A stretch of DNA of 64,000 nt from contig JAFPUN010000002.1 of NCBI GenBank assembly GCA_017395365.1, positions 1 through 64,000 of the forward strand, in the 5' to 3' direction. The notes under the pieces are model-generated. The model was given only the letters and a program-made list of their open reading frames with translations. It did no database searches and was not told where the DNA came from. Shown here piece by piece: positions 1-64,000 of this stretch (positions within the stretch are counted from its first letter, which is position 1; the number at the start of each line of letters is the position of its first letter). The translations under genes and the position numbers were made by a program. Origin of the DNA: Bacteroidales bacterium. GTDB lineage: Bacteria; Bacteroidota; Bacteroidia; Bacteroidales; F082.

Positions 1-3000
1 ATAAGGTGATTCGGGATCCAGGCTGTCAGGATAGTACTCGGCGATAACCGTGCAGACGGGATCGAAGTTCTCATCGAGGATGTAGTCGATCGGGCTGGTG
101 GTCCCGTTGTAGGTGATCACGATGGGTTCACCCTGGACAGGGGCAGTAGCAGTCTGGTAACCGTCCTTGGCAGCTTGGCCGTCGTAGGCAGGACCTGCGT
201 ACACAGCGCCGCTGTAGTAACCTTGGGCGTCGGTCGTGAAGTTGTAGGTGTGGTTCACACCAAACTCATCCGGGCCAACCATGGTGACGGTGGCGCCAGC
301 GATGCCGGTGGTGCCGTCTTGCTCGTACACGTGGCCGTTCACGTCACCATAGCCGGAGACCTTCACGTTCACGGTGTTCGACGGGGCGCTCTCGCCTTCA
401 TCGTACACGGCGGTGACATAGTAGGTGTAGCCATTCATGTTGTAGGCCAGAGGACCATCGGTGTAGGTGGTGTTGCTGATGTTGTTCACATCGGTGTGGC
501 CGATGAGTTCACCATCGCGATACACATTGTACATACGATAGGTACGGTCGACAACGGCGTTCCAGTTGAGGACGATTTGCTCGTCGTTGAACACGGTCTC
601 GTCGACAGCGGTCAGGTTCTGCGGGATGTTGAGGTGGGTGGTGAAGCCCCAGTGCGGGCTCTCAACGCCTTCCTCGCAAGCGCCGCCGTTACGGAACACC
701 ACATACCAGAAGTAGTTGGTGTTGTTCCAGAGGTTACGGACGGTGAAGCTACCAGTAGCGCCATTCACAGGAGTCCAGTCAGAGATGACGGTCTGCGGGT
801 GGCCAGGTTGCGGATAGTAGGTGCTACCAAAGACCACTTGGTATTCAGTGGCGTTGGCGGGGTTGTTCCACTTCAGCGTCACGCTGGCGGGTTCAATCTC
901 GTCTTCGTCGTCAGCCGGGATCGGGTTGAAGCTGTCAGCAAAGGCTTCCACATCCGGGCAAGGCATTTCTTCGGCGTTGATGGTGACTTCGAAGTCAGCA
1001 TCGGTCGAAGAGGCGACGAGGTAGTAGGTACCGGCAGCAACGGGAGCGTCGGTAATGACGGGGCCGTAGCTGAATTCACCAGCGGCACCACCAGCGGTGA
1101 TGTTGAGCTGGATGTCGTTGACGAACGAGGTACGATAGGTGCTACCGTTCCATGAACCGACATTGTACGGATCGGGAGTATAGCTGTCGCTGTACCAGGT
1201 AAGACCCATGGAACCAGTGGTCGTATGGGTATAGAACTTGAAGCTTGAGCCAGGATAACCGCTCGTGCCATCAAACATACCAACCATCAGGTTGCTCGTA
1301 CCATCATACTGGAACGGGGTGTCAAGGTTGATAGTAACCCAACCAGGGGCGGAAGCTGACATGTTACCACTCCAGACAATGTCGGAGGTGCTCATGGCCT
1401 CCATATCGGTTGAGCTGGCGAACTCGTTCTTATCAGTATGCTTCATGAACAGAGTCAGATTGTCCATGCTGAACGAAGAAGTGTAGTTGTAGTAGAAGCT
1501 GATCGAGTTGATAGTGCCAGCCATTCCAATCTCATCGGCAGTGTAGATCTGCTCGCCGAAGGAATAATTGAAATACATGTTGGCCGGGTAGTAGTAATAG
1601 CTAGAACCCGTCTGGTCGCCAATCGTCACGACGTCGCGGCCAGCGCGGTCGCGGTTACCACCCTTCATGATGATGTTCGGGCGGGTCGTGCTCGTGTACA
1701 TCGTGTTGGCAACAGTCGGGTCATAGGCGCCGCTGTCCTGGTAACGATAAGCCATGGCATTGAACGGGAGGCTTGTTGTAGCCTGCCAGTTCACGGTGCT
1801 GTTCCAAGTGCCATTGTTGCGTTGGCAGAAGATCAACACGTTGCTGTGGCCGTCCCAGCTGAAGGTGCCCTCATTGAAGACGAACTCGTTCCAGCCGATG
1901 GCGGGAGTCATGGCACCCGTGTAGACCTTGGTCATGTTGGTGACAATGTGAGAGGTCGTCGTCAGAGCGGCATCCTCAACATTGGCCATCCAGATAGTGA
2001 TACCCTGCTGGGCATAGCCAGGAGCGTTGGTAGCATACCAGCTCAAGCTCGTCATAGGAGCAGTGGTCACACCAGCCTCAGCCAGCTCGGTGGCGAGGAA
2101 GAGGTTCTCAGAGATGGTGTAGTTGTAGAGGGTGTAGAAGGGGAAGTAGCCAGTCGTGCTGGTACCTTCACCGATCTGAGCCTCAAACGGAGTGGCGGAA
2201 GCACCGCCGGCACCTGACAGAGGACCATTGTAGTTGTTAGTAGCCATGGGGCCGCCTTCGCCGTAGAAGTCCTCAGTGTAGAGGACCACCTTGCCGTCGG
2301 CGCCTTCGCTGATCTCGGCGTTCAGCATCACGTCGTTGTCGAACACGAGCTTGTAGACGGCGTCGTAGCCTTCCGGAATCTCGGGGAAGGGCAGCGTGTA
2401 GTCGTTGTGAAGCTGCATGTTGTGGGCCGTCTGAGGCACTTCCACGAAGGGGAATTCAGTGGCCTCTTCGCAAGCCAGCTCCCAAACATCGGGGCACACA
2501 GGAGTGTAAAGCTCAACCATGACGGGCCAGATGTGGGCAGCGCGGTTGCCTTCGGTGATGGCCACGAACTGACGCTCGATGGCGCCAGCCTCGGTGCCGT
2601 TGCAAGTCAAGGTCAGTTCGACATCTTGACCGTTTCTCACCTGGAAGGGCAGCTCTTCGCCTTCAACACTGAACATACCGTCGCTGGGCGTGAAGTCCAG
2701 AACGTTGACCGTGTAGTTGGGGCCTTCGCTGTACATGGTGAAGTTGAAGGGCTCCATCCAAGCGCCGGCAGGGCGAACACCCATGTTCAGGGTGTCGATG
2801 ACCTCATTCTCACCGTCCATGTACTTGACGTGCAACATGTCTTCCATGCTACCACCGCCTTCACCAGCAATGGTAATCTGGATGTTGGCACGGTTGGCCG
2901 AGGTGTACTTGTTGCCACTGTACGAACCGAGGTTGTACGGATCGGGGTTAGCACTGTCACTGTGGAAAGTGATCACCTTGTCAGCGGCAGAGGTGTAATA

Positions 3001-3456
3001 GAAGTAACGCGTGCTGTAGCCCGAGGTGTACTCGTGCATACCAATCAACAGGTTACTTGTACCATCATACTCAAACGGAGTGTCAAGTGTGATGGTTGTC
3101 CAGCCGGGGCTGAACGTCACGGTGCCGCTAAACACCATGTCATTGGCCGTAACGGCCTCGTAATCCGACGTGCTCGAGAAACTGCTTCTCGTCACGGCTT
3201 TCATGAAAACGTCGACCGAGTTGGTTTGCGCGGCGTCGCTTTCACGCAAGTTGAAACTGATGGCGCTGATCGTGCCGGCAGTTCCAATCTCGTCGGCAGT
3301 GAAGATCTGCTCGACGAACGAGTAGCCCCAAAGGCTGTTGAACGGAGTCACATAAGTTGTGCTCGTTCCGTCACCAATGGTAACTACCTCAGCCTTTGCC
3401 ACACCCATAAAGGCCAGCAAAAGCATCATCATCAAAGAAAATACTTTCTTTTTCAT
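1..3456 (-). CDS. Large secreted modular protein, probable T9SS cargo (C-terminus outside window)
   Basis: Leftward reading frame of 1152 visible residues that is still open at base 1. It starts at 3456 with a clear signal peptide (MKKKVFSLMMMLLLAFMGVAKA). Three related modules of about 180 residues follow, near residues 20-195, 420-600 and 608-790; each has a pattern like YSF-EQI-TADEIG-GTI-SISF, a GW-TI-LDTPF-YDGTSNL-(I/V)GM core and a final DPYN-(L/V)GS block. Two fibronectin type III-like domains (about 850-940 and 942-1030) and a carboxypeptidase-regulatory-like beta-sandwich (about 1035-1120) come next. This layout is typical of Bacteroidales surface adhesins or secreted enzymes sorted by T9SS. 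The sorting domain would lie beyond the edge and is not seen. No catalytic domain is visible, so the role is unknown. Confidence 0.85.
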   Translation of the reverse strand, partial: MKKKVFSLMMMLLLAFMGVAKAEVVTIGDGTSTTYVTPFNSLWGYSFVEQIFTADEIGTAGTISAISFNLRESDAAQTNSVDVFMKAVTRSSFSSTSDYEAVTANDMVFSGTVTFSPGWTTITLDTPFEYDGTSNLLIGMHEYTSGYSTRYFYYTSAADKVITFHSDSANPDPYNLGSYSGNKYTSANRANIQITIAGEGGGSMEDMLHVKYMDGENEVIDTLNMGVRPAGAWMEPFNFTMYSEGPNYTVNVLDFTPSDGMFSVEGEELPFQVRNGQDVELTLTCNGTEAGAIERQFVAITEGNRAAHIWPVMVELYTPVCPDVWELACEEATEFPFVEVPQTAHNMQLHNDYTLPFPEIPEGYDAVYKLVFDNDVMLNAEISEGADGKVVLYTEDFYGEGGPMATNNYNGPLSGAGGASATPFEAQIGEGTSTTGYFPFYTLYNYTISENLFLATELAEAGVTTAPMTSLSWYATNAPGYAQQGITIWMANVEDAALTTTSHIVTNMTKVYTGAMTPAIGWNEFVFNEGTFSWDGHSNVLIFCQRNNGTWNSTVNWQATTSLPFNAMAYRYQDSGAYDPTVANTMYTSTTRPNIIMKGGNRDRAGRDVVTIGDQTGSSYYYYPANMYFNYSFGEQIYTADEIGMAGTINSISFYYNYTSSFSMDNLTLFMKHTDKNEFASSTDMEAMSTSDIVWSGNMSASAPGWVTINLDTPFQYDGTSNLMVGMFDGTSGYPGSSFKFYTHTTTGSMGLTWYSDSYTPDPYNVGSWNGSTYRTSFVNDIQLNITAGGAAGEFSYGPVITDAPVAAGTYYLVASSTDADFEVTINAEEMPCPDVEAFADSFNPIPADDEDEIEPASVTLKWNNPANATEYQVVFGSTYYPQPGHPQTVISDWTPVNGATGSFTVRNLWNNTNYFWYVVFRNGGACEEGVESPHWGFTTHLNIPQNLTAVDETVFNDEQIVLNWNAVVDRTYRMYNVYRDGELIGHTDVNNISNTTYTDGPLAYNMNGYTYYVTAVYDEGESAPSNTVNVKVSGYGDVNGHVYEQDGTTGIAGATVTMVGPDEFGVNHTYNFTTDAQGYYSGAVYAGPAYDGQAAKDGYQTATAPVQGEPIVITYNGTTSPIDYILDENFDPVCTVIAEYYPDSLDPESPY

Positions 3457-3844
3457 AATGAATTGATTTGGTTAATAAATGAGTGAATTAATAGGTTTTC
3501 TGGCATATAAACACGAAATGCCCCGCTGCACAGTGGCATGGTGGCATCATTTTTCCTAAGCATTAAAGTAAAAAAAGAATGCATAGTAAACGCGTTTAAA
3601 ATGTTGTCGACATTGAAATGACTGTCAACTCTGCGTTTACCCTTAGTCCAAAATCACTTTTTTTTGATTTTTTTTATTTTTTCTTGATTTACCTATATAT
3701 CAAATAGATAAAAATTGAAGATTTTCCAAAAAATAGACCATTTTCTAGACATTAGACCTCATGGATATACAGACCTTGACCCTGACCGCTTCAACAGTAG
3801 TGAAGATGGTCAGGGTCAGGGTCATCCGTCAGGGTCATAAGACA
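3457..3844. other. AT-rich intergenic region
   Basis: 388 bases between the start of the secreted protein and the stop of sdaA. No credible ORF or RNA gene was seen. It holds T-rich tracts around 3658-3690, consistent with a regulatory region for the gene that starts at 3456, and the strong hairpin at 3772-3823 listed separately. I could not identify a convincing -33/-7 pair here. Confidence 0.6.
3772..3823. repeat. Strong hairpin built from GTCAGG repeats
   Basis: Left arm 3772-3787 (GACCTTGACCCTGACC) pairs with right arm 3808-3823 at 15 of 16 positions, and the inner bases CTTCA and TGAAG extend the stem around a short loop. The unit GTCAGG recurs just beyond it (3826-3838). It lies just past the sdaA stop and may end that transcript, although no U-tract follows on the minus strand. 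Confidence 0.6.
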
Positions 3845-5047
3845 CTAATCCATCTGGCGGAAATCGCGGGCCAAGCCACCCTGCGAGGTCTCCTTGTAGA
3901 GCGAGGGCAGGTCTTTACCTGTCTCCTTCATGGTCTCCACCACCTTGTCGAACGACACGCGGTGACGGCCGTCAGAGAAAGTGGAATAGATGTTGGAATC
4001 CAAGGCGCGGGCGGCGGCATACGCGTTGCGTTCGATGCAGGGAATCTGCACGAGGCCGCAAACAGGGTCGCAGGTCATGCCCAGATGGTGTTCGAGCGCC
4101 ATCTCAGCGGCATATTCAATCTGCGCAGGGCTACCACCGAACAGTTGGTTGGCGGCAGCGGCAGCCATGGCACAAGCCACGCCCACCTCGCCTTGGCAGC
4201 CCACCTCGGCGCCCGAGATGGAGGCGTTGGTGCGCACGATATTGCCCACCAAACCCGCGGTCACCAAGGCACGCACGATGCGCAACTCAGTGAATTCATA
4301 GCTCTTCGAGAGATGATAGAGTACCGCCGGCATTACACCGCATGAGCCACAAGTGGGTGCGGTGACGATACGACCGCCCGAGGCGTTCTCCTCCGAAACG
4401 GCCAAGGCATAGGAATACACCAAGCCCCTACTCCGCAACGTATGCGTATAGCCCGATGCCTTGATGTGGTACATGGCGGCCTTACGGCTCAAGTTGAGCG
4501 GTCCGGGCAGCACGCCCTCAGCTTGCAGGCCTCGCTCAACGGCGGCTTTCATCACCTGCCATACCTCCATCATGTAGTCCTCAATCTCCTTTTGGTTCTC
4601 GTGTTCGAAGACATATTCCCAATAGGTCCTCCCCCGCTTCTCGCACCAGTCGAGGATGTCGGTCATCTTGGTCAGCGGATAAAGGTCGGGACTATCGCTC
4701 TGCTTGCCTTCTTCGGCGAGATTGCCGCCCCCGATGCTGTAGACTTGCCACTCACCTAACACCCCATCGCCCTCATCGAAGGCTTTGAAAAGCATCCCAT
4801 TGGGATGGAAGGGCAAGATGATTTCGGGATGCCAGACAATCTCGGTGGGTGCCTGCAAGGTGTTGAGGATCGCCCAATCGGTCATGTGGCCTTTGCCCGT
4901 AGCGGCAAGACTGCCGTAGAGCGTCACTTCAAAACGTGCGGCATTGGGATAGCGTTCGTTGAAAAGGGCGGCCGCCTTCTGCGGACCCATGGTGTGGCTG
5001 CTGGAGGGGCCTACACCTATTTTATATATGTCTTTTATGGTTTTCAT
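3845..5047 (-). CDS. sdaA: L-serine dehydratase, iron-sulfur dependent, single chain
   Basis: Converts L-serine to pyruvate and ammonia in the cytoplasm using a [4Fe-4S] cluster. The 400-residue chain starts [22 protein letters not shown], carrying the SSSHTMGP motif of the beta domain. The alpha domain has cysteines in [10 protein letters not shown] and in [14 protein letters not shown] that fit the cluster-binding positions. The length matches the fused beta-alpha form common in Bacteroidales. An upstream in-frame ATG at 5128 was rejected because the predicted -7 box (5053-5060) lies between it and 5047, and because family members start at this point. It is divergent from tRNA-Ala. Confidence 0.93.
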
Positions 5048-5052
5048 GGTGG

Positions 5053-5088
5053 CAAAGGTACGACTTTTGGGCTTGTCAGGCCTCCAAA
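5053..5088 (-). promoter_or_regulatory. Predicted promoter of sdaA
   Basis: Read on the minus strand, TACCTTTG (5053-5060) matches the Bacteroidota -7 consensus TAnnTTTG. A TTTG lies 24 bases upstream (5085-5088), slightly longer than the usual 19-22. It supports the start codon at 5047. Confidence 0.5.
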
Positions 5089-5120
5089 AGAAAAAAATTG
5101 GAAAAATTTTTCCAAAAATG

Positions 5121-5150
5121 TTTGGCATATTGAAAAATGTTGTATTTTTG
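5121..5150 (+). promoter_or_regulatory. Predicted promoter of tRNA-Ala
   Basis: TTTG (5121-5124), an 18-base spacer, then TATTTTTG (5143-5150), matching the Bacteroidota -33/-7 form. The tRNA begins 15 bases after the -7 box. Confidence 0.65.
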
Positions 5151-5164
5151 CAGCCGCAAACGAA

Positions 5165-5238
<74 letters not shown>

Positions 5239-5328
5239 CAAAACGAAGAGGGTGACTAAAAAGGTCTGGAACCCTGTCTGAGAATCGAATATTTGACAAC
5301 AGACTCGTATCCCCCTCCGAATAAAAAG

Positions 5329-5364
5329 AAGAGGATGACCACTTTTTGGTCACCCTCTTTTTGT
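5329..5364 (+). terminator. Rho-independent terminator after tRNA-Ala
   Basis: Arms AAGAGGATGACCA (5329-5341) and TGGTCACCCTCTT (5347-5359) form a 13-bp stem with one mismatch, followed by a T run. A second imperfect match to the right arm at about 5246-5264 could form an alternative, longer stem spanning about 100 bases. Confidence 0.8.
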
Positions 5365-5379
5365 TTTCCAACGCTGAAA

Positions 5380-5509
5380 GAGATTCCCTTCGGGAATGGA
5401 GCTCGTTTCTAGTTACAACGCGGCGGCTTGTACTGTTTACGTTATGTAAGCACTACAAGCCGCCGCTTGTTAACTCTATGTTATCAATGCCATTCCCGAA
5501 GGGAATCTC
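5380..5509. repeat. 130-bp palindromic intergenic element, copy 1
   Basis: Terminal inverted repeats of 20 bp (GAGATTCCCTTCGGGAATGG at the left, its complement at 5490-5509). Each end alone folds as a hairpin, the left with an ATTCCC stem and a TTCG loop. The centre is a second palindrome, GCGGCGGCTTGTA paired with TACAAGCCGCCGC. It abuts the stop codon of the S41 protease gene (5511). Related copies are at 21877-22007 and 58522-58650. No ORF lies inside, so it resembles a MITE or REP-type element. Confidence 0.85.
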
Positions 5510-5510
5510 A

Positions 5511-7097
5511 TCATTCTCCTTTAAGCTCCTCTAAAGCCCGCTGCAAAATCTCATCCATCGGAGCATAGATGGGATAGAACCCTTCGTCATCGAAGAGGTT
5601 GCGGGCGATGTAGGCTTTCAAAAGGATGTCGGTCTCGCGCCGCGCGACCTGACGCTGCTCCTCTGTACCCACTATGCCTTTCTCGTCGGCCAAATGCACC
5701 AAGGCGTCAAACATGGCATCAGTCACCTTGAACGAACGATCGAAAGCCTCCACGGTCTTGTAGCCTTTGAGTTGGGCGCGGTGTTTGTCGGTATAGTCGA
5801 AGGCATACTGGTAGAGCAACCCAAGGTTGACAATACGGTTGAAATAGTATTCGGTGCTATCGTCGACAAGCGGCACATAGATATCAGGCATGATGCCACC
5901 ACCGCCATAGACGGTCTTGCCTTTCGGCGTGGTAAACTTCAGCGAGTCGGCGAAATGGATGCTGTCGGGATGGAACAGCTCGCCGTTTTCATAGCGTTCG
6001 TACGACTCAAGCAGATAGTCCTCGTGGCTGTCGCCATAGGGTTTCTGGATGCAACGTCCCGTGGGGGTATAATAGCGTGCAACCGTCAGACGGATGGCCG
6101 ACTGGTCGCTGAGCATGATCTGTTCCTGCACAAGGCCCTTGCCGAACGAACGGCGTCCGATGATGGTGCCACGGTCGTTGTCCTGCAGCGCACCTGCCAC
6201 AATCTCGCTGGCACTGGCCGATTCGCCATCGATGAGCACCACGACAGGGATGTCTTCCAACTGCCCATGACGACGGGCTTTCATATAGTTCCTGGGGCGG
6301 TTGCGGCCTTCGGTATAGACAATGAGGCTGCCACGAGGCAAAAACTCATCGGCGATATCGACGGCGGCACTCAAGTAGCCGCCCGTATTGCCACGCAAGT
6401 CGAAGATGAGCTTTTTCATCCCCTGGCGGTCCAGCTCTCCTATCCCCTTCTTGAACTCGCTGACGGTGGTAGCCGAGAACTTGCTCAATTTCAGGTAGCC
6501 GATTTCGTCGTCAAGCATATAGGCGATGTCGACACTATAAGTCGGGATGGCATCACGGGTGATGGTATAGTCGAGCAGGCCTTCGACGCCACGGCGCAGC
6601 ACACGCACACGGACCTTGGTGCCCTTGGGACCTTTCAACTTGCGCATCACATCCTCGTTTTTCAGTTTCTTGCTCGCCACCAAGGTGTCGTCCACATAGA
6701 TGATGCGGTCGCCATCCATGAGTCCTACTTTCTCCGAAGGTCCACCCTTGATGACACTAACGATGGCGATGGTGTCGCGCTCGAGCCGGAATTGCACCCC
6801 AATGCCATCGAAGCTACCCAAGAGCGGGTCGTTCACCTCGTTGAACTCTTCGAGCGGAACATAGGCGCTATGCGGGTCCAATTTCTCCATCATGGCCGCG
6901 ATAGCCTCATCCTGTATCTCTTGGGCGTTAGGTTCTTCGACATAATCATTGCCGACATACCACATCACCTCGTCGAACTTGCTGCCACCCTCAACCTCAA
7001 CCTTCTTGGTGTTCACACCTTTATTAATATAGAGGCCGATGATGATGCCCGATAAGAGCAGGATGATGACCCAAAGGGGGCGGATTCTGTTTTCCAT
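5511..7097 (-). CDS. C-terminal processing peptidase, S41 family, membrane-anchored
   Basis: 528-residue serine protease of the CtpA/Prc type, which clips C-termini of envelope proteins. One N-terminal membrane segment (about 8-24) places the rest in the periplasm. Then comes an N-terminal helical region, a PDZ domain (about 90-165) with carboxylate-binding loop and GGPSEKVGL, and the S41 core with LRGNTGGYL. The catalytic dyad is predicted as Ser295 in GESASASEIVAG and Lys320 in RRSFGKGLVQ, the usual 25 residues apart. It lies 73 bp downstream of fabD on the same strand, separated by a small palindrome. A second S41 protease is at 56843-58501. Confidence 0.93.
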   Translation of the reverse strand: MENRIRPLWVIILLLSGIIIGLYINKGVNTKKVEVEGGSKFDEVMWYVGNDYVEEPNAQEIQDEAIAAMMEKLDPHSAYVPLEEFNEVNDPLLGSFDGIGVQFRLERDTIAIVSVIKGGPSEKVGLMDGDRIIYVDDTLVASKKLKNEDVMRKLKGPKGTKVRVRVLRRGVEGLLDYTITRDAIPTYSVDIAYMLDDEIGYLKLSKFSATTVSEFKKGIGELDRQGMKKLIFDLRGNTGGYLSAAVDIADEFLPRGSLIVYTEGRNRPRNYMKARRHGQLEDIPVVVLIDGESASASEIVAGALQDNDRGTIIGRRSFGKGLVQEQIMLSDQSAIRLTVARYYTPTGRCIQKPYGDSHEDYLLESYERYENGELFHPDSIHFADSLKFTTPKGKTVYGGGGIMPDIYVPLVDDSTEYYFNRIVNLGLLYQYAFDYTDKHRAQLKGYKTVEAFDRSFKVTDAMFDALVHLADEKGIVGTEEQRQVARRETDILLKAYIARNLFDDEGFYPIYAPMDEILQRALEELKGE

Positions 7098-7116
7098 TGA
7101 TTCAATTAATTAGGAA

Positions 7117-7160
7117 TGCGGAATGCTGAATGAGGAATACTGAGGTTCATTCAGCATTCA
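7117..7160. repeat. Palindromic AATGCTGAATGA repeat
   Basis: AATGCTGAATGA (7122-7133) and its exact complement TCATTCAGCATT (7148-7159) form a hairpin between fabD and the S41 protease. The same sequence family makes the larger palindrome at 31961-32074 at the start of sprA, and degenerate forms occur near 23768. Confidence 0.7.
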
Positions 7161-7170
7161 GCATTAAACA

Positions 7171-8055
7171 TTATACTGTCGCGCTTGAAAGCTCAAGATT
7201 CCGGTCCATCTTGCGGAAGAGGCCTTGCAACACCGTGCCAGGGCCCACTTCAACGACCGAACGCACGCCTGTGGCCAAGATATTGCTCATGGTCTGCGTC
7301 CACATGACGGGAGATGTCAGCTGGGCAATCAGGTTCTTCTTGATGATCTCAGGGTCGTTGACCGATTGTCCTGTGACATTCTGGTAAACCGGGCAGATGC
7401 CTTGGTTAAATGTCGTCTCGTTGATGGCTTCGGCCAGTTCGACGCGGGCGGGCTCCATCAACGGGCTGTGGAAAGCGCCACCCACGCTGAGCGGCACCAC
7501 GCGCTTGGCACCGGCTTCCTTCAGCTTCTCGGAAGCAGTTGCCACACCCTCAACCGAACCAGAGATGACCAATTGTCCGGGACAGTTGTAATTGGCAGGG
7601 ACCACCACGGCATCCTTCACAGAAGCGCAGATGCTCTCAATGGCAGCGTCTTCCATGCCGATGACAGCGGCCATAGTGCCCGGCTGGGCCTCACAGGCCT
7701 TCTGCATGGCCATGGCACGCTTGCTCACGAGACGCAAGCCGTCCTCAAAACTCAACACTTTGTTGGCGACAAGCGCGGAGAACTCACCCAATGAATGGCC
7801 AGCCACCATGGTAGGGTCGAAATCCTCCAACATGGAGGCCAAAATAACAGAATGCAAGAAAATAGCGGGTTGGGTCACCTTGGTCTGGCGCAAGTCTTCC
7901 TCGGTGCCTTCAAACATGACATCGGTAATCTTGAACTTCAGGATATTGTTGGCTTTCTTGAACATATCCTTGGCCTTGGAGAAATTATCGTAAAGGTCCT
8001 TGCCCATCCCCACAAACTGGGCTCCCTGACCTGGGAAAACGTATGCTTTGATCAT
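7171..8055 (-). CDS. fabD: Malonyl CoA-acyl carrier protein transacylase
   Basis: Transfers malonyl from CoA to acyl carrier protein, supplying the extender unit of fatty acid synthesis in the cytoplasm. The 294-residue chain has the N-terminal FPGQGAQ motif, nucleophile Ser88 in GHSLGEFSAL and catalytic His196 in GGAFHSPLM. Length and order fit stand-alone bacterial FabD. It lies 37 bp after folE on the same strand and probably belongs to the leftward cluster with it. Confidence 0.96.
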   Translation of the reverse strand: MIKAYVFPGQGAQFVGMGKDLYDNFSKAKDMFKKANNILKFKITDVMFEGTEEDLRQTKVTQPAIFLHSVILASMLEDFDPTMVAGHSLGEFSALVANKVLSFEDGLRLVSKRAMAMQKACEAQPGTMAAVIGMEDAAIESICASVKDAVVVPANYNCPGQLVISGSVEGVATASEKLKEAGAKRVVPLSVGGAFHSPLMEPARVELAEAINETTFNQGICPVYQNVTGQSVNDPEIIKKNLIAQLTSPVMWTQTMSNILATGVRSVVEVGPGTVLQGLFRKMDRNLELSSATV

Positions 8056-8092
8056 TGTTTGGTTTAAGATTTAATATTCAAAATTCAAAGAA

Positions 8093-8713
8093 TCAGTGCA
8101 GATTGCTACCTATCAGTTGGAGGAACTCGGCACGGGTGGTCTCGCGCTCGAAGGCACCGATGAAATCACTCGTGGTGGTCACCGCGTCTTGCTTCTGTAC
8201 GCCACGCATCGACATGCAGAGGTGCTTGGCTTCGATGACGACAGCCACGCCAAGAGGATGCAAGGCATCGTTGATGGCATTCTTGATCTGGGTCGTCAGG
8301 CGCTCCTGCACTTGCAGACGGCGCGAGTAGGCTTCCACCACACGAGCGATCTTGCTCAAACCGGTGATGTAGCCATTGGGAATATAGCCCACATGCGCCT
8401 TGCCGACGAAAGGAATCAGATGGTGCTCGCATAGCGAATACACCTCGATGTCCTTCACGATGACCATCTGGCGGTAATCCTCCTTGAACTTGGCGGAGAG
8501 CAGGATCTCCATCGGGTCTTGGCTATAGCCATGCGTAAGGAACTGCATCGACCTGGCCATACGCAAAGGCGTCTTTTGAAGACCCTCGCGTTGTGGGTCT
8601 TCGCCAAGGATGCGAAGGATGGCCTCATAGTGCTCCTGCAGCTGGGCCAATTTCTCCGGGTCGTAATGTTCGATGGCTTCGTAGCCGAAACGCTTCATTA
8701 GCTTTTCGTCCAT
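8093..8713 (-). CDS. folE: GTP cyclohydrolase I
   Basis: Converts GTP to 7,8-dihydroneopterin triphosphate, the first step of tetrahydrofolate or queuosine precursor synthesis. The 206-residue protein has the zinc site residues Cys95 and His98 in [10 protein letters not shown] and Cys166 in KHLCMSMRG, with the conserved block [20 protein letters not shown]. Full length. It begins 2 bp after the bactofilin stop, so translation is probably coupled. queA in this window uses a later intermediate of queuosine synthesis, but the two are not adjacent. Confidence 0.97.
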
Positions 8714-8715
8714 CG

Positions 8716-9084
8716 TCAGCCAATTTTTTGCTTAGGCATAGCCACCGTCGACTGTTGTCCCATGACGCACTTGCCAGTAAACTGGGCGCCCACCTCGATG
8801 AGGAGCTGCTTGGTGGTCAGGTCGACCTCCACCTTTGAAGTGGATTTCAAAGCGGTCAGTTCTTCAGTGTTGATGTTGCCTTTCACCACGCCTGCGACTT
8901 CAGCCTGTTTGCAGGTCAGGTCGCCTTCCATGATGCCGGTCTGCCCAATCACAACTTTGCCGTTGGACTTGAGGGAGCCAATGAGATGGCCGTCGATGCG
9001 GATGTCACCATTCGACTCGATGTCGCCTTTGATGGTGGTGCCGTTACCGAGAAGGTTGCGTACTGATGATTCCATTATAGCCAT
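8716..9084 (-). CDS. Bactofilin (polymer-forming cytoskeletal protein)
   Basis: 122-residue protein with the bactofilin beta-helix repeats: [53 protein letters not shown] and [17 protein letters not shown]. Bactofilins assemble nucleotide-independent filaments on the inner face of the membrane and help place envelope enzymes. It lies 4 bp after porW and 2 bp before folE, so it is in one transcription unit with them. The specific role here is not shown by the sequence. Confidence 0.93.
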
Positions 9085-9088
9085 GTTT

Positions 9089-11758
9089 TTACAGTTTGGT
9101 GTTAGTTTCTATGAATGTATTGTATTCTTCCAAGTCTTTCGACTGATAGAAGATGGGATAGTTCTTGTTGGAGATGGGTACCACGGTGTATTTTGCCTTG
9201 TCGATGCCACCAAAGACATAGTCAGAAGCTGTCATCGAGGCAAGGTATTGCTTGGCCCGGGTCTCGTTTTCAAAGTTACCAATGGTGATGAGGGTGTGGT
9301 CATCGTCGAGGATGACATTCTTGACATTAAAGCTACGGACACGATGCTCTTTCTTGTTGAAGTCGCTGATACGGACCAGTAACGGGTCGATGCGTACGTT
9401 CTTCGAGTCGCAAACAATCATCACGAAATGCTCAATATGAGGTTCATAGGTATAAGGCGAGGCCTTCTTCACCTCGGGTTGCTCTCCGCCTTCCTTGTTA
9501 TCGATCTCGGTGAGCACCAAGCCCAGGCTGTATTCCTCGTTGATATCGGTCAACACCTGTCGAGCGTACGGCGTAATGCTGCTATTGGGATAAGTACGCA
9601 CCAAGTCGTAGAGGGCAAAGGCCATGGTGTCGATGGCTACGAGACGACCTTGTGCCACGGCATGAAGGAAAGCGAAACGCGGCATGAAGGCCGTGTCGGA
9701 GGAATAGAGCTGCATCGCTCGCTCCGTATTCATCTTCACACGATAGTACTGGCCTTGCTCGAAAGCATCGTAAGTCTTGGAATAGAACTCAGAGGCTTCC
9801 TTCTCTTGCGCCTGCATCTTCTGGAAATACTCGGGATCGTTGATGAACTCGGCATAGCTCGACGTGGGGTATTTGTCGAAGATCTTACCTTTGTAGTACA
9901 ACGACTGTTCCTCATGGTTGAGGTCTTTGTGCATCTTATAGAGGGCATACCAGGTAGGCAGCTCCTTCTCGTTGCCAGGATAGCGGGTGTCGAGTTTCTC
10001 GTACGACTCGATGGAACGCGGCAGGTCGTCAAGACGGTCCATGTAGAGGAAGCCGAGATGATAGAGGCCATCGGAGATGAGTGAGTCGCAGACCTCTTTC
10101 TGCTCCATGGTGAAGGGCAGGTCGCGGAGATAGTAGCCACGGTCGTGGGTGGTGTAAGTGGCGTTGAGCGAGTCTTGTTTGGCTTTGGCGTTTTTCGCCT
10201 CGGTCATCCCTTCGTCTTCGTCGCCGGAGAGGAAGGCTGCAAAACTCTGCTTGTCGCTGATGCGCCAGTTGTCCTCGTTTTTGCGCATGCCCCACTTACG
10301 GGTGAACTCGGTCATACCTTTTGAGACAGAAGTGGGGTTGTAGAAGTACCATGAAGACCCGCTCCCCGAGGTAGGCTCCGACTTGGGCTGTTCAACGTCA
10401 CCCACAGCAGATCCCATCAAGGCAAGCTGTTCCTCGTATTCTTGTCGCGCCTTTTCCATCTCCTCTTGTTCGATGACTTGCGCGATGATACGGTCGATGA
10501 GGATGTTACGCGACACGCTGTCCATGGCGGCCACGCGCAGCAGGCTGTCCTGGTCGCGGACGACGGTGGCATACATCACCAGCTCGTTGAGGGTCTGCGA
10601 GATGTTCATGATGCTGTCGTAGTCCTTATAGTCGCGGCTCATGCTGGTGACGACGGTGTCATAGTAGGCCTGTGCCAATTCGTAGTCGCTGCGTTCAAAG
10701 AGCATGGAGGCCGCCTTGAGCGACGAGTACATGCGTTGAATCTGGTTGTCCTTATAGGCTGCCACCGACTTACGCAGGTAGTTGATGGCCTTGCTTTCGT
10801 CGCTTTCGCGGAGGGCCAGCTCGGCCATGGCGTAGTAGATGCGGTCGCGATAGTCCTCGTTGTTGGGATCGCGGAGCATCTTGTTCATCATCTTGTAGAG
10901 TTCCTTGGCGTTGTCGGACGTGCCCATCTTGGCCATATTCATGCGCGACTCAAACTCCATCTCATAATCGGGGTTGCGCTTGATGACTTTCTTGAACTGC
11001 GCCGTGGCGCGTTGCGCATCGCCTTGATGCATATAGATCTGTCCCAAGATGAACATGGCGCGGGTGCGCAGGTCGCGGTCGTTGTTGAGCAGCAGACCGC
11101 TCTTCAGGTAACGCACGGCGTTGTTGTAGTCCTTCACGGCGATAAAGTAGTCGGCAATGGTGAAGTCGATGTTGCGCATCAGCTCCTTGGGGGGCTTGGT
11201 CAAGCCTGCGGTCCTGGCCTGCAGTTGCTCGATCATGGCTACAGCCTTGGGATACTCCTCGGTCTGGATGTAAGTCTTGATGAGCCACATATTGGCCACA
11301 TAGGCGATGTCGTTGTAGTTGTATTCGGTAGCAACGAAGTCAAAGGTTCGCTTGGCGGGAATGTAGTCGTGTTTATAGAAATGCGCCTTGCCCATGACGA
11401 GATAGGCGTCATCGATCCATTTCACGCGTTCGCGGCTGCCGAATTTCATCGAGTGTTTCTGCACGCAGATGGCAGTCTTCTCGATGGCGCGGTCCATGGT
11501 GGAGTTCATCGCCATGCCGTTTTGCTGTGTCCCGTAGTTGTAGACACGGAGCACCTGCGTGTAGTCGTCCTTCACGGTACTACGCAGTTGCTTGTCGCCC
11601 TCCTTGAGGCTCTGCTCGCCATTGAAATAGACGTTATAGTGGCTGGTCAAATTATGGTACATGCGACGGGTGAGGGTGTTCTTCTTGGTGGAGCATCCGC
11701 TCAACATCAAGGCCAACACGCAGCCTATCGTCATGAATATGTAGGTTCTTCTATGCAC
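9089..11758 (-). CDS. porW: Type IX secretion lipoprotein PorW/SprE-like
   Basis: 889-residue lipoprotein; the signal ends at LALMLSGC with Cys22 as the lipidation site. The sequence just after it (STKKNTLTRRMYHNLTSHYN) matches the characteristic start of PorW/SprE. Repeated TPR-like helices cover about residues 120-400, for example RTRAMFILGQIYMHQGDAQR. The middle is charged and low in complexity (about 420-480); a C-terminal region follows near residue 780. PorW/SprE is needed for T9SS secretion and is linked to coupling of the ring components to the translocon. Its upstream neighbour is the predicted pseudokinase, 66 bp away on the same strand. Confidence 0.88.
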   Translation of the reverse strand: MHRRTYIFMTIGCVLALMLSGCSTKKNTLTRRMYHNLTSHYNVYFNGEQSLKEGDKQLRSTVKDDYTQVLRVYNYGTQQNGMAMNSTMDRAIEKTAICVQKHSMKFGSRERVKWIDDAYLVMGKAHFYKHDYIPAKRTFDFVATEYNYNDIAYVANMWLIKTYIQTEEYPKAVAMIEQLQARTAGLTKPPKELMRNIDFTIADYFIAVKDYNNAVRYLKSGLLLNNDRDLRTRAMFILGQIYMHQGDAQRATAQFKKVIKRNPDYEMEFESRMNMAKMGTSDNAKELYKMMNKMLRDPNNEDYRDRIYYAMAELALRESDESKAINYLRKSVAAYKDNQIQRMYSSLKAASMLFERSDYELAQAYYDTVVTSMSRDYKDYDSIMNISQTLNELVMYATVVRDQDSLLRVAAMDSVSRNILIDRIIAQVIEQEEMEKARQEYEEQLALMGSAVGDVEQPKSEPTSGSGSSWYFYNPTSVSKGMTEFTRKWGMRKNEDNWRISDKQSFAAFLSGDEDEGMTEAKNAKAKQDSLNATYTTHDRGYYLRDLPFTMEQKEVCDSLISDGLYHLGFLYMDRLDDLPRSIESYEKLDTRYPGNEKELPTWYALYKMHKDLNHEEQSLYYKGKIFDKYPTSSYAEFINDPEYFQKMQAQEKEASEFYSKTYDAFEQGQYYRVKMNTERAMQLYSSDTAFMPRFAFLHAVAQGRLVAIDTMAFALYDLVRTYPNSSITPYARQVLTDINEEYSLGLVLTEIDNKEGGEQPEVKKASPYTYEPHIEHFVMIVCDSKNVRIDPLLVRISDFNKKEHRVRSFNVKNVILDDDHTLITIGNFENETRAKQYLASMTASDYVFGGIDKAKYTVVPISNKNYPIFYQSKDLEEYNTFIETNTKL

Positions 11759-11824
11759 TTCGTTGTCGTTTTACAAACAATAACTCCAAAAAGGCCGAAT
11801 TATTACGGCGGGATTCAAAAAGCG

Positions 11825-13021
11825 TCACTGGCGGTTGGGGAACCATTTCTTGGCCTCTTCGAGCAAGACCGAGTCGGTGGCTTTGGGAAGTCCCTCCCTA
11901 ATCTTCACCGCGATGGTGTCAGTGGTCGTCTTGAACTCGGTGAGCAGCAGACGGTCGAAATCATCGAGGCGGCTGTTCACGATGCCAGCGCTCTGGTCCT
12001 CCAAGGCTTTCAAGGCCTTGCCCTTGTATTCTTCCATCGACAAGTAAGGCATGAGGGTCTCGACAAGCTGGAGGCTGTCTTCCGACCAGTCGACGGCGAC
12101 AGGTTCGTCAAGCGACTGCATGGCATATTTCTCGCAGAGCTGAGGCAATCCCGCTTGAATCTTGTCGACCTCGCGGGTGAAGTCGTGAGCCAGGCGTTCG
12201 GCGCGTTCCTTCTCGACATTGGCCTTGATTTTGGGGACATAGATGAATGCCAGCGCGCCCAAAATGAGCAGGACTGCGGCCACAATGGCGACCTTCACGA
12301 TCGAGTGACTCTTGGTGATGGCGGAGCGCACGTCGCTGACGTTGTCGTAGCGCTGTTCGCGCGAGAACTGGGTGCAATGCGTGGCCACAGCACCAAACTG
12401 CTTCGATATATTGCGTTCGCCGATGAACTCCATGATCTTGCCCAACGAATAGATGTCGGCGCGGTTGTCGACATCCTCGCCCTTGATGATCTCGGGGGCC
12501 ACAAACTCCATCTCCTTGATGAGTAGCTCGCGGTCGGCATCCTGTTTCGTCTCGGGCACGCCGAGGTCGATGAGGCGGGCGCGGCAGTCGTTGGCGGTCA
12601 CCAAGATGTTCTCGGGACTGAGGTTGCAGTGCACGATGCCGTTGCGGTGGAGGTAATACAAGGCCTCGCACACTTCGGCGAGGACGCTCTTCACCTGTTT
12701 CTCGGAGAGGGTGCCCACACGCACATGTTCGGCCAACGACTTGCCCTCGATGTATTCGAAGATGATGCAGTCGCCTAAACCTTCGATTTGAACGAAATCA
12801 AGTGCCTTGCGGATATATTTATTGTCGAGTATCGAGGTGGTATCATATTCCTGACGCAACGATGCGCGGCAGGCCGCGTCGGCGGCGCACTCGGGCTTCA
12901 ACGCCTTGACAATGACCTTTTTGCCGTTGAATTTGGCCGTATAGACCCGGCTATTGCCATAGCGTGAGCTATGCAACGGACGCAGGTCGGTATAGTCGGT
13001 TGAAAAGTTATTCTCTGCCAT
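11825..13021 (-). CDS. Protein kinase-like membrane protein, predicted pseudokinase
   Basis: 398 residues from MAENNFSTDY. Residues about 15-235 form a Hanks-type kinase fold: ATP-site Lys39 in VIVKALKP, helix-C Glu58, Asp152 in IDLG and APE at 175-177. The catalytic loop, normally HRDLKPEN, reads HCNLSPEN (131-138), so both the catalytic Asp and the following Lys are absent. One membrane helix (about 242-261) is followed by about 135 residues predicted to be periplasmic. It probably acts as a sensor or scaffold rather than an enzyme, perhaps serving T9SS since porW follows. An ATG at 13078 was rejected because a -7 box lies downstream of it. Confidence 0.82.
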   Translation of the reverse strand: MAENNFSTDYTDLRPLHSSRYGNSRVYTAKFNGKKVIVKALKPECAADAACRASLRQEYDTTSILDNKYIRKALDFVQIEGLGDCIIFEYIEGKSLAEHVRVGTLSEKQVKSVLAEVCEALYYLHRNGIVHCNLSPENILVTANDCRARLIDLGVPETKQDADRELLIKEMEFVAPEIIKGEDVDNRADIYSLGKIMEFIGERNISKQFGAVATHCTQFSREQRYDNVSDVRSAITKSHSIVKVAIVAAVLLILGALAFIYVPKIKANVEKERAERLAHDFTREVDKIQAGLPQLCEKYAMQSLDEPVAVDWSEDSLQLVETLMPYLSMEEYKGKALKALEDQSAGIVNSRLDDFDRLLLTEFKTTTDTIAVKIREGLPKATDSVLLEEAKKWFPNRQ

Positions 13022-13045
13022 TCCTATTATAAAAGTATTTGGGCG

Positions 13046-13079
13046 CAAAGATAACGCATTTTTCCGAACCGATGGCAAA
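13046..13079 (-). promoter_or_regulatory. Predicted promoter of the pseudokinase-porW cluster
   Basis: On the minus strand, TTTG (13076-13079), a 22-base spacer and TATCTTTG (13046-13053). It is placed correctly for a start codon at 13021. Confidence 0.6.
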
Positions 13080-13145
13080 AGTGGGGCGGAAAAAGATTAA
13101 TTGACCCAAAAAGTGCTGTGTTTCCAGAATTAATGTGTACTTTTG

Positions 13146-13223
13146 CACATCAATATAGAAGGAGACGACACCCAACTCACCCTCTTGATGCTCAACACGG
13201 GCACCCATTCCGATTTGTTCTGA
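13146..13223 (+). pseudogene. Relic C-terminus of a YafQ/RelE-type toxin
   Basis: A 25-codon open stretch ending in TGA reads HINIEGDDTQLTLLMLNTGT followed by HSDLF. The ending (T)GTHSDLF preceded by LTL-(V/M) is the usual C-terminus of YafQ-family mRNA interferases. No start codon or upstream body is present, so it appears to be a fragment. It lies beside an intact YoeB-type toxin-antitoxin pair. The match is short and made by eye. Confidence 0.45.
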
Positions 13224-13250
13224 GCGCTACGTGCCGATCAAGGCGGACAA

Positions 13251-13868
13251 TCACTCCGTTTCGTTGAGCAATTTCGTCATGGTGATGTCGTTGTTAATCA
13301 GGTAGACATCAACCTCGTCAAGTTGGCCGAACTTCTTCAAGTTCTTATATACCGTCTTGATTTCCGATTTGGAGATTTTGTGCAGCATATTGGTCCAAAA
13401 GACGAGCACCGTGTAGCCCTTCTCCCCTTTGATTTCCGGGAAAACGGTCTGCATTTCGCTTAACTTGACCTTATAGCCATCCAAAGGCACGGTTGTGGCA
13501 GGCGGAAACTCGTCAAACTGGTGGTTGAAGTCCCAATTCAGGTTGAAGCCAAGCGTGGGCGGACAATAGCAGTTGATGTGGAACGAGACGAGTTCGCTGC
13601 TGTGGAAATACATGATTTTCAGGGGCTGGTAGAGGTTTTTCATCTGCATGGAGTCCGCGCCGAGGTTGCTGACTTGCCTGAATTGTTCTTCGTCGCACAC
13701 CAAGGGCGTGAAGGCAAAATCCTTAGGCAGCTTGCGATAGAATTTCTCGCATTGCTCCGCGTCGTAGCCGTTGATTTCGCGGAAACCGAAGAGCATGGGG
13801 GCGAGGGTGTTGCAGCCTGAGAGGACGAGCAAGACTGCAATAACAATTATGGACGCATATTTTCTCAT
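13251..13868 (-). CDS. Hypothetical lipoprotein
   Basis: 205 residues with a lipoprotein signal ending LLVLSGC (Cys19). The mature part has no motif I recognise; it contains a YCPPTLGFNLNWDFN segment and two further cysteines (CEKFY, VCDEE). The C-terminal part (GYTVLVFWTN then LINNDITMTKLLNETE) looks thioredoxin-like in outline, but there is no CXXC. It begins 1 base after the YoeB toxin stop on the same strand, so it may be cotranscribed with that pair. Function unknown. Confidence 0.7.
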   Translation of the reverse strand: MRKYASIIVIAVLLVLSGCNTLAPMLFGFREINGYDAEQCEKFYRKLPKDFAFTPLVCDEEQFRQVSNLGADSMQMKNLYQPLKIMYFHSSELVSFHINCYCPPTLGFNLNWDFNHQFDEFPPATTVPLDGYKVKLSEMQTVFPEIKGEKGYTVLVFWTNMLHKISKSEIKTVYKNLKKFGQLDEVDVYLINNDITMTKLLNETE

Positions 13869-14147
13869 TCATTTATCCTCATAATGTCCGTAAGCAGAAA
13901 TGACGATTACAATCACTTCCATATCACGAATTTCGTAAACCAAACGATGCTTTTTCGTAATGCGGCGCGACCACTGACCAACTCTGTCGCCAGATAAAGG
14001 TTCTGGTTTTCCTGTTCCTGTTTTAGGATGCTCATACAATTCATCTATCAACTTAACGGCTTTCCTGAAAGCGGTAGGTTCCTGACGCTTCAATTTGGCC
14101 AAATCGTCCAATGCCTCTTTCTGATATCGAACATCATACATGGTCAA
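13869..14147 (-). CDS. YoeB/Txe-family mRNA interferase toxin
   Basis: 92 residues, the family's usual length. Matches YoeB through GTGKPEPLSGD, WSRRITKKHRLVYEI and the terminal SAYGHYEDK. Likely catalytic residues are Glu49, Arg68, His88 and Tyr89, corresponding to Glu46, Arg65, His83 and Tyr84 of E. coli YoeB. The toxin cuts mRNA in the ribosome when not bound by antitoxin. The start overlaps the antitoxin stop by 4 bases (ATGA), giving translational coupling. Confidence 0.92.
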   Translation of the reverse strand: MTMYDVRYQKEALDDLAKLKRQEPTAFRKAVKLIDELYEHPKTGTGKPEPLSGDRVGQWSRRITKKHRLVYEIRDMEVIVIVISAYGHYEDK

Positions 14148-14392
14148 AGAGCTTCTAGATATTTATGCATTTCTTCCGGGGAAGAAAAAGAGACATACTC
14201 GCCCTTCTCGTAATCTTCCATACGCTTATCAACCATGGAGAGAAACTCATCCTTGGTCATTAAAGCCTCATCTTCCTGCTTTTGACGAGCAAGTTTTCTC
14301 AAATAGAGCATCGCCTTCTTCATCAAATCCGAATCTTCGGCGATAATGCTCAAGCTATGGTAAACATCCGCATTCATTTGAACAGTAGTCAT
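14144..14392 (-). CDS. Antitoxin partner of the YoeB toxin
   Basis: 82 residues from MTTVQMNADVYHSLS. The N-terminus fits a beta strand followed by helices, as in small antitoxin DNA-binding domains. The C-terminus (KRMEDYEKGEYVSF then PEEMHKYLEAL) is the acidic, helical type that wraps a RelE-fold toxin. The start at 14392 is chosen because GGAGG, a real Shine-Dalgarno sequence and unusual in this phylum, lies 5 bases upstream; the longer frame from 14455 would place that sequence inside the gene. Such antitoxins usually repress their own operon with the toxin. Confidence 0.8.
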   Translation of the reverse strand: MTTVQMNADVYHSLSIIAEDSDLMKKAMLYLRKLARQKQEDEALMTKDEFLSMVDKRMEDYEKGEYVSFSSPEEMHKYLEAL

Positions 14393-14457
14393 TTTTCCTC
14401 CTTTTTTCTGCAAAAATAGACATTTTTTCTGAAATTTATAGGAAAAAGTTTTCATTA

Positions 14458-14667
14458 TTATTCCTCATCGGGTTTATACTCCAGAATATCCCCCGGTGTG
14501 CATTGCAGCTCGCGGCAGATGGCATTGAGGGTGTTGAGGCGGATGGCCTTGGCCTTACCCGTCTTGAGGATGGAGAGGTTGGCTTGGGTGAGGCCGATGC
14601 GCTCGGCCAGTTCGTTGGAGCGCATCTTGCGCTTGGCGAGCATTACGTCTAAGTTCATGATAATCAT
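14458..14667 (-). CDS. XRE-family (Cro/CI) transcriptional regulator
   Basis: 69 residues, nearly all helix-turn-helix: LAKRKMRSNELAERIGLTQA followed by NLSILKTGKAKAIRLNTLNAICRELQC, then TPGDILEYKPDEE. This is the YozG-like short XRE family that is usually paired with a DUF2975 membrane protein, and one lies just upstream (14825-15298, same strand). It probably regulates its own operon. An alternative start is the ATG at 14658. Confidence 0.88.
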   Translation of the reverse strand: MIIMNLDVMLAKRKMRSNELAERIGLTQANLSILKTGKAKAIRLNTLNAICRELQCTPGDILEYKPDEE

Positions 14668-14824
14668 AGCTTCTTCTTTTTTATCACAAAACCTTCAAAA
14701 CAAGGCAAAACTCCATGAGACCGTGTGGCGGCTGCACAACCGTGCGCCGCCGGAAGCCCGCCGGTTGGCAGGCTTCCCACAACCCTAAAAAGGTTTTGTA
14801 GGTTTTGCAAGTTTTGTGACATAA

Positions 14825-15298
14825 TCAGACGGTTAAGTTGTTTTCCTCCACCGCGTCGGCGGCCACTTTGTACATGAAGGCGAAAAAGAGCAGGAAGAAA
14901 GGAGAGAGAAAGTTGGTGTGCGTCAATTGCAATACTACATCATCTTTCCACAAGAGGGAAAAATCAGCCCTACCAAAGAGGTAGACAAAATCAGCCAAGG
15001 CAATCCAAAACATTAGTTTTTCATTGCTTCTGGGGAAAGCGATATTTTCGCGAAGTCCTTTCAAAGTATTGAAGACAACTTTAACGCACATGCCAATCAA
15101 AGCTATTGTTCCTGCAACATAACAAAAGAATATGAAAACTTTCACAAACGTGTTTTGCGACCAATCAACGGGATGAGAAGAAGCATTGCTACTGAACACG
15201 GAAATGAAAAAGACCACCATTGACACTGCCCAAACAAGGCAAAATGCAAGTGCCACATAACTACAAATGCGTATACCTTTCCAAGTCTTTTGATTCAT
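14825..15298 (-). CDS. DUF2975-like membrane protein
   Basis: 157 residues with four predicted membrane helices (about 9-33, 49-73, 93-109, 128-147). The spacing of helices and the polar segment with FNTLKGLRENIAFPRSNEK fit DUF2975, whose genes are nearly always followed by a small XRE regulator as here. The biochemical role of the family is unknown; the pairing suggests a membrane sensor or partner of the regulator. The 157-bp gap to the regulator holds a GC-rich imperfect palindrome around 14720-14785. Confidence 0.75.
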   Translation of the reverse strand: MNQKTWKGIRICSYVALAFCLVWAVSMVVFFISVFSSNASSHPVDWSQNTFVKVFIFFCYVAGTIALIGMCVKVVFNTLKGLRENIAFPRSNEKLMFWIALADFVYLFGRADFSLLWKDDVVLQLTHTNFLSPFFLLFFAFMYKVAADAVEENNLTV

Positions 15299-15310
15299 AG
15301 CAACAACAAT

Positions 15311-15913
15311 TTAGTTTCTGATTTCTATCAAACACAATGCAAATGTAGCAGTAGAGCAATTATGAGAAGGATCAGGATCAGCTGGCCCATCATCTATCCA
15401 CCAAAGAGCATTGGCTTTCGGATGAAAGGTAATAATCCCTTTTATATAGCATTTCTTATCTCGGTCTATTCCATCAAACAACGCCATATCTCCTTCAATA
15501 TGAATCCGTTCAGAAAGAAAATCGGCATTCATCGCAGTAAGGGAATCATCAGAAATAACAAATTGGACATAAAGGCTGTCGGATTCATTCGGCAACAGTG
15601 TTTGCCCATCCACATGGTTAATCCAACCACAAGTTTTAACGGTATCTCCTTCACGTGAATAATAAGGATAATTCGGCTTGTCAGCCCTTGTATTGTATTG
15701 CATATAATGCACTATATCAATCCAAGAGTTATAACCTGTGTCCAATTCCATTCCTTCGTAATAATTGACGCATTCGCAGTCATTAGTCAATGGATTGTAC
15801 ACAATTCCATCATGCCCATAATAACAATTCTTTTTTTTCTCGCATCCCTGAATAAACGGAATGACAACCACCATAATGGCCAAAGCCATCAAGATTAAAT
15901 TCTTCTTTTTCAT
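15311..15913 (-). CDS. Hypothetical lipoprotein
   Basis: 200 residues. The N-terminal signal ends FIQGC with Cys24 as the probable lipidation site, followed by EKKKNCYYGHDGIVYNPLTN and DCECVNYYEG, a small Cys-rich, EGF-like segment. The rest has no recognised motif, with an acidic WWIDDGPADPDPSHNC stretch near the C-terminus. It is probably attached to the outer membrane. It is followed by the DUF2975 gene 12 bp away on the same strand. Function unknown. Confidence 0.7.
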   Translation of the reverse strand: MKKKNLILMALAIMVVVIPFIQGCEKKKNCYYGHDGIVYNPLTNDCECVNYYEGMELDTGYNSWIDIVHYMQYNTRADKPNYPYYSREGDTVKTCGWINHVDGQTLLPNESDSLYVQFVISDDSLTAMNADFLSERIHIEGDMALFDGIDRDKKCYIKGIITFHPKANALWWIDDGPADPDPSHNCSTATFALCLIEIRN

Positions 15914-15977
15914 TGTTTTAATCTTTTTTATTTGACATTATTTATTTTCTATTGTAAATGTTATTTGACTCATTCCT

Positions 15978-17498
15978 TTATCTATCCACAACGAAACGCA
16001 AGACATGCACTGCACTTTCGCTATCGAAAACCCTCAACAGATAAACTCCAGCTGACAAATTACTAACATTTGCTTCATTTCCGCAAAAACTCAAAACGCA
16101 TTGTCCCAAAGTGTTGTACACCTGCGTTTCCTTAGCTTCCATGCCGCCAAATCTAATGGTTTCTTTGGCTGGATTGGGATAGACGTAAGCCATGCTCTCT
16201 TCTTGGATTTCATCAAGGCCGACAGTACCGTCGGCATTGATTTTCAAGGCAAAAACATCAAACCTTTGTGCTTGAAAATTTCCTAATGAACCAGCCACTA
16301 GGCAACCGCCGTCAGCGGTGGCATTAATAACCATGGCTTGATAGTTCCCGTCTCTCAAAAAACGCTTCTTCCATTCAACGTTCAGGTCTTGGTCGGCTTT
16401 GATGACCGAAATGCCCGTCGGGAAAGGCTGCATCAAACCACCTGGCCCCGGATGTTCATTAAGTATGGAACACTGAAAGACATTGCATTTCATCTCAGCG
16501 ATCTCCCGAAAGTCCATTGACCTGTAGAATGCCGGATATTCAACAGTATCGTTCATGTGTTCTGTAATAAGCATGTTTTCAGGCTGATGAAAATCGTTCT
16601 CGTATTTGGCCAAGATAACAGAATGGTCGTAGGCATAAGGATAGCCGTTGGCATGGAGCAGCGTTTCCGACAATCTCGAGGAAACCACGTAGGATCCATT
16701 CGGAAGCTTGCCTGCCTGGCTGTTAATCATATCATGAATAAAATAATGACATGATTCCCCACTGTTTCCTTCAGGCACTGTCCATTGAAATATGGTATCC
16801 CTGCTAATGGATTGCAAAGAATCGTCAAAAAACAAAATGCCCATGTGAGAAAGGCCAAAGTCGCCAAACAGTCCTATCCTGCCCTCTTCGTCATGAAACA
16901 GATTACACGCTTCCGCCAAAGAATCTCTTTCCAACCTTTGGCAATTGAGCAGATTGCCGTCAAAATCAAATCTAGTAAGAAAAATGGAGTTGGGCATTTC
17001 TCCAAGCCTTGAAGTCAAGGCAGCATAGAAACTCGAGTCGGACTTAAGGAATTTCGCATCAAAGAATCTGCTTCCTTCATCGAAGAAAGAGCAGGCAATC
17101 GTTCTCCTTGAAACAATGTTCAAGTCTTCATCGACATGCAGGAGCATAATCGCTGCCGTACTGCCATCGGCGGGATGGCTGGGGCATAAGACCATATACT
17201 CATCTCCATTGTCTTCGGGCAAATGCAGGATCCTATAGGCATAGATGGTCGTATCTTCTGCCATAACACTTCTCTTAGCTTGAATCTCTCCTTCAACTGA
17301 CAATTTCAACAACATACTACTTGGCCCCCAATAGTCATGCGCACTGACCAGGAAGCCGCCATCCGAAGTTTCTATGGCGTCGGTTACAAACCAAGAATGG
17401 TCCGGTTCGGAATACGTGGTCAGAAAGCCTTTCTCTTGGGCTGCCAGAGAGAGACAACAAAACATAACCAGACCGAACAACAAATTTCTTTTCAACAT
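15978..17498 (-). CDS. Secreted protein with type IX sorting domain
   Basis: 506 residues with a signal peptide (MLKRNLLFGLVMFCCLSLAA). The central region has repeated beta segments such as ETSDGGFLVSAHDY and NATADGGCLVAGSLG, the pattern of beta-propeller proteins described as delta-60 repeat-like in this phylum. The last 80 residues are a type A T9SS sorting domain: VYPNPAKETIRFGG, QVYNTLGQCVLSF, VSNLSAGVYLLRVFD and final FVVDR. It would be exported across the outer membrane by the system that includes the PorW and SprA encoded in this window. Enzymatic activity is not evident. Confidence 0.85.
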   Translation of the reverse strand: MLKRNLLFGLVMFCCLSLAAQEKGFLTTYSEPDHSWFVTDAIETSDGGFLVSAHDYWGPSSMLLKLSVEGEIQAKRSVMAEDTTIYAYRILHLPEDNGDEYMVLCPSHPADGSTAAIMLLHVDEDLNIVSRRTIACSFFDEGSRFFDAKFLKSDSSFYAALTSRLGEMPNSIFLTRFDFDGNLLNCQRLERDSLAEACNLFHDEEGRIGLFGDFGLSHMGILFFDDSLQSISRDTIFQWTVPEGNSGESCHYFIHDMINSQAGKLPNGSYVVSSRLSETLLHANGYPYAYDHSVILAKYENDFHQPENMLITEHMNDTVEYPAFYRSMDFREIAEMKCNVFQCSILNEHPGPGGLMQPFPTGISVIKADQDLNVEWKKRFLRDGNYQAMVINATADGGCLVAGSLGNFQAQRFDVFALKINADGTVGLDEIQEESMAYVYPNPAKETIRFGGMEAKETQVYNTLGQCVLSFCGNEANVSNLSAGVYLLRVFDSESAVHVLRFVVDR

Positions 17499-17520
17499 AA
17501 TTGCAACAATAAATACCCTG

Positions 17521-17528
17521 CAAAATTA
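17521..17528 (-). promoter_or_regulatory. Predicted -7 box of the T9SS cargo gene
   Basis: On the minus strand TAATTTTG, matching TAnnTTTG, 22 bases upstream of the start codon at 17498. No good -33 TTTG at standard spacing was found. Confidence 0.4.
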
Positions 17529-17625
17529 CAAATATTTATCGAATTACAATATATTTTTGATGAAATATTTGATTTTTTTCCAAATCACACCAAACTTATC
17601 AGAAATACATCTCCGGGAAGATCGT

Positions 17626-17674
17626 GATACCCTATCCGTAACTCATAAAAAAACAGGGTTACGGAGCAAGTATC
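17626..17674 (-). terminator. Hairpin after the DUF4143 ATPase gene
   Basis: Nested stems GATAC/GTATC (outer) and CCGTAAC/GTTACGG (17636-17642 with 17658-17664) enclose an A-rich loop. It lies about 60 bases past the stop codon at 17733 and may act as its terminator, although no long U-tract follows. Confidence 0.35.
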
Positions 17675-17732
17675 GCAAAATATCATAGTAAGAACGTTTG
17701 TTTTACCAATGAATCAATGTACCTTGTGTGGC

Positions 17733-19085
17733 CTACAACAAAGAAACCATATAGAGCGGCAAGTAGACAATGTCGTTTTCCACTTTCACGTCGCCGTCAT
17801 GCACGACAAACGCCGTGGAGAGATAAGGTCCGTATTTCCTGATGCACTTCTCCAACGAGGTAAGCGAATATCTGTCACCGCTTTTCACTTCTATAGGCGA
17901 AATGTTGTGGCGATTGGTAATCTTCGATTTCCGTACCAAAAAGTCAATCTCCATGCGATCCTCGGCATCTTTGTTGTTCGACTTGCTGTAGAAAAACAAC
18001 TTGTGCCCTGCCGCAACAAGCATTTGCGCCACAACGTTTTCCACCAACATCCCTTCGTTGGTTTCCAACTTGCCCAGCATCATCTTCTGGTAGATTTCAA
18101 CTGGCACTTGTCCCCTTTCATTGAAAGCATGGCTGACAAGCAGCCCCGTGTCGCCCATATAGCATTTCAGCGTGGTTCGACTCTCGTTCAGGCGCAAGCC
18201 AAGGCTCGGTTCGGTTGCGTTGTAGCAGCAATTGACGATGCGAGCGTCGCTGAGCCAGAAAAATGCATCATCGTAATCGCGCATACGGGCGTCCGTACCA
18301 AGAGCCGAAAGCCGAAACTTTTTCTCGTGCTTTTGCAACTGTCCGGGAATCTCGTCGAAAATGGCTGTCACCTTGTTTTCGGCGTTATCGGCATATTTGC
18401 GAATATCATTCCGATAGAGCGTCAAGATTTGCCTTTTGACGGCTTCTACCTTACGAAAGTTCTGAGTCTCGATGTATCTCAACACGGCTTGAGGCATCCC
18501 CCCGACCACCATGTAAAGCCGAAACAAATCCATCGCCTTCCGATGCAACGCCTGACCAAGCGGCTGGCGTTTCGCATAGCAATCCTCAATATAAGGCATC
18601 AAGGTCTCGTTTCCCATGGCCCACAAGAACTCCTCAAAATCCATCGGGAACATGTCTACCGTTTCTTCTTCCGATGGTATTACAATGTCTTTCACGTTCT
18701 TTTTGATGCTAATCAGCGAACCCGTCTCCATATAATCAAACCGTCCATCGGCCACAAGGAACTTAATGGCTTCTCGAGCGCGAGGGCAATCCAGCACCTC
18801 ATCGAAAATGACGACCGACCGACGAGGCTTCAGCTGCTTGTTGTAATGCAATTGGAGATTCAACAGCAATTTGTCGAGGTCTTCCAAATACAAGTCAAAC
18901 CACTCTTTTACCTCCCTTGGCGCAAGACGAAAATTAATGAGCAAGTAATCGTCATACTCATTTCGGGCAAATTCCTCAACAATAAAACTCTTACCTATAC
19001 GCCGCGCTCCTTCCACCATCAATGCACTCGTTCCTTTGCTCACTTCCTTCCATTCAAGTAACTTGTTGTATATCTTTCGTTTCAT
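17733..19085 (-). CDS. AAA-family ATPase with DUF4143 domain
   Basis: 450 residues. The N-terminal P-loop is GARRIGKSF (about 26-34), with a Walker B-like strand VVIFDEVLDCPRAREAI near 92. The C-terminal half is the DUF4143 domain, with RLNESRTTLKCYMGDTGLL and LVENVVAQMLVAAGHKLFFY then EIDFLVRKSK, a nuclease-like EVK core (ISPIEVKSGD). This family is common in Bacteroidales accessory regions and its cellular role is unsettled. The gene is solitary, and its upstream region carries four 16-bp repeats at exactly 33-bp intervals, which suggests dedicated regulation, perhaps by itself. Confidence 0.88.
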   Translation of the reverse strand: MKRKIYNKLLEWKEVSKGTSALMVEGARRIGKSFIVEEFARNEYDDYLLINFRLAPREVKEWFDLYLEDLDKLLLNLQLHYNKQLKPRRSVVIFDEVLDCPRAREAIKFLVADGRFDYMETGSLISIKKNVKDIVIPSEEETVDMFPMDFEEFLWAMGNETLMPYIEDCYAKRQPLGQALHRKAMDLFRLYMVVGGMPQAVLRYIETQNFRKVEAVKRQILTLYRNDIRKYADNAENKVTAIFDEIPGQLQKHEKKFRLSALGTDARMRDYDDAFFWLSDARIVNCCYNATEPSLGLRLNESRTTLKCYMGDTGLLVSHAFNERGQVPVEIYQKMMLGKLETNEGMLVENVVAQMLVAAGHKLFFYSKSNNKDAEDRMEIDFLVRKSKITNRHNISPIEVKSGDRYSLTSLEKCIRKYGPYLSTAFVVHDGDVKVENDIVYLPLYMVSLL

Positions 19086-19096
19086 AATAGTAATTT

Positions 19097-19211
19097 CACG
19101 TTTTTGAGGTTAACAAACAGCCTATTTTTCACGTTTTTGACTTTAATTTCGGTGCAAAATTACACGTTTTTGAGGTTATTGCAACACAAAAAACACACTT
19201 TTTTGAGGTTT
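19097..19211. repeat. Four direct repeats with 33-bp period (operator-like iterons)
   Basis: A 16-bp motif CACGTTTTTGAGGTTA occurs at 19097-19112, 19130-19145, 19163-19178 and 19196-19211 with at most a few changes. Start-to-start distance is 33 bp each time, about three helical turns, so all copies face the same side of the helix. A minus-strand -7 box TAATTTTG (19155-19162) lies between copies 2 and 3. The array therefore overlaps the promoter and leader of the ATPase gene at 19085. Confidence 0.8.
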
Positions 19212-19258
19212 CGCAATTTTTGAAGAAGAAATCTTCGTGCCATTTTGTCAGTTTTTCG

Positions 19259-19266
19259 TATCTTTG
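19259..19266 (+). promoter_or_regulatory. Predicted -7 box of pheT
   Basis: TATCTTTG matches TAnnTTTG. It lies 139 bases upstream of pheT, leaving a leader that contains a GC-rich palindrome. No convincing -33 was found at standard spacing. Confidence 0.4.
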
Positions 19267-19280
19267 CGGCTTGATAAAAG

Positions 19281-19364
19281 ACCCGGGACTGCGGGACGCG
19301 AGACGCGAGTCCTTCGACAGGATCAGGAACTTGCCCCGTGTCCCGAAGTCTCGTGTCCCGTGTC
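19281..19364. repeat. GC-rich imperfect palindrome in the pheT leader
   Basis: CGGGACGCGAGAC in the left half pairs with GTCTCGTGTCCCG in the right half (one mismatch), and GACCCGGGAC and CCGTGTC extend it. If transcribed from the predicted promoter at 19259 it would form a stable leader hairpin before pheT. No leader peptide rich in Phe codons was seen, so classical attenuation is not supported. Confidence 0.5.
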
Positions 19365-19404
19365 AAGAAAAATGAAGTTTAATGATTAACTGTAACATAC
19401 AACA

Positions 19405-21873
19405 ATGAAAATCTCCTACAACTGGTTGAAACAATACGTCAACTGCGATTATCCGGCCGAGAAAGTCGGCGAACTGCTCACCTCGACAGGCCTCGAAGTG
19501 GAAGATTTGGAGCGTTTTGAGTCGGTGAAAGGCGCCTTGCGTGGCGTCGTCGTGGGCAAGGTGCTCACCTGTATCGACCACCCCAACTCCGACCACCTGC
19601 ACATCACCACCGTCGATGTGGGCGGCGAAGAGCCCCTACACATCGTGTGCGGCGCACCCAACGTGGCAGCTGGCCAAAAGGTGCTCGTGGCCACCATCAA
19701 CACCGAACTCTGGATTGGCGACGAACACATCACTATCAAGAAGGGTAAGATCCGTGGCGAGGTCTCGGAAGGCATGATTTGCGCCGAGGACGAGCTGCAA
19801 CTTGGCGCGTCGCACGATGGCATCATGGTGCTGCCCGACGACTACGAAGTGGGCAAGCCTGCCTCGTTCTATTTCCCTGTGGAAGAGGATTACACCTTCG
19901 AAATCGGCCTCACCGCCAACCGCAGCGACGCCACCTCGCACATCGGATCGGCCCGCGACCTCGTGGCCGCCCTCAACCAGCGCGAGAACACCACAAAATA
20001 CCACCTCATCCGTCCCTCGGTGGACGACTTCAAGGTGGAAAATCATAACCTCGACATCGATGTCGTTGTGGAAGACACACAAGCCTGCCCGCGCTACTCG
20101 GGCGTGACCATCAGCGGCGTGAAAGTGGGCGAATCGCCGGCCTGGCTCAAGAACCGCCTCGCCGCCGTCGGCCTCCGCAGCATCAACAACATCGTCGACA
20201 TCACCAACTTTGTCCTGATGGAAGTGGGGCAACCGCTCCATGCCTTCGATGCCGACAAGATCACGGGCAAGAAGGTCGTGGTGAAATGCCTGCCCGAAGG
20301 CACGCCTTTCGTCACCTTGGACGGCGTGGAGCGCAAGCTCAACAGCCGCAACCTGATGATTTGCAACGCCGAAGAGCCTATGTGCATCGCCGGCGTGTTT
20401 GGTGGACAGAAGTCGGGCGTGACCATGGAAACCACCAACGTCTTCCTCGAGAGCGCCTACTTCAACCCAACGAGCATCCGTAAGACCGCCAAGTTCCACG
20501 GCTTGCAAACCGACGCCTCGTTCCGCTACGAGCGCGGTGCCGACCCCAACATCACCCTCTTCGCCCTGAAACGCGCCGCCTTATTAATTAAGGAACTGGC
20601 CGGTGGAACGATTTCTTCCGAGATCAAGGACGTGAAGAACGGTGACTTCGCCCCTGCCCGTGTGGACTTGAAGTTCGACTACCTGAACAAAATGGCTGGC
20701 AAGGTCATCGACCCGACCCAAGCCGTCAACATACTGAAGAGCCTTGAGTGCCAAGTCGTTGAGCAAGACGACAAGCATGTGGTCGTCGATGTGCACACCA
20801 GCAAGGTCGACGTGACCCGTCCCGCCGATGTGGTCGAGGAAATCCTCCGCATCTACGGCTACGACAACATCGAGATTCCGAGCCGCATCCACGCCTCCAT
20901 CAGCCGCGCCACCAAGCCCGATGCCGACAAGATGCAGCAGAAGATCAGCGACATGCTCGTCGCCAACGGCTTCTACGAGATCATGAACAATTCGCTCACC
21001 AAGGCTGCCTACAGCGAGGCCTTCCCCGCCTTCGACCCAGCCCAGAACGTGAAAATTTTGAACCCGCTCAGCAGCGACCTCAACGTGATGCGCCAGACCT
21101 TGATGTGGGGCGGATTGGAGAGCATCGCCTTCAACCAAAACCGCAAGGTCAGCGACATGAAGTTCTTCGAGTTCGGCAGCGTGTATTTCTTCGACGCACA
21201 GAAAGTCGGCGACGAGACCAAGCCGCTCAAGCCCTATAACGAGCACACCTGCCTCGACCTCTTCCTCACCGGCAACAAGCAAGCCGAGTTGTGGAACGCC
21301 CCGAGCAAGGCCCTCGACTACTTCGACCTGAAGGAATACGTCATGGGCGTGCTCAACCACTTCAAGTTCGACTTCAAGGCCTTGGAAGCCAAAGAGGCCA
21401 ACCTGCCGCATTTCGACTATGCGACCACCTATTGCGTTGATGGCAAGGAGATTGTCACCCTCGGCAAACTCAGCAAGAAGACCTTGAAGCACTTCGACCT
21501 GAAGAAAGACGTCTTCTACGCCACCTTCAACTGGACGCTGATGATGCAATGCTTGGCCAAGGCCAAGGAAGTGCACTTCGAGCCGCTGTCGAAGTTCCCC
21601 GCCGTGCGCCGCGACCTTGCCATGATATTCGACAAGAGCGTCACCTTCGACGAAGTGAAGCGCGTCGCCATGTCCGCCGAGAACAAGATCCTGCAATCCA
21701 TGAGCCTCTTCGACGTCTACGAAGGCGAGAAGATCCCGGCTGGCAAGAAACAGTATGCCATGAGCTTCGTCCTTATGTCGTCCACCACCACCCTCACCGA
21801 CAAGGTGATTGAGAAGACGATGGGCAAAATCCAGAGCGCTATGGAGAAAGAATTGGGAGGAATATTGAGATAA
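19405..21873 (+). CDS. pheT: Phenylalanine-tRNA ligase beta subunit
   Basis: 822 residues, the full bacterial beta subunit. The start MKISYNWLKQYVNCDYPAEK is typical. A tRNA-binding EMAP-like domain (about 40-150) contains VVGKVLTCIDHPNSDHLHI. Then come the B3/B4 domain with editing region (about 210-400), B5 (about 410-480), the catalytic-like core (about 480-700) and a C-terminal anticodon-binding FDX-ACB domain (FPAVRRDLAMIFDKSVTFDE). With the alpha subunit, encoded elsewhere, it charges tRNA-Phe and removes mischarged tyrosine. The stop codon is followed 3 bases later by repeat copy 2. Confidence 0.97.
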   Translation: MKISYNWLKQYVNCDYPAEKVGELLTSTGLEVEDLERFESVKGALRGVVVGKVLTCIDHPNSDHLHITTVDVGGEEPLHIVCGAPNVAAGQKVLVATINTELWIGDEHITIKKGKIRGEVSEGMICAEDELQLGASHDGIMVLPDDYEVGKPASFYFPVEEDYTFEIGLTANRSDATSHIGSARDLVAALNQRENTTKYHLIRPSVDDFKVENHNLDIDVVVEDTQACPRYSGVTISGVKVGESPAWLKNRLAAVGLRSINNIVDITNFVLMEVGQPLHAFDADKITGKKVVVKCLPEGTPFVTLDGVERKLNSRNLMICNAEEPMCIAGVFGGQKSGVTMETTNVFLESAYFNPTSIRKTAKFHGLQTDASFRYERGADPNITLFALKRAALLIKELAGGTISSEIKDVKNGDFAPARVDLKFDYLNKMAGKVIDPTQAVNILKSLECQVVEQDDKHVVVDVHTSKVDVTRPADVVEEILRIYGYDNIEIPSRIHASISRATKPDADKMQQKISDMLVANGFYEIMNNSLTKAAYSEAFPAFDPAQNVKILNPLSSDLNVMRQTLMWGGLESIAFNQNRKVSDMKFFEFGSVYFFDAQKVGDETKPLKPYNEHTCLDLFLTGNKQAELWNAPSKALDYFDLKEYVMGVLNHFKFDFKALEAKEANLPHFDYATTYCVDGKEIVTLGKLSKKTLKHFDLKKDVFYATFNWTLMMQCLAKAKEVHFEPLSKFPAVRRDLAMIFDKSVTFDEVKRVAMSAENKILQSMSLFDVYEGEKIPAGKKQYAMSFVLMSSTTTLTDKVIEKTMGKIQSAMEKELGGILR

Positions 21874-21876
21874 AAA

Positions 21877-22007
21877 GAGATTCCCCTGCGGGGAATGGAG
21901 ATAACGCTTTAACTTACAAGCGGCGGCTGGAGATGCTACAACATAGTAACTGGTATTTGCCGCCGCGGGACACAAAACTAACATACTCCATTCCCGAAGG
22001 GAAACTC
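21877..22007. repeat. 130-bp palindromic intergenic element, copy 2
   Basis: Same design as 5380-5509: end hairpins and a GCGGCGGC...GCCGCCGC centre. The left-end stem differs: ATTCCCC-TGC-GGGGAAT replaces ATTCCC-TTCG-GGAAT, so both sides changed together and the hairpin is kept while identity with the right end is reduced. It fills the gap between pheT and the sigma-54 activator. Confidence 0.8.
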
Positions 22008-22022
22008 CACAAACCACTGACC

Positions 22023-23258
22023 ATGGACGTACAAGCAATAAAACGGACCTTCGGCATCATCGGCACCGACCCAGCGTTGGACCGCGCCATCGGCATCGCA
22101 TCGCAGGTGGCCGCCACCGACCTCACCGTGCTCATCACGGGCGAGAGCGGCACGGGTAAGGACGTGTTCCCGAAGATCATACACCAAAACAGCGCGCGCA
22201 AGCACGGCCCTTATTTTGCCGTGAACTGCGGCGCCATCCCTGAAGGCACCATCGACTCGGAACTGTTCGGTCATGAGAGGGGGGCTTTCACCGGTGCTGT
22301 GGGCGAGCGCAAAGGCTACTTCGAGATTGCCGACAAAGGCACCTTGTTTTTGGATGAAGTCGGCGAGTTGCCCCTCTCCACCCAAGCAAGATTGCTTCGT
22401 GTACTCGAAAACGGCGAATACATTCGCGTAGGCGGCTCCAAAGTGATGAAGACCGATGTCAGAATCGTGGCCGCCACCAATGTGGACCTGCCTTTAGCTA
22501 TCGAGAGAGGTCGTTTCCGCGAGGATTTGTATTATAGGTTGAACACCATCCCCATCCACATCCCTTCCTTGCGGGAGAGAAAGGCCGACATCCCGCTGCT
22601 ATTCAGAAAATTCGCCGCTGATTTCGCCGAGCGCAACCACATCCCCGCCATCACGCTAACCCCCGACGCGATGAAGATGTTGGAAAACTACCATTGGAAC
22701 GGTAATGTGCGCCAGTTGAAGAACATCACCGAACAAATTTCCATCATGGAGACCGAGCGCAACATCACGGCGGAGACGCTAACGAAATACCTGCCTGTCA
22801 AGGTGCAGAGTAGCCTACCGATGCTGCTACCGCGCGAGGACATGTCAGATGGCATATCGGATCGAGAACTGATCTATCGCTTCCTCATTGACATGAAGAA
22901 AGACATCGCCGAACTGCGTGCCCAAGTCAACAGCATGAGCGGCGGCCATCCGACAGAACCTAGTTACGTACAACCCTCTCCCGTCACTCAAATCGGTGAC
23001 ACCGTGGTGACTCGCGTGAACCAAAGCGAACCTGAGACCGAACCGGAATTTGCCGAGTTCGTCCCCGCCGAGGAACCCGTCACAACAGGTACCACGCCCC
23101 ACCCGACCGACAACCTCTCCCTCGAACACCACGAGAAAGAGATGATCATCAAGGCATTGGAAGCCCACCGAGGCAAGCGTAAAGACGCCGCCAAGGCTTT
23201 GGGCATCAGCGAGCGCACCTTATACAGAAAAATCAACGAATACGGCATCAACCTATGA
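22023..23258 (+). CDS. Sigma-54 interaction domain transcriptional activator
   Basis: 411 residues from MDVQAIKRTFGIIG. The AAA+ domain fills residues about 10-245: Walker A GESGTGKD, the sigma-54 contact loop GAFTGA, Walker B TLFLDEVGEL, and arginine fingers in GRFREDLYYRLN. A linker of about 110 residues precedes a FIS-type helix-turn-helix (GKRKDAAKALGISERTLYRK). There is no receiver or GAF domain, as in PspF, so activity is probably set by a partner protein. The upstream ATG at 21933 was rejected: that extension would read through the repeat element. It overlaps lptE by 4 bases. Confidence 0.92.
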   Translation: MDVQAIKRTFGIIGTDPALDRAIGIASQVAATDLTVLITGESGTGKDVFPKIIHQNSARKHGPYFAVNCGAIPEGTIDSELFGHERGAFTGAVGERKGYFEIADKGTLFLDEVGELPLSTQARLLRVLENGEYIRVGGSKVMKTDVRIVAATNVDLPLAIERGRFREDLYYRLNTIPIHIPSLRERKADIPLLFRKFAADFAERNHIPAITLTPDAMKMLENYHWNGNVRQLKNITEQISIMETERNITAETLTKYLPVKVQSSLPMLLPREDMSDGISDRELIYRFLIDMKKDIAELRAQVNSMSGGHPTEPSYVQPSPVTQIGDTVVTRVNQSEPETEPEFAEFVPAEEPVTTGTTPHPTDNLSLEHHEKEMIIKALEAHRGKRKDAAKALGISERTLYRKINEYGINL

Positions 23259-23764
23259 GAATGAAGGCGAGGATAGTGGTTTTGGTGTTGGCTTTGGCAC
23301 TCGTTTGCCAAGGCTGCGGCATCTATTCCTTCTCAGGCGCATCGATACCCGCAGAGGCCAAGACCGTCTCGGTGGACTACTTCCCCAACCACGCCCAACT
23401 CGTCAACCCGCTGTTGAGCAACAACCTCACCAACGCCTTGCGCGATGCCATGACCAATCAGACCACCTTGGACATGGTGGAGACAGGTGGCGACCTCGCT
23501 TTTGAAGGCGAGATTACCGACTACAAGACCATGCCCGTGGCCATCACCTCGGGACAGACCGCGGCCATGAACCGCCTCACCATCACGGTGAGAGTCAGAT
23601 TCAGCAACCGCATCGACGACACCAAAGACTTCGAGCAGACCTTCTCGCGCTACGAGGACTACCCCAGCGACCAGGACCTGAACGCGGTGCAGGAGTCGCT
23701 GACGACAACAATCGTCGAACAATTGGTGGAAGACATTTTTAATAAGGCATTGGTAAACTGGTAA
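23255..23764 (+). CDS. lptE: LPS assembly lipoprotein LptE-like
   Basis: 169 residues with a lipoprotein signal ending LVCQGC (Cys21) and the start of the mature part GIYSFSGASIPAEAKTVSVD, which is the signature of the Bacteroidota LptE-like family. LptE sits inside the LptD barrel at the outer membrane and helps insert lipopolysaccharide. Its start overlaps the stop of the sigma-54 activator (ATGA), so they form an operon. lptB lies elsewhere in this window (44747-45484). Confidence 0.88.
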   Translation: MRMKARIVVLVLALALVCQGCGIYSFSGASIPAEAKTVSVDYFPNHAQLVNPLLSNNLTNALRDAMTNQTTLDMVETGGDLAFEGEITDYKTMPVAITSGQTAAMNRLTITVRVRFSNRIDDTKDFEQTFSRYEDYPSDQDLNAVQESLTTTIVEQLVEDIFNKALVNW

Positions 23765-23904
23765 TTATGAATGTGGAATGATGAATGATGAAATCGCAGA
23801 TTCAGCGAAGCTAATGATGAATGAAGCAAAGCGTCAACTCTCATCTTTAAACTCTAAACTTACAACTACTCTAAACTCTCAACTTTAAACTCTCAACTAA
23901 AAAA
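23765..23904. repeat. Repeat-rich spacer after lptE
   Basis: 140 bases without a gene. The left part carries degenerate GAATGATGAATGATGAA units related to the AATGCTGAATGA family. The right part (about 23845-23900) repeats AAACTCT(C)AACTTT several times, a short tandem array rich in pyrimidines just before the TTG start of the next gene. Confidence 0.55.
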
Positions 23905-24711
23905 TTGGACAGCAAGCAACTGATAGGATACATGACGCGGCCCGAACGGCTGAAAGGCAACACTGTGAACGAGGTAGAACAGATGGTGGCTGAGCACCCC
24001 TATTTTGCCATCGGGCACACTCTGTTGACCATCGCCTACCAGAATGCCGGCGACGAACGGTACGAGGGCCAACTCCGCCGCACGGCGGCCATCATGCCCA
24101 ATCGCGACAAGCTGCGTCTCTTCACCTTGATTGCTAAGCACCGCTTTGAAAGCGAGCCCGAGATACCCGCCCTGCCCGACGAGATACCTCCCACCGACAA
24201 TGTCTTCTCCAACATCGAGCCTATCGAGACCGTGGAAGAGCAAAGCAGCGGCATCATCCAAAAGAAAGTGTTCATCATCCCAGAGATCAACCTCAGTGGC
24301 AGCCACGAAGAACTCACGGCCGAGATGGCGTTGCTCGAAGAGAAACGCAAATCGCTCGACGAATTAAAAGCCATCATTGCCCGACGCCTCAAGGAAATCG
24401 AAGAAGAGAAACAACGCAAAGAGGCGGAACAGCAGCAACCCAAGAAACTCACGCGTAAGGAACTGATAGACAAATTTATACTTGAGAATCCAAGCATCTC
24501 AAGACCTAAGGCGGAGTTCTACAACCCCATCTCGGTAGCCCAAAACAGCATCATCGACCAAGAGAACATCGTCAGCGAGACTTTGGCTCGAATCTACGAG
24601 AAACAGGGGTATATCGAAAAGGCAATTTCAATTTATGAAAAATTACGCTTGCATTATCCAGAAAAAAGTCGTTATTTTGCAGCCCAAATTGAAAGGCTAC
24701 AAGAAAGTTAA
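23905..24711 (+). CDS. Conserved Bacteroidales protein with TPR-like end
   Basis: 268 residues. Start taken as TTG at 23905 (DSKQLIGYMTRPERL) because family members have such an N-terminal extension; an ATG at 23932 is the alternative. An N-terminal helical part (EVEQMVAEHPYFAIGHTLLT) is followed by an acidic segment, a long charged coiled coil (about 140-180, KRKSLDELKAIIARRLKEIE) and one C-terminal TPR-like hairpin (ETLARIYEKQGYIEKAISIY). No signal peptide. Genes of this type usually sit between lptE and secG in Bacteroidales, as here. Function unknown. Confidence 0.82.
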   Translation: MDSKQLIGYMTRPERLKGNTVNEVEQMVAEHPYFAIGHTLLTIAYQNAGDERYEGQLRRTAAIMPNRDKLRLFTLIAKHRFESEPEIPALPDEIPPTDNVFSNIEPIETVEEQSSGIIQKKVFIIPEINLSGSHEELTAEMALLEEKRKSLDELKAIIARRLKEIEEEKQRKEAEQQQPKKLTRKELIDKFILENPSISRPKAEFYNPISVAQNSIIDQENIVSETLARIYEKQGYIEKAISIYEKLRLHYPEKSRYFAAQIERLQES

Positions 24712-24728
24712 ACATTAAAATCATAGAC

Positions 24729-25103
24729 ATGTATTTATTAGTAGTAATTTTAATCCTGATTGTCAGCGTGTTATTAGGACTGATTGTTCTGGTTCAGAAC
24801 TCAAAAGGTGGCGGTTTGGTGTCCAATTTCGGTGGTGCCAACCAGATGATGGGTGTCCGTCAAACGACCGATTTCCTCGAAAAAGCCACTTGGACGATGG
24901 CTGGCATACTGGTCGTGCTCTGCCTGATTTCGAGCATCACTCTTCCGAAAAACGCCAAAGAAGGCACCCCGAAGAGCGCCATTGAAAACATGGTGTCGCC
25001 CGATCTCCAAACCGAGACGCCCGCCGCTACGATGGGTGGAGCCACCGCTACGGAAGCTCCTGCCCAGTCCACCGAGGCTCCCGCTGAGACTCCTGCCGAA
25101 TAA
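24729..25103 (+). CDS. secG: Protein translocase subunit SecG
   Basis: 124 residues. Two membrane helices (about 2-22 and 55-73) flank the conserved cytoplasmic loop NSKGGGLVSNFGGANQMMGVRQTTDFLEK. SecG is an accessory subunit of SecYEG and assists preprotein movement. The C-terminal tail is Ala/Pro/Thr-rich (EAPAETPAE) and its last 21 coding bases before the final codon are identical to the end of the lipoprotein gene at 30000-30482. It is last in the sigma-54 activator-lptE operon and is followed by a terminator. Confidence 0.95.
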   Translation: MYLLVVILILIVSVLLGLIVLVQNSKGGGLVSNFGGANQMMGVRQTTDFLEKATWTMAGILVVLCLISSITLPKNAKEGTPKSAIENMVSPDLQTETPAATMGGATATEAPAQSTEAPAETPAE

Positions 25104-25125
25104 TAACAAGGCAATCGCACAGACG

Positions 25126-25159
25126 AAAAAAGAGGATGAAACATCATCCTCTTTTTTTT
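25126..25159 (+). terminator. Rho-independent terminator of secG
   Basis: AAAAGAGGATGA pairs with TCATCCTCTTTT around a short loop, followed by a T run. It lies immediately before the first REP pair. Confidence 0.85.
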
Positions 25160-25161
25160 CA

Positions 25162-25234
25162 TTGTCGCCGACTGCGTCCCCGCAGTCGGAAAAGAAGAAT
25201 CTAATTTCAATCTGCGAGACGCAGATTGCGACAA
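25162..25234. repeat. REP pair (BIME-like), left flank of the RAYT gene
   Basis: A 73-bp unit bounded by TTGTCGC (25162-25168) and its complement GCGACAA (25228-25234). Inside are two different hairpins: CCGACTGCG-TCCC-CGCAGTCGG (25168-25189) and CAATCTGCG-AGA-CGCAGATTG (25208-25228). The same unit, in the same orientation, follows the transposase gene at 25959-26035. Confidence 0.88.
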
Positions 25235-25251
25235 CGAGAATGTCAATACAA

Positions 25252-25283
25252 TTTGGCATTCTCTTTCTTTTTACTTATGTTTG
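25252..25283 (+). promoter_or_regulatory. Predicted promoter of the RAYT gene
   Basis: TTTG (25252-25255), a 20-base spacer and TATGTTTG (25276-25283), a near-perfect Bacteroidota promoter. Because an in-frame ATG at 25278 lies inside the -7 box, translation should begin at 25304. Confidence 0.75.
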
Positions 25284-25303
25284 CAATTTCAAAAGCCACG
25301 CCA

Positions 25304-25996
25304 ATGCCACAAGAACACAAAAGAAATGAACATGATTTCATCTGCGAGAACGCAGATTGCGACATTGTTTTCCCTTATTTCGATGAAAAAGACTTTGAGC
25401 ACCTGAACTGGGGAACACATCTTCCCCATTGGCATCAAGATGACAGATTTGTTTTTGTAACTTTCCGTCTATATGATTCTCTGCCACAAGAGAAACTTCA
25501 ATGGCTCTACGAAGAAAAAGAAAGTTGGCTGAAACGCCATCCACAACCATGGAATGAAAACACTATTAAAGAATATATCGACAAGTTTGGAAGAACTGTG
25601 GACAAATGGTTAGACAATGATTTCGGAGATTGTCTGCTCAAGAAAAACAACAATCGAAAAATAGTTGAAGACGCATTGTTATTCTATGATGGCAACCGCT
25701 ATGATTTAATTGCATTTGTCGTGATGCCCAATCATGTACATTTGCTCATAAGACTAAAAAAAGGGCAAGATTTGATTGAAGTCATGCGTTCTATTAAAAG
25801 CTATACAGCCAAGAAAATCAACGAGAACGAAAAACGCACAGGCCGTGTTTGGCAATCGGAGTCGTACGATCGTCTGATAAGAGACCAGAAGCATTTTGAA
25901 AATGTCGTTCGTTATATTATAGCCAACGACAAGAATTTGGCTTGGGTGAATGCCTCCATTGTCGCCGACTGCGTCCCGCAGTCGGAAAAACAATAA
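25304..25996 (+). CDS. REP-associated tyrosine transposase (RAYT), Y1/HuH family
   Basis: 230 residues. A single-strand DNA nuclease domain related to IS200 TnpA: metal-binding HuH in VVMPNHVHLLIRL, probable nucleophile Tyr in VVRYIIAND, and the RAYT signature WQSESYDRLIRD. N-terminal LPHWHQDDRFVFVTFRL is also typical. RAYTs are single-copy, do not carry classical IS ends, and act on REP palindromes, which flank this gene on both sides. Residues about 12-21 (FICENADCDI) and the last 12 (IVADCVPQSEKQ) are themselves encoded by REP hairpins. Activity is inferred, not shown. Confidence 0.9.
   Translation: MPQEHKRNEHDFICENADCDIVFPYFDEKDFEHLNWGTHLPHWHQDDRFVFVTFRLYDSLPQEKLQWLYEEKESWLKRHPQPWNENTIKEYIDKFGRTVDKWLDNDFGDCLLKKNNNRKIVEDALLFYDGNRYDLIAFVVMPNHVHLLIRLKKGQDLIEVMRSIKSYTAKKINENEKRTGRVWQSESYDRLIRDQKHFENVVRYIIANDKNLAWVNASIVADCVPQSEKQ
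25338..25367. repeat. Single REP hairpin inside the RAYT coding start
   Basis: ATCTGCG-AGAA-CGCAGAT (25340-25357) followed by TGCGACATT, a copy of the right-hand REP of the flanking pairs with one extra loop base. It is read in frame near the N-terminus of the transposase. Confidence 0.8.
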
Positions 25997-26035
25997 AAGG
26001 CACCAAATCAATCTGCGAGACGCAGATTGCGACAA
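25959..26035. repeat. REP pair (BIME-like), right flank of the RAYT gene
   Basis: A 77-bp unit bounded by TTGTCGC and GCGACAA, holding CCGACTGCG-TCC-CGCAGTCGG (25965-25985) and CAATCTGCG-AGA-CGCAGATTG (26009-26029). Its left hairpin forms the last codons of the RAYT gene, whose TAA stop lies between the hairpins. Confidence 0.88.
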
Positions 26036-26044
26036 TGACTGTAA

Positions 26045-26078
26045 AAAAACAGCGCACCCCAACGGGATGCGCTGTTTT
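26045..26078. terminator. Bidirectional terminator between RAYT and nifJ
   Basis: AAAACAGCGCA-CCCC and GGGATGCGCTGTTTT form a stem with A and T flanks, so it can end transcripts from both sides. nifJ stops at 26097. Confidence 0.8.
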
Positions 26079-26096
26079 CATTTAAATCAGGAACAA

Positions 26097-29000
26097 TTAC
26101 TTCCCTTCGCTCAGCTTCTTGTAGCCTTCATAGCGGAGCTTGGCAAATTGCTCGGTCTTGGCGAACAGTTCCTTGGCTTCCTCGGGGAAGGTCTTCACGA
26201 GCGAGTTGTAACGCACCTCACCCATGATGAATTTCTGGAAGTCGGCCCAGTTGGGTTCCTTCGAATCCAAGTGGAAGCCGTTCTTGCCTTCCTCTTCCTC
26301 GGCGGGGTTGAAACGCCAGAGGTGCCAGTAACCGCAGTCGACGGCAAGCTTCTCTTCCATCTGGGAGTGACCCATGCCGATCTTGATGCCGTGGTTGATA
26401 CACGGGGCGTAGCAAATCACCAGCGACGGGCCCGGATAAGCCTCAGCTTCCTTGATGGCCTTGAAGTATTGAGCTTGGCTGGCGCCCATGGCGACCTGAG
26501 CCACATAGACATAGCCGTAGCTCTTGGCGATCATGCCGAGGTCTTTCTTGCGGACCTTCTTACCAGAGGCAGCAAACTTGGCGACAGCACCGGCAGGCGT
26601 AGCCTTGGAGCTCTGACCACCCGTGTTCGAGTAAACCTCAGTGTCGAGGACGAGGACGTTGACGTCTTCGCCGCTGGCCAACACGTGGTCGAGGCCACCG
26701 AATCCGATGTCGTAAGCCCAACCGTCACCACCGAAGATCCACTGGCTCTTCTTGGCGAGGAAGTCCTTGTTATCCAACAGTTCTTGTTCAAGCTCGCAAC
26801 CGTGGCAGATGCAGATCTTGCGACCAGCCTTCTTGGCCTTCTTGGCTTCTTCCAGCTTCTGTGCGGCAACTTCCTTGCCGTAGATTTCCTGGGCTTTCTT
26901 GGAGCCGAAGAAGTCGATGCGACCGTCGATGGAAAGGATGGCCTTTTCGAGGGCGGCAACGAATTCGTCAGTAGCCTTGCGGTTGGCGACCGTGTCGTTG
27001 TAGGTGTCTAACCACTTCTGCGTGGCTTCCTTCATCCAGTCGAACACGGTGGTGTTGACCAGCTCTTCAGCCTTCTTGCGGAGGCCTTCGCGGAGCTTGC
27101 GGGCACCCGTGGCCATACCTAGACCGTACTCGGCGTTGTCCTCAAACAGGGAGTTGGCCCATGCCACACCCTTGCCACTGCGGTAGTTCTTGCAGTAAGG
27201 CGTTGCAGGAGCGGAACCGCCATAGATGGACGAGCAACCCGTGGCGTTGGCCACCATCATGCTCTCACCAAAGAGTTGGGTGATAGTCTTGATATAAGGC
27301 GTCTCGCCGCAACCGGCGCAGGCACCCGAGAACTCGAACAGCGGCTGTGCGAACTGGCTGTTCTTCACGTTGGCGTACTTGTCGATGAGTTCGTCCTTGT
27401 AGGTGACCTTCTTCTGACCGTACTCCCAGTTCTTGGCTTCGTCGAGTTGGCTTTCGAGCGGTTTCATCACCAGAGCCTTCTCCTTGGCGGGGCACACATC
27501 GGCGCAGTTGCCGCAGCCCGTGCAGTCCAAGACGGAGACTTGCATGCGGAAGTGCATGCCAGCCATCTCCTTCGGCATCTTCATGTCGGCAGTCTTCATA
27601 CCCTTGGGAGCCTTCTTCAGTTCGGCGTCGGTCATGACGACAGGACGGATGGCAGCGTGCGGGCACACCAGCGAGCACTGGTTGCACTGGATACAGTTGG
27701 CAGGATTCCACTCGGGAACGACGGTGGCAACGCCACGCTTCTCGTAAGCGGTTGTGCCAGCCGGGAAGGTACCGTCAACGATGTCCTTGAAGGCGCTCAC
27801 GGGCAGGTCGTTACCACACTGGGCGACCATCGGGCGCATCACCTTATTAATAAACTCGGGATCGGCATCGTTGTGCTCGAAGACGAAGTCGGTGGTGCAG
27901 TCGAGCTTGGCCCATGCTGCGGGGATCTCAACCTTGGTGATCTCGCCACCGCGGTCAACGGCAGCGTAGTTCATGTTGACAACATCCTCACCCTTCTTGC
28001 CGTAGCTCTTCACGATGAACTTCTTCATCTGCTCGACGGCCAGGTCGTAAGGAATGACGCCCGAAATCTTGAAGAAGGCACTTTGGAGGATGGTGTTGGT
28101 GCGGTTGCCCAGACCAATCTCGGCTGCGATCTTCGTGGCGTCGATGATATACATATTAATATTGTTGAGGGCCAGATACTTCTTCACGTAGTCGGGAAGA
28201 TGTTTCTTGGTCTCTTCAACGCTCCAAGGCGAGTTGTAGAGGAACGTGCCGTTCTTCTTCAAGCCGCGGAGGCAGTCATACTTGCGGAGGTAGCTCGGGA
28301 CGTGGACAGCCACGAAGTCGGGCGTGCCGACGAGATAAGGAGCCAGGATGGGCTGGTCACCGAAACGCAGGTGCGAGCAGGTGTAACCGCCAGACTTCTT
28401 GGAGTCGTAGTCGAAATAGGCTTGGCTGTACTTGTTGGTGTTGTCGCCGATGATCTTGATGGAGTTCTTGTTGGCACCCACGGTACCGTCAGCGCCGAGG
28501 CCGTAGAACTTGGCTTCGAACGTGCCCTTCGGCAGAATGGAGATTTCCTTACCGACCTTGAGCGAACGACGGGTGACATCGTCCTTGATACCCACGGTGA
28601 ACTGGTTCATCGGTTTCTCGGCAGCGAGGTTCTTGTATACGGCAAGCACCTGAGCCGGCGTGGTGTCCTTTGAAGACAGGCCATAGCGACCGCCGATGAT
28701 CATAGGAGCCTTCTTGACATCCTTGAAGGCTTCGACGACGTCGAGGTAGAGCGGGTCGCCATTGGCGCCGGGTTCCTTGGTGCGGTCGAGGACGCAGATG
28801 CGCTTCACGGTCTTCGGCATGACGTCCATGAGGTACTTCACGCTGAAGGGACGATAGAGGTGCACGGTGACGAGACCGAGCTTCTTGCCAGCCTTATTCT
28901 CCTTGTCGATAACGGTCTTGATGACATCGTTGATGGAGCCCATGGCGATGATGATATCAGTGGCATCCTTAGCACCGTAGTAAACGAACGGAGCATATTG

Positions 29001-29771
29001 ACGGCCAGTGATGCGGCTCATCTGCTTCATGTACTTGGCCACGATGTCGGGCAGAGCGTCGTAGTACTTGTTCTGCAACTCGCGGGTCTGGAAGTAGATG
29101 TCGGGGTTCTGGGCGGTGCCGCGGGTGACCGGGTGCTCCGGATTGAGGGCGCGGTCGCGGTATTCCTTGAGGGCCTTCTGGTTGACGAGTTTGCGGAGTT
29201 TCTCCATGTCGGCAGCCTCGACCTTCTGGATTTCGTGAGAGGTACGGAAACCGTCGAAGAAGTGCACAAACGGCACGCGGCCTTCGATAGCGGCAAGATG
29301 TGCCACGGGGGCGAGGTCCATGATCTCTTGGACGCTGCTGGTGGCCAGCATGGCGAAGCCCGTCTGACGGCAAGCCATCACGTCGGCGTGGTCGCCGAAG
29401 ATGGACAGGGCCTGGGCGGCGAGGGCGCGGGCCGAGACGTGGAACACACCAGGAAGCAATTCACCGGCGATCTTGTACATATTGGGAATCATCAGCAAGA
29501 GGCCTTGCGAGGCGGTGTAGGTGGTGGTGAGGGCGCCAGCCTGCAGCGAGCCGTGGACGGCACCGGCGGCACCGGCTTCGGATTGCATCTCGACCACTTT
29601 GACGGTCTCGCCAAAGATGTTCTTCTGACCTTTAGCAGCCCATTCATCGATATACTCAGCCATCGGCGACGACGGAGTGATAGGATAAATGGCGGCCACT
29701 TCACTGAACATGTAGGCAACATGGGCCGCAGCCTGGTTACCATCGCATGTCAAAAATTTCTTTTCTGCCAT
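26097..29771 (-). CDS. nifJ: Pyruvate:ferredoxin (flavodoxin) oxidoreductase
   Basis: 1224 residues, a full single-chain enzyme. It oxidises pyruvate to acetyl-CoA and CO2, passing electrons to ferredoxin or flavodoxin, and is the key fermentation enzyme of anaerobes. Domains in order: N-terminal TPP-linked domain I (AIYPITPSSPMAEYIDEWAA), CoA-related domain II-III, the gamma domain, a two-cluster ferredoxin domain with CIQCNQCSLVCP and CTGCGNCADVCP, and a C-terminal TPP-binding domain (CAGCGETPY, GDGWAYDIGFGGLDHVL). Together with pta and ackA at 61118-63404 it forms the route to acetate and ATP. Predicted -7 box at 29843-29850. Confidence 0.97.
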   Translation of the reverse strand: MAEKKFLTCDGNQAAAHVAYMFSEVAAIYPITPSSPMAEYIDEWAAKGQKNIFGETVKVVEMQSEAGAAGAVHGSLQAGALTTTYTASQGLLLMIPNMYKIAGELLPGVFHVSARALAAQALSIFGDHADVMACRQTGFAMLATSSVQEIMDLAPVAHLAAIEGRVPFVHFFDGFRTSHEIQKVEAADMEKLRKLVNQKALKEYRDRALNPEHPVTRGTAQNPDIYFQTRELQNKYYDALPDIVAKYMKQMSRITGRQYAPFVYYGAKDATDIIIAMGSINDVIKTVIDKENKAGKKLGLVTVHLYRPFSVKYLMDVMPKTVKRICVLDRTKEPGANGDPLYLDVVEAFKDVKKAPMIIGGRYGLSSKDTTPAQVLAVYKNLAAEKPMNQFTVGIKDDVTRRSLKVGKEISILPKGTFEAKFYGLGADGTVGANKNSIKIIGDNTNKYSQAYFDYDSKKSGGYTCSHLRFGDQPILAPYLVGTPDFVAVHVPSYLRKYDCLRGLKKNGTFLYNSPWSVEETKKHLPDYVKKYLALNNINMYIIDATKIAAEIGLGNRTNTILQSAFFKISGVIPYDLAVEQMKKFIVKSYGKKGEDVVNMNYAAVDRGGEITKVEIPAAWAKLDCTTDFVFEHNDADPEFINKVMRPMVAQCGNDLPVSAFKDIVDGTFPAGTTAYEKRGVATVVPEWNPANCIQCNQCSLVCPHAAIRPVVMTDAELKKAPKGMKTADMKMPKEMAGMHFRMQVSVLDCTGCGNCADVCPAKEKALVMKPLESQLDEAKNWEYGQKKVTYKDELIDKYANVKNSQFAQPLFEFSGACAGCGETPYIKTITQLFGESMMVANATGCSSIYGGSAPATPYCKNYRSGKGVAWANSLFEDNAEYGLGMATGARKLREGLRKKAEELVNTTVFDWMKEATQKWLDTYNDTVANRKATDEFVAALEKAILSIDGRIDFFGSKKAQEIYGKEVAAQKLEEAKKAKKAGRKICICHGCELEQELLDNKDFLAKKSQWIFGGDGWAYDIGFGGLDHVLASGEDVNVLVLDTEVYSNTGGQSSKATPAGAVAKFAASGKKVRKKDLGMIAKSYGYVYVAQVAMGASQAQYFKAIKEAEAYPGPSLVICYAPCINHGIKIGMGHSQMEEKLAVDCGYWHLWRFNPAEEEEGKNGFHLDSKEPNWADFQKFIMGEVRYNSLVKTFPEEAKELFAKTEQFAKLRYEGYKKLSEGK

Positions 29772-29842
29772 TTTTTAATAATTTAGTATTGAATGAATTA
29801 TGAATTTTAGCATCGTTCTGTTCCACTTCATGGAATAGGCCG

Positions 29843-29850
29843 CAAAATTA
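29843..29850 (-). promoter_or_regulatory. Predicted -7 box of nifJ
   Basis: TAATTTTG on the minus strand, 71 bases upstream of the nifJ start. No clear -33 partner at standard spacing. Confidence 0.4.
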
Positions 29851-29940
29851 GGCATTCCACATCAAAAAAACAACCCTATTTAAAAAAGATTTTTTTAAGC
29901 AAAAAAAACAGGAAAAACGAGCACTTATTATAATTTTTTG

Positions 29941-29948
29941 TACTTTTG
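29941..29948 (+). promoter_or_regulatory. Predicted -7 box of the Cys-rich lipoprotein gene
   Basis: TACTTTTG matches TAnnTTTG, 51 bases upstream of the start codon at 30000. A -33 TTTG at standard spacing is not evident. Confidence 0.4.
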
Positions 29949-29999
29949 CACGCTCAAAAATAGAAAACAACTCAAACAACAACATTAAACTACTTAAAA

Positions 30000-30482
30000 A
30001 TGAAGAAGTTATTCTTAACTTTAGGATTGGCCAGCCTCTTTATGGTGGCCTGCAACAACACGCCTAAGCAACCCGAGCAGCCTGCTGCTCCCGCCGAGGA
30101 ACAAAAGACTGAAGTCGTTGAAGAAAAGCACGAATGCCCCATGGATGCTCTGAAAAACGAGTATGCCAAGTGGGACGAGATGACCGACGAGGCCAAGGCT
30201 GAACTCAACAAGAAGGCCTGCGAGCTGTTCACCCAAATGGACGCCAAGAAGGCTGAAATGGAAGCTGCCGGCGAACAAGTCTGCAAGGGAATGGCCGAGA
30301 TGACCGAAGAGGCCAAGGCTGAATGCGAGAAGAAGTGCGCCGAGATGAAGGCCGCTTGGGACAACTTCGCCAACATGACCGTCGACGAGCAGAAGGACCT
30401 CATCATGAGCCGTCTGCAGAACTGCGGTGGCGAAAAAGAGTGCTGCAAGCACGAAGCTCCCGCTGAGACTCCTGCCAAGTAA
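30000..30482 (+). CDS. Cys- and Glu/Lys-rich small lipoprotein
   Basis: 160 residues. Lipoprotein signal ending LFMVAC (Cys18), then a Pro/Glu-rich spacer and a highly charged helical body. The body contains a duplicated segment: MTDEAKAELNKKACEL and MTEEAKAECEKKCAEM. Further cysteines occur in HECPMDAL, EQVCKGM and QNCGGEKECCKHE, eight in the mature part. It may bind metal or form disulfides in the periplasm. No known family recognised. The tail EAPAETPAK closely resembles the end of SecG. A terminator follows at 30504-30534. Confidence 0.75.
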   Translation: MKKLFLTLGLASLFMVACNNTPKQPEQPAAPAEEQKTEVVEEKHECPMDALKNEYAKWDEMTDEAKAELNKKACELFTQMDAKKAEMEAAGEQVCKGMAEMTEEAKAECEKKCAEMKAAWDNFANMTVDEQKDLIMSRLQNCGGEKECCKHEAPAETPAK

Positions 30483-30503
30483 TCCTAATACACAGGAAAC
30501 AAC

Positions 30504-30534
30504 GAAAAAGAGGGCTGAAAAGTCCTCTTTTTTC
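30504..30534 (+). terminator. Rho-independent terminator
   Basis: AAAAGAGGGCT and AGTCCTCTTTT pair around GAAA, followed by T residues. It closely resembles the terminator after secG. Confidence 0.8.
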
Positions 30535-30562
30535 TTATCAAAACAACATTAATGACTTAAAA

Positions 30563-31165
30563 ATGAAGAGAATAATGCTGTTGTTTGCCATGGCGGCACT
30601 GATGGTGTCATGTGGCATGAACACGAACCAGAAAACCCCAGTCAGCAACATCGCCTCAGTTCCCACCGAGACGGCAACAGAGACGGTGGTGAAGCCATCA
30701 TCTGAACGTGACAGTTATACCTTCAGCACATCGTTCCGCAAGGACGAGAACGACCAGTGCGACGCCATCGTCCTAAACTGCCAATCGGGCGAGAAGAGCC
30801 AGCAGTTCGTTTGCGAGCTCATCTGGCCCAAAGACATGGATTTTTTGGGAGGAGCAGGAGAGATCGAAGAAGAAGACATCAACTTCGACGGCATCCCTGA
30901 CGTCCAACTCTATTTAGGCAGTTTCAGCATTGATTCCCCATTGGAATACTACGCTGCGTTTGTGTGGGACGAAACCAGCCAGAGTTTCAAGGAAGTCGAG
31001 GCCTACGCCGGACTCCCCAACCCCACCATCGATGCTGAAAAACAGCGCATAGTCAGCGCCTACCACGACCTCTCAGGCGCGTACAACGAGAGCATCTACG
31101 GTTGGAAAGACGGCACAATGTCGCTGTTAGAAAGCCGCGTCGAAGAAGCAGAGGAAGACGAATAA
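30563..31165 (+). CDS. Hypothetical lipoprotein with calcium-loop-like motif
   Basis: 200 residues. Lipoprotein signal ending ALMVSC (Cys17), a Thr/Glu-rich spacer, then a globular region with EEEDINFDGIPDVQLYLGS, a D-x-N-x-D-G-x-x-D loop typical of calcium sites in secreted beta proteins, and YYAAFVWDETSQSFKEVEAY. This pattern occurs in proteins annotated as XAC2610-related or FG-GAP-like. The C-terminus is acidic. It follows the previous lipoprotein after a terminator and may have its own promoter. Function unknown. Confidence 0.72.
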   Translation: MKRIMLLFAMAALMVSCGMNTNQKTPVSNIASVPTETATETVVKPSSERDSYTFSTSFRKDENDQCDAIVLNCQSGEKSQQFVCELIWPKDMDFLGGAGEIEEEDINFDGIPDVQLYLGSFSIDSPLEYYAAFVWDETSQSFKEVEAYAGLPNPTIDAEKQRIVSAYHDLSGAYNESIYGWKDGTMSLLESRVEEAEEDE

Positions 31166-31190
31166 ACGACCCCGGAACCGCTTTTCACTC

Positions 31191-31254
31191 GAACACGGAT
31201 CTCACGGATAGACACGGATGCTATTTTCCGTGCAAATCCGTGGAATCCGTGTTC
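31191..31254. repeat. CACGGAT palindromic repeat, copy 1
   Basis: GAACACGGATCTCACGGAT (31191-31209) pairs with ATCCGTGGAATCCGTGTTC at the right end (17 of 19). A second copy is at 63431-63489. It lies between the lipoprotein stop and the ruvA promoter and is followed by a T run, so it may also terminate transcription. Confidence 0.8.
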
Positions 31255-31286
31255 GTTTTTGTTATTTGCAACAGATTTGCGAAAGA

Positions 31287-31319
31287 TTTGCTTCCCTTCT
31301 CTTTTTTTTTGTATTTTTG
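31287..31319 (+). promoter_or_regulatory. Predicted promoter of ruvA
   Basis: TTTG (31287-31290), 21-base spacer, TATTTTTG (31312-31319). The ATG at 31344 lies 25 bases further on; the in-frame ATG at 31218 is upstream of this promoter. Confidence 0.7.
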
Positions 31320-31343
31320 CAGTTTAATCCAAACTGCGCCCAA

Positions 31344-31925
31344 ATGTACGCCTACATCACTGGTAAAATAGCCGAAAAGTCGCCCACCTTCGTCGTTCTC
31401 GACAACCAGGGCATCGGCTATCTCATCAATATCACACTCAACACCTTTACCGCCATCGGCGAGAAGGAAGAAGTGCGACTCTTCACCCATGAGCAAATCC
31501 TTGAGGACGCGCACAACCTCTTCGGCTTCTATTCCGCCAAGGAACGCGACCTCTTCGAACTGCTCATCTCCGTTTCAGGCGTAGGCTGCAACACGGCCAG
31601 GCTCATACTCAGCTCGCTGACCGTCAACGAATTGAGCAACGCCATCGCCAACGATGACGTGAAGACCATCCAAGCCGTGAAAGGCATCGGCGCCAAAACC
31701 GCCCAACGCATCGTCATCGACCTGAAGGACAAACTGAAGAAAAACGACTTCCCCACCGAAATTTTTACCTCTTCAAACAATACTATCAAAGCCGAAGCGT
31801 TATCAGCATTGACGATATTGGGCTTCAGCAAGGCAGCCGTCGACAAAGCCCTCGACCGACTGCTCAAGCAAATGCCAGACGCCAACGTCGAGACCCTTAT
31901 CAAAGAAGCACTTAAGATTTTGTAA
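31344..31925 (+). CDS. ruvA: Holliday junction branch migration protein RuvA
   Basis: 193 residues from MYAYITGKIAEKSP. RuvA tetramers bind Holliday junctions and recruit the RuvB motor. The N-terminal OB fold contains VLDNQGIGYLINITL, the central helix-hairpin-helix pair contains SVSGVGCNTARLIL and AVKGIGAKTAQRIVIDLKDK, and the C-terminal RuvB-binding domain ends ANVETLIKEALKIL. Start at 31344 chosen from the promoter position and family length. sprA begins 5 bases after the stop, an order (ruvA-sprA) common in Bacteroidota. Confidence 0.95.
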   Translation: MYAYITGKIAEKSPTFVVLDNQGIGYLINITLNTFTAIGEKEEVRLFTHEQILEDAHNLFGFYSAKERDLFELLISVSGVGCNTARLILSSLTVNELSNAIANDDVKTIQAVKGIGAKTAQRIVIDLKDKLKKNDFPTEIFTSSNNTIKAEALSALTILGFSKAAVDKALDRLLKQMPDANVETLIKEALKIL

Positions 31926-31930
31926 ATCAA

Positions 31931-34900
31931 ATGAATCTATATTACAAACGAGATATAAAAATGCAGAATGTGGAATGCGGAATGAGGAATGAGAGCAAAG
32001 CCCAGCGTCGCATTGCGACATTGACTCCGTCGAATACTTCGTATTTCAGCATTCAGCATTCAGCATTCCTAATTCTTCTCTTCCTCACTTTTACCCTATT
32101 CCCCGCTCTCCGCTTGACAGCAGCAGAAAGCTACGACATCTTCTACCATCCCTACGAGGTGGAACCCGACACCACCAAAGTCATCTACCCCATCCCCGTC
32201 CCGACAGGCAACCCCATCGAGGACCTCAACAACCAGTCGCCCCTCTACCTCAACGACCCCGACAATTACGAGACCGAGATTATCTATGACCCGCTCACCG
32301 GCCAATACACCTTCAAGCGCCGCATCGGGCAGTTCTACTACGACACCCCCACCACCCTCACGCAGAGCGAATTCTTTGACTATCAGAACAAAAAAGGCAT
32401 ACAAGAATACTGGAAACAACGCCGCAGCCAAAACGCCCGGTCCACCACCAACGGCAGTTCCATCATCCCTCCCATGTTTATCGGCGGCAAAGCCTTTGAG
32501 ACCATCTTCGGCAGCAACACCGTGGATATCCGTCCCCAAGGCTCGGTCGACCTCACCTTCGACATCAAGCACAGCTTCCGAGACGACCCCTCGTTGAGCG
32601 AACGCCGCAAGCGCCATACCGACTTTGACTTCGACCCCGACATGCAACTCAACGTGATGGCCAAAATCGGTGACAAGATCAACTTCAACATCAACAAGAA
32701 CACCAAGGCCACCTTCAACTACCAAGACAAACTCGACCTGAAATACGAAGGCAAGGAAGACGAGATCATCCAACTGCTCGAGGCTGGTAACGTCAGTTTC
32801 CCGCTCAACAGCACCCTCATCACGGGTACACAGCAACTGTTTGGTGTCAAAAGCAAACTGAAGTTCGGCAAGACCACCATCTCGTCCATCGTCTCCTATC
32901 AGGAGAGCGAGTCGCAAAACATCACCGTGCAAGGCGGCGCACAGACCAACCAGTTCGAGTTGAGCTGTCTGGACTACGAAGAGAACCGCCACTTCTTCCT
33001 CAGCCAATACTTCAGGGACCACTATGAAGAGGCATTGGCCACCCTGCCCACAATCACCTCAAGCGTCAACATCACCAAAATCGAAGTGTGGATTACCAAC
33101 ACCAACACCTCGACGCAAAACACACGTAACATCCTTGCCTTGAATGACTTGGGCGAAGGAAAAGACGCTTGGATCTACAACAACGAAATCAGCCCTACCA
33201 ACAGCCAGCCCTATCCGCGCAACTCGGCCAACAACCTGCTCACCCGCATGGACACCACCCAGATACGCAGCATCAGCACGGTGACCAACTACATGAGCAA
33301 CGACCCCATGCGCATCGGCAGGTCGGGCTACATGACCGCGGGCCGCGACTTCGAGAAGATCGAGAATGCCCGCCGCTTGAGCAACACCGAATTCTCGGTG
33401 AACTCGAAGTTGGGCTTTATCTCTTTGAATGTCAGCCTCAACTCCAACCAGACCCTGGCCGTTGCCTACCAATACACCATCGTGGGTTCCGACGAGGTCT
33501 ACCAAGTGGGTGAGTTCTCCGACCAAGGCATCAACACACCTAAAGTCTTGGTGGCCAAACTGCTGCGCGGCACTACGGTAAACACCAAGATGCCCATCTG
33601 GAACCTGATGATGAAGAACGTATACAACATCAGGGCCTATCAAATCGGTTCCCAAGACTTCATGCTCAACATCTTCTACAACGGCAACTCGAACAGCACG
33701 CCTTACGGCTACTTCACCGAAGGCTCGGTGAAAGGCGTCTCGATGCTGCACTTGATGGGCTTGGATAACTTGACTACGCAAAACAACCCCATCGCTGGCG
33801 GTGATGGCGTGTTCGACTTCTTGGACAACGCGGCCACCCAAGGCGGTACCATCAACTCGTCGAACGGACGTATCTTCTTCCCCGTGCTGGAACCTTTCGG
33901 CAAACACATCCACAACAAGATCTTCCCCGACGAACCCGAGTTGGGTAACAAATATGCCTATGACTCCCTCTACACGATGACGAAGACCTCTGCCGAACAA
34001 TACTCGGAGAAGAACAAGTTCAGCTTGAAGGGCTATTATTCGTCACAATCGGGCAGCGAGATCAGCCTCAACGCCATGAATGTGGCACAAGGCTCGGTGA
34101 CCGTCACCGCTGGTGGTGTGCAACTCGTCGAGAATGTCGACTACACCGTCGACTACACTTTGGGACGCGTGACCATCTTGAACGAAGGTATCCTCAACTC
34201 GGGCACGCCCATCAACATCGCCTTGGAGTCGAACTCGGGCTTCAGCGCCATCAAGAAGACCTTCTTGGGCACCCGCGTCGAGCATGAGTTCAACCGTGAC
34301 TTCCGCATGGGTGGTACCGTGCTTTACCTCGGTGAGAAGTCATACACCCAAAAGATCAACTACGGCGAGGAAGCCATCGCCAACACCATCTATGGCGCGG
34401 ACATCAGCTACCGCACCGACGCACGCTGGCTGACAAGCCTCATCAACGCCTTGCCTGGTATCAGCACCAAGGCCCAGTCGCGCATCAGCGTCGACGGCGA
34501 GTTTGCCCGTTTCATCCCCGGCCTCTCCAGGTCGGCAAGTGAGCGCGGCACCTCCTATATCGACGACTTCGAAGGCGCCAAGTCGACCATCGACCTGCGT
34601 CTGCCCACCTTGTGGTATATGGCCAGTACACCCCAAAACCAGACCAACCTCTTCCCCGAGGCTGCGGCAGGCACTGACCTCAACTACGGAAAGAACCGCG
34701 CCAAACTGGCGTGGTATGTCATCGACAACTCCATCTTCTACGACCGCAACTCCAACTATCGTCCCAGCAACGTCGACAACGAGGAACTCTCGAAGAACAC
34801 CGTGCGACAGGTGCTTGAGACCGAGCTCTTCCCTGCCAAGGACATCGCGGCCGGTACACAGACCAACGTCTCAGTGCTCAACTTGGCCTATTATCCCGAC

Positions 34901-37900
34901 GAACGCGGACCTTATAACTACGATGTAGACCCATCGCCCTACTCGGCCGGTATCGATGCCAACGGCAAGCTCAACGACCCGAAGAGCCGTTGGGCCGGTA
35001 TCATGCGTAAGATGGAGTCGACCGACTTTGAAGCCACCAACATCGAATACATCGAGTTCTGGCTGATGGACCCCTTCGCCGACGAGGAATACCAAAACAA
35101 CCCCGGTAAACTCTACATCAACTTGGGTGATGTCTCGGAAGACATCCTGCGCGACGGACGCAAGTTCTACGAAAACGGCTTGCCCGCCACCGCTACCGTC
35201 GAAAATGTCGACACCACCATCTGGGGCCGTGTGCCCACCATGCAGGACCTCGTCAGCACCTTCAACAACTCTTCGGAAGCCCGCCAATACCAAGATGTGG
35301 GCTATGACGGCTTGCGCGACGTCGACGAGCGTTCCTTCTTCGAAGACACCTACCTCAACCTCGTTAAAAACCGCTTCGGCGAAGACTCGGAGGCATACCA
35401 ACAAGCCTACAACGACCCGTCGGGCGACAACTACCACTATTTCCGCTCCGGCGACTGGGACTCGCCCGACGACCAAGAACACCGCAGCATCCTGGCCCGT
35501 TACAAGCAGTTCAACGGCCCCGACGGCAACTCGCCCTCCGACATCCAACAGACCGAAGGCTACACCAATAGTAACTCGACCTTGCCCAATGCCGAAGACA
35601 TCAACGGTGACAACACCTTGAGCGAGACAGAGCGTTACTACCAATATGAAATCGACCTCGACCCTGCCAAGATGGTGGTCGGACAAAACCATATCGCCGA
35701 CATCTTCGAGGCCTCCAACATCGCCTTGCCCAACAGCACCTTCGGCAGCGTCACCTGGTATCAGTTCCGCATCCCGGTCAGACAGCCCGACAAGGTAATC
35801 GGCCACATCGACGACTTCTCGTCGATTCGTTTCATGAGAATGTTCATGACCGACTTCCAACGTCCCGTGGTGCTGCGTTTCGCCACCTTGGACCTCGTCA
35901 AAGGCGAATGGCGCACCTATTCGCAGAGCATCCAGGCACCTGGCGAATACGAGCCTAACGACATCAACAACGAGACCACCTTCGACATCTCGGCCGTCAG
36001 CATCGACGAGAACAGCCGCCGTCAACCCATCCCCTATGTCATCCCGCCCGGCATCCAGCAGGAGACCGTCATCGGCATGACGCAAACCACCCGCATCAAC
36101 GAGCAGTCGCTCCAGATGACCGTGCAAAACCTCGTCGACGGCGACGGACGCGCCATTTACAAGACCGCCGACTTCGACTTCCGACAATACAAATACCTCA
36201 AGATGTTCGTCCACGCCGAAGCAGCGCACGAGGATGAGCCTTTGGAAGACCAAGATCTCACCGTGTTCATGCGCATCGGTACCGACTTCACCGAGAACTA
36301 CTACGAATACGAAGTGCCGGTGAAAGTCACACCTTGGGGGACATCATACACCAACAAAGACGCCATCTGGCCCGAAATCAACAACATCGACATCCGACTG
36401 GAGGACCTCGTGGAGGTGAAGCAACGCCGCAACGAAGCCATGAACCAGCCCAACAGCAACGTCAGGCTCAACTACATCTATTCCGAGAAAGTCAGGAAAG
36501 ACAACATCGACGGGCGCGACTATTACCACACCATCAAGGTCATCGGTAACCCGAGCATCAGCGATGTGGAAGCCATGATGATCGGTATCCGTAACCCGAA
36601 ACGGCAAAACCTGGCTGACGCCGATGACGGACAACCGAAGAGTGCCATCGTGTGGGTCAACGAGTTGCGACTCACCGACTTGAGCAGCAACGGCGGCATC
36701 GCAGCCACCGGTCGTTTGGAAGCCACCTTGGCCGACTTGGGTCGCGTCAGCGTGAACGGTTCCTACAAATCCGCCGGCTTTGGCGCCTTGGACAGCGACA
36801 TCACCAGCAACACCTTCGAGGCCAACTCGGCCTTCAACGTGGCCACCGACCTCGAACTCGGCAAGTTCTTCGAAGAATACGGCCTGAAGATCCCGATGCA
36901 CTTCGACTATGGAGAGACCAGAGTCACGCCGCTCTACAACCCCTACGACCCCGACATCAAGATGAAAGATGCCTTGGCCATGCTCAACACCGACCACGAA
37001 CGCGACTCACTCACCTCGATGATCCATGACTTCACCCGACAGAAGAACATCAACTTCATGAACGTCAGGAAAGAGCGTGTTCAAAGAAAACGCAACAACG
37101 ACGAAGGTGAGAGCAAGCCCAAAGAGAACCCGAGAGATCCCAACAGGTCGCTCGGCAGCGGCCGTGGCAACATGCCCAAGGTGCACATTTGGGATATCGA
37201 GAACTTCAACGCCTCGTTCAGCTACAACGAGACCTTCCAAGAAAACACCGACATCAAGTACTATATGGTGAAGAGCTACCGTGGTGGCTTGGGCTACAAC
37301 TACGCGGGCAACCCCAAGAACGTGACCCCCTTCGCCAAAGCCAAATGGGCCTCAAAACCCTCCATGGCGTTCTTCAAGGACATCAACTTCTACTATGCCC
37401 CCAAGAGCATCATGTTCAACACCGAGATGTACCGTTACTTCTCGGAACGCGAGATGCGCAACAAGAGTGGCGGCATCGTCGACATCAAGCCCACCTACTC
37501 GAAGCAATGGGACTGGAACCGTAACTACCAACTGCGTTACGACCTCACCAAAGGCCTCACCTTCGACTACTCGGCCCAAGCCCAGGCCTACATCTATGAG
37601 CCTGCCGGCTTCGTCGACCGCAACGTCGACCCCGAGCGTTGGCAGAAAAACCAAGACACTATCAAGAACGAGTTGAAGCACCTTGGCTCCATGTCGCGAT
37701 TCCAGCAAAACCTCACCGCCAACTACACCTTGCCCATCAACAAGATACCCATCCTCAACTGGATCACCGCAAGCGCCAACTACCAAGGCACTTACAGTTG
37801 GACAGCCTCGGCACAGTCGATACAACCCCGTTTAGGTAATACCATCGAGAACTCCAACAACATCCAAGGTAACGCCACCCTCGACCTCACCAAACTCTAC

Positions 37901-39490
37901 AACAAGGTGCCCTACCTCAAGCAAGTCAACACCCCGCAACGGCGCAACAACAGCGGTAAAGGCAAGGGCAACCAGGAGAAGAAGGGAGAGAAAGACAAAG
38001 AAGGAGAGCAGCCCGCCGATTCCACCAAGACAACGCCCAAGGTGAACTACGGCAAAATCGTGCTCGACAACTCGCTGCGCGTGCTAACCTTGGTCAAGAA
38101 AGTGTCGGGCACCTACTCGCTCAACAACGGACAGTCGCTGCCAGGCTTCATGCCCAAGGCGCAATATATAGGCCTCAACAGCGACACATGGGCACCCGGA
38201 GTTGGATTCGTGTTTGGCAGCACCTACGGCAGCGACGCCAACATCTTTGAAAAGGCAGTCGCCAACAGTATCGACGTGGAAAACGCCAAACGTTGGCTCA
38301 CCACCGACTCCATCATAAGCCAGCCTTATACGCGACGCAGCACCGAGACGATGAACTACCGCGTCAATACGGAGCCGCTGCCTGGCATCAAAATCGATTT
38401 CACGGGTAACCGCAACTATGCCGAGAACCAGCAGCACTACTTCCGCTACAACGAGGCAACCAACAACTTCGACGTGTTCACCCCCACCAACAACGGTAGC
38501 TTCAGCATGAGTTACTTCATGGGCGGCACCTCGTTTGTGCGCACCGACTCCATCCACTCGAGACTGTTCAACAACCTGCTGGAGAACCGTAAGATCATCG
38601 CTGAGCGCATCGCACGCAACAACCCGCAATGGATCGAGCAAGTCAACGAATACACCTTCGACAGCATCGCGGGCGACTACTTCCCGAAAGGCTACAACTC
38701 CTCTTCGATGGATGTGTTGCTCTACTCGTTCATCGCTGCCTACACCGGCAAGGATCCGAACACCATGAGCCTGAACCCCTTCCCGCGCTTCCCGCTACCC
38801 AACTGGAGCCTCACCTACAACGGCCTGACCAACATACCAGCCATCGGTAATCTCTTCAAGACCGTGAGCATCACGCACAGCTACAAGTCGAACTATGCCA
38901 TCAGTTCGTGGGCCAGCAACGTGTATTACGATGAGGACAACACCATCCAAACCTTCGAGAACTCCGACATTATCGTCCCGAAATACGACATGGGACAGAT
39001 CGTCCTCAGCGAACAATACGCTCCCTTGATTGGCATCGACTTGGGACTGCAGAACTCGATGACCGCCAACTTCCAACTCAAGAAGTCGCGTACCTTGACA
39101 TTGAGTTTCGCCAACAACCAACTCACCGAAGTCAACGGACGTGAGCTTGTCATCGGAGCCGGCTACCGCATCAAGAATGTCAGCTTCAACTTCACGCCCA
39201 TCGGAGGCAACGGCAAGTCGCAGACCATCAAGAACGACCTCGTGCTCAAACTCGACATCGGCTACAAGAGAGACATCACCATCTTGCGCCGTATCGACGA
39301 GAACAACAACCAGGTGTCGGCCGGCCAAAACAAGATCAACTTCTACTTCACCGCCGACTACAACTTCAGCCAACGCCTGAGCGCACAGGCCTTCTTCAAG
39401 TACGACCTGGCAATTCCTGAAGTGGCCAACACCTTCCGTAACTCCACCACCTACGGCGGCATCACCTTAAGATTCAGCCTGGCGCAATAA
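31931..39490 (+). CDS. sprA: Type IX secretion translocon protein SprA (Sov)
   Basis: 2519 residues. SprA is the giant outer-membrane barrel that forms the T9SS export channel. The mature start ESYDIFYHPYEVEPDTTKV and segments such as FEGAKSTIDLRLPTLWYM and the final GITLRFSLAQ barrel strand fit the family, whose members are about 2300-2500 residues. A charged, low-complexity insert (about 1995-2035, KGKGNQEKKGEKDKEGEQ) sits in the C-terminal third. The first 47 residues, including part of the hydrophobic signal core (FSIQHSAFLILLFLTFTLF), are encoded by a palindromic repeat. Start could be 31931, 31961 or 31982; in each case a signal peptide remains. Confidence 0.93.
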   Translation: MNLYYKRDIKMQNVECGMRNESKAQRRIATLTPSNTSYFSIQHSAFLILLFLTFTLFPALRLTAAESYDIFYHPYEVEPDTTKVIYPIPVPTGNPIEDLNNQSPLYLNDPDNYETEIIYDPLTGQYTFKRRIGQFYYDTPTTLTQSEFFDYQNKKGIQEYWKQRRSQNARSTTNGSSIIPPMFIGGKAFETIFGSNTVDIRPQGSVDLTFDIKHSFRDDPSLSERRKRHTDFDFDPDMQLNVMAKIGDKINFNINKNTKATFNYQDKLDLKYEGKEDEIIQLLEAGNVSFPLNSTLITGTQQLFGVKSKLKFGKTTISSIVSYQESESQNITVQGGAQTNQFELSCLDYEENRHFFLSQYFRDHYEEALATLPTITSSVNITKIEVWITNTNTSTQNTRNILALNDLGEGKDAWIYNNEISPTNSQPYPRNSANNLLTRMDTTQIRSISTVTNYMSNDPMRIGRSGYMTAGRDFEKIENARRLSNTEFSVNSKLGFISLNVSLNSNQTLAVAYQYTIVGSDEVYQVGEFSDQGINTPKVLVAKLLRGTTVNTKMPIWNLMMKNVYNIRAYQIGSQDFMLNIFYNGNSNSTPYGYFTEGSVKGVSMLHLMGLDNLTTQNNPIAGGDGVFDFLDNAATQGGTINSSNGRIFFPVLEPFGKHIHNKIFPDEPELGNKYAYDSLYTMTKTSAEQYSEKNKFSLKGYYSSQSGSEISLNAMNVAQGSVTVTAGGVQLVENVDYTVDYTLGRVTILNEGILNSGTPINIALESNSGFSAIKKTFLGTRVEHEFNRDFRMGGTVLYLGEKSYTQKINYGEEAIANTIYGADISYRTDARWLTSLINALPGISTKAQSRISVDGEFARFIPGLSRSASERGTSYIDDFEGAKSTIDLRLPTLWYMASTPQNQTNLFPEAAAGTDLNYGKNRAKLAWYVIDNSIFYDRNSNYRPSNVDNEELSKNTVRQVLETELFPAKDIAAGTQTNVSVLNLAYYPDERGPYNYDVDPSPYSAGIDANGKLNDPKSRWAGIMRKMESTDFEATNIEYIEFWLMDPFADEEYQNNPGKLYINLGDVSEDILRDGRKFYENGLPATATVENVDTTIWGRVPTMQDLVSTFNNSSEARQYQDVGYDGLRDVDERSFFEDTYLNLVKNRFGEDSEAYQQAYNDPSGDNYHYFRSGDWDSPDDQEHRSILARYKQFNGPDGNSPSDIQQTEGYTNSNSTLPNAEDINGDNTLSETERYYQYEIDLDPAKMVVGQNHIADIFEASNIALPNSTFGSVTWYQFRIPVRQPDKVIGHIDDFSSIRFMRMFMTDFQRPVVLRFATLDLVKGEWRTYSQSIQAPGEYEPNDINNETTFDISAVSIDENSRRQPIPYVIPPGIQQETVIGMTQTTRINEQSLQMTVQNLVDGDGRAIYKTADFDFRQYKYLKMFVHAEAAHEDEPLEDQDLTVFMRIGTDFTENYYEYEVPVKVTPWGTSYTNKDAIWPEINNIDIRLEDLVEVKQRRNEAMNQPNSNVRLNYIYSEKVRKDNIDGRDYYHTIKVIGNPSISDVEAMMIGIRNPKRQNLADADDGQPKSAIVWVNELRLTDLSSNGGIAATGRLEATLADLGRVSVNGSYKSAGFGALDSDITSNTFEANSAFNVATDLELGKFFEEYGLKIPMHFDYGETRVTPLYNPYDPDIKMKDALAMLNTDHERDSLTSMIHDFTRQKNINFMNVRKERVQRKRNNDEGESKPKENPRDPNRSLGSGRGNMPKVHIWDIENFNASFSYNETFQENTDIKYYMVKSYRGGLGYNYAGNPKNVTPFAKAKWASKPSMAFFKDINFYYAPKSIMFNTEMYRYFSEREMRNKSGGIVDIKPTYSKQWDWNRNYQLRYDLTKGLTFDYSAQAQAYIYEPAGFVDRNVDPERWQKNQDTIKNELKHLGSMSRFQQNLTANYTLPINKIPILNWITASANYQGTYSWTASAQSIQPRLGNTIENSNNIQGNATLDLTKLYNKVPYLKQVNTPQRRNNSGKGKGNQEKKGEKDKEGEQPADSTKTTPKVNYGKIVLDNSLRVLTLVKKVSGTYSLNNGQSLPGFMPKAQYIGLNSDTWAPGVGFVFGSTYGSDANIFEKAVANSIDVENAKRWLTTDSIISQPYTRRSTETMNYRVNTEPLPGIKIDFTGNRNYAENQQHYFRYNEATNNFDVFTPTNNGSFSMSYFMGGTSFVRTDSIHSRLFNNLLENRKIIAERIARNNPQWIEQVNEYTFDSIAGDYFPKGYNSSSMDVLLYSFIAAYTGKDPNTMSLNPFPRFPLPNWSLTYNGLTNIPAIGNLFKTVSITHSYKSNYAISSWASNVYYDEDNTIQTFENSDIIVPKYDMGQIVLSEQYAPLIGIDLGLQNSMTANFQLKKSRTLTLSFANNQLTEVNGRELVIGAGYRIKNVSFNFTPIGGNGKSQTIKNDLVLKLDIGYKRDITILRRIDENNNQVSAGQNKINFYFTADYNFSQRLSAQAFFKYDLAIPEVANTFRNSTTYGGITLRFSLAQ
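31961..32074. repeat. Palindromic GAATGC-type repeat inside the start of sprA
   Basis: The left arm (31961-31993) is a run of GAATG(C/T/A)GGAATG units; the right arm (32045-32074) is CATTCAGCATTCAGCATTCC, its near complement. The middle has GTCGC-ATT-GCGAC. The family matches the 7117-7160 palindrome. Here it is read in frame as the N-terminus of SprA. Confidence 0.75.
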
Positions 39491-39528
39491 AATTTTCAGG
39501 AAAATGCCGAGCGAGTGACTAAAATACG

Positions 39529-39536
39529 TAATTTCG
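39529..39536 (+). promoter_or_regulatory. Possible -7 box of gcvH
   Basis: TAATTTCG, one base off TAnnTTTG, 36 bases before the gcvH start at 39572. Its position supports rejecting the in-frame ATG at 39515. Weak on its own. Confidence 0.3.
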
Positions 39537-39571
39537 CAGCCTTAACAGAAACAACTTTAATACAAACAAAA

Positions 39572-39961
39572 ATGAATATTCCAGCAAACCTGAAGTACAC
39601 CAACGACGACGAATGGATCCGCCTTGAAGGCGAAGAAGCCTACGTCGGCATCACCGATTATGCACAACACGAACTTGGCGACATCACCTTCGTCGACGTC
39701 GACCCCGACCTCGTCGGTGAGACCTTGGACGCCCAAGAAGAATTCGGCGCCATCGAAGCCGTGAAGACCACTGCCGAGCTGCTCATGCCCGTGGCTGGTG
39801 AGATCCTCGAAGTCAACGAAGCCTTGGCCGACGAAGAGAACGCCAAACTCGTCAACAGCGACCCCTACGGCGAAGCTTGGATCATCAAGATCAAAGTGAA
39901 CGACGTCGCCGAACTCGACGGCCTCTTGGATGCTGCCGCCTACGAAGCCAAGATCGGTTAA
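39572..39961 (+). CDS. gcvH: Glycine cleavage system H protein
   Basis: 129 residues from MNIPANLKYTNDDEWIRL. The lipoyl carrier of the glycine cleavage system, shuttling the aminomethyl group between P and T proteins. The lipoylated residue is predicted as Lys65 in GAIEAVKTTAEL, in the expected hairpin, and DYAQHELGDITFVDVD and LLMPVAGEILEVNEAL are conserved family blocks. Length is typical. The other glycine cleavage genes are not in the window; the VanZ-like gene follows 83 bp downstream. Confidence 0.96.
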   Translation: MNIPANLKYTNDDEWIRLEGEEAYVGITDYAQHELGDITFVDVDPDLVGETLDAQEEFGAIEAVKTTAELLMPVAGEILEVNEALADEENAKLVNSDPYGEAWIIKIKVNDVAELDGLLDAAAYEAKIG

Positions 39962-39973
39962 TACCACTAGCCC

Positions 39974-40022
39974 ATGTCATTTCGAGCCTCATAGACACAC
40001 TCATTAGGTTCGGAATGACATG
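39974..40022. repeat. Palindrome between gcvH and the VanZ-like gene
   Basis: ATGTCATTTCGAGCC and GGTTCGGAATGACAT pair at 13 of 15 positions. The TCATTCCGAA/TTCGGAATGA core is a common dispersed intergenic sequence. It lies 12 bases after the gcvH stop. Confidence 0.6.
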
Positions 40023-40044
40023 CCTTTAAAAGGCGAAGAAATCT

Positions 40045-40437
40045 ATGGGCTTAGAAAAAATCACCAAAAATAGCTACCCGGGAATCCTGTGTGGAATCAT
40101 CATCTTGATTCTGACTGGATTTCCGGGTTCCTTATTTCCCCACCCCAAACCCATCATAGGCCTTGACAAGGTGGTGCATTTCCTCATGTATGCCTGCTTC
40201 GCCTTTGCCTGCCTCTGGGGTTACCGCGAGCCATTCGTTTTCAACGATGTCGCATACAAAAAGAAAGCCATGCTGATCACCCTTGCCATCGGCGTCGCTT
40301 ACGGCGGGCTGACCGAGCTGATGCAAAACTATCTCGTACCCCAACGGACAGGCGACTGGTTGGATTTTCTCGCCGACAGCCTAGGGGTCTTGGTCGGAAT
40401 CCTCGTTTTTTACCTTTTTTTCCGTCACAAAAAATAA
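40045..40437 (+). CDS. VanZ-like family membrane protein
   Basis: 130 residues with four membrane helices (about 13-30, 41-59, 75-92, 108-126). The VanZ signature is seen in GLDKVVHFLMYACFAFACLWG and the second conserved block GGLTELMQNYLVPQRTGDWLDFLADSLG. VanZ of enterococci gives low-level teicoplanin resistance, but most chromosomal homologues like this one have no known function and the name should not be read as resistance. VanZ-like genes are often found beside gcvH in Bacteroidota. Confidence 0.88.
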   Translation: MGLEKITKNSYPGILCGIIILILTGFPGSLFPHPKPIIGLDKVVHFLMYACFAFACLWGYREPFVFNDVAYKKKAMLITLAIGVAYGGLTELMQNYLVPQRTGDWLDFLADSLGVLVGILVFYLFFRHKK

Positions 40438-40448
40438 AATTCGATTTA

Positions 40449-40482
40449 TTTGCGTTTCATAAGAAAATAATTCCTATTTTCG
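40449..40482 (+). promoter_or_regulatory. Predicted promoter of tonB
   Basis: TTTG (40449-40452), 22-base spacer and TATTTTCG (40475-40482), one base from the -7 consensus. It precedes the tonB start by 40 bases. Confidence 0.5.
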
Positions 40483-40522
40483 CACCCAAATTAAGAAGCA
40501 AAATATTTAAAAACACATAACC

Positions 40523-41203
40523 ATGGAAGAGAAAAAATCACCAAAAGCCAACCTTGAGAACAAGAAGTTGATGTTCATCCAGATAGGAATGGTCATCAGC
40601 CTTCTCATCGCATGGCTCGCCTTCGAGCACAAGAACTACGACAAGCGCGAAATCGACGAGAGCTTGCTCAATCGTGAGATTGTGGAAGACCTCGAAATGA
40701 CGGAGATCACCAAGCAGGAGGAGCCGAAGCCCCAGCCTGTGGAAATGCCCAAACAAACCACGCAACTCGAGATCGTGCAAGACGACGTTGAAGTAGAAGA
40801 CATCGAAATCAACGCTGAAGTCGACCAGCAGGAAGTCATCGAGGAGTATGTTCCCGTCGAGGTTGAAGAAGAGGAAGTCCAAGAACAGGAGATCTTCCAG
40901 ATTGTGGAAGAGATGCCTTCGTTCCCCGGTGGTGAAGCCAAACTGATGGAGTATGTCGCCAAGAACATCAAGTATCCCCAAATCGCCCGTGAGACTGGCA
41001 TTCAGGGTCGTGTGTTCGTCGGCTTCGTCGTCGAGCCCGACGGTTCCATCTCCAACGTGAAACTGCTCCGTGGCATCGGCGGTGGTTGCGACGAAGAGGC
41101 CATGCGCGTCATCAAGTCGCTGCCCAAGTGGAAGCCCGGTAAGCAACGTGGTAAGGCCGTGCGTGTGTCCTACCAAATCCCGGTGTTCTTCAAGTTGCAG
41201 TAA
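40523..41203 (+). CDS. tonB: Energy transducer TonB
   Basis: 226 residues. An N-terminal membrane anchor (about 17-37, MFIQIGMVISLLIAWLAFEH) is followed by a Glu/Pro/Val-rich periplasmic spacer (about 50-130) and a C-terminal TonB domain (about 135-226) with FPGGEAKLMEYVAKNIKYP, GRVFVGFVVEPDGSISNVKL and SLPKWKPGKQRGKAVRVSYQ. It couples the proton motive force from ExbB/ExbD to outer-membrane transporters; those partners are not in this window. The spacer is acidic rather than the Pro-Lys type of E. coli, as is usual in this phylum. Confidence 0.94.
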   Translation: MEEKKSPKANLENKKLMFIQIGMVISLLIAWLAFEHKNYDKREIDESLLNREIVEDLEMTEITKQEEPKPQPVEMPKQTTQLEIVQDDVEVEDIEINAEVDQQEVIEEYVPVEVEEEEVQEQEIFQIVEEMPSFPGGEAKLMEYVAKNIKYPQIARETGIQGRVFVGFVVEPDGSISNVKLLRGIGGGCDEEAMRVIKSLPKWKPGKQRGKAVRVSYQIPVFFKLQ

Positions 41204-41229
41204 GAGCAGCCACACCTGAAGCAAAAAAG

Positions 41230-41260
41230 AAAAGCCAGCGTCGCGACGCTGGCTTTTTTC
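41230..41260. terminator. Bidirectional terminator between tonB and murF-alr
   Basis: Perfect palindrome AAAGCCAGCGTC/GACGCTGGCTTT flanked by A and T runs, serving the convergent genes on either side. Confidence 0.9.
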
Positions 41261-41263
41261 ATT

Positions 41264-43750
41264 TCATTCCTGATAATAGACGCGCTTCACCCGCTGCGAC
41301 ACTCGCGTCATGATTTCGTAAGGAATCGTCTGACAGGCTCGCGCAATGTCGGCGATGTCGTGCTCGGCATCGAAGATGACCACCGTGTCGCCCTCAACGG
41401 CATCGACACCCGTCAAGTCAATCATGCACATGTCCATGCAGATGTCGCCGACGACTGACACCTGTTTGCCGTTCACATAGAACTTGCCGTTGCCATTACC
41501 CAGAAGGCGCGAGAGGCCGTCGGCATAGCCGATGGGCACGATGCCGATACGCATTTTGTGCTCGGCGTAGCCATGACGGTTGTAGCCGATGCTGTCGCCC
41601 GCAGGCACCATCTTGATCTGGTTGATGGTCGTCTTGAGCGACACCACGGGCTGCAGCGCACCTTTGTCGACATCGCAGGTGGGCACGCCATAGAGGCCGA
41701 TGCCCAAGCGCACCATATCGAACTGGTATTGCGGGAAACGCGTGATGCCCGCCGTGTTGAGGATATGACGCAACACCTTGTGGGGGAAGGCCTCCACAAT
41801 CATCTGGCTTCCTTGTTCGAAATTGTGTATCTGGCTCAAAGTGAACGCATCTTCGGCAGGGTTGTCGGCAGTAGCGAGGTGCGAGAATACGCTCCTCACA
41901 TTCAGCATCGGGTTGGCTTTGATGCGGCGGATAAGCTCGGGCAACTCGTCGAGAGAGAAGCCCAAGCGGTGCATGCCCGTGTCGAGCTTGATGTGGACAT
42001 TCAAGGGATGTGCCTCGGGCAACGCCATGTTCTCCATGGCCCGTTCGATGCATTCCAAGTTGCGGAAGCTGAACACCTCCGGCTCGAGATGGTATTTGAT
42101 GATATTGTCGTAACTGTTCACCTCCGGGCTCATCACCATGATGGGCAGGTTGATGCCCGCACGGCGCAGCTCCACGCCTTCGTCGGCAAAAGCCACCGTC
42201 AGGTAGTCGACATTATGGAACTGAAGCACATTTGACACCTCAAGGTTGCCGCTGCCATAGCCGAAAGCTTTCACCATCACCATGAGTTTGGTTTCGGGCT
42301 TGATCTTCGACCGGAAATGGTTGAGGTTGTTGACCAAGTGGTTGAAATTGATCTCAAGCACGGTCTCATGCGCCTTCTCCTGCAGTTCCATGCCGATTTG
42401 CTCAAACTCGAACGCACGCGCACCTTTCAGCAAGATGGTCTGGTTGCTGAACTTCGAGAAGGGAAAATGCGCCAAAAAGTCGCCCACATTGGGGAAGAAA
42501 TAGCGTTCCATGTCGAACTTGTTGGATTGGCGCGAAATGCCTTCACCGATACCGATCAGCATGTCAACGTCTTTGTTCTTCAGCAGTTGGGCAATCTCCG
42601 TATACAGGTCGATCTCGTTGCGTCCGCTCTGCAGGATGTCGGACAGGATGACCACACGGCGCTGGTGCTGGTGTTGCTGCCGCATCACATCCAAGGCGAT
42701 GGAGAGCGAGTTGATGTCGGAGTTATAGTAGTCGTTGATGATGGTGCAGTTGTTCATGCCCGCCTTGATCTCGAGGCGCATGGCAATAGACGTCAGCGCC
42801 ATCAGCCGTTCGGCAATGACCTCGGGGCGCATCTGAAGCAGCAGGCCCACGGCGATGCAATGGATGGCGTTTTCGACGGAAGCGTCGTCGATAAACGGGA
42901 TGACATAGGTCATACTCTCGCCCTGATAGGCGGCTTGTATGGTAGAAGTCTTCTCGTTTTTCACCACCGAGGTGATGGTAAGGTCGGCCTCTGCAAACTT
43001 GCGGCTCCAAGTGAACAGTTTCAACTTCGAGGCCATGCCCGAGCGGATAATGACCTGCTGGATCTCGGAATAGTCCATGCAGTAGACCAACGAATCGGCC
43101 TTGGTGAAGAGGTTGAGCTTCTCCCCTGCCTTTTGCGCCGGGTTGATGAAGTTCTCCTCGTGTGCCTGTCCGATGTTGGTGAACACGCCGATGTTGGGCC
43201 GTATCATGTCTTGCAACGCCATCATCTCGTCGGGTTCGGAGATGCCTGCTTCGAAGATGGCCATGTCGTAGCTGTCGTTCATCTGCCACACCGAGAGCGG
43301 CACGCCCACCTGAGAGTTGTAGCTCTTGGGGCTGCGCACGATGTTGTGGTCGGGGCTAAGCATCTGGTAGAGCCATTCCTTGACGATGGTCTTGCCGTTG
43401 CTGCCCGTGATGCCGATGACGGGGATATCGAACTGCTGGCGGTGGTGCGCGGCCAAGGTCTGCAAGGCCTTCAGGGTGTCGGCCACGACGATGAAGACGG
43501 CCTCGGGACACTGCTCCTGCATGGGCCGTTTCACCACGAAGGCACGCACGCCGCGGTCGTAGAGCTCCTTGATGTATTTATGGCCGTCGTTGCGCGCACT
43601 CGTCAAGGCAAAAAACAAGGCAAGCCGAGCGTCCATCAGGTGACGACTATCGATAAGCAAATCGCTGATTTTCAAATCCGTTGCATTCCCGATGACCTGT
43701 CCGTTGACGATTTCGGCCACTTCGTGAATGGAATAAAACTGATGTTGCAT
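41264..43750 (-). CDS. Bifunctional MurF ligase / alanine racemase fusion
   Basis: 828 residues joining two cell-wall enzymes. The N-terminal part (about 1-455) is UDP-N-acetylmuramoyl-tripeptide:D-Ala-D-Ala ligase, with ATP loop GITGSNGKT and the Mur ligase blocks SYNSQVGVPLSVW, EAGISEPDEM and the C-terminal domain. The rest (about 460-828) is a fold III alanine racemase, with PLP lysine Lys494 in VMVKAFGYGSG, HIKLDTGMHRLGF and IGYADGLSRLLGNG near the second catalytic tyrosine. This fusion is usual in Bacteroidota; one chain makes D-Ala and, after ligation to D-Ala-D-Ala by Ddl, adds it. Convergent with tonB, divergent from pssA. Confidence 0.95.
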   Translation of the reverse strand: MQHQFYSIHEVAEIVNGQVIGNATDLKISDLLIDSRHLMDARLALFFALTSARNDGHKYIKELYDRGVRAFVVKRPMQEQCPEAVFIVVADTLKALQTLAAHHRQQFDIPVIGITGSNGKTIVKEWLYQMLSPDHNIVRSPKSYNSQVGVPLSVWQMNDSYDMAIFEAGISEPDEMMALQDMIRPNIGVFTNIGQAHEENFINPAQKAGEKLNLFTKADSLVYCMDYSEIQQVIIRSGMASKLKLFTWSRKFAEADLTITSVVKNEKTSTIQAAYQGESMTYVIPFIDDASVENAIHCIAVGLLLQMRPEVIAERLMALTSIAMRLEIKAGMNNCTIINDYYNSDINSLSIALDVMRQQHQHQRRVVILSDILQSGRNEIDLYTEIAQLLKNKDVDMLIGIGEGISRQSNKFDMERYFFPNVGDFLAHFPFSKFSNQTILLKGARAFEFEQIGMELQEKAHETVLEINFNHLVNNLNHFRSKIKPETKLMVMVKAFGYGSGNLEVSNVLQFHNVDYLTVAFADEGVELRRAGINLPIMVMSPEVNSYDNIIKYHLEPEVFSFRNLECIERAMENMALPEAHPLNVHIKLDTGMHRLGFSLDELPELIRRIKANPMLNVRSVFSHLATADNPAEDAFTLSQIHNFEQGSQMIVEAFPHKVLRHILNTAGITRFPQYQFDMVRLGIGLYGVPTCDVDKGALQPVVSLKTTINQIKMVPAGDSIGYNRHGYAEHKMRIGIVPIGYADGLSRLLGNGNGKFYVNGKQVSVVGDICMDMCMIDLTGVDAVEGDTVVIFDAEHDIADIARACQTIPYEIMTRVSQRVKRVYYQE

Positions 43751-43770
43751 AAATCCACTGAAATTTCCTG

Positions 43771-43807
43771 CAAAAATACAGTTTTTCCACCAAAAACGTT
43801 ACCTTTG
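43771..43807. promoter_or_regulatory. Divergent -7 boxes of murF-alr and pssA
   Basis: On the minus strand TATTTTTG (43771-43778) faces murF-alr; on the plus strand TACCTTTG (43800-43807) faces pssA. The -33 elements are poor at standard spacing and would overlap the opposite promoter. Confidence 0.5.
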
Positions 43808-43830
43808 CAACATCAAACAAAACGAAAAAA

Positions 43831-44544
43831 ATGAGTCTAAAGCAACACATCCCCAACGCCCTCACTTGCGGCAACCTCGTCTCGGGCTGCATGTCCATCC
43901 TTTTCGTCGCCTGCGGCATGCCCGTCAAGGCGGCTGTCATGATTTTCGTGGCAGGTCTCTTCGACTTCCTCGACGGCTTTGCCGCACGGCTGCTCAAGGC
44001 GCATTCGCCCATTGGGGCCGACTTGGACTCGTTGGCCGATGTGGTCTCGTCGGGGGTGGCACCCGGTTTCATCATGTATTGGCTGATGGCGCATGCCGCC
44101 GACCTGCCCGATTTCAGATGGCTGGGCATCAGCGTGTTGCCTTGTTTGGCGTTTTTGTTGCCTGTTTTTTCTGCCATCCGCTTGGCCAAGTTCAACATCG
44201 ACGACACGCAAAAGACCTCGTTTCGTGGGCTACCCGCCCCTGGTATGGCCATCTTCATCGCTTCTCTGCCTTTGGCGCTCGGCCAAGTGGGACATCTCAC
44301 AGATGGCGCCTTGGGCTATTGGGCCTGCCTTGGCATCACCATGGTGTTCTCGTTCATGATGGTGAGCCGTCTGCGTTTCTTCTCGTTCAAGATGAAATCG
44401 GCAAAATGGAAAGGCAACGAGGTGCGCTGGATCTTCCTCATCGTGGCCGTAGCCGCCGTGGCCGTCTTCCGCCTGGTGGCCTTGCCCTTCGTGATGGTGT
44501 TCTACATGCTGCTTTCGATTTTTTTCGCTGGGAAAATGGAGTAA
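43831..44544 (+). CDS. pssA: CDP-diacylglycerol-serine O-phosphatidyltransferase
   Basis: 237 residues with about six to eight membrane helices. The CDP-alcohol transferase motif D-G-x2-A-R-x8-G-x3-D-x3-D is present as FLDGFAARLLKAHSPIGADLD followed by SLAD. The enzyme makes phosphatidylserine, the precursor of phosphatidylethanolamine, in the inner membrane. The start MSLKQHIPNALTCGNLVSGC is typical of the Bacteroidota/Gram-positive type II form. A phosphatidylserine decarboxylase gene, often adjacent in this phylum, is absent here. A relic of an unrelated gene follows. Confidence 0.93.
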   Translation: MSLKQHIPNALTCGNLVSGCMSILFVACGMPVKAAVMIFVAGLFDFLDGFAARLLKAHSPIGADLDSLADVVSSGVAPGFIMYWLMAHAADLPDFRWLGISVLPCLAFLLPVFSAIRLAKFNIDDTQKTSFRGLPAPGMAIFIASLPLALGQVGHLTDGALGYWACLGITMVFSFMMVSRLRFFSFKMKSAKWKGNEVRWIFLIVAVAAVAVFRLVALPFVMVFYMLLSIFFAGKME

Positions 44545-44563
44545 TTTTTGGAAAATTTCCCCG

Positions 44564-44659
44564 AGACCCGACCAAGAAATCGGCATCCGCGACCTCGCCT
44601 CGGGACTCTACCTGATGCGCTGCGGCAACGCCGCCTTGCGCTTCGTAAAACAGCAATAA
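44564..44659 (+). pseudogene. Orphan fragment of a T9SS sorting domain
   Basis: A 31-codon stretch ending in TAA reads RPDQEIGIRDLASGLYLMRC and then GNAALRFVKQQ. The pattern DLASGLY(L/V)(M/V)R...RFVKQ is the end of a type A T9SS sorting domain. No start codon, signal peptide or upstream body exists, since pssA ends only 20 bases before. It looks like the remnant of a lost cargo gene. Confidence 0.6.
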
Positions 44660-44678
44660 TGGTTGTTTTTAGTATAAA

Positions 44679-44720
44679 TGAATCCCGCAGCAAAAAGTTT
44701 TGCTGCGGGATTCGCTTTTT
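44679..44720. terminator. Terminator before lptB
   Basis: GAATCCCGCAGCAAAA pairs with TTTTGCTGCGGGATTC, followed by a T run after a short gap. It can serve the leftward lptB gene and rightward transcripts. Confidence 0.8.
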
Positions 44721-44746
44721 AGGGAATTCTCTAGCGTGAATTACCT

Positions 44747-45484
44747 TTACAATTCCTTCTTGTGGAAGACGAAATTATGTCCGAGATACACCTCGCGGAC
44801 ATGCTCGTCCTGTGCCAGATTCTCGGGCGTGTCTGTCTTGAGCACCTTGCCGTCGAAAAGCAGATAGGCACGGTCGGTGATGCTGAGGGTCTCGTGCACG
44901 TTATGGTCGGTGATGAGCACACCGATGTTTTTCCGTTTCAGTTTGAAGATGATGCGCTGGATGTCCTCGACGGCGATGGGGTCGACACCAGCGAAAGGCT
45001 CGTCCAAGAGGATGAAGTTGGGATCGATGGCCAAGGCACGGGCTATCTCGGTACGACGACGCTCGCCGCCCGACAGTTGTATGCCCTTGCTCTTGCGCAC
45101 CTTCTGCAAGCCGAACTCGTCAAGTAGCGCTTCCAACTTCTCCTGCTGTTGCTGCTTAGTCAGGCCATGCTTGAACTGCATGACGGAGATGATGTTGTCC
45201 TCGACGCTCATCTGCCTAAACACCGATGCTTCCTGCGCAAGATAGCCGATGCCGATTTGAGCGCGCTTGTACATGGGCAGTTCGGAGATGTCCTTCTCAT
45301 CGAGAAAGACCTTGCCTGCGTAGGGCTTGATGAGGCCCACCACCATATAGAATGTCGTGGTCTTGCCTGCACCATTGGGACCGAGCAGACCCACGATTTC
45401 GCCTTGTTCAACCTCAATGTTGACATTGTTGACCACGGTGCGTTGACCGTATTTCTTGACCAGATCTTCAGTTCTCAGCTTCAT
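44747..45484 (-). CDS. lptB: LPS export ABC transporter ATPase LptB
   Basis: 245 residues. ATPase of the LptB2FG complex that extracts lipopolysaccharide from the inner membrane. Walker [21 protein letters not shown]-loop region with [17 protein letters not shown], signature [15 protein letters not shown], Walker [14 protein letters not shown] and the H-loop [10 protein letters not shown] are all intact. The closeness of the sequence to LptB rather than to other ABC ATPases rests on [12 protein letters not shown] and FAGVDPIAV. LptE is encoded at 23255. kdsD, which makes the Kdo precursor of LPS, is the next gene upstream on the same strand. Confidence 0.95.
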
Positions 45485-45520
45485 TTTTAGTTGTTCAGTT
45501 ATTCAGTTGTTTAGTTGCTG

Positions 45521-45645
45521 CTGGCTATTGGCTACTGGCAGTCTCACCGATTCTTTAGGAGATTGCGTTCCACCTTCGCGGAATGAGGGGCCCGCAATGA
45601 CGCCAAAGGGGAAGAGGCTGCCAGAGGCCAGAGGCCAAAAGCCAG
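45521..45645. repeat. Palindromic repeats between kdsD and lptB
   Basis: CTGGCTATTGGCTACTGGCAG (shown here in part: TGGCTATTGGCTACTGGCAG, ending 45541) faces CTGCCAGAGGCCAGAGGCC (from 45618), an imperfect inverted pair. Between them lies TTTAGGAGATTGCG with CGCAATGACG, a second dispersed repeat that also occurs at 51250-51315. No ORF. The region separates kdsD from lptB, so the two may be transcribed separately. Confidence 0.55.
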
Positions 45646-45651
45646 AGGCCA

Positions 45652-46617
45652 TTAAAATAACCCTTCCTTCAATATATCATGCAAATGAATAATCCCCAAA
45701 TACCTCCCCTCATGCACCACGGGCAATTGCGTAATACTGTTCTCCCGCATCTTGTGCAAGGCGTTGACCACCAAGGCATCTTCTTCGATGGTCTTGGGGT
45801 TGGAGGTCATGATCTGTGATGCTTTTACATGTTCGATGTCAGTGGTGTTCATCAGCATGCGACGCAAGTCACCGTCGGTGATGATGCCCAATATCCGCTC
45901 GTCGTGCATCACCACGGTGGCACCCAACCGCTTGTGTGTCATCTCGATGATAACGCGAGTGAGGTTGTCGTCAGGACCCACCTCGGGGCGCTCGTTGCGG
46001 GTGTAGAGGTCTTTCACGCGAAGGTAGAGCTGCTTGCCGAGGGCTCCACCCGGGTGGAACTTGGCGAAATCTTCCGTCGAGAAGCCGCGGCACCGCATTA
46101 AAACAAGTGCCAAGGCATCCCCCATGACGAGTTGTGCCGTGGTGCTACTCGTGGGTGCGAGGCTGCCAGGGATGGCCTCCTCTCCAACCGTCACGTCAAG
46201 GACATAGTCGGCCTGTGCAGCAAGATAAGAGTCGCGATTGCCAACGATGGCTACAATCTTGTTGCCGCGCAATTTGATGAGCGGCACCAGCACCTTGATT
46301 TCTGGGGTCTCGCCACTTTTCGAGAGCACGACCACCACATCGCCTTCGCGCACGATGCCTAAGTCGCCATGGATGGCATCGGCAGCATGCATAAACACGG
46401 CCGTAGTGCCAGTCGAATTCATCGTGGCCACAATCTTTTGCGCGATGATGGCGCTCTTCCCGATGCCAGTAAAGACCAGATTTCCTTTGTTCTCAAGCAT
46501 CAGTTCCACCGTTTTTCGGAAATCGTCATCGATTTTTTGCCTCAATCCAATTATCGCATTTGCCTCATTTTCAATAATTTGAGTGGCTAATTCGATAATT
46601 ATGTCATTTTTTTTCAT
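45652..46617 (-). CDS. kdsD: Arabinose-5-phosphate isomerase, KpsF/GutQ family
   Basis: 321 residues. Interconverts ribulose 5-phosphate and arabinose 5-phosphate, the first step to Kdo of the LPS core. The N-terminal SIS domain (about 30-170) has VFTGIGKSAIIAQKIVATMN and VVVLSKSGETPEIKVLVP. Two CBS domains follow (about 205-260 and 275-321), with LGIITDGDLRRML and LGIIHLHDILKEGLF. The zinc/histidine motif HPGGALGKQL is intact. Divergent from recQ, and upstream of lptB on the same strand. Confidence 0.93.
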   Translation of the reverse strand: MKKNDIIIELATQIIENEANAIIGLRQKIDDDFRKTVELMLENKGNLVFTGIGKSAIIAQKIVATMNSTGTTAVFMHAADAIHGDLGIVREGDVVVVLSKSGETPEIKVLVPLIKLRGNKIVAIVGNRDSYLAAQADYVLDVTVGEEAIPGSLAPTSSTTAQLVMGDALALVLMRCRGFSTEDFAKFHPGGALGKQLYLRVKDLYTRNERPEVGPDDNLTRVIIEMTHKRLGATVVMHDERILGIITDGDLRRMLMNTTDIEHVKASQIMTSNPKTIEEDALVVNALHKMRENSITQLPVVHEGRYLGIIHLHDILKEGLF

Positions 46618-46633
46618 TTTTTATCGCTTTTTT

Positions 46634-46666
46634 CTTGCTTCGTATGACCTAAAACCTATAACTTTG
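46634..46666 (+). promoter_or_regulatory. Predicted promoter of recQ
   Basis: CTTG (46634-46637, one base from TTTG), 21-base spacer, TAACTTTG (46659-46666). The recQ start is 104 bases beyond. Confidence 0.45.
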
Positions 46667-46769
46667 TCTTTGCGACAAGAGCTCAAACCGGCTCTCTACA
46701 AAAACGCAGTTTCTCGTAAGAGATTGCAAAATAACGCAAAAAATCGGACAATACCAAAAGAAGGAAATC

Positions 46770-48977
<2,208 letters not shown>

Positions 48978-48983
48978 TCGTAA

Positions 48984-49364
48984 ATGAAAAAAACAGCATT
49001 CATTGTTTTGTTCTTTGTCCTTGCGGCCCTCGTTGGGTGCAAGGACAAAGGTTATGTGCCCGCCCATCTGCTCACGGAGCAGGAGATGATCGCCATCATG
49101 ACCGATGTGCAAATCATCGAGGCCGACATCAACCGCCAGAAGACGCAGGAACGTGAGCGCGACCTCAACGACACGACGCAAGTCGAGCCAAAAGATTATG
49201 TGGCGATTTCAAAGGATTATTACGCCCAGCTCTTCGAGCATTATGGCATCACCGACAGCATCTTCACACAGAACCTCAAATACTACACCGAGCATCCCGC
49301 CGACTTGGAGCGCATCATGGACTCGGTGATGCAGCGGCTGATGAAGGAACAGGCAGAGCCCTGA
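48984..49364 (+). CDS. DUF4296 lipoprotein
   Basis: 126 residues. Lipoprotein signal ending LAALVGC (Cys19), then the DUF4296 pattern: LLTEQEMIAIMTDVQIIEAD, SKDYYAQLFEHYGITDSIFT and LKYYTEHPADLERIMDSVMQ. The family is restricted to Bacteroidota and is of unknown function. It lies 6 bp after recQ and is probably cotranscribed. A weak hairpin at about 49363-49396 may end the transcript before the IS200-like gene. Confidence 0.88.
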   Translation: MKKTAFIVLFFVLAALVGCKDKGYVPAHLLTEQEMIAIMTDVQIIEADINRQKTQERERDLNDTTQVEPKDYVAISKDYYAQLFEHYGITDSIFTQNLKYYTEHPADLERIMDSVMQRLMKEQAEP

Positions 49365-49404
49365 AGGGGCGAGACGGTGTCAACCTCTGCCCTTCGTTGT
49401 GTTT

Positions 49405-49421
49405 ATAATGTCAAACATTAT
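49405..49421. repeat. Small palindrome upstream of the IS200-like transposase
   Basis: ATAATGT-CAA-ACATTAT, a perfect 7-bp stem with a 3-base loop, 21 bases before the transposase start. IS200/IS605 elements use subterminal hairpins as recognition sites, and this one could be the left-end hairpin; it could also hold back translation. Confidence 0.5.
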
Positions 49422-49442
49422 CAAATGAAATAAAACATCATC

Positions 49443-49898
49443 ATGGCCAGCACATTAGTCCAGCAATATATACACATCGTATTCCATACGAAATGCACCA
49501 GCATCACCATGCGTGAAGAGGATTTAGGGCGTATTTTCGATTATGTAGGGGGCATCATTCGAAACATCGACGGAGTTTCCATACAGGTGGGAGGTCGTCC
49601 CGACCACATCCACATTTTGGCATCCATGCCAAAAACCATGAGCCTAGCCGAATTTGTCAGAACCATTAAATCCAACAGCAGCAAGTGGGTGAAAACATTG
49701 GACAGCTATTATGAGCCATTCATGTGGCAGGTAGGCTATGGGGCATTCAGCGTCAGCGCTTCAGTGTTGGACAAAGTCGCCAGATATATCAAAAACCAGA
49801 AATCACATCATGACAAACAAACCTACGTCGATGAATACAAACAATTCTTGGATGCATACCATATTGAATATGACGAACGGTATGCGTTCGGGGATTGA
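49443..49898 (+). CDS. tnpA: IS200-family transposase TnpA (Y1 single-strand transposase)
   Basis: 151 residues, the full length of the family. The HuH metal site is DHIHILASMP, the nucleophile is Tyr in VARYIKNQKSHH, and YIHIVFHTKC and WQVGYGAFSVS are family blocks. The enzyme moves single-stranded DNA by cleaving at hairpins near the ends. There is no tnpB, so it is IS200-like rather than IS605-like. A strong hairpin follows the stop at 49911-49935 and three copies of an 18-bp motif lie at 49935-50034. It shows no relation beyond the fold to the RAYT at 25304. Confidence 0.93.
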   Translation: MASTLVQQYIHIVFHTKCTSITMREEDLGRIFDYVGGIIRNIDGVSIQVGGRPDHIHILASMPKTMSLAEFVRTIKSNSSKWVKTLDSYYEPFMWQVGYGAFSVSASVLDKVARYIKNQKSHHDKQTYVDEYKQFLDAYHIEYDERYAFGD

Positions 49899-49909
49899 AT
49901 TTTGTCGGC

Positions 49910-49935
49910 TTGCGGACGGCTCGTCCGCATTTTTT
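49910..49935 (+). terminator. Hairpin after tnpA (terminator or right end)
   Basis: TGCGGACG-GCT-CGTCCGCA followed by a run of T, 12 bases after the tnpA stop. It has the form of a rho-independent terminator and is also placed where an IS200-type right-end hairpin would be. Confidence 0.7.
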
Positions 49936-50034
49936 CGGCAGGGGTTTACACCGCCAGAATTGATTATTCCCGTTTTTTTTGTCGGCAAGGGTTTACACCC
50001 CATTTCGCCGTTTTTTTCGGCAGGGGTTTACACC
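49935..50034. repeat. Three direct repeats TCGGCAGGGGTTTACACC
   Basis: The 18-bp motif occurs at 49935-49952, 49982-49999 (one change, CAAGG) and 50017-50034, each after a run of T. Spacing start to start is 47 and 35. The sequences between them differ. The array follows tnpA and ends before the 3' end of the leftward lipoprotein gene. Confidence 0.8.
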
Positions 50035-50070
50035 ACCTGCCTGCGAAGCTGTCACCCTTTCAGGGTTCCG

Positions 50071-51132
50071 TTATTTCTTCAATTCCTGGGCAATCAAATC
50101 ATTCAGTTTCTTCGCGGCATCCAATAGCATGCTTTCGTCCGTCGGGACGGGCACAGGCTTTGTGTTCAGGCGGCTCAAGGTCTCCGACGAGCAGGCCTCG
50201 CGGTCGCCCTTGATGGTGGTGTAGTCGTTCTTGAAGGTAGAGGTCACTTCGAAGGGAACTGTCGCCTTCTCAAATGTACGGTAACCGTCACAATCCATGT
50301 ATTTTATCGTTCCTGAAACCGCCACGCTTTTGTTCTGTGAATGATCAGTTACTATTACAGTCTTTCCCTCATTAGTTTCCTTAAAGGTAACTTCATCAAG
50401 ACGGTTAGGGGTAATTTGAATGTCATCTACAACAACGAGCATTTGAGCATCACCCCGTCTTGGTATCTTCCAGCTTGAAGAACACACCACATTTTCAGTA
50501 ACCTCGCCTTCGTCGAAAGCCATTACAGCATCGGCAAACTCCACCAACAAGGGACGTTCATCCTTACCCACAACTACAATCTCTACATGGTCACACGAAA
50601 GCAGGAGCATTTTCTTTTGCAATAATGGCAGGTTGCTGTTCTCCTTATTGGTACGTCTCAACTGTTTGACATACTTTTCCGCCTCTACGGCATCCTCTTT
50701 TGAGCCTGAATCAAGCAGTTGGTTGGCCTTCGCCACCAAGAAAGCCTCTGCATGGTTGCGTGCCACCATCATGTCCTCATCAAGGTCGAGCTTCACATAG
50801 TTCATATCGTTTTTGACTTGGGTCGGGAAGCAGGCCAAGGCGTCGTTGCGGCCTTTCATGCTGCAATAACGCTGGTAGATTTCGGGCCACACATCGGGTT
50901 GACCCGTGGCCTTCAAGGCCTGTATGCGCTCGTGGTCGGCCTGATTGGCCTTGTGGTAGGAAGCCGCCACATAGTTGATATGCTTGGCGTTCATGTCGCC
51001 GTCGCAGATGTCGGGCGCCACGCGCTGGATCACCTGGTCATATTCTTGGGCTTCATAGAGTTTCTTGGTCGTGTTGCAGGCAGTCAGCATCGCGCCGAAC
51101 AACAAAGCGGGAATCAGTCGGAGGTATTTCAT
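50071..51132 (-). CDS. Hypothetical lipoprotein with TPR-like start
   Basis: 353 residues. Lipoprotein signal ending GAMLTAC (Cys19), followed by NTTKKLYEAQEYDQVIQRVA, a helical repeat often seen at the start of Bacteroidota envelope proteins. Residues about 30-190 look helical; the rest is beta-rich with segments such as HVEIVVVGKDERPLLVEFAD and SVAVSGTIKYMDCDGYRTFE. No enzyme motif is recognised. It is probably at the outer membrane. Convergent with the IS200-like element; a 310-bp repeat-filled gap separates it from the polyprenyl synthase gene. Confidence 0.7.
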   Translation of the reverse strand: MKYLRLIPALLFGAMLTACNTTKKLYEAQEYDQVIQRVAPDICDGDMNAKHINYVAASYHKANQADHERIQALKATGQPDVWPEIYQRYCSMKGRNDALACFPTQVKNDMNYVKLDLDEDMMVARNHAEAFLVAKANQLLDSGSKEDAVEAEKYVKQLRRTNKENSNLPLLQKKMLLLSCDHVEIVVVGKDERPLLVEFADAVMAFDEGEVTENVVCSSSWKIPRRGDAQMLVVVDDIQITPNRLDEVTFKETNEGKTVIVTDHSQNKSVAVSGTIKYMDCDGYRTFEKATVPFEVTSTFKNDYTTIKGDREACSSETLSRLNTKPVPVPTDESMLLDAAKKLNDLIAQELKK

Positions 51133-51442
51133 TGATTCAATTATTGATTACTTTACTCATAGCGCTATACTGGGATGCGTGACTCCATGTCTTCATCGTC
51201 ATGGCGGAGGGACATCCGCCATCTCCTAAGCAAGAAGAGAGACTCGTTTGCTTTAGGAGATTGACTCGCTCCGCATCGTCGAATCTTCGATTTGCGGATC
51301 GAGTCCGCAATGACGGCTGTCGAGTCTCGTAGTCACGCAGTCTCACAGTCTCGCGTCAATAAAGAAAAACTACAAATTTCGCTCCAAATTATCCTTTTCC
51401 AGCGAAAATCTTTAATTTTGTGGCATCGAAACCTCAATTTTC
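51133..51442. other. Intergenic region with nested palindromes
   Basis: 310 bases between divergent genes. It holds three hairpins: ATGGCGGA/TCCGCCAT (51201-51222), CTCCTAAGCAA/TTGCTTTAGGAG (51223-51260) and TTGCGGA/TCCGCAA (51293-51311). CGCAATGACGG and short CTCGTAGTCACGCAGTCTC repeats follow. There is no ORF. The right end carries the -7 box of the next gene. Confidence 0.65.
51413..51420 (+). promoter_or_regulatory. Predicted -7 box of the polyprenyl synthase gene
   Basis: TAATTTTG matches TAnnTTTG, 23 bases before the start codon at 51443. A -33 TTTG at standard spacing is not clear. Confidence 0.5.
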
Positions 51443-52414
51443 ATGGAAAAAATAAAGCAACTGCAACAGGATTTCGCCGAATTCTTGGCGAACACCAACT
51501 TCAACGGACAACCGAAGGAGTTATACGAACCCATTGCCTACACCATTTTGCAAAGCGGCAAACGCCTCCGCCCGATGCTCTGCCTCTTGGCCAACGAACT
51601 ATTTGACGGCGACGAGCAGCAAGCCCTTTGGCCCGCCTTGGCCTTGGAGACCTTCCACAACTTTACCCTCATCCACGACGACATCATGGACAAGGCACCC
51701 ATGCGCCGCGGAATGCCGACGGTCTACCAAAAATGGAACGCCGACATTGCCATCCTCTCTGGCGACGCTATGCTGGCTCAAGCCTTCCAATATGCGCTGA
51801 AACCCGATAAAGGCGCCGAACTCGCCCGACAACTCGGCAAGGTAGCCATCGAGATATGCGAAGGCCAGCAGATGGACCTCAACTTCGAGACCCTCGGCAA
51901 CGTCACCATCCCCGAATATCTCGAGATGATCCGCCTGAAGACCGCCGTCCTCTTGGCCACGGCCTTACAGATGGGCGCCACAGTAGCGGGAGCAAAAGAA
52001 ACTGACATACAACACCTCTACGACTTTGGCATCAACCTGGGCATGAGCTTCCAACTGCAGGACGACATCCTCGACCTCTACAGCGATGTGGCGGTGTTCG
52101 GCAAGCGCCATGGCGGCGACATTGCCGACAACAAGAAGACCTACCTTTATCTGAAGGCGCTCGAAATGGCTTCCGAAAAAGACCGCAAGCGCCTCGAACA
52201 GCTTTTCGCCCTGCGCATCGGCCACGACGAAGAGGAAAAAATCGAAGAGGTGCAATCCATCTACGACCGTCTTCAGGTGCGCGAGGCTGTCGAGCAGGTC
52301 ATGCTCGACTATGACCACAAGGCTTTCGCGGCCTTGGAAGCCATCGACTTGCCTGAAGAAAGGAAAACACATCTTCGCACTTACGCGGAACTACTGTCGG
52401 GAAGGAAAAAATAA
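51443..52414 (+). CDS. Polyprenyl (isoprenoid) diphosphate synthase
   Basis: 323 residues, all-helical trans-prenyl synthase. The first aspartate-rich motif is LIHDDIMD (Asp79, Asp80, Asp83), followed by RRG; the second is FQLQDDILDLYSD. It condenses isopentenyl diphosphate with allylic substrates, for quinone side chains or other isoprenoids. Phe74, five residues before the first motif, would favour short products (C15-C20), but chain length cannot be settled by eye. It is monocistronic, with a predicted -7 box upstream and a convergent terminator downstream. Confidence 0.92.
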   Translation: MEKIKQLQQDFAEFLANTNFNGQPKELYEPIAYTILQSGKRLRPMLCLLANELFDGDEQQALWPALALETFHNFTLIHDDIMDKAPMRRGMPTVYQKWNADIAILSGDAMLAQAFQYALKPDKGAELARQLGKVAIEICEGQQMDLNFETLGNVTIPEYLEMIRLKTAVLLATALQMGATVAGAKETDIQHLYDFGINLGMSFQLQDDILDLYSDVAVFGKRHGGDIADNKKTYLYLKALEMASEKDRKRLEQLFALRIGHDEEEKIEEVQSIYDRLQVREAVEQVMLDYDHKAFAALEAIDLPEERKTHLRTYAELLSGRKK

Positions 52415-52435
52415 GACCACGATAACAATAAAAAA

Positions 52436-52478
52436 GAATGCGGAACAGAAGGCTCAAACCTCTATTCCGCATTTTTTG
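52436..52478. terminator. Bidirectional terminator
   Basis: AATGCGGAACAGAAGG pairs with CCTCTATTCCGCATT with two mismatches, flanked by A and T runs, between convergent genes. Confidence 0.8.
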
Positions 52479-52500
52479 TTTTAGCGAATCTCAAGAAAGA

Positions 52501-52932
52501 CTATTTTTCAGACTTTTCAGTACCTTCGTTTTTTTTGAGTTCCGGTTTCCGCGCGGCTCTCTTGGATTGTCTGTCGACCTTCAGAGCCTTCTTCTCTTCC
52601 TTCAAAACTTTCTTCTCGGCGCAGTGTTTGCCATCCTTGCATTCCACTTTCTTCTCGGCGCAGCAATCACCTTGTTTTTTCTCCACCTTCTTGTCAGCGC
52701 AGCAATCGCCTTGCTTTTTCTCTACCTTCTTGGTGTCACAGCACTCGGCCTTCTTTTGCTCCACAGGCTTCTGAGTGTCCGTCGAAAGCGTAGGTTTCTC
52801 CTTCTTTTCCACTACGGCAGTCGTCTCCGATTTCTTAGTTTTCACTTCTACAGTTTGTGCGGTCGCATCTTGGATGCCCAAGGCACTAATGGCGAAGAAA
52901 GCCAAAGCGCCAAATAAGATTGATTTCTTCAT
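52501..52932 (-). CDS. Secreted Lys-rich protein with Cys-Cys repeats
   Basis: 143 residues. A signal peptide (cleavage near GIQDATAQ) is followed by a Lys/Glu/Thr-rich stretch and a repeat block at about 60-110: ECCDTKKVEKKQGD, DCCADKKVEKKQGD, DCCAEKKVECKDGKHCAEKK. Eight cysteines occur in the block, in pairs and singles. The C-terminus is strongly basic (KVDRQSKRAARKPELKK). No enzyme fold is expected; metal binding or sequestration in the periplasm is possible but unproven. It resembles the lipoprotein at 30000-30482 in composition (GGEKECCKHE), not in alignable sequence. Confidence 0.75.
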   Translation of the reverse strand: MKKSILFGALAFFAISALGIQDATAQTVEVKTKKSETTAVVEKKEKPTLSTDTQKPVEQKKAECCDTKKVEKKQGDCCADKKVEKKQGDCCAEKKVECKDGKHCAEKKVLKEEKKALKVDRQSKRAARKPELKKNEGTEKSEK

Positions 52933-52989
52933 GTTGATAGGGTTTAATTAAGTTTACAAATGAATATCTAGCAAAAATCGTTCCAAAAA

Positions 52990-54201
52990 TCAAGGCAGGA
53001 AGAGGCAGCTGTCGCCATAACTCAAGAAGCGGAAGCCCTGGTCGAGGGCAAAGCGGTAGCAGTCCTTCCAACGCTCACCGATGAGGGCTGAGACCAACAG
53101 CAACAGTGTACTCTTCGGTTGGTGAAAATTGGTAATCAAGCCCGTGATGATATGCATCTTGTAACTCGGCGCTATCATCAAGGCTGTACTGGCTTCAAGC
53201 CTGGTGAGACCATGCTTGTCGAGATAAGCCAAAATGCCTTGCAGGGCTTCTGTGGCCGACAAGGGTGCATGTGTTTCGTAAGGGAACCATTGCTCCACAT
53301 GCAAAGGCCGCAATGCATCCCCTTGCTCCTTTAGCATCACGCCTATCCAATAGAGGCTTTCCAAGGTACGGGTACTAGTGGTGCCCACAGGAATGATGGG
53401 CTTTCCAAAATATTGTATTAGATCTTCAATCAATGACTTACGAACGATGATAGTCTCCGAGTGCATGGCATGTTCGCCAATAGTCTCAGTGGCCACTGGA
53501 CGGAAAGTGCCCGCACCTACATGGAGCGTGACCTCATCGAAGCCAAAACCTTCGTCGCGCAGTTCAGCGATAAGCGGTTGTGTGAAATGCAGACCTGCCG
53601 TGGGAGCAGCCACCGAGCCGTCATAACGGGCGAAGACGGTCTGATAACGGTCGCGGTCGTCAGGTTCGGCATCACGATGCAGGTAGGGCGGCAACGGTAT
53701 CTCGCCTGCTGCCTCGAGTACAGCGGCAAACGACAGGTGTTCAGGAATCCATGAGAACTCGATCTCGGAATACTGGTCATTATGTGCCAAACGTTCGGCA
53801 AACAAGGTCACCTTCTCCCCTTTTACCGACAACTCCATCGAAAGTTTGCCTTCCTTCCAACGCTTGGCATTGCCGACCAGGCATTTCCACCGTACGGGCG
53901 AGCAAGCCGAAAACGCCATCTGGTAGTCTTGTTCAGGCTCAAGACAGAACACCTCGATGCGCGATCCCGTGGTCTTGTGGAACTGAAGACGCGCCCGGAT
54001 GACTTTGGTCTCGTTGAAGACCAACAAAGCATCTTTGGGCAGGTACTCACCCACATGCTTGAACTGGGATTCACTTATCACATTGTCTTTCAGCACCAAC
54101 AGCTTCGAAGCATCGCGCTCTGCCAAAGGGTATTTGGCGATGCGGTCATCGGGCAAGGGATAGTCGTAGGCTTCAATGGAAATGTCTTTTACCATATTCA
54201 T
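52990..54201 (-). CDS. queA: S-adenosylmethionine:tRNA ribosyltransferase-isomerase
   Basis: 403 residues from MNMVKDISIEAYDYPLP (54195 is an equally good start). QueA adds the ribosyl part of SAM to preQ1 in tRNA, giving epoxyqueuosine. Family blocks: PLAERDASKLLVL, NETKVIRARL, GEIPLPPYL and the conserved YQTVFAR-x-GSVAAPTAGLHFT with HVGAGTFRPV. The ATG at 54219 was rejected because it lies inside the predicted -7 box (54217-54224). Length is slightly above the 350 or so of E. coli, as in other Bacteroidales members. Confidence 0.95.
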   Translation of the reverse strand: MNMVKDISIEAYDYPLPDDRIAKYPLAERDASKLLVLKDNVISESQFKHVGEYLPKDALLVFNETKVIRARLQFHKTTGSRIEVFCLEPEQDYQMAFSACSPVRWKCLVGNAKRWKEGKLSMELSVKGEKVTLFAERLAHNDQYSEIEFSWIPEHLSFAAVLEAAGEIPLPPYLHRDAEPDDRDRYQTVFARYDGSVAAPTAGLHFTQPLIAELRDEGFGFDEVTLHVGAGTFRPVATETIGEHAMHSETIIVRKSLIEDLIQYFGKPIIPVGTTSTRTLESLYWIGVMLKEQGDALRPLHVEQWFPYETHAPLSATEALQGILAYLDKHGLTRLEASTALMIAPSYKMHIITGLITNFHQPKSTLLLLVSALIGERWKDCYRFALDQGFRFLSYGDSCLFLP

Positions 54202-54209
54202 CGTTGAAA

Positions 54210-54244
54210 TTTTGCGCAAAAGTAGGGATTTATTCCTATTTTTG
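54210..54244. promoter_or_regulatory. Overlapping divergent promoters of queA and gtrA-like gene
   Basis: A perfect palindrome TTTTGCGCAAAA (54210-54221) supplies the -33 TTTG of the rightward promoter (22-base spacer to TATTTTTG at 54237-54244) and part of the leftward -7 box TACTTTTG (54217-54224). The two promoters cannot easily be occupied at once. Confidence 0.55.
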
Positions 54245-54263
54245 CGCCGTTAAAGCAAAAGAG

Positions 54264-54674
54264 ATGGTCCCCTTGCCCCTAAAAATAGAACTGACCCGTG
54301 AGTTTCTGCTGAAGTTCCTGAAATTCGGCGTGGTTGGCCTGTCAGGCGTATTCGTCAACTTCGGCGTCACCTATGTCTGCAAGGAATGGTTCAAGTGGAA
54401 CAAATATTTGAGCAACATCCTAGGGTTCGTCTTTGCCGCCACCACCAACTACATCCTCAACCGGGTGTGGACCTTCCAGAGCACCAACCCACAAATCGGG
54501 GTGGAATACCTCAAATATTTTGTCATTGCGCTCATCGGCTTGGGCATCGACACGCTGACTGTCTATCTGCTCAACGGCAAGCTGAAATGGAACTTCTACC
54601 TCAGCAAGGTGTTTGCCGTGGGCGCCTCCACACTGTGGAATTTCTTCGGAAATCTGCTGTTTACATTTGCCTAA
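54264..54674 (+). CDS. GtrA-family membrane protein
   Basis: 136 residues with four membrane helices: about 17-34, 44-63, 80-99 and 113-134. Matches the GtrA family through LKFGVVGLSGVFVNFGVTYV, the ATTNYILNRVWTF block and GASTLWNFFGNLLFTF. GtrA proteins are thought to flip polyprenyl-linked sugars for decoration of envelope glycans. The start at 54264 follows the predicted -7 box; the longer frame from 54204 begins upstream of it. Its last bases overlap the cdd stop by 4 bases, tail to tail. Confidence 0.9.
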   Translation: MVPLPLKIELTREFLLKFLKFGVVGLSGVFVNFGVTYVCKEWFKWNKYLSNILGFVFAATTNYILNRVWTFQSTNPQIGVEYLKYFVIALIGLGIDTLTVYLLNGKLKWNFYLSKVFAVGASTLWNFFGNLLFTFA

Positions 54675-55156
54675 CCAAGGAACTTATCCAAAAAGATAAA
54701 TGGCATCAACGACTCGATGCCATCGAAGGCAAAGACGGGACCCGTCTCACCTTGGCATAGCACGCGCAGCGGCTGCTTCGACAACTGCTCCACCTCCACC
54801 ATCACCTGACGGCAGGCACCGCAAGGGGCGACAGGCTCATCAATGGTTTTGCTGGTAGAATAGGCCGTCACCGCCAAGGCTTCGAAAGGCACATTGGGGT
54901 ACTTGGCCATGGCTGCGAACATCGCCACACGCTCGGCACACAAACCACTAGGATAGGCAGCGTTCTCGATATTGTTGCCCGTCACAACCTCGCCGTTGGC
55001 CAAACGCACCGCAGCACCCACATTGAACTTGGAATAGGGCGCATAGGCATTGCGAGCCGCCTCGTGGGAAAGCCGCAACAATTCAGCATCGCTCGGGTCG
55101 AGTTCCTCAAGATGATCGTAAACAGTGTAAGGGCAAATAAGGCGTTCTTTTTTCAT
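54671..55156 (-). CDS. cdd: Cytidine deaminase
   Basis: 161 residues from MKKERLICPYTVYDHLEEL (55174 is an alternative start). Deaminates cytidine and deoxycytidine to the uridine forms for pyrimidine salvage. Zinc ligands lie in SGLCAERVAMF (Cys plus catalytic Glu) and VAPCGACRQVMVE, with the conserved YAPYSKFNVGAA. The much longer frame from 55399 was rejected: it overlaps the neighbouring ligase gene and the predicted -7 box at 55186-55193. Confidence 0.95.
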   Translation of the reverse strand: MKKERLICPYTVYDHLEELDPSDAELLRLSHEAARNAYAPYSKFNVGAAVRLANGEVVTGNNIENAAYPSGLCAERVAMFAAMAKYPNVPFEALAVTAYSTSKTIDEPVAPCGACRQVMVEVEQLSKQPLRVLCQGETGPVFAFDGIESLMPFIFLDKFLG

Positions 55157-55185
55157 GATGGCATCATTTTTCATCCATGATGCTG

Positions 55186-55193
55186 CAAAGATA
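55186..55193 (-). promoter_or_regulatory. Predicted -7 box of cdd
   Basis: TATCTTTG on the minus strand, 30 bases upstream of the start at 55156. It falls just before the end of the O-antigen ligase gene, so cdd is probably transcribed on its own. Confidence 0.5.
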
Positions 55194-55205
55194 AGGAAAA
55201 AAACC

Positions 55206-56843
55206 TTATTGATTGACATCCACACTTCTTTGAGGCTTGGCAAACAGCAACAAAGCCATAAAAAAGGCAAACAGGGTGGCACCCGCTTGGGTCTCAAGGG
55301 TGTCTTCGGGGAACATAGAGAGCAGCATGATGCAGAAAAACACCAAGTATAAATACGTATGGTTTTTTCGAGAAGCAAACCAAGGATAGAACAGCACAAA
55401 GAGGAAAAACGCCAAGCCTACAAGGCCAAAGGCCACGGCAATGGCCAAGTATTGATTATGTGCGCGAAAGCGATACTCCTCCTGCAAAGGCGAATGAATC
55501 TCATCATAGGCCTGACTGAATGCCTGTGGCACATCGCCCGTACCCACACCAAACCATGGATGCTGACCTATGAGGTGCAGCGAAGCCCTCGTGAACTCGA
55601 TACGCTGCGAGAGCGAGCCTCCGTTAGGGTTGTTGTATTTGCGATAAAGACCGTACTCAAACAAGGTCGACGAGAGACGGGCCCGCAAGCCAGGATGCTG
55701 CCAGTTGTTGTAGTTGGCCACCCCCTGCTCGATGTTATGGATATCCTCGTCTGTCAATGCCATGACACCTTGCGCGTCCTTGCGCAGACCTTTCGAGGTG
55801 AGATAACGAGCCAATGTAGGCTCTAACATCACGCCAGCCGAATCGTTCAAAGGAAGCGCACTACGCTGCTGCCATGCCTCCTGTAGTTCCTTGCGGCAAT
55901 AGTAAAGCCCAACATATTTCCCGTCTTCCACGGGGTTGTGTATGGTATCGTGCCAATAGTCGTTGCCTTGGGCCGTCTTCTTCTCCAAAGTGGCGAAGTC
56001 AACGGGCTCAACCTTCAACAAGGGCTTCATTTCGTGCCACACAACAAGGAATCCCGTAACGACCACAGCCACTAACAAGGCGGCAATGGCGATGCGCCAA
56101 CCCCAAGCTTTTTGCCAACGCAGGAAGGCATAGACGGCCGAAACAAGGACAACCGCTGCCAAAATCACATAGCCTGTCAGCGATTCGAAGATATAGATCT
56201 GATAGGCGAACCACAGCCAAATGAACCACATCAAAAACTGATTCACAGCCACTTTCACCCCAAAAGCAGGAACGCCATGTCCCCTCGGAACGCGCATCTT
56301 GAAAATATAATAGCCGATGACGGCCATGCTGAATACGATGTTGAGGCAGAAGCGGATGTGACTGATGAAATGCGAGATTTCACGGACATCTTCGTAGTCA
56401 TGTCTCCAATAGGATATGCTACTGAACAATGTGGCAATGAATACCGAGAGCACATAGACGAGCATGACGAAATCGAAACGCTTGCGGTCCAAAGGCGGCA
56501 TGCTCGAAAGGACGAAAGGCATGACCAGAATGGGGAGCTTGACACGCAAATCCTTAAGGGCATACTCGAAATCGGAGGTCCACAAGAGGCCTACGACATG
56601 CATAAGATAAAAGGCTACCAGAAGGACGGCGGCTTTGTTGTGCCAAAAGCGGGAGAGTTTTGTTTTAATCCCCCCGGTCCCCTTAAAAGGGGAAGTAAGG
56701 GCATCAACAAGCCAGACGAGGACCAGCCAGAACTGCGACATGCCCATGAGGAAGGGCGAGAGGGTGAGTCCCACGGCCACCATCAACAAGCCTAGAAGAT
56801 AGGCTTGGTTGACATAGGGTCGTATGGAAACCTTGGAGGTCAT
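55206..56843 (-). CDS. O-antigen ligase family protein
   Basis: 545 residues with about ten to twelve membrane helices. The Wzy_C/WaaL domain is recognisable by the large periplasmic loop (about 265-440) and IGQHPWFGVGTGDV followed by RAHNQYLAIAVAFG. Such proteins join O-antigen or other polymers to lipid A-core. The loop also carries SSTLFEYGLYRKYNN, and the sequence SPFKGTGGIKTKL (about 52-64) is encoded by repeat DNA with the palindrome CCCCTTAAAAGGGG. Its start overlaps the S41 protease stop by one base. Whether it ligates O-antigen or a capsule polymer cannot be told. Confidence 0.85.
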   Translation of the reverse strand: MTSKVSIRPYVNQAYLLGLLMVAVGLTLSPFLMGMSQFWLVLVWLVDALTSPFKGTGGIKTKLSRFWHNKAAVLLVAFYLMHVVGLLWTSDFEYALKDLRVKLPILVMPFVLSSMPPLDRKRFDFVMLVYVLSVFIATLFSSISYWRHDYEDVREISHFISHIRFCLNIVFSMAVIGYYIFKMRVPRGHGVPAFGVKVAVNQFLMWFIWLWFAYQIYIFESLTGYVILAAVVLVSAVYAFLRWQKAWGWRIAIAALLVAVVVTGFLVVWHEMKPLLKVEPVDFATLEKKTAQGNDYWHDTIHNPVEDGKYVGLYYCRKELQEAWQQRSALPLNDSAGVMLEPTLARYLTSKGLRKDAQGVMALTDEDIHNIEQGVANYNNWQHPGLRARLSSTLFEYGLYRKYNNPNGGSLSQRIEFTRASLHLIGQHPWFGVGTGDVPQAFSQAYDEIHSPLQEEYRFRAHNQYLAIAVAFGLVGLAFFLFVLFYPWFASRKNHTYLYLVFFCIMLLSMFPEDTLETQAGATLFAFFMALLLFAKPQRSVDVNQ

Positions 56844-58501
56844 TACTTGCCGCTCAAGATGCTATGGTATTCATCCTTGCCGTTGGTGTTGAGCAGGATC
56901 TCAAAGGCGCGCTTTAAGTCAGGATCGTCGTTAAGCGACGCGATGATACGGCCTTTTTGGTAATAATAACGGCCCACAATCTCGGAGCGTAATAACTCTT
57001 CGATATCTTTGCGGTTGCTGATCAAATCATTTTCCTTCTCGGCAGCAAGATTCTTTTCCAACAGTTCAATTTGAGGCTTAATCTTGTCGAGATAGCCTTC
57101 CTCTTTGGCAGTCTTCTTCAACTTCTCAATGGCTTTTTCGCTCTCGGTGGTATAGGCAAACTTCTTGTCTTTCACAAACTTCATGAAGTCCTGATAAGTG
57201 GCCTCGTCGATCTGGAACGACTCCGCCGGGGCGATGCTCTTGTGTTCGTGGTAGAACTTATTGGCGTAGTCAAAGATATAGTTCTTGGCGAAGAGATAGG
57301 CCGTCACCGTGGCATAAGCATCTCGTTTCACTTTCACATCGGGCATAATGCCATGGCCTTCATAGACGGTGCGTCCGCCGAGGGTCTTGAAAGGCTTGCC
57401 GAGAGTGTCATTCTTCGTTTGCGTGGTATCTTTCTTATGCGAATAGTCAATCTCCTGGATGCAGCGACCGCTGGGGATGTAATAATGTGCGACAGTGACT
57501 TTCATCTGTGTGTTGTAGCTCAACGGCAGGATGTTCTGCACCAATCCTTTGCCGAAAGTCCTTTGGCCAATGATGACGCCACGATCGTAGTCTTGTATGG
57601 CACCTGCCACAATCTCGCTAGCCGAGGCGCTGTTGCCATCGACGAGGATGGCCAAGGGAATCTCCAAGTCGACGGGGTCGTTGGTGGTAGGATGAATGCT
57701 GTTGGCATTGGCGGCCTTGCCTTTCATCGACACCACCGCTTTGGCTTTGGGGATAAACAAGTTGACGATGTCGACCGCCTCGTTCATCAGGCCACCGCCG
57801 TTACCGCGCAAGTCGAGGACGAAGCCTTTCAGCGTATGGTTCTTCTTCATTTCCAACAGTTTATCCTTTACTTCCTTGCCTGCGTCACGGGTAAAGCCAC
57901 TCAACGCCAGATAGGCAACGCCGTTGTCGAACACCTTATAATAAGGTATATTGTCAATCTTCACCTTCTCGCGCTTCAAGGTCATCTCCAGCGGTTTGTC
58001 TTCCCCATAGCGCTTGATTTTGAGTTTCACCTCGGTACCTGGTTGTCCCTTCAGCAGGTTGCTGACCTCTTGGGTGTTTTTCTTCTTGCAGTCAACGCCG
58101 TTCACCTCAAGGATGGCATCGCCGGCAATGATTCCGGCTTTCTGTGCAGGCCAGCCTTCGTAAGGGTCGGAAATGCGGGTCAGCTCGCCGTCATATTGGA
58201 TGAGGGCGCCAATGCCGCCGTATTCGCCCGTGGTCATGAACTTGGCGTTCTCGATGTCCGACTCGGGAATGAAGACCGTGTAAGGGTCGAGTCCGTCGAG
58301 CATGGCCTTGATGGCAGTCTCATTGAGTTCGCCGGGGTTGATTTCGTCAACATAGTTGAGGTTGAGTTCGCGCAGAAGGCTGTTGTAGATGTCAATGCTC
58401 TTGGCGATTTCGAAGTTGTTCTGCTTTTCTTGGGCAAGGAGTCCAAGGGGAAGGAGCAGAGCGAGGATGAAGGTAATAATTTGTATCTTTTTCATTTTCA
58501 A
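56843..58501 (-). CDS. C-terminal processing peptidase, S41 family
   Basis: 552 residues with a signal peptide (MKMKKIQIITFILALLLPLG then LLAQ). A PDZ domain (about 92-175, EYGGIGALI) precedes the S41 core, LRGNGGGLMNEAVDI. The predicted dyad is Ser293 in GNSASASEIVAG and Lys318 in QRTFGKGLVQ, 25 residues apart. The C-terminal 170 residues are helical. It differs from the protease at 5511 by a cleavable signal instead of a membrane anchor and a longer tail. It is downstream of the rnpA-yidD genes, with repeat copy 3 in between. Confidence 0.93.
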   Translation of the reverse strand: MKMKKIQIITFILALLLPLGLLAQEKQNNFEIAKSIDIYNSLLRELNLNYVDEINPGELNETAIKAMLDGLDPYTVFIPESDIENAKFMTTGEYGGIGALIQYDGELTRISDPYEGWPAQKAGIIAGDAILEVNGVDCKKKNTQEVSNLLKGQPGTEVKLKIKRYGEDKPLEMTLKREKVKIDNIPYYKVFDNGVAYLALSGFTRDAGKEVKDKLLEMKKNHTLKGFVLDLRGNGGGLMNEAVDIVNLFIPKAKAVVSMKGKAANANSIHPTTNDPVDLEIPLAILVDGNSASASEIVAGAIQDYDRGVIIGQRTFGKGLVQNILPLSYNTQMKVTVAHYYIPSGRCIQEIDYSHKKDTTQTKNDTLGKPFKTLGGRTVYEGHGIMPDVKVKRDAYATVTAYLFAKNYIFDYANKFYHEHKSIAPAESFQIDEATYQDFMKFVKDKKFAYTTESEKAIEKLKKTAKEEGYLDKIKPQIELLEKNLAAEKENDLISNRKDIEELLRSEIVGRYYYQKGRIIASLNDDPDLKRAFEILLNTNGKDEYHSILSGK

Positions 58502-58521
58502 TTATTTATTATTCGTATCAA

Positions 58522-58650
58522 GAGTTTCCCTTCGGGAATGGAGTACTCTTTTTTTTCGTTTTCGCGGCAGCTTCAAACAACATCCAACCCTTTGGCTTCT
58601 ATTGCCGCCGCAATATAGACTTGTCCCTCCTCCATTCCCGAAGGGAATCC
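58522..58650. repeat. 130-bp palindromic intergenic element, copy 3
   Basis: End hairpins TTTCCCTTCGGGAATGGAG (left) and CTCCATTCCCGAAGGGAA (right) match copies 1 and 2. The centre is more diverged, with GCGGCAG and GCCGCCGC as the remaining arms. Its right end touches the yidD stop codon (58652), and its left end lies 21 bases before the S41 protease start. Confidence 0.8.
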
Positions 58651-58651
58651 C

Positions 58652-58882
58652 CTACGGGACTGGGTCATAGCCGCTACCGCCCCAAGGGTTGCACGAGAGG
58701 ATGCGTTTGAAGGTGAGCCAGCCACCCTTGAAGAAACCGTATTTCTCAATGGCCTCGATACCATAGTTGGAACAGGTGGGCGTATAGCGACAGCTGTTGC
58801 CAATGAAAGGCGACAATGTCACCTGATAAATCCGAATCAAGAGGATCAGGAACTTAGCGGGTAGTTTTGCAATTTTTTTCAT
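58652..58882 (-). CDS. yidD: Membrane protein insertion efficiency factor YidD
   Basis: 76 residues from [14 protein letters not shown] (58894 is an alternative start, adding MPRP). The YidD pattern is complete: [20 protein letters not shown] followed by [34 protein letters not shown]. The protein helps YidC insert membrane proteins. It overlaps rnpA, the usual pairing in bacteria. The stop codon TAG runs directly into repeat copy 3. Confidence 0.95.
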
Positions 58883-59288
58883 AGGTCTTGGCAATCTCCA
58901 GAACGACTTTTTCAGTCTTCTTGAGCATCTCTTCGTAGTTATGGATGACCGTAGCCGTATAGACTAACGCAACATCAGCGGAAATATTATCCCTTTGGCA
59001 GATTTCATAAAGGGCGGACTTGTTCTTGCGCCATGCCTCACGGATAAGGCGTTTCACGCGATTACGCTTGAAAGCATGATGGAAGCGTTTTTTCGATACC
59101 GAAACCAATAGACGGACCGTTGGCGGCCGACTATCGTCGTGACGGAAGAGGTAGATGGCCCGATAAGGATAGACTGAAATGCCCGAACCTCGGTCGAAGA
59201 GCGCCTGGATGTCGTTTTCCTTGCAAATACGCTCGTATTTCGGTAAACCTTCGGGGGCGACCATAGAGCAAAACGATTTGGTTGGCAA
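58854..59288 (-). CDS. rnpA: Ribonuclease P protein component
   Basis: 144 residues. Protein subunit that helps the RNase P RNA cut 5' leaders from tRNA precursors. The hallmark RNR motif is [24 protein letters not shown], preceded by [20 protein letters not shown]. Start could be 59288 or the ATG at 59264. It begins 5 bases after the hemD stop and overlaps yidD by 29 bases, so the three are one unit. Confidence 0.94.
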
Positions 59289-59293
59289 CGCGT

Positions 59294-60058
59294 TTATTTC
59301 TTCTTGGTCTTTTTGTTTTCGGCAGCCACATATTCCTCAATGGCCATGGTTATGGAAGGGGCTGTTTGCGTGGGAGCGCGGAAACTGAGCGTGAAGCCAG
59401 CATCGACAATGGCTTGACATGTGGCATCACCGAAACCTCCGATGGCCACATCACCTTGTTGGAAATCAGGGAAGTTCTCTTTCAGCGACTGGATGCCCAT
59501 GGGGCTGAAGAAGACCAACATGTCATAGTCATTGATCTTCACCACATCCTTCAGGTCGGCAGGCACGGTGCGGAATATCACGGCCTTGGTGAAGTTGAGC
59601 TTGGCGGCGGTCAGCAGGTCGATGGTGGCATCGGAACTGATGTCGGAGCAGCAGTAAAGGTACTTCTCGTCCTTGTGCTTCTTCATGATGTCGATGAGGT
59701 CGTTCAAGGTCTGGTTGCCGTAGAAAACCTTGCGCTTGCGATATTGAACATAACGTTGCAGATAGTAGGCGGTCGACTCGTTGATGCAGAAATACTTCAA
59801 AGTTTCGGGGACAGTATATCGCATTTCCTTGGCAACGCGGAAGAAATGGTCGATGGCATTGCGGCTGGTGAGGATGATGGCCGTGTATTCCGGAAGTTTG
59901 ATGTGTTCCTGGCGGAGCTCGCTTGCCGTGACATCGTCAAGCTTGATGAACTTCTCAAATGTGAAATTCACGCCATATTTCTTCATCATGTCGGCAAAGG
60001 GGGTTTTCGAAATGTCTGCAGGCTTGGGCTGCGACACCAAAATCGACTTAATCTTCAT
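59294..60058 (-). CDS. hemD: Uroporphyrinogen-III synthase
   Basis: 254 residues. Cyclises hydroxymethylbilane to uroporphyrinogen III in haem and corrinoid synthesis. HemD is poorly conserved, but the order of segments fits: ILVSQPKPADISKTPFADMM, TAIILTSRNAIDHFF, YLYCCSDISSDATIDLL, YDMLVFFSPMGIQSL and VAIGGFGDATCQAI. The C-terminus is Lys-rich. Placement between DUF4271 and rnpA is the usual Bacteroidales order and strengthens the call. No other haem genes lie in this window. Confidence 0.9.
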   Translation of the reverse strand: MKIKSILVSQPKPADISKTPFADMMKKYGVNFTFEKFIKLDDVTASELRQEHIKLPEYTAIILTSRNAIDHFFRVAKEMRYTVPETLKYFCINESTAYYLQRYVQYRKRKVFYGNQTLNDLIDIMKKHKDEKYLYCCSDISSDATIDLLTAAKLNFTKAVIFRTVPADLKDVVKINDYDMLVFFSPMGIQSLKENFPDFQQGDVAIGGFGDATCQAIVDAGFTLSFRAPTQTAPSITMAIEEYVAAENKKTKKK

Positions 60059-60123
60059 CTTTTTTCTTCTTTTTTAAGAACTAAAAACACTCAATTTTTC
60101 CCACCTCTGAATTGTATAACTCA

Positions 60124-60966
60124 TTAAAATACAGTTCCCTGACTAAAGTATCGCCAGACTGCAGTCACGAGCGTTGCAACGGGTGCGATTTCGAGGGCGC
60201 AAAAATACAAAAAAATATAAAACGCAGGTATTTTTGTTGAAACTCTCGTTTCAATCACCCCGATGACAAGCCTCACAATTGCCGCCAAACCCAACACTCC
60301 AACGCCAGCCCATACGAAGTATTTTGAGGGATTGTAGAGCAGTAGCAGCAGCAATGGGACCATGATGATAAGGGTAAAAATGGACACTGAGAATTGAACC
60401 GTCATCTGTCGGTCGACTGTCTCATGGGTGTCGAAAAGCCAATTGACGATATGCAGGACGGCAAACCGAAGTAGCACCCATCCCGTCATGGCCGCGCAGA
60501 TGATGCCAAACACACGCATCACATTATAGGTGGACACATCGTGCGAGAGCACAACGCAACTCTTCTGAACGAAGAGCGCAATGAGGAGAATATAGCCCAA
60601 CATGAACGACACACAGAGGAAACTGCGTTGCGGGTTCCATTCCCTGAGCAGTTGGTTGGTGTGTGCCACCCCTCCCGGCACGCTCAACACCTGACGGAAC
60701 TGGCGGGGATAGAGCTGCTTGTTGAGCACGATGAGCAACAGCAATACACCCAACAACGCCAAGTTCCATCCCTGAAGTACCTCATACGACATCCTCGGCA
60801 GCGGAATAAGCGAGCCTTGGAACCCCGATGTGATAAAACTAGGCACAACACTATCGAGCGCCACGCTGTCAACAGCCTGCAAAGTGTCAGCAACTTGCAC
60901 CGTATCAATGGGTTGAACCTTATCTACAAAGGGAGGCGTGTAGAATATGTCGGTATACTGCGGCAT
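60124..60966 (-). CDS. DUF4271 membrane protein
   Basis: 280 residues with about six membrane helices (near 69-84, 115-135, 146-166, 196-212, 218-240, 250-270) after an N-terminal, Thr/Val/Asp-rich segment outside the membrane. The family is confined to Bacteroidota and is almost always just upstream of hemD, as here (65 bp). Its role is unknown; it might serve haem synthesis or its regulation, but that rests on position alone. Its promoter is divergent from pta. Confidence 0.85.
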   Translation of the reverse strand: MPQYTDIFYTPPFVDKVQPIDTVQVADTLQAVDSVALDSVVPSFITSGFQGSLIPLPRMSYEVLQGWNLALLGVLLLLIVLNKQLYPRQFRQVLSVPGGVAHTNQLLREWNPQRSFLCVSFMLGYILLIALFVQKSCVVLSHDVSTYNVMRVFGIICAAMTGWVLLRFAVLHIVNWLFDTHETVDRQMTVQFSVSIFTLIIMVPLLLLLLYNPSKYFVWAGVGVLGLAAIVRLVIGVIETRVSTKIPAFYIFLYFCALEIAPVATLVTAVWRYFSQGTVF

Positions 60967-60987
60967 GAAAGGTCATTTTTTCCGCTG

Positions 60988-61036
60988 CAAAAATAATGGA
61001 TTATTTGCAAACCGACACAAAAACTTACTAACTTTG
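60988..61036. promoter_or_regulatory. Overlapping divergent promoters of DUF4271-hemD and pta
   Basis: Leftward: TATTTTTG (60988-60995) with TTTG 22 bases upstream (61018-61021). Rightward: TTTG (61004-61007), 21-base spacer, TAACTTTG (61029-61036). The two promoters interlock. Confidence 0.6.
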
Positions 61037-61117
61037 CAGTCTTATCTTGAAATGAACAATTAAACAATAATCAATCAACAAATCAAAGATTCAACGTAGT
61101 TAATTAAACATAACAAC

Positions 61118-62131
61118 ATGGATTTAATGCAAGAAATCATTGCCAATGCCCAAGCTAACAAACAGCGCATTGTGCTCCCCGAGGGCGACGAGCCCCGCAC
61201 CCTGAAAGCCGCCGACCGTCTTTTAGCTGACGGTGTCGCCGACATCATCCTCATCGGTCCCGCCGAGAAAATCAAAGAGATGACCGCCGAGTTCGGTCTC
61301 CAAAACATCGGCAAGGCCCGCATCGTCGACCCGAAGAACAACCCCGACAAGCAGAAATATGCCGACCTGCTTTACGAACTGCGTAAAGCCAAGGGCATGA
61401 CGCCCGAGCAAGCCGACGACCTGGCCCAGAATTTCATGTATCTCGGCATCCTCATGGTCAAGGCTGGTGAGGCCGATGGTCTCGTCAGCGGTGCCCGCAG
61501 CACCACCGGCGACATGCTCCGTCCCGCCCTGCAAATCATCAAGACCGTGCCTGGCGTGACCTGCGTCAGCGGCGCCTTCACGATGTTCCTGCCCGAGGGA
61601 TGCCCCTACGGCACCAACGGCCGCATGGTCTTTGCCGACTGCGCCGTCACGCCCATGCCGACGGCCGAGCAACTGGCTGAAATCGCCATCTGCACCGCCG
61701 ACACCGCCAAGGCCATCGCCAAGATCGACCCCGTCACCGCCATCCTGAGCTTCTCCACCAAGGGCAGCGCCAAGCATGAGGTGGTCGACAAGGTCATCGA
61801 AGCCACGCGTATCGCCAAGGAGCGTCGTCCCGACCTCGTCCTCGATGGTGAACTGCAAGCCGACGCCGCCATCGTGCCTTCGGTGGGTGCCAGCAAGGCT
61901 CCCGGCAGTGATGTCGCCGGCAAGGCCAACACCCTCGTGTTCCCCTGCCTCGAAGTCGGCAACATCGCATACAAACTCGTCCAGCGTCTGGCTGGTGCCG
62001 AAGCCGTCGGTCCCGTGCTGCAAGGCCTCGCCAAGCCCTGCAACGACCTCAGCCGCGGCTGCTCGATTGATGACGTTTACAAATTGGTCGCCATCACCTG
62101 CAATCAGGCTATCGCACAAAAACAGAAATAA
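61118..62131 (+). CDS. pta: Phosphate acetyltransferase
   Basis: 337 residues, the short, single-domain form without the N-terminal regulatory region. Converts acetyl-CoA and phosphate to acetyl phosphate. Start MDLMQEIIANAQANKQRIVL then PEGDEPRTLKAADRL; conserved blocks GLVSGARSTTGDMLRPALQI, FADCAVTPMPTAEQLAEIAI and GNIAYKLVQRLAGAEAVGPV. ackA follows 67 bp downstream, with a perfect 28-bp palindrome in the gap. Works with nifJ to make acetate. Confidence 0.97.
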   Translation: MDLMQEIIANAQANKQRIVLPEGDEPRTLKAADRLLADGVADIILIGPAEKIKEMTAEFGLQNIGKARIVDPKNNPDKQKYADLLYELRKAKGMTPEQADDLAQNFMYLGILMVKAGEADGLVSGARSTTGDMLRPALQIIKTVPGVTCVSGAFTMFLPEGCPYGTNGRMVFADCAVTPMPTAEQLAEIAICTADTAKAIAKIDPVTAILSFSTKGSAKHEVVDKVIEATRIAKERRPDLVLDGELQADAAIVPSVGASKAPGSDVAGKANTLVFPCLEVGNIAYKLVQRLAGAEAVGPVLQGLAKPCNDLSRGCSIDDVYKLVAITCNQAIAQKQK

Positions 62132-62138
62132 TACGCTT

Positions 62139-62166
62139 GTAGAGACGCGATTAATCGCGTCTCTAC
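62139..62166. repeat. Perfect 28-bp palindrome between pta and ackA
   Basis: GTAGAGACGCGATT followed directly by its exact complement AATCGCGTCTCTAC, with no loop. It begins 7 bases after the pta stop. In RNA it would form a stable stem and could set the ratio of pta to ackA expression, or protect the upstream 3' end; no U-tract follows, so it is not a classical terminator. Confidence 0.85.
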
Positions 62167-62198
62167 CTACACAATAATAACAACATCAACAATTCAAC

Positions 62199-63404
62199 AT
62201 GAAAATATTAGTCCTCAACTGCGGCAGTTCCTCCATCAAATACCAATTGCTGGAGATGGAAAACGCCAATTCATCGCGCCTGCTGGCCAAAGGCCTCTTG
62301 GAGCGCATCGGCCTCGAAATGGGCGAATTCACCCACAAATACAATGGCGAGAAATACTACGAGCAACTCCCCATCCCGAACCACACCGAAGGCATCAAGT
62401 TGGTGCTGAAGGCTTTGGTCGACCCGAAGATGGGTGTCATCAAAGACCTGAAAGAAATCAACGCCGTCGGTCACCGCGTGGCCCACGGTGGCGAGAAGTT
62501 CACCAAGAGCGTCCTCATCGACAACCAAGTCATCAAGGGCATCGAAGACCTCTGTGACCTCGCTCCTTTGCACAACCCAGGCAGCCTGCAGGGCATCCAC
62601 GCCATGGAAGAAGTGCTTCCCGGCATCCCGATGGCCGCCGTGTTCGACACCTCGTTCCACAGCACCATGCCGCCTGAGGCCTACCTCTATGCCGTGCCTT
62701 ACGAGTACTACGACAAGTACCGCGTGCGCCGCTATGGCTTCCACGGCACCAGCCACAAATACGTGGCCGAGAAGGCCGCCGCTTTCGTTGGCATGGACTG
62801 GAAGAAGTCGAAGATCGTGACCTGCCACCTCGGCAGTGGCGCCTCCATCGCCGCCGTCGAGTACGGCAAGTCGGTGGAGACCTCGATGGGCTTCACCCCC
62901 GTTGAAGGCCTCGTAATGGGTAGCCGTACAGGCGACCTCGACCTCGGCGCTTTCATGTACATCATGGACAAGGAAGGCTACACGACCAAGGAGATGAACA
63001 CCCTGGTCAACAAGAAGTCGGGCCTCGTGGGCATCACGGGCGGCAAGCAGGACATGCGCGACGTGCGTGCCGGCAAGGAAGAAGGCGACGAGCGCTGCAC
63101 CTATGCCTTCAACATGTTCGCCCACCGCGTGAAGAAGTACATCGGCGGCTACATGGCCGTGATGAACGGTGCCGACCTCATCGTGATGACTGGCGGCATC
63201 GGCGAGAACGCCTGGTTCATGCGTGAAGCCATCCTCGAGAACATGGAAGGCCTCGGCATCGAATTCGACCCCTCAATGAACAAGGAAACCATCGGCGACG
63301 CTGGTGTGATCTCGACGCCTAACTCCAAGGTCAAAGTGGTGGTGTATCCTACCGACGAAGAGTTCGTCATCGCCCAGGACACCTACAACTTGGTGACGAA
63401 ATAA
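62199..63404 (+). CDS. ackA: Acetate kinase
   Basis: 401 residues. Makes acetate and ATP from acetyl phosphate and ADP. N-terminal VLNCGSSSIKYQLL is the first phosphate loop; VGHRVAHGG, VFDTSFHSTMPPEAYLYAVP and YGFHGTSHKYV hold active-site residues, including the catalytic Asp and the acetate-binding His. The ATP region has CHLGSGASI and TGGIGENAWFMR. Full length and intact. The pta-ackA pair is the usual arrangement. A CACGGAT-type palindrome follows the stop. Confidence 0.98.
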   Translation: MKILVLNCGSSSIKYQLLEMENANSSRLLAKGLLERIGLEMGEFTHKYNGEKYYEQLPIPNHTEGIKLVLKALVDPKMGVIKDLKEINAVGHRVAHGGEKFTKSVLIDNQVIKGIEDLCDLAPLHNPGSLQGIHAMEEVLPGIPMAAVFDTSFHSTMPPEAYLYAVPYEYYDKYRVRRYGFHGTSHKYVAEKAAAFVGMDWKKSKIVTCHLGSGASIAAVEYGKSVETSMGFTPVEGLVMGSRTGDLDLGAFMYIMDKEGYTTKEMNTLVNKKSGLVGITGGKQDMRDVRAGKEEGDERCTYAFNMFAHRVKKYIGGYMAVMNGADLIVMTGGIGENAWFMREAILENMEGLGIEFDPSMNKETIGDAGVISTPNSKVKVVVYPTDEEFVIAQDTYNLVTK

Positions 63405-63430
63405 GAAAATACGGAAATCGTGTTTTTATT

Positions 63431-63489
63431 GAACACGGATTTCACGGATGACACGGATCGGCTCCGTCAAATCCGAGAAATCCGTGTTC
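63431..63489. repeat. CACGGAT palindromic repeat, copy 2
   Basis: GAACACGGATTTCACGGAT (63431-63449) pairs with ATCCGAGAAATCCGTGTTC at the right end (18 of 19). Same family as 31191-31254. It lies between convergent ackA and the YARHG gene and probably serves as a terminator for both. Confidence 0.8.
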
Positions 63490-63494
63490 TTCTT

Positions 63495-64000
63495 TTATTT
63501 CGACCAGAACTCAATCCATTCCCTCTCATCTTTGCTCATCTTGCTCATGTCGTCAATGTAGTCAGGATTGGGAATGTACCAAGCTGTCGACTCGAAGAAT
63601 TTCTTCAGCCCTTGGTCCTTGAACACATGGCCGCGATAAGCGAACGGAAGGTTCTTCATGATGCGTTTATCTTCCTTGGTCAGGCCAAAATCTTCGTCTT
63701 CAAAGGTCCATAAATACCATTTGGCATATTGCCGTTTGACAGCATTCATCACGTCCGAAGCATTCCCATCGCCACCCCACAACATCATATTAGGGATAAA
63801 CTTATAGATTTCCAATTCCCCTTCAGGATGGAAGTTCTTCTTATGATAAGAGATGCCACCTTTCTGCATGTGGAATAAAGGATCATTATTATATAACTCA
63901 CCTCCGTTCGACTGTCTTCCCACGCCTTTCATGGTCCATTCGCTAGCGCTCTTGAAGAAGGTAGGACGAATGGCAAAAGACTCACATTCACCCATATCGA
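63495..64000 (-). CDS. YARHG-domain protein (N-terminus outside window)
   Basis: 168 codons are visible, open at the right edge; the ATG at 63995 may be internal. The C-terminal 80 residues fit the YARHG domain of extracellular or envelope proteins: KRIMKNLPFAYRGHVFKDQG, KKFFESTAWYIPNPDYIDD and DEREWIEFWSK. Before this, WYLWTFEDEDFGLTKEDK is an acidic segment. The N-terminal part, which would show a signal peptide or peptidase domain, is not in the window. Function unknown. Confidence 0.75.
   Translation of the reverse strand, partial: DMGECESFAIRPTFFKSASEWTMKGVGRQSNGGELYNNDPLFHMQKGGISYHKKNFHPEGELEIYKFIPNMMLWGGDGNASDVMNAVKRQYAKWYLWTFEDEDFGLTKEDKRIMKNLPFAYRGHVFKDQGLKKFFESTAWYIPNPDYIDDMSKMSKDEREWIEFWSK

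What the first reader, a model, noticed from the sequence alone, without database searches (positions are those of the whole stretch)
5380..58650. A 130-bp hairpin element in three copies, each directly after a stop codon, with a compensatory change in the stem
Copies at 5380-5509, 21877-22007 and 58522-58650 share end sequences GATTCCCTTCGGGAATGG and a GC-rich central palindrome (GCGGCGGC/GCCGCCGC). Seen directly: copies 1 and 3 abut the stop codons of the genes they follow, and copy 2 starts 3 bases after the pheT stop. In copy 2 the left hairpin is ATTCCCC-TGC-GGGGAAT instead of ATTCCC-TTCG-GGAAT, so both stem sides changed together. That suggests selection on the small hairpin itself, probably as RNA, beyond simple terminal repeats. 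Inference: a mobile, non-autonomous element reused as a 3'-end or processing signal. I know of no named family that it matches.
Basis: partly seen in the sequence, partly recalled or inferred. Interest (0 to 1): 0.72.

Follow-up and report, generated by a model that had tools for sequence, protein, structure and literature searches.

The report
Repeat-pair hairpins parked after stop codons
An uncultured Bacteroidales-type bacterium and its relatives carry dozens of copies of a 130-letter palindromic DNA element that sits almost exactly behind the stop signs of genes; it behaves like the repetitive palindromes known from other bacteria, but is a family of its own whose mover has not been found.

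Summary
The three window copies are real and belong to a family with 34 places in this 72.6%-complete genome and matches in 13 of 23 same-genus genomes. The 80 hits listed in named genomes (of at least 114 stretches) are uncultured Bacteroidales/Bacteroidia records or 'bacterium F082'. Architecture: GAG-ATTCCC-nnn-GGGAAT-GGAG, spacer, GCGGCGGC, 31 nt, GCCGCCGC, spacer, then the end inverted; lengths are kept while bodies are near chance identity. Copies abut gene 3' ends (median 7 nt). In same-direction gaps 63 of 93 lie within 15 nt of the stop, against 15.5 expected.

Selection on the RNA hairpin is not supported: five core stem pairs show 0 two-sided and 76 one-sided changes in 362 ends, with no G-U bias on the transcribed strand (23 v 17). 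The paired change in copy 2 adds one base pair, a common variant.

Best reading: a REP-dimer (REPIN/BIME)-like, non-autonomous palindromic family without GTAG or CGTC tag and without a linked transposase. Unexplained: the same post-stop site holds near-identical bodies in some species pairs and unrelated ones in others.

The parts
5380..5509 (+). copy 1, 130 bp; 1 nt after the stop of the minus-strand S41 peptidase gene
5383..5397 (+). copy 1 left terminal hairpin ATTCCC-TTC-GGGAAT
5420..5427 (+). copy 1 central stem, left arm GCGGCGGC
5459..5466 (+). copy 1 central stem, right arm GCCGCCGC
5492..5506 (+). copy 1 right terminal hairpin ATTCCC-GAA-GGGAAT
21877..22007 (-). copy 2, 131 bp; 3 nt after the pheT stop, before a sigma-54 activator gene; body scores better on the minus strand
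21880..21896 (+). copy 2 lengthened hairpin ATTCCCC-TGC-GGGGAAT
58522..58651 (+). copy 3, 130 bp; abuts the stop of the minus-strand yidD gene, upstream of a second S41 peptidase gene

Best explanation
The element is a non-autonomous palindromic repeat of the REP-dimer (BIME/REPIN) kind: two inverted 15-17-nt hairpins tagged GGAG on the inner side, joined by a spacer of nearly fixed length with complementary GC-rich arms. Shown: copy number, architecture, restriction to the genus as far as tested, the post-stop position, kept spacing with near-random body sequence, variable loop with fixed stem sequence, no detectable target duplication. Inferred: it spread by a trans-acting enzyme that recognises the folded ends as single-stranded DNA (a HUH/Y1-type transposase is the most natural candidate, not identified). 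Inferred: copies survive mainly where they disturb neither a coding region nor a promoter, directly behind stop codons, where they become strong hairpins in the 3' part of the mRNA. Any effect on mRNA stability or ribosome release there would be secondary, as reported for E. coli REPs; it is not shown here.
For: 34 places in the own genome. 13 of 23 same-genus genomes match (two of them weakly, G010 and G014); 1 of 16 other-family genomes, at a marginal 6.6e-4. 181 full non-redundant copies, 171 of them 125-135 bp. Of 161 parsed copies 111 have a left spacer of 21-22 nt, 114 a centre of 31, 122 a right spacer of 21-22, while body identity between unrelated copies is about 0.58. Loop variable in sequence and length, stem fixed, which fits a hairpin better than a rigid dimer operator. 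0 of 181 copies inside a called ORF; 101 of 173 gene 3' ends lie -10 to 15 nt away, 2 of 143 gene 5' ends. 63 of 93 v 15.5 expected in same-direction gaps; one copy per site 32 of 46 v 7.9; convergent 21 v 8.5 and divergent 10 v 20.1 expected. No target duplication. Position next to stop codons, even supplying the TAG, and spacers with complementary ends and similar lengths are described for REP dimers.
Against: No transposase is linked: none of 31 Y1_Tnp loci in 9 genomes has the hairpin within about 1.5 kb or to the contig end (one chance-like match with 3 mismatches in L046), including all six of the 98%-complete G020. The tag is neither GTAG nor CGTC. Few recent copies: the best body identity to a copy at another locus has median 0.72, a tenth exceed 0.82, maximum 0.92, so present mobility is not shown. 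Empty sites are few and none is base-exact.
Confidence: 0.68

Rival explanations
1. Selected RNA 3'-end signal: the hairpins are kept because they stabilise or process the mRNA.
For: Position directly after stops and enrichment between convergent genes; very strong RNA folds; at shared sites ends and GC core are about 96% identical while bodies average about 75%.
Against: Unrelated copies have nearly the same values for ends (0.92, 0.89) and GC core (0.95), so the shared sites show little extra constraint. 0 two-sided v 76 one-sided core-stem changes in 362 ends; G-U 23 v A-C 17. Of 20 pheT loci in relatives none has the element: 10 have no insert, 9 have other inserts, 1 is cut short. 10 of 23 same-genus genomes have no match.
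Confidence: 0.15
2. Classical DNA-transposon MITE with terminal inverted repeats, moved by a DDE transposase.
For: 22-bp inverted ends, nearly constant length, intergenic dispersal.
Against: No target duplication for k = 2-10 and 12; ends are themselves palindromes with free loops. In G020 every end with at most one mismatch belongs to a 130-bp element, so no longer parent was seen there. Not excluded: four G020 ends with two mismatches are not in a model match or were not fetched, and the other five genomes were checked only in part.
Confidence: 0.12
3. Site-preserving exchange: ends stay at a fixed post-stop site while the body is swapped between copies by recombination or conversion.
For: 54 same-site pairs have a bimodal body identity: 30 at or below 0.74, 22 at or above 0.86, two at 0.78 and 0.81. 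Body orientation is random in the low group (14 v 16) but mostly kept in the high group (19 v 3). L187-L132: flanks 92/88%, body 0.65; L103-L187: flanks 86/79%, body 0.92. Half-matching mosaic bodies. In low pairs uncommon loop types tend to recur at the same end, 11 of 17 v 0.39 overall (p = 0.04), as if the ends were inherited.
Against: With clear orientation (5 bits or more) the low group is 9 v 5, not distinguishable from kept or random. Noncoding DNA near the element is often only about 0.7 identical in low pairs, so drift of an unconstrained body is possible; some high pairs lie in local tracts of high identity, as general recombination between species would leave.
Confidence: 0.2

Closest known systems
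REP dimers / BIME / REPIN (GTAG and CGTC REPs; PMC3733652)
   Same: Two inverted short palindromes with a spacer (20-100 bp in most described dimers), spacers that may share length but not sequence and may have complementary ends; intergenic, close to stop codons, between same-direction or convergent genes; may supply the TAG (here T|AGATTCCC).
   Different: Tag is GGAG/CTCC inside and GAG/CTC outside, not GTAG or CGTC; no single-unit copies with at most one mismatch in G020; no linked RAYT found.
CGTC REPs
   Same: No dedicated transposase although tyrosine transposases are present in the genomes; reported from Bacteroidetes among other phyla.
   Different: Different tag; stem sequences not compared.
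ERIC, NEMIS and similar bacterial MITEs
   Same: About 130 bp (recalled for ERIC), transcribed, next to genes (PMC3733652 passage).
   Different: Those MITEs are described with 15-30-bp terminal repeats; here each end is its own hairpin and no target duplication is seen.
Porphyromonas gingivalis MITE (PMC4596501; seen in search listing only)
   Same: Non-autonomous repeat in a Bacteroidales member.
   Different: Carries a minisatellite; not compared by sequence here.

Membership tests
REP / REPIN (GTAG type) | High-copy short intergenic palindromes arranged as inverted pairs | tested here: met
   34 places, 32 of about full length; G020 ends with at most one mismatch are all in paired elements
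REP / REPIN (GTAG type) | Location next to gene 3' ends | tested here: met
   101 of 173 gene 3' ends within 15 nt, 2 of 143 gene 5' ends
REP / REPIN (GTAG type) | GTAG tag at the foot of the hairpin | tested here: not met
   Foot motifs are GAG/CTC outside and GGAG/CTCC inside
REP / REPIN (GTAG type) | Cognate RAYT gene flanked by the repeat | tested here: not met
   0 of 31 Y1_Tnp loci in 9 genomes; four of these genomes are under 80% complete
CGTC REP | CGTC tag | tested here: not met
   Same motif counts
TIR-type MITE | Target-site duplication | tested here: not met
   No excess match of flanks (z above 3) for k = 2-10 and 12
TIR-type MITE | Parent insertion sequence with the same ends | tested here: inconclusive
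   None seen in G020 among ends with at most one mismatch; other genomes checked in part; a parent with less similar ends would be missed
Rfam RNA family | Match above gathering score | tested here: not met
   Only a tRNA in the window

The most novel reading that the evidence does not exclude
The hairpin ends mark fixed post-stop 'slots' at which an unknown recombination or transposition process swaps whole or half bodies between copies, keeping ends, length and GC core, so that related species hold the same slot with unrelated contents in either orientation.
Probability: 0.18. Interest if true: 0.65.

Novelty: new member of a known kind. Interest (0 to 1): 0.4.

Why it matters
It adds a large palindrome-pair family, restricted to one uncultured Bacteroidales genus as far as tested, with the same stop-codon hugging as described for REPs of other phyla but without their tag or a linked transposase. 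That makes the post-stop position look like a general outcome for such repeats rather than a peculiarity of RAYT systems. Many orthologous sites across species make it a good system to separate selection from spread.

Tried and rejected
RNA-level selection: tested by two-sided changes and by G-U v A-C on the transcribed strand (also 8 v 8 convergent, 5 v 8 divergent, 1 v 5 edge, strand not defined there); not supported. Target duplication: none. RAYT link: 31 Y1 loci, none with the motif. One Y1 type (L027) is 96-99% identical in G002, G015 (partial) and G020, 72% in G009 (no copy), 60% in G003 and 53% in G018. With the own genome it thus tracks four of the five high-copy genomes (two-strand matches 68, 85, 70, 86, 50 for own, G002, G015, G018, G020). 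But it is flanked by other palindromes (CCCCACA..TGTGGGG, GCGTGTC..GACACGC) and shared ancestry is not controlled. A second Y1 type does not track copy number (87% in G017, which has no copy). Phage and plasmid carriage: 0 exact-pattern hits in viral contigs, no match in plasmids.

'Other palindromes fill the same slots' looked striking at pheT. Against a control the excess is weak: non-element inserts with fold z below -3 are listed as 21 of 29, in 10 of 13 slots, v 42 of 90 ordinary gaps downstream of genes. One listed row (slot s134, window) is the element itself; without it 20 of 28 inserts (p = 0.03, inserts not independent) and 9 of 13 slots (p = 0.15). I do not claim it.

Limits: 24 of 219 hits were dropped as duplicates and 14 of 195 as partial; 20 of 181 copies did not parse and 15 of 69 same-site pairs were therefore left out. 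Copies with decayed ends are less likely to be detected, so stem conservation is biased upward. Gene calls come from a simple codon-score caller trained on the window, not Prodigal. The background is taken from the window and loci that were chosen for holding the element. In one search the flank profile is shifted by one base because of fuzzy matching; the duplication scan covers offsets 0-4.

Literature: searches found no description of this family in the held open library; one search failed on input length and was not repeated. PMC3733652: abstract, sections 14-16 and passages read. PMC6006769, PMC2817692, PMC5082802: passages only. Liang et al. 2015 on REPs near stop codons: not read, known from a sentence in PMC5082802.

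Full report
WHAT IS THERE. The three copies lie at 5380-5509, 21877-22007 and 58522-58651, 1, 3 and 0 nt behind the stops of an S41 peptidase gene, pheT and yidD (Pfam). A covariance model from 21 own-genome copies finds 34 places in the 2.11-Mb, 72.6%-complete genome: 32 of about full length, one lacking the outer parts and one of 67 bp. Of 23 same-genus genomes 13 have matches and 10 none; of 16 genomes of other families in the order one has a single marginal match. None in viral contigs or plasmids.

ANATOMY. From the held loci 219 hits gave 195 non-redundant and 181 full copies, 171 of them 125-135 bp. Ends read GAG-ATTCCC-nnn-GGGAAT-GGAG. Of 362 ends 342 parsed; the commonest are a 6-bp stem with loop TTC (162) or TGC (48), the rest vary in loop sequence and length, and 54 have stems lengthened by matched C-G or G-C pairs (my count). 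Counted from behind GGAATGG, a left spacer of 21-22 nt, GCGGCGGC, 31 nt, GCCGCCGC and a right spacer of 21-22 nt follow in most of 161 parsed copies. These lengths are kept although bodies of unrelated copies are only about 58% identical, little above shuffled bodies (0.63 v 0.60 when the better orientation is taken). As RNA the whole element folds with z -12.7, -5.9 and -7.1 for the three copies.

POSITION. With a simple gene caller, 93 copies lie in same-direction gaps, 40 in convergent, 25 in divergent gaps and 23 at locus edges; none lies inside a called ORF. Median distance to a gene 3' end is 7 nt and to a 5' end 102 nt. In same-direction gaps 63 of 93 are within 15 nt of the stop against 15.5 expected for uniform placing; with one copy per site, 32 of 46 against 7.9. 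Against intergenic length, convergent gaps are over-used (21 v 8.5) and divergent ones under-used (10 v 20.1; p = 8.7e-6). Several copies supply part of the stop codon: T|AGATTCCC as TAG, or an overlap TGAGATTCCC as TGA.

SELECTION ON RNA? The five core pairs ATTCC/GGAAT show no two-sided change and 76 one-sided changes in 362 ends, 54 of them at the outermost pair. On the transcribed strand of the 93 same-direction copies there are 23 G-U and 17 A-C mismatches (and 27 others, 22 of them A-A at the far hairpin) among 1666 pairs (p = 0.43). So the stem is held as a sequence, not merely as a pairing, and no transcript strand is favoured. The paired change in copy 2 is one of the common stem-length variants. 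The test has limited power, because few pairs vary.

MOBILITY. No target duplication is visible. At pheT none of 20 relatives' loci has the element: 10 have no insert (often TAATG, stop and start overlapping), 9 have other inserts, 1 is cut short. At the S41 site 1 of 11 other loci has it, G020. None of 31 Y1_Tnp loci carries the hairpin nearby. All ends with at most one mismatch in the 98%-complete G020 belong to 130-bp elements; four further G020 ends with two mismatches do not, or were not fetched, where the reversed control pattern gives one. So no larger parent was found there. Some of the genus's Y1 genes have their own, different palindromes beside them. By length and the motif Y-I-x-x-Q-K-x-H-H three of them (L026, L027, L028) resemble the Bacteroidetes/Cyanobacteria subclass 1.2 of PMC6006769 (passages).

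SAME SITE, DIFFERENT BODY. 69 same-site pairs with both flanks were found and 54 could be parsed. Body identity is bimodal, and the low group is no more alike in the orientation that the flanks dictate than when flipped (15 of 27 below 0.70, p = 0.70; model orientation 14 v 16, or 9 v 5 when only clear calls are kept). Of 27 sites six hold both kinds of pair (my count from the listing). Body identity does not simply follow flank identity, e.g. L187-L132 v L103-L187. Uncommon loop types recur at the same end in low pairs (11 of 17 v 0.39 overall, p = 0.04). This fits replacement or conversion of bodies between inherited ends, but saturation of an unconstrained body in older pairs cannot be excluded, since nearby noncoding flanks are often only about 0.7 identical.

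COMPARISON. The description of REP dimers in PMC3733652 (sections 14-16) fits closely in arrangement, spacers and stop-codon position. The defining GTAG/CGTC tag and the RAYT link were tested and not met. I therefore file it as a REP-dimer-like family of its own, not as a GTAG or CGTC REP.

VERDICT. A real, well-defined and previously unnamed (in the searched library) member of a known kind. The RNA-selection claim is not supported; the site-exchange pattern is the part that deserves follow-up.

Noticed in passing
window 25280-26020: A RAYT-like Y1 transposase gene flanked by another palindromic repeat (TTGTCGCCGACTGCG..CGCAGTCGG), apparently its own REP family.
   Followed up: partly
window 49444-49899: IS200-like Y1 gene (151 aa, subclass-1.2-like motif) followed by direct repeats GGCAGGGGTTTACACC.
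   Followed up: partly
L027 (G000:C16:151934-152275): A Y1 gene, 96-99% identical in three other high-copy genomes (one partial), flanked by the palindromes CCCCACA..TGTGGGG and GCGTGTC..GACACGC.
   Followed up: partly
pheT 3' end in L203, L207, L208, L211, L212, L213, L215: The same junction holds large hairpins made of inverted arrays of about 7-nt units (GAATGCn, CTATGGC, CAGTTGn) in other genomes.
   Followed up: partly
L018 3412-3856 (G000:C7:83111-83555): Three near-identical copies in tandem with a 159-bp period, including a shared 32-nt spacer.
   Followed up: no
same-direction copies: The outermost stem base is T at the end far from the stop in 23 copies but at the near end in only 2 (9 v 1 with one copy per site).
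   Followed up: no
90 control gaps: Ordinary gaps downstream of genes without the element are rich in hairpins: 42 of 90 have fold z below -3.
   Followed up: no
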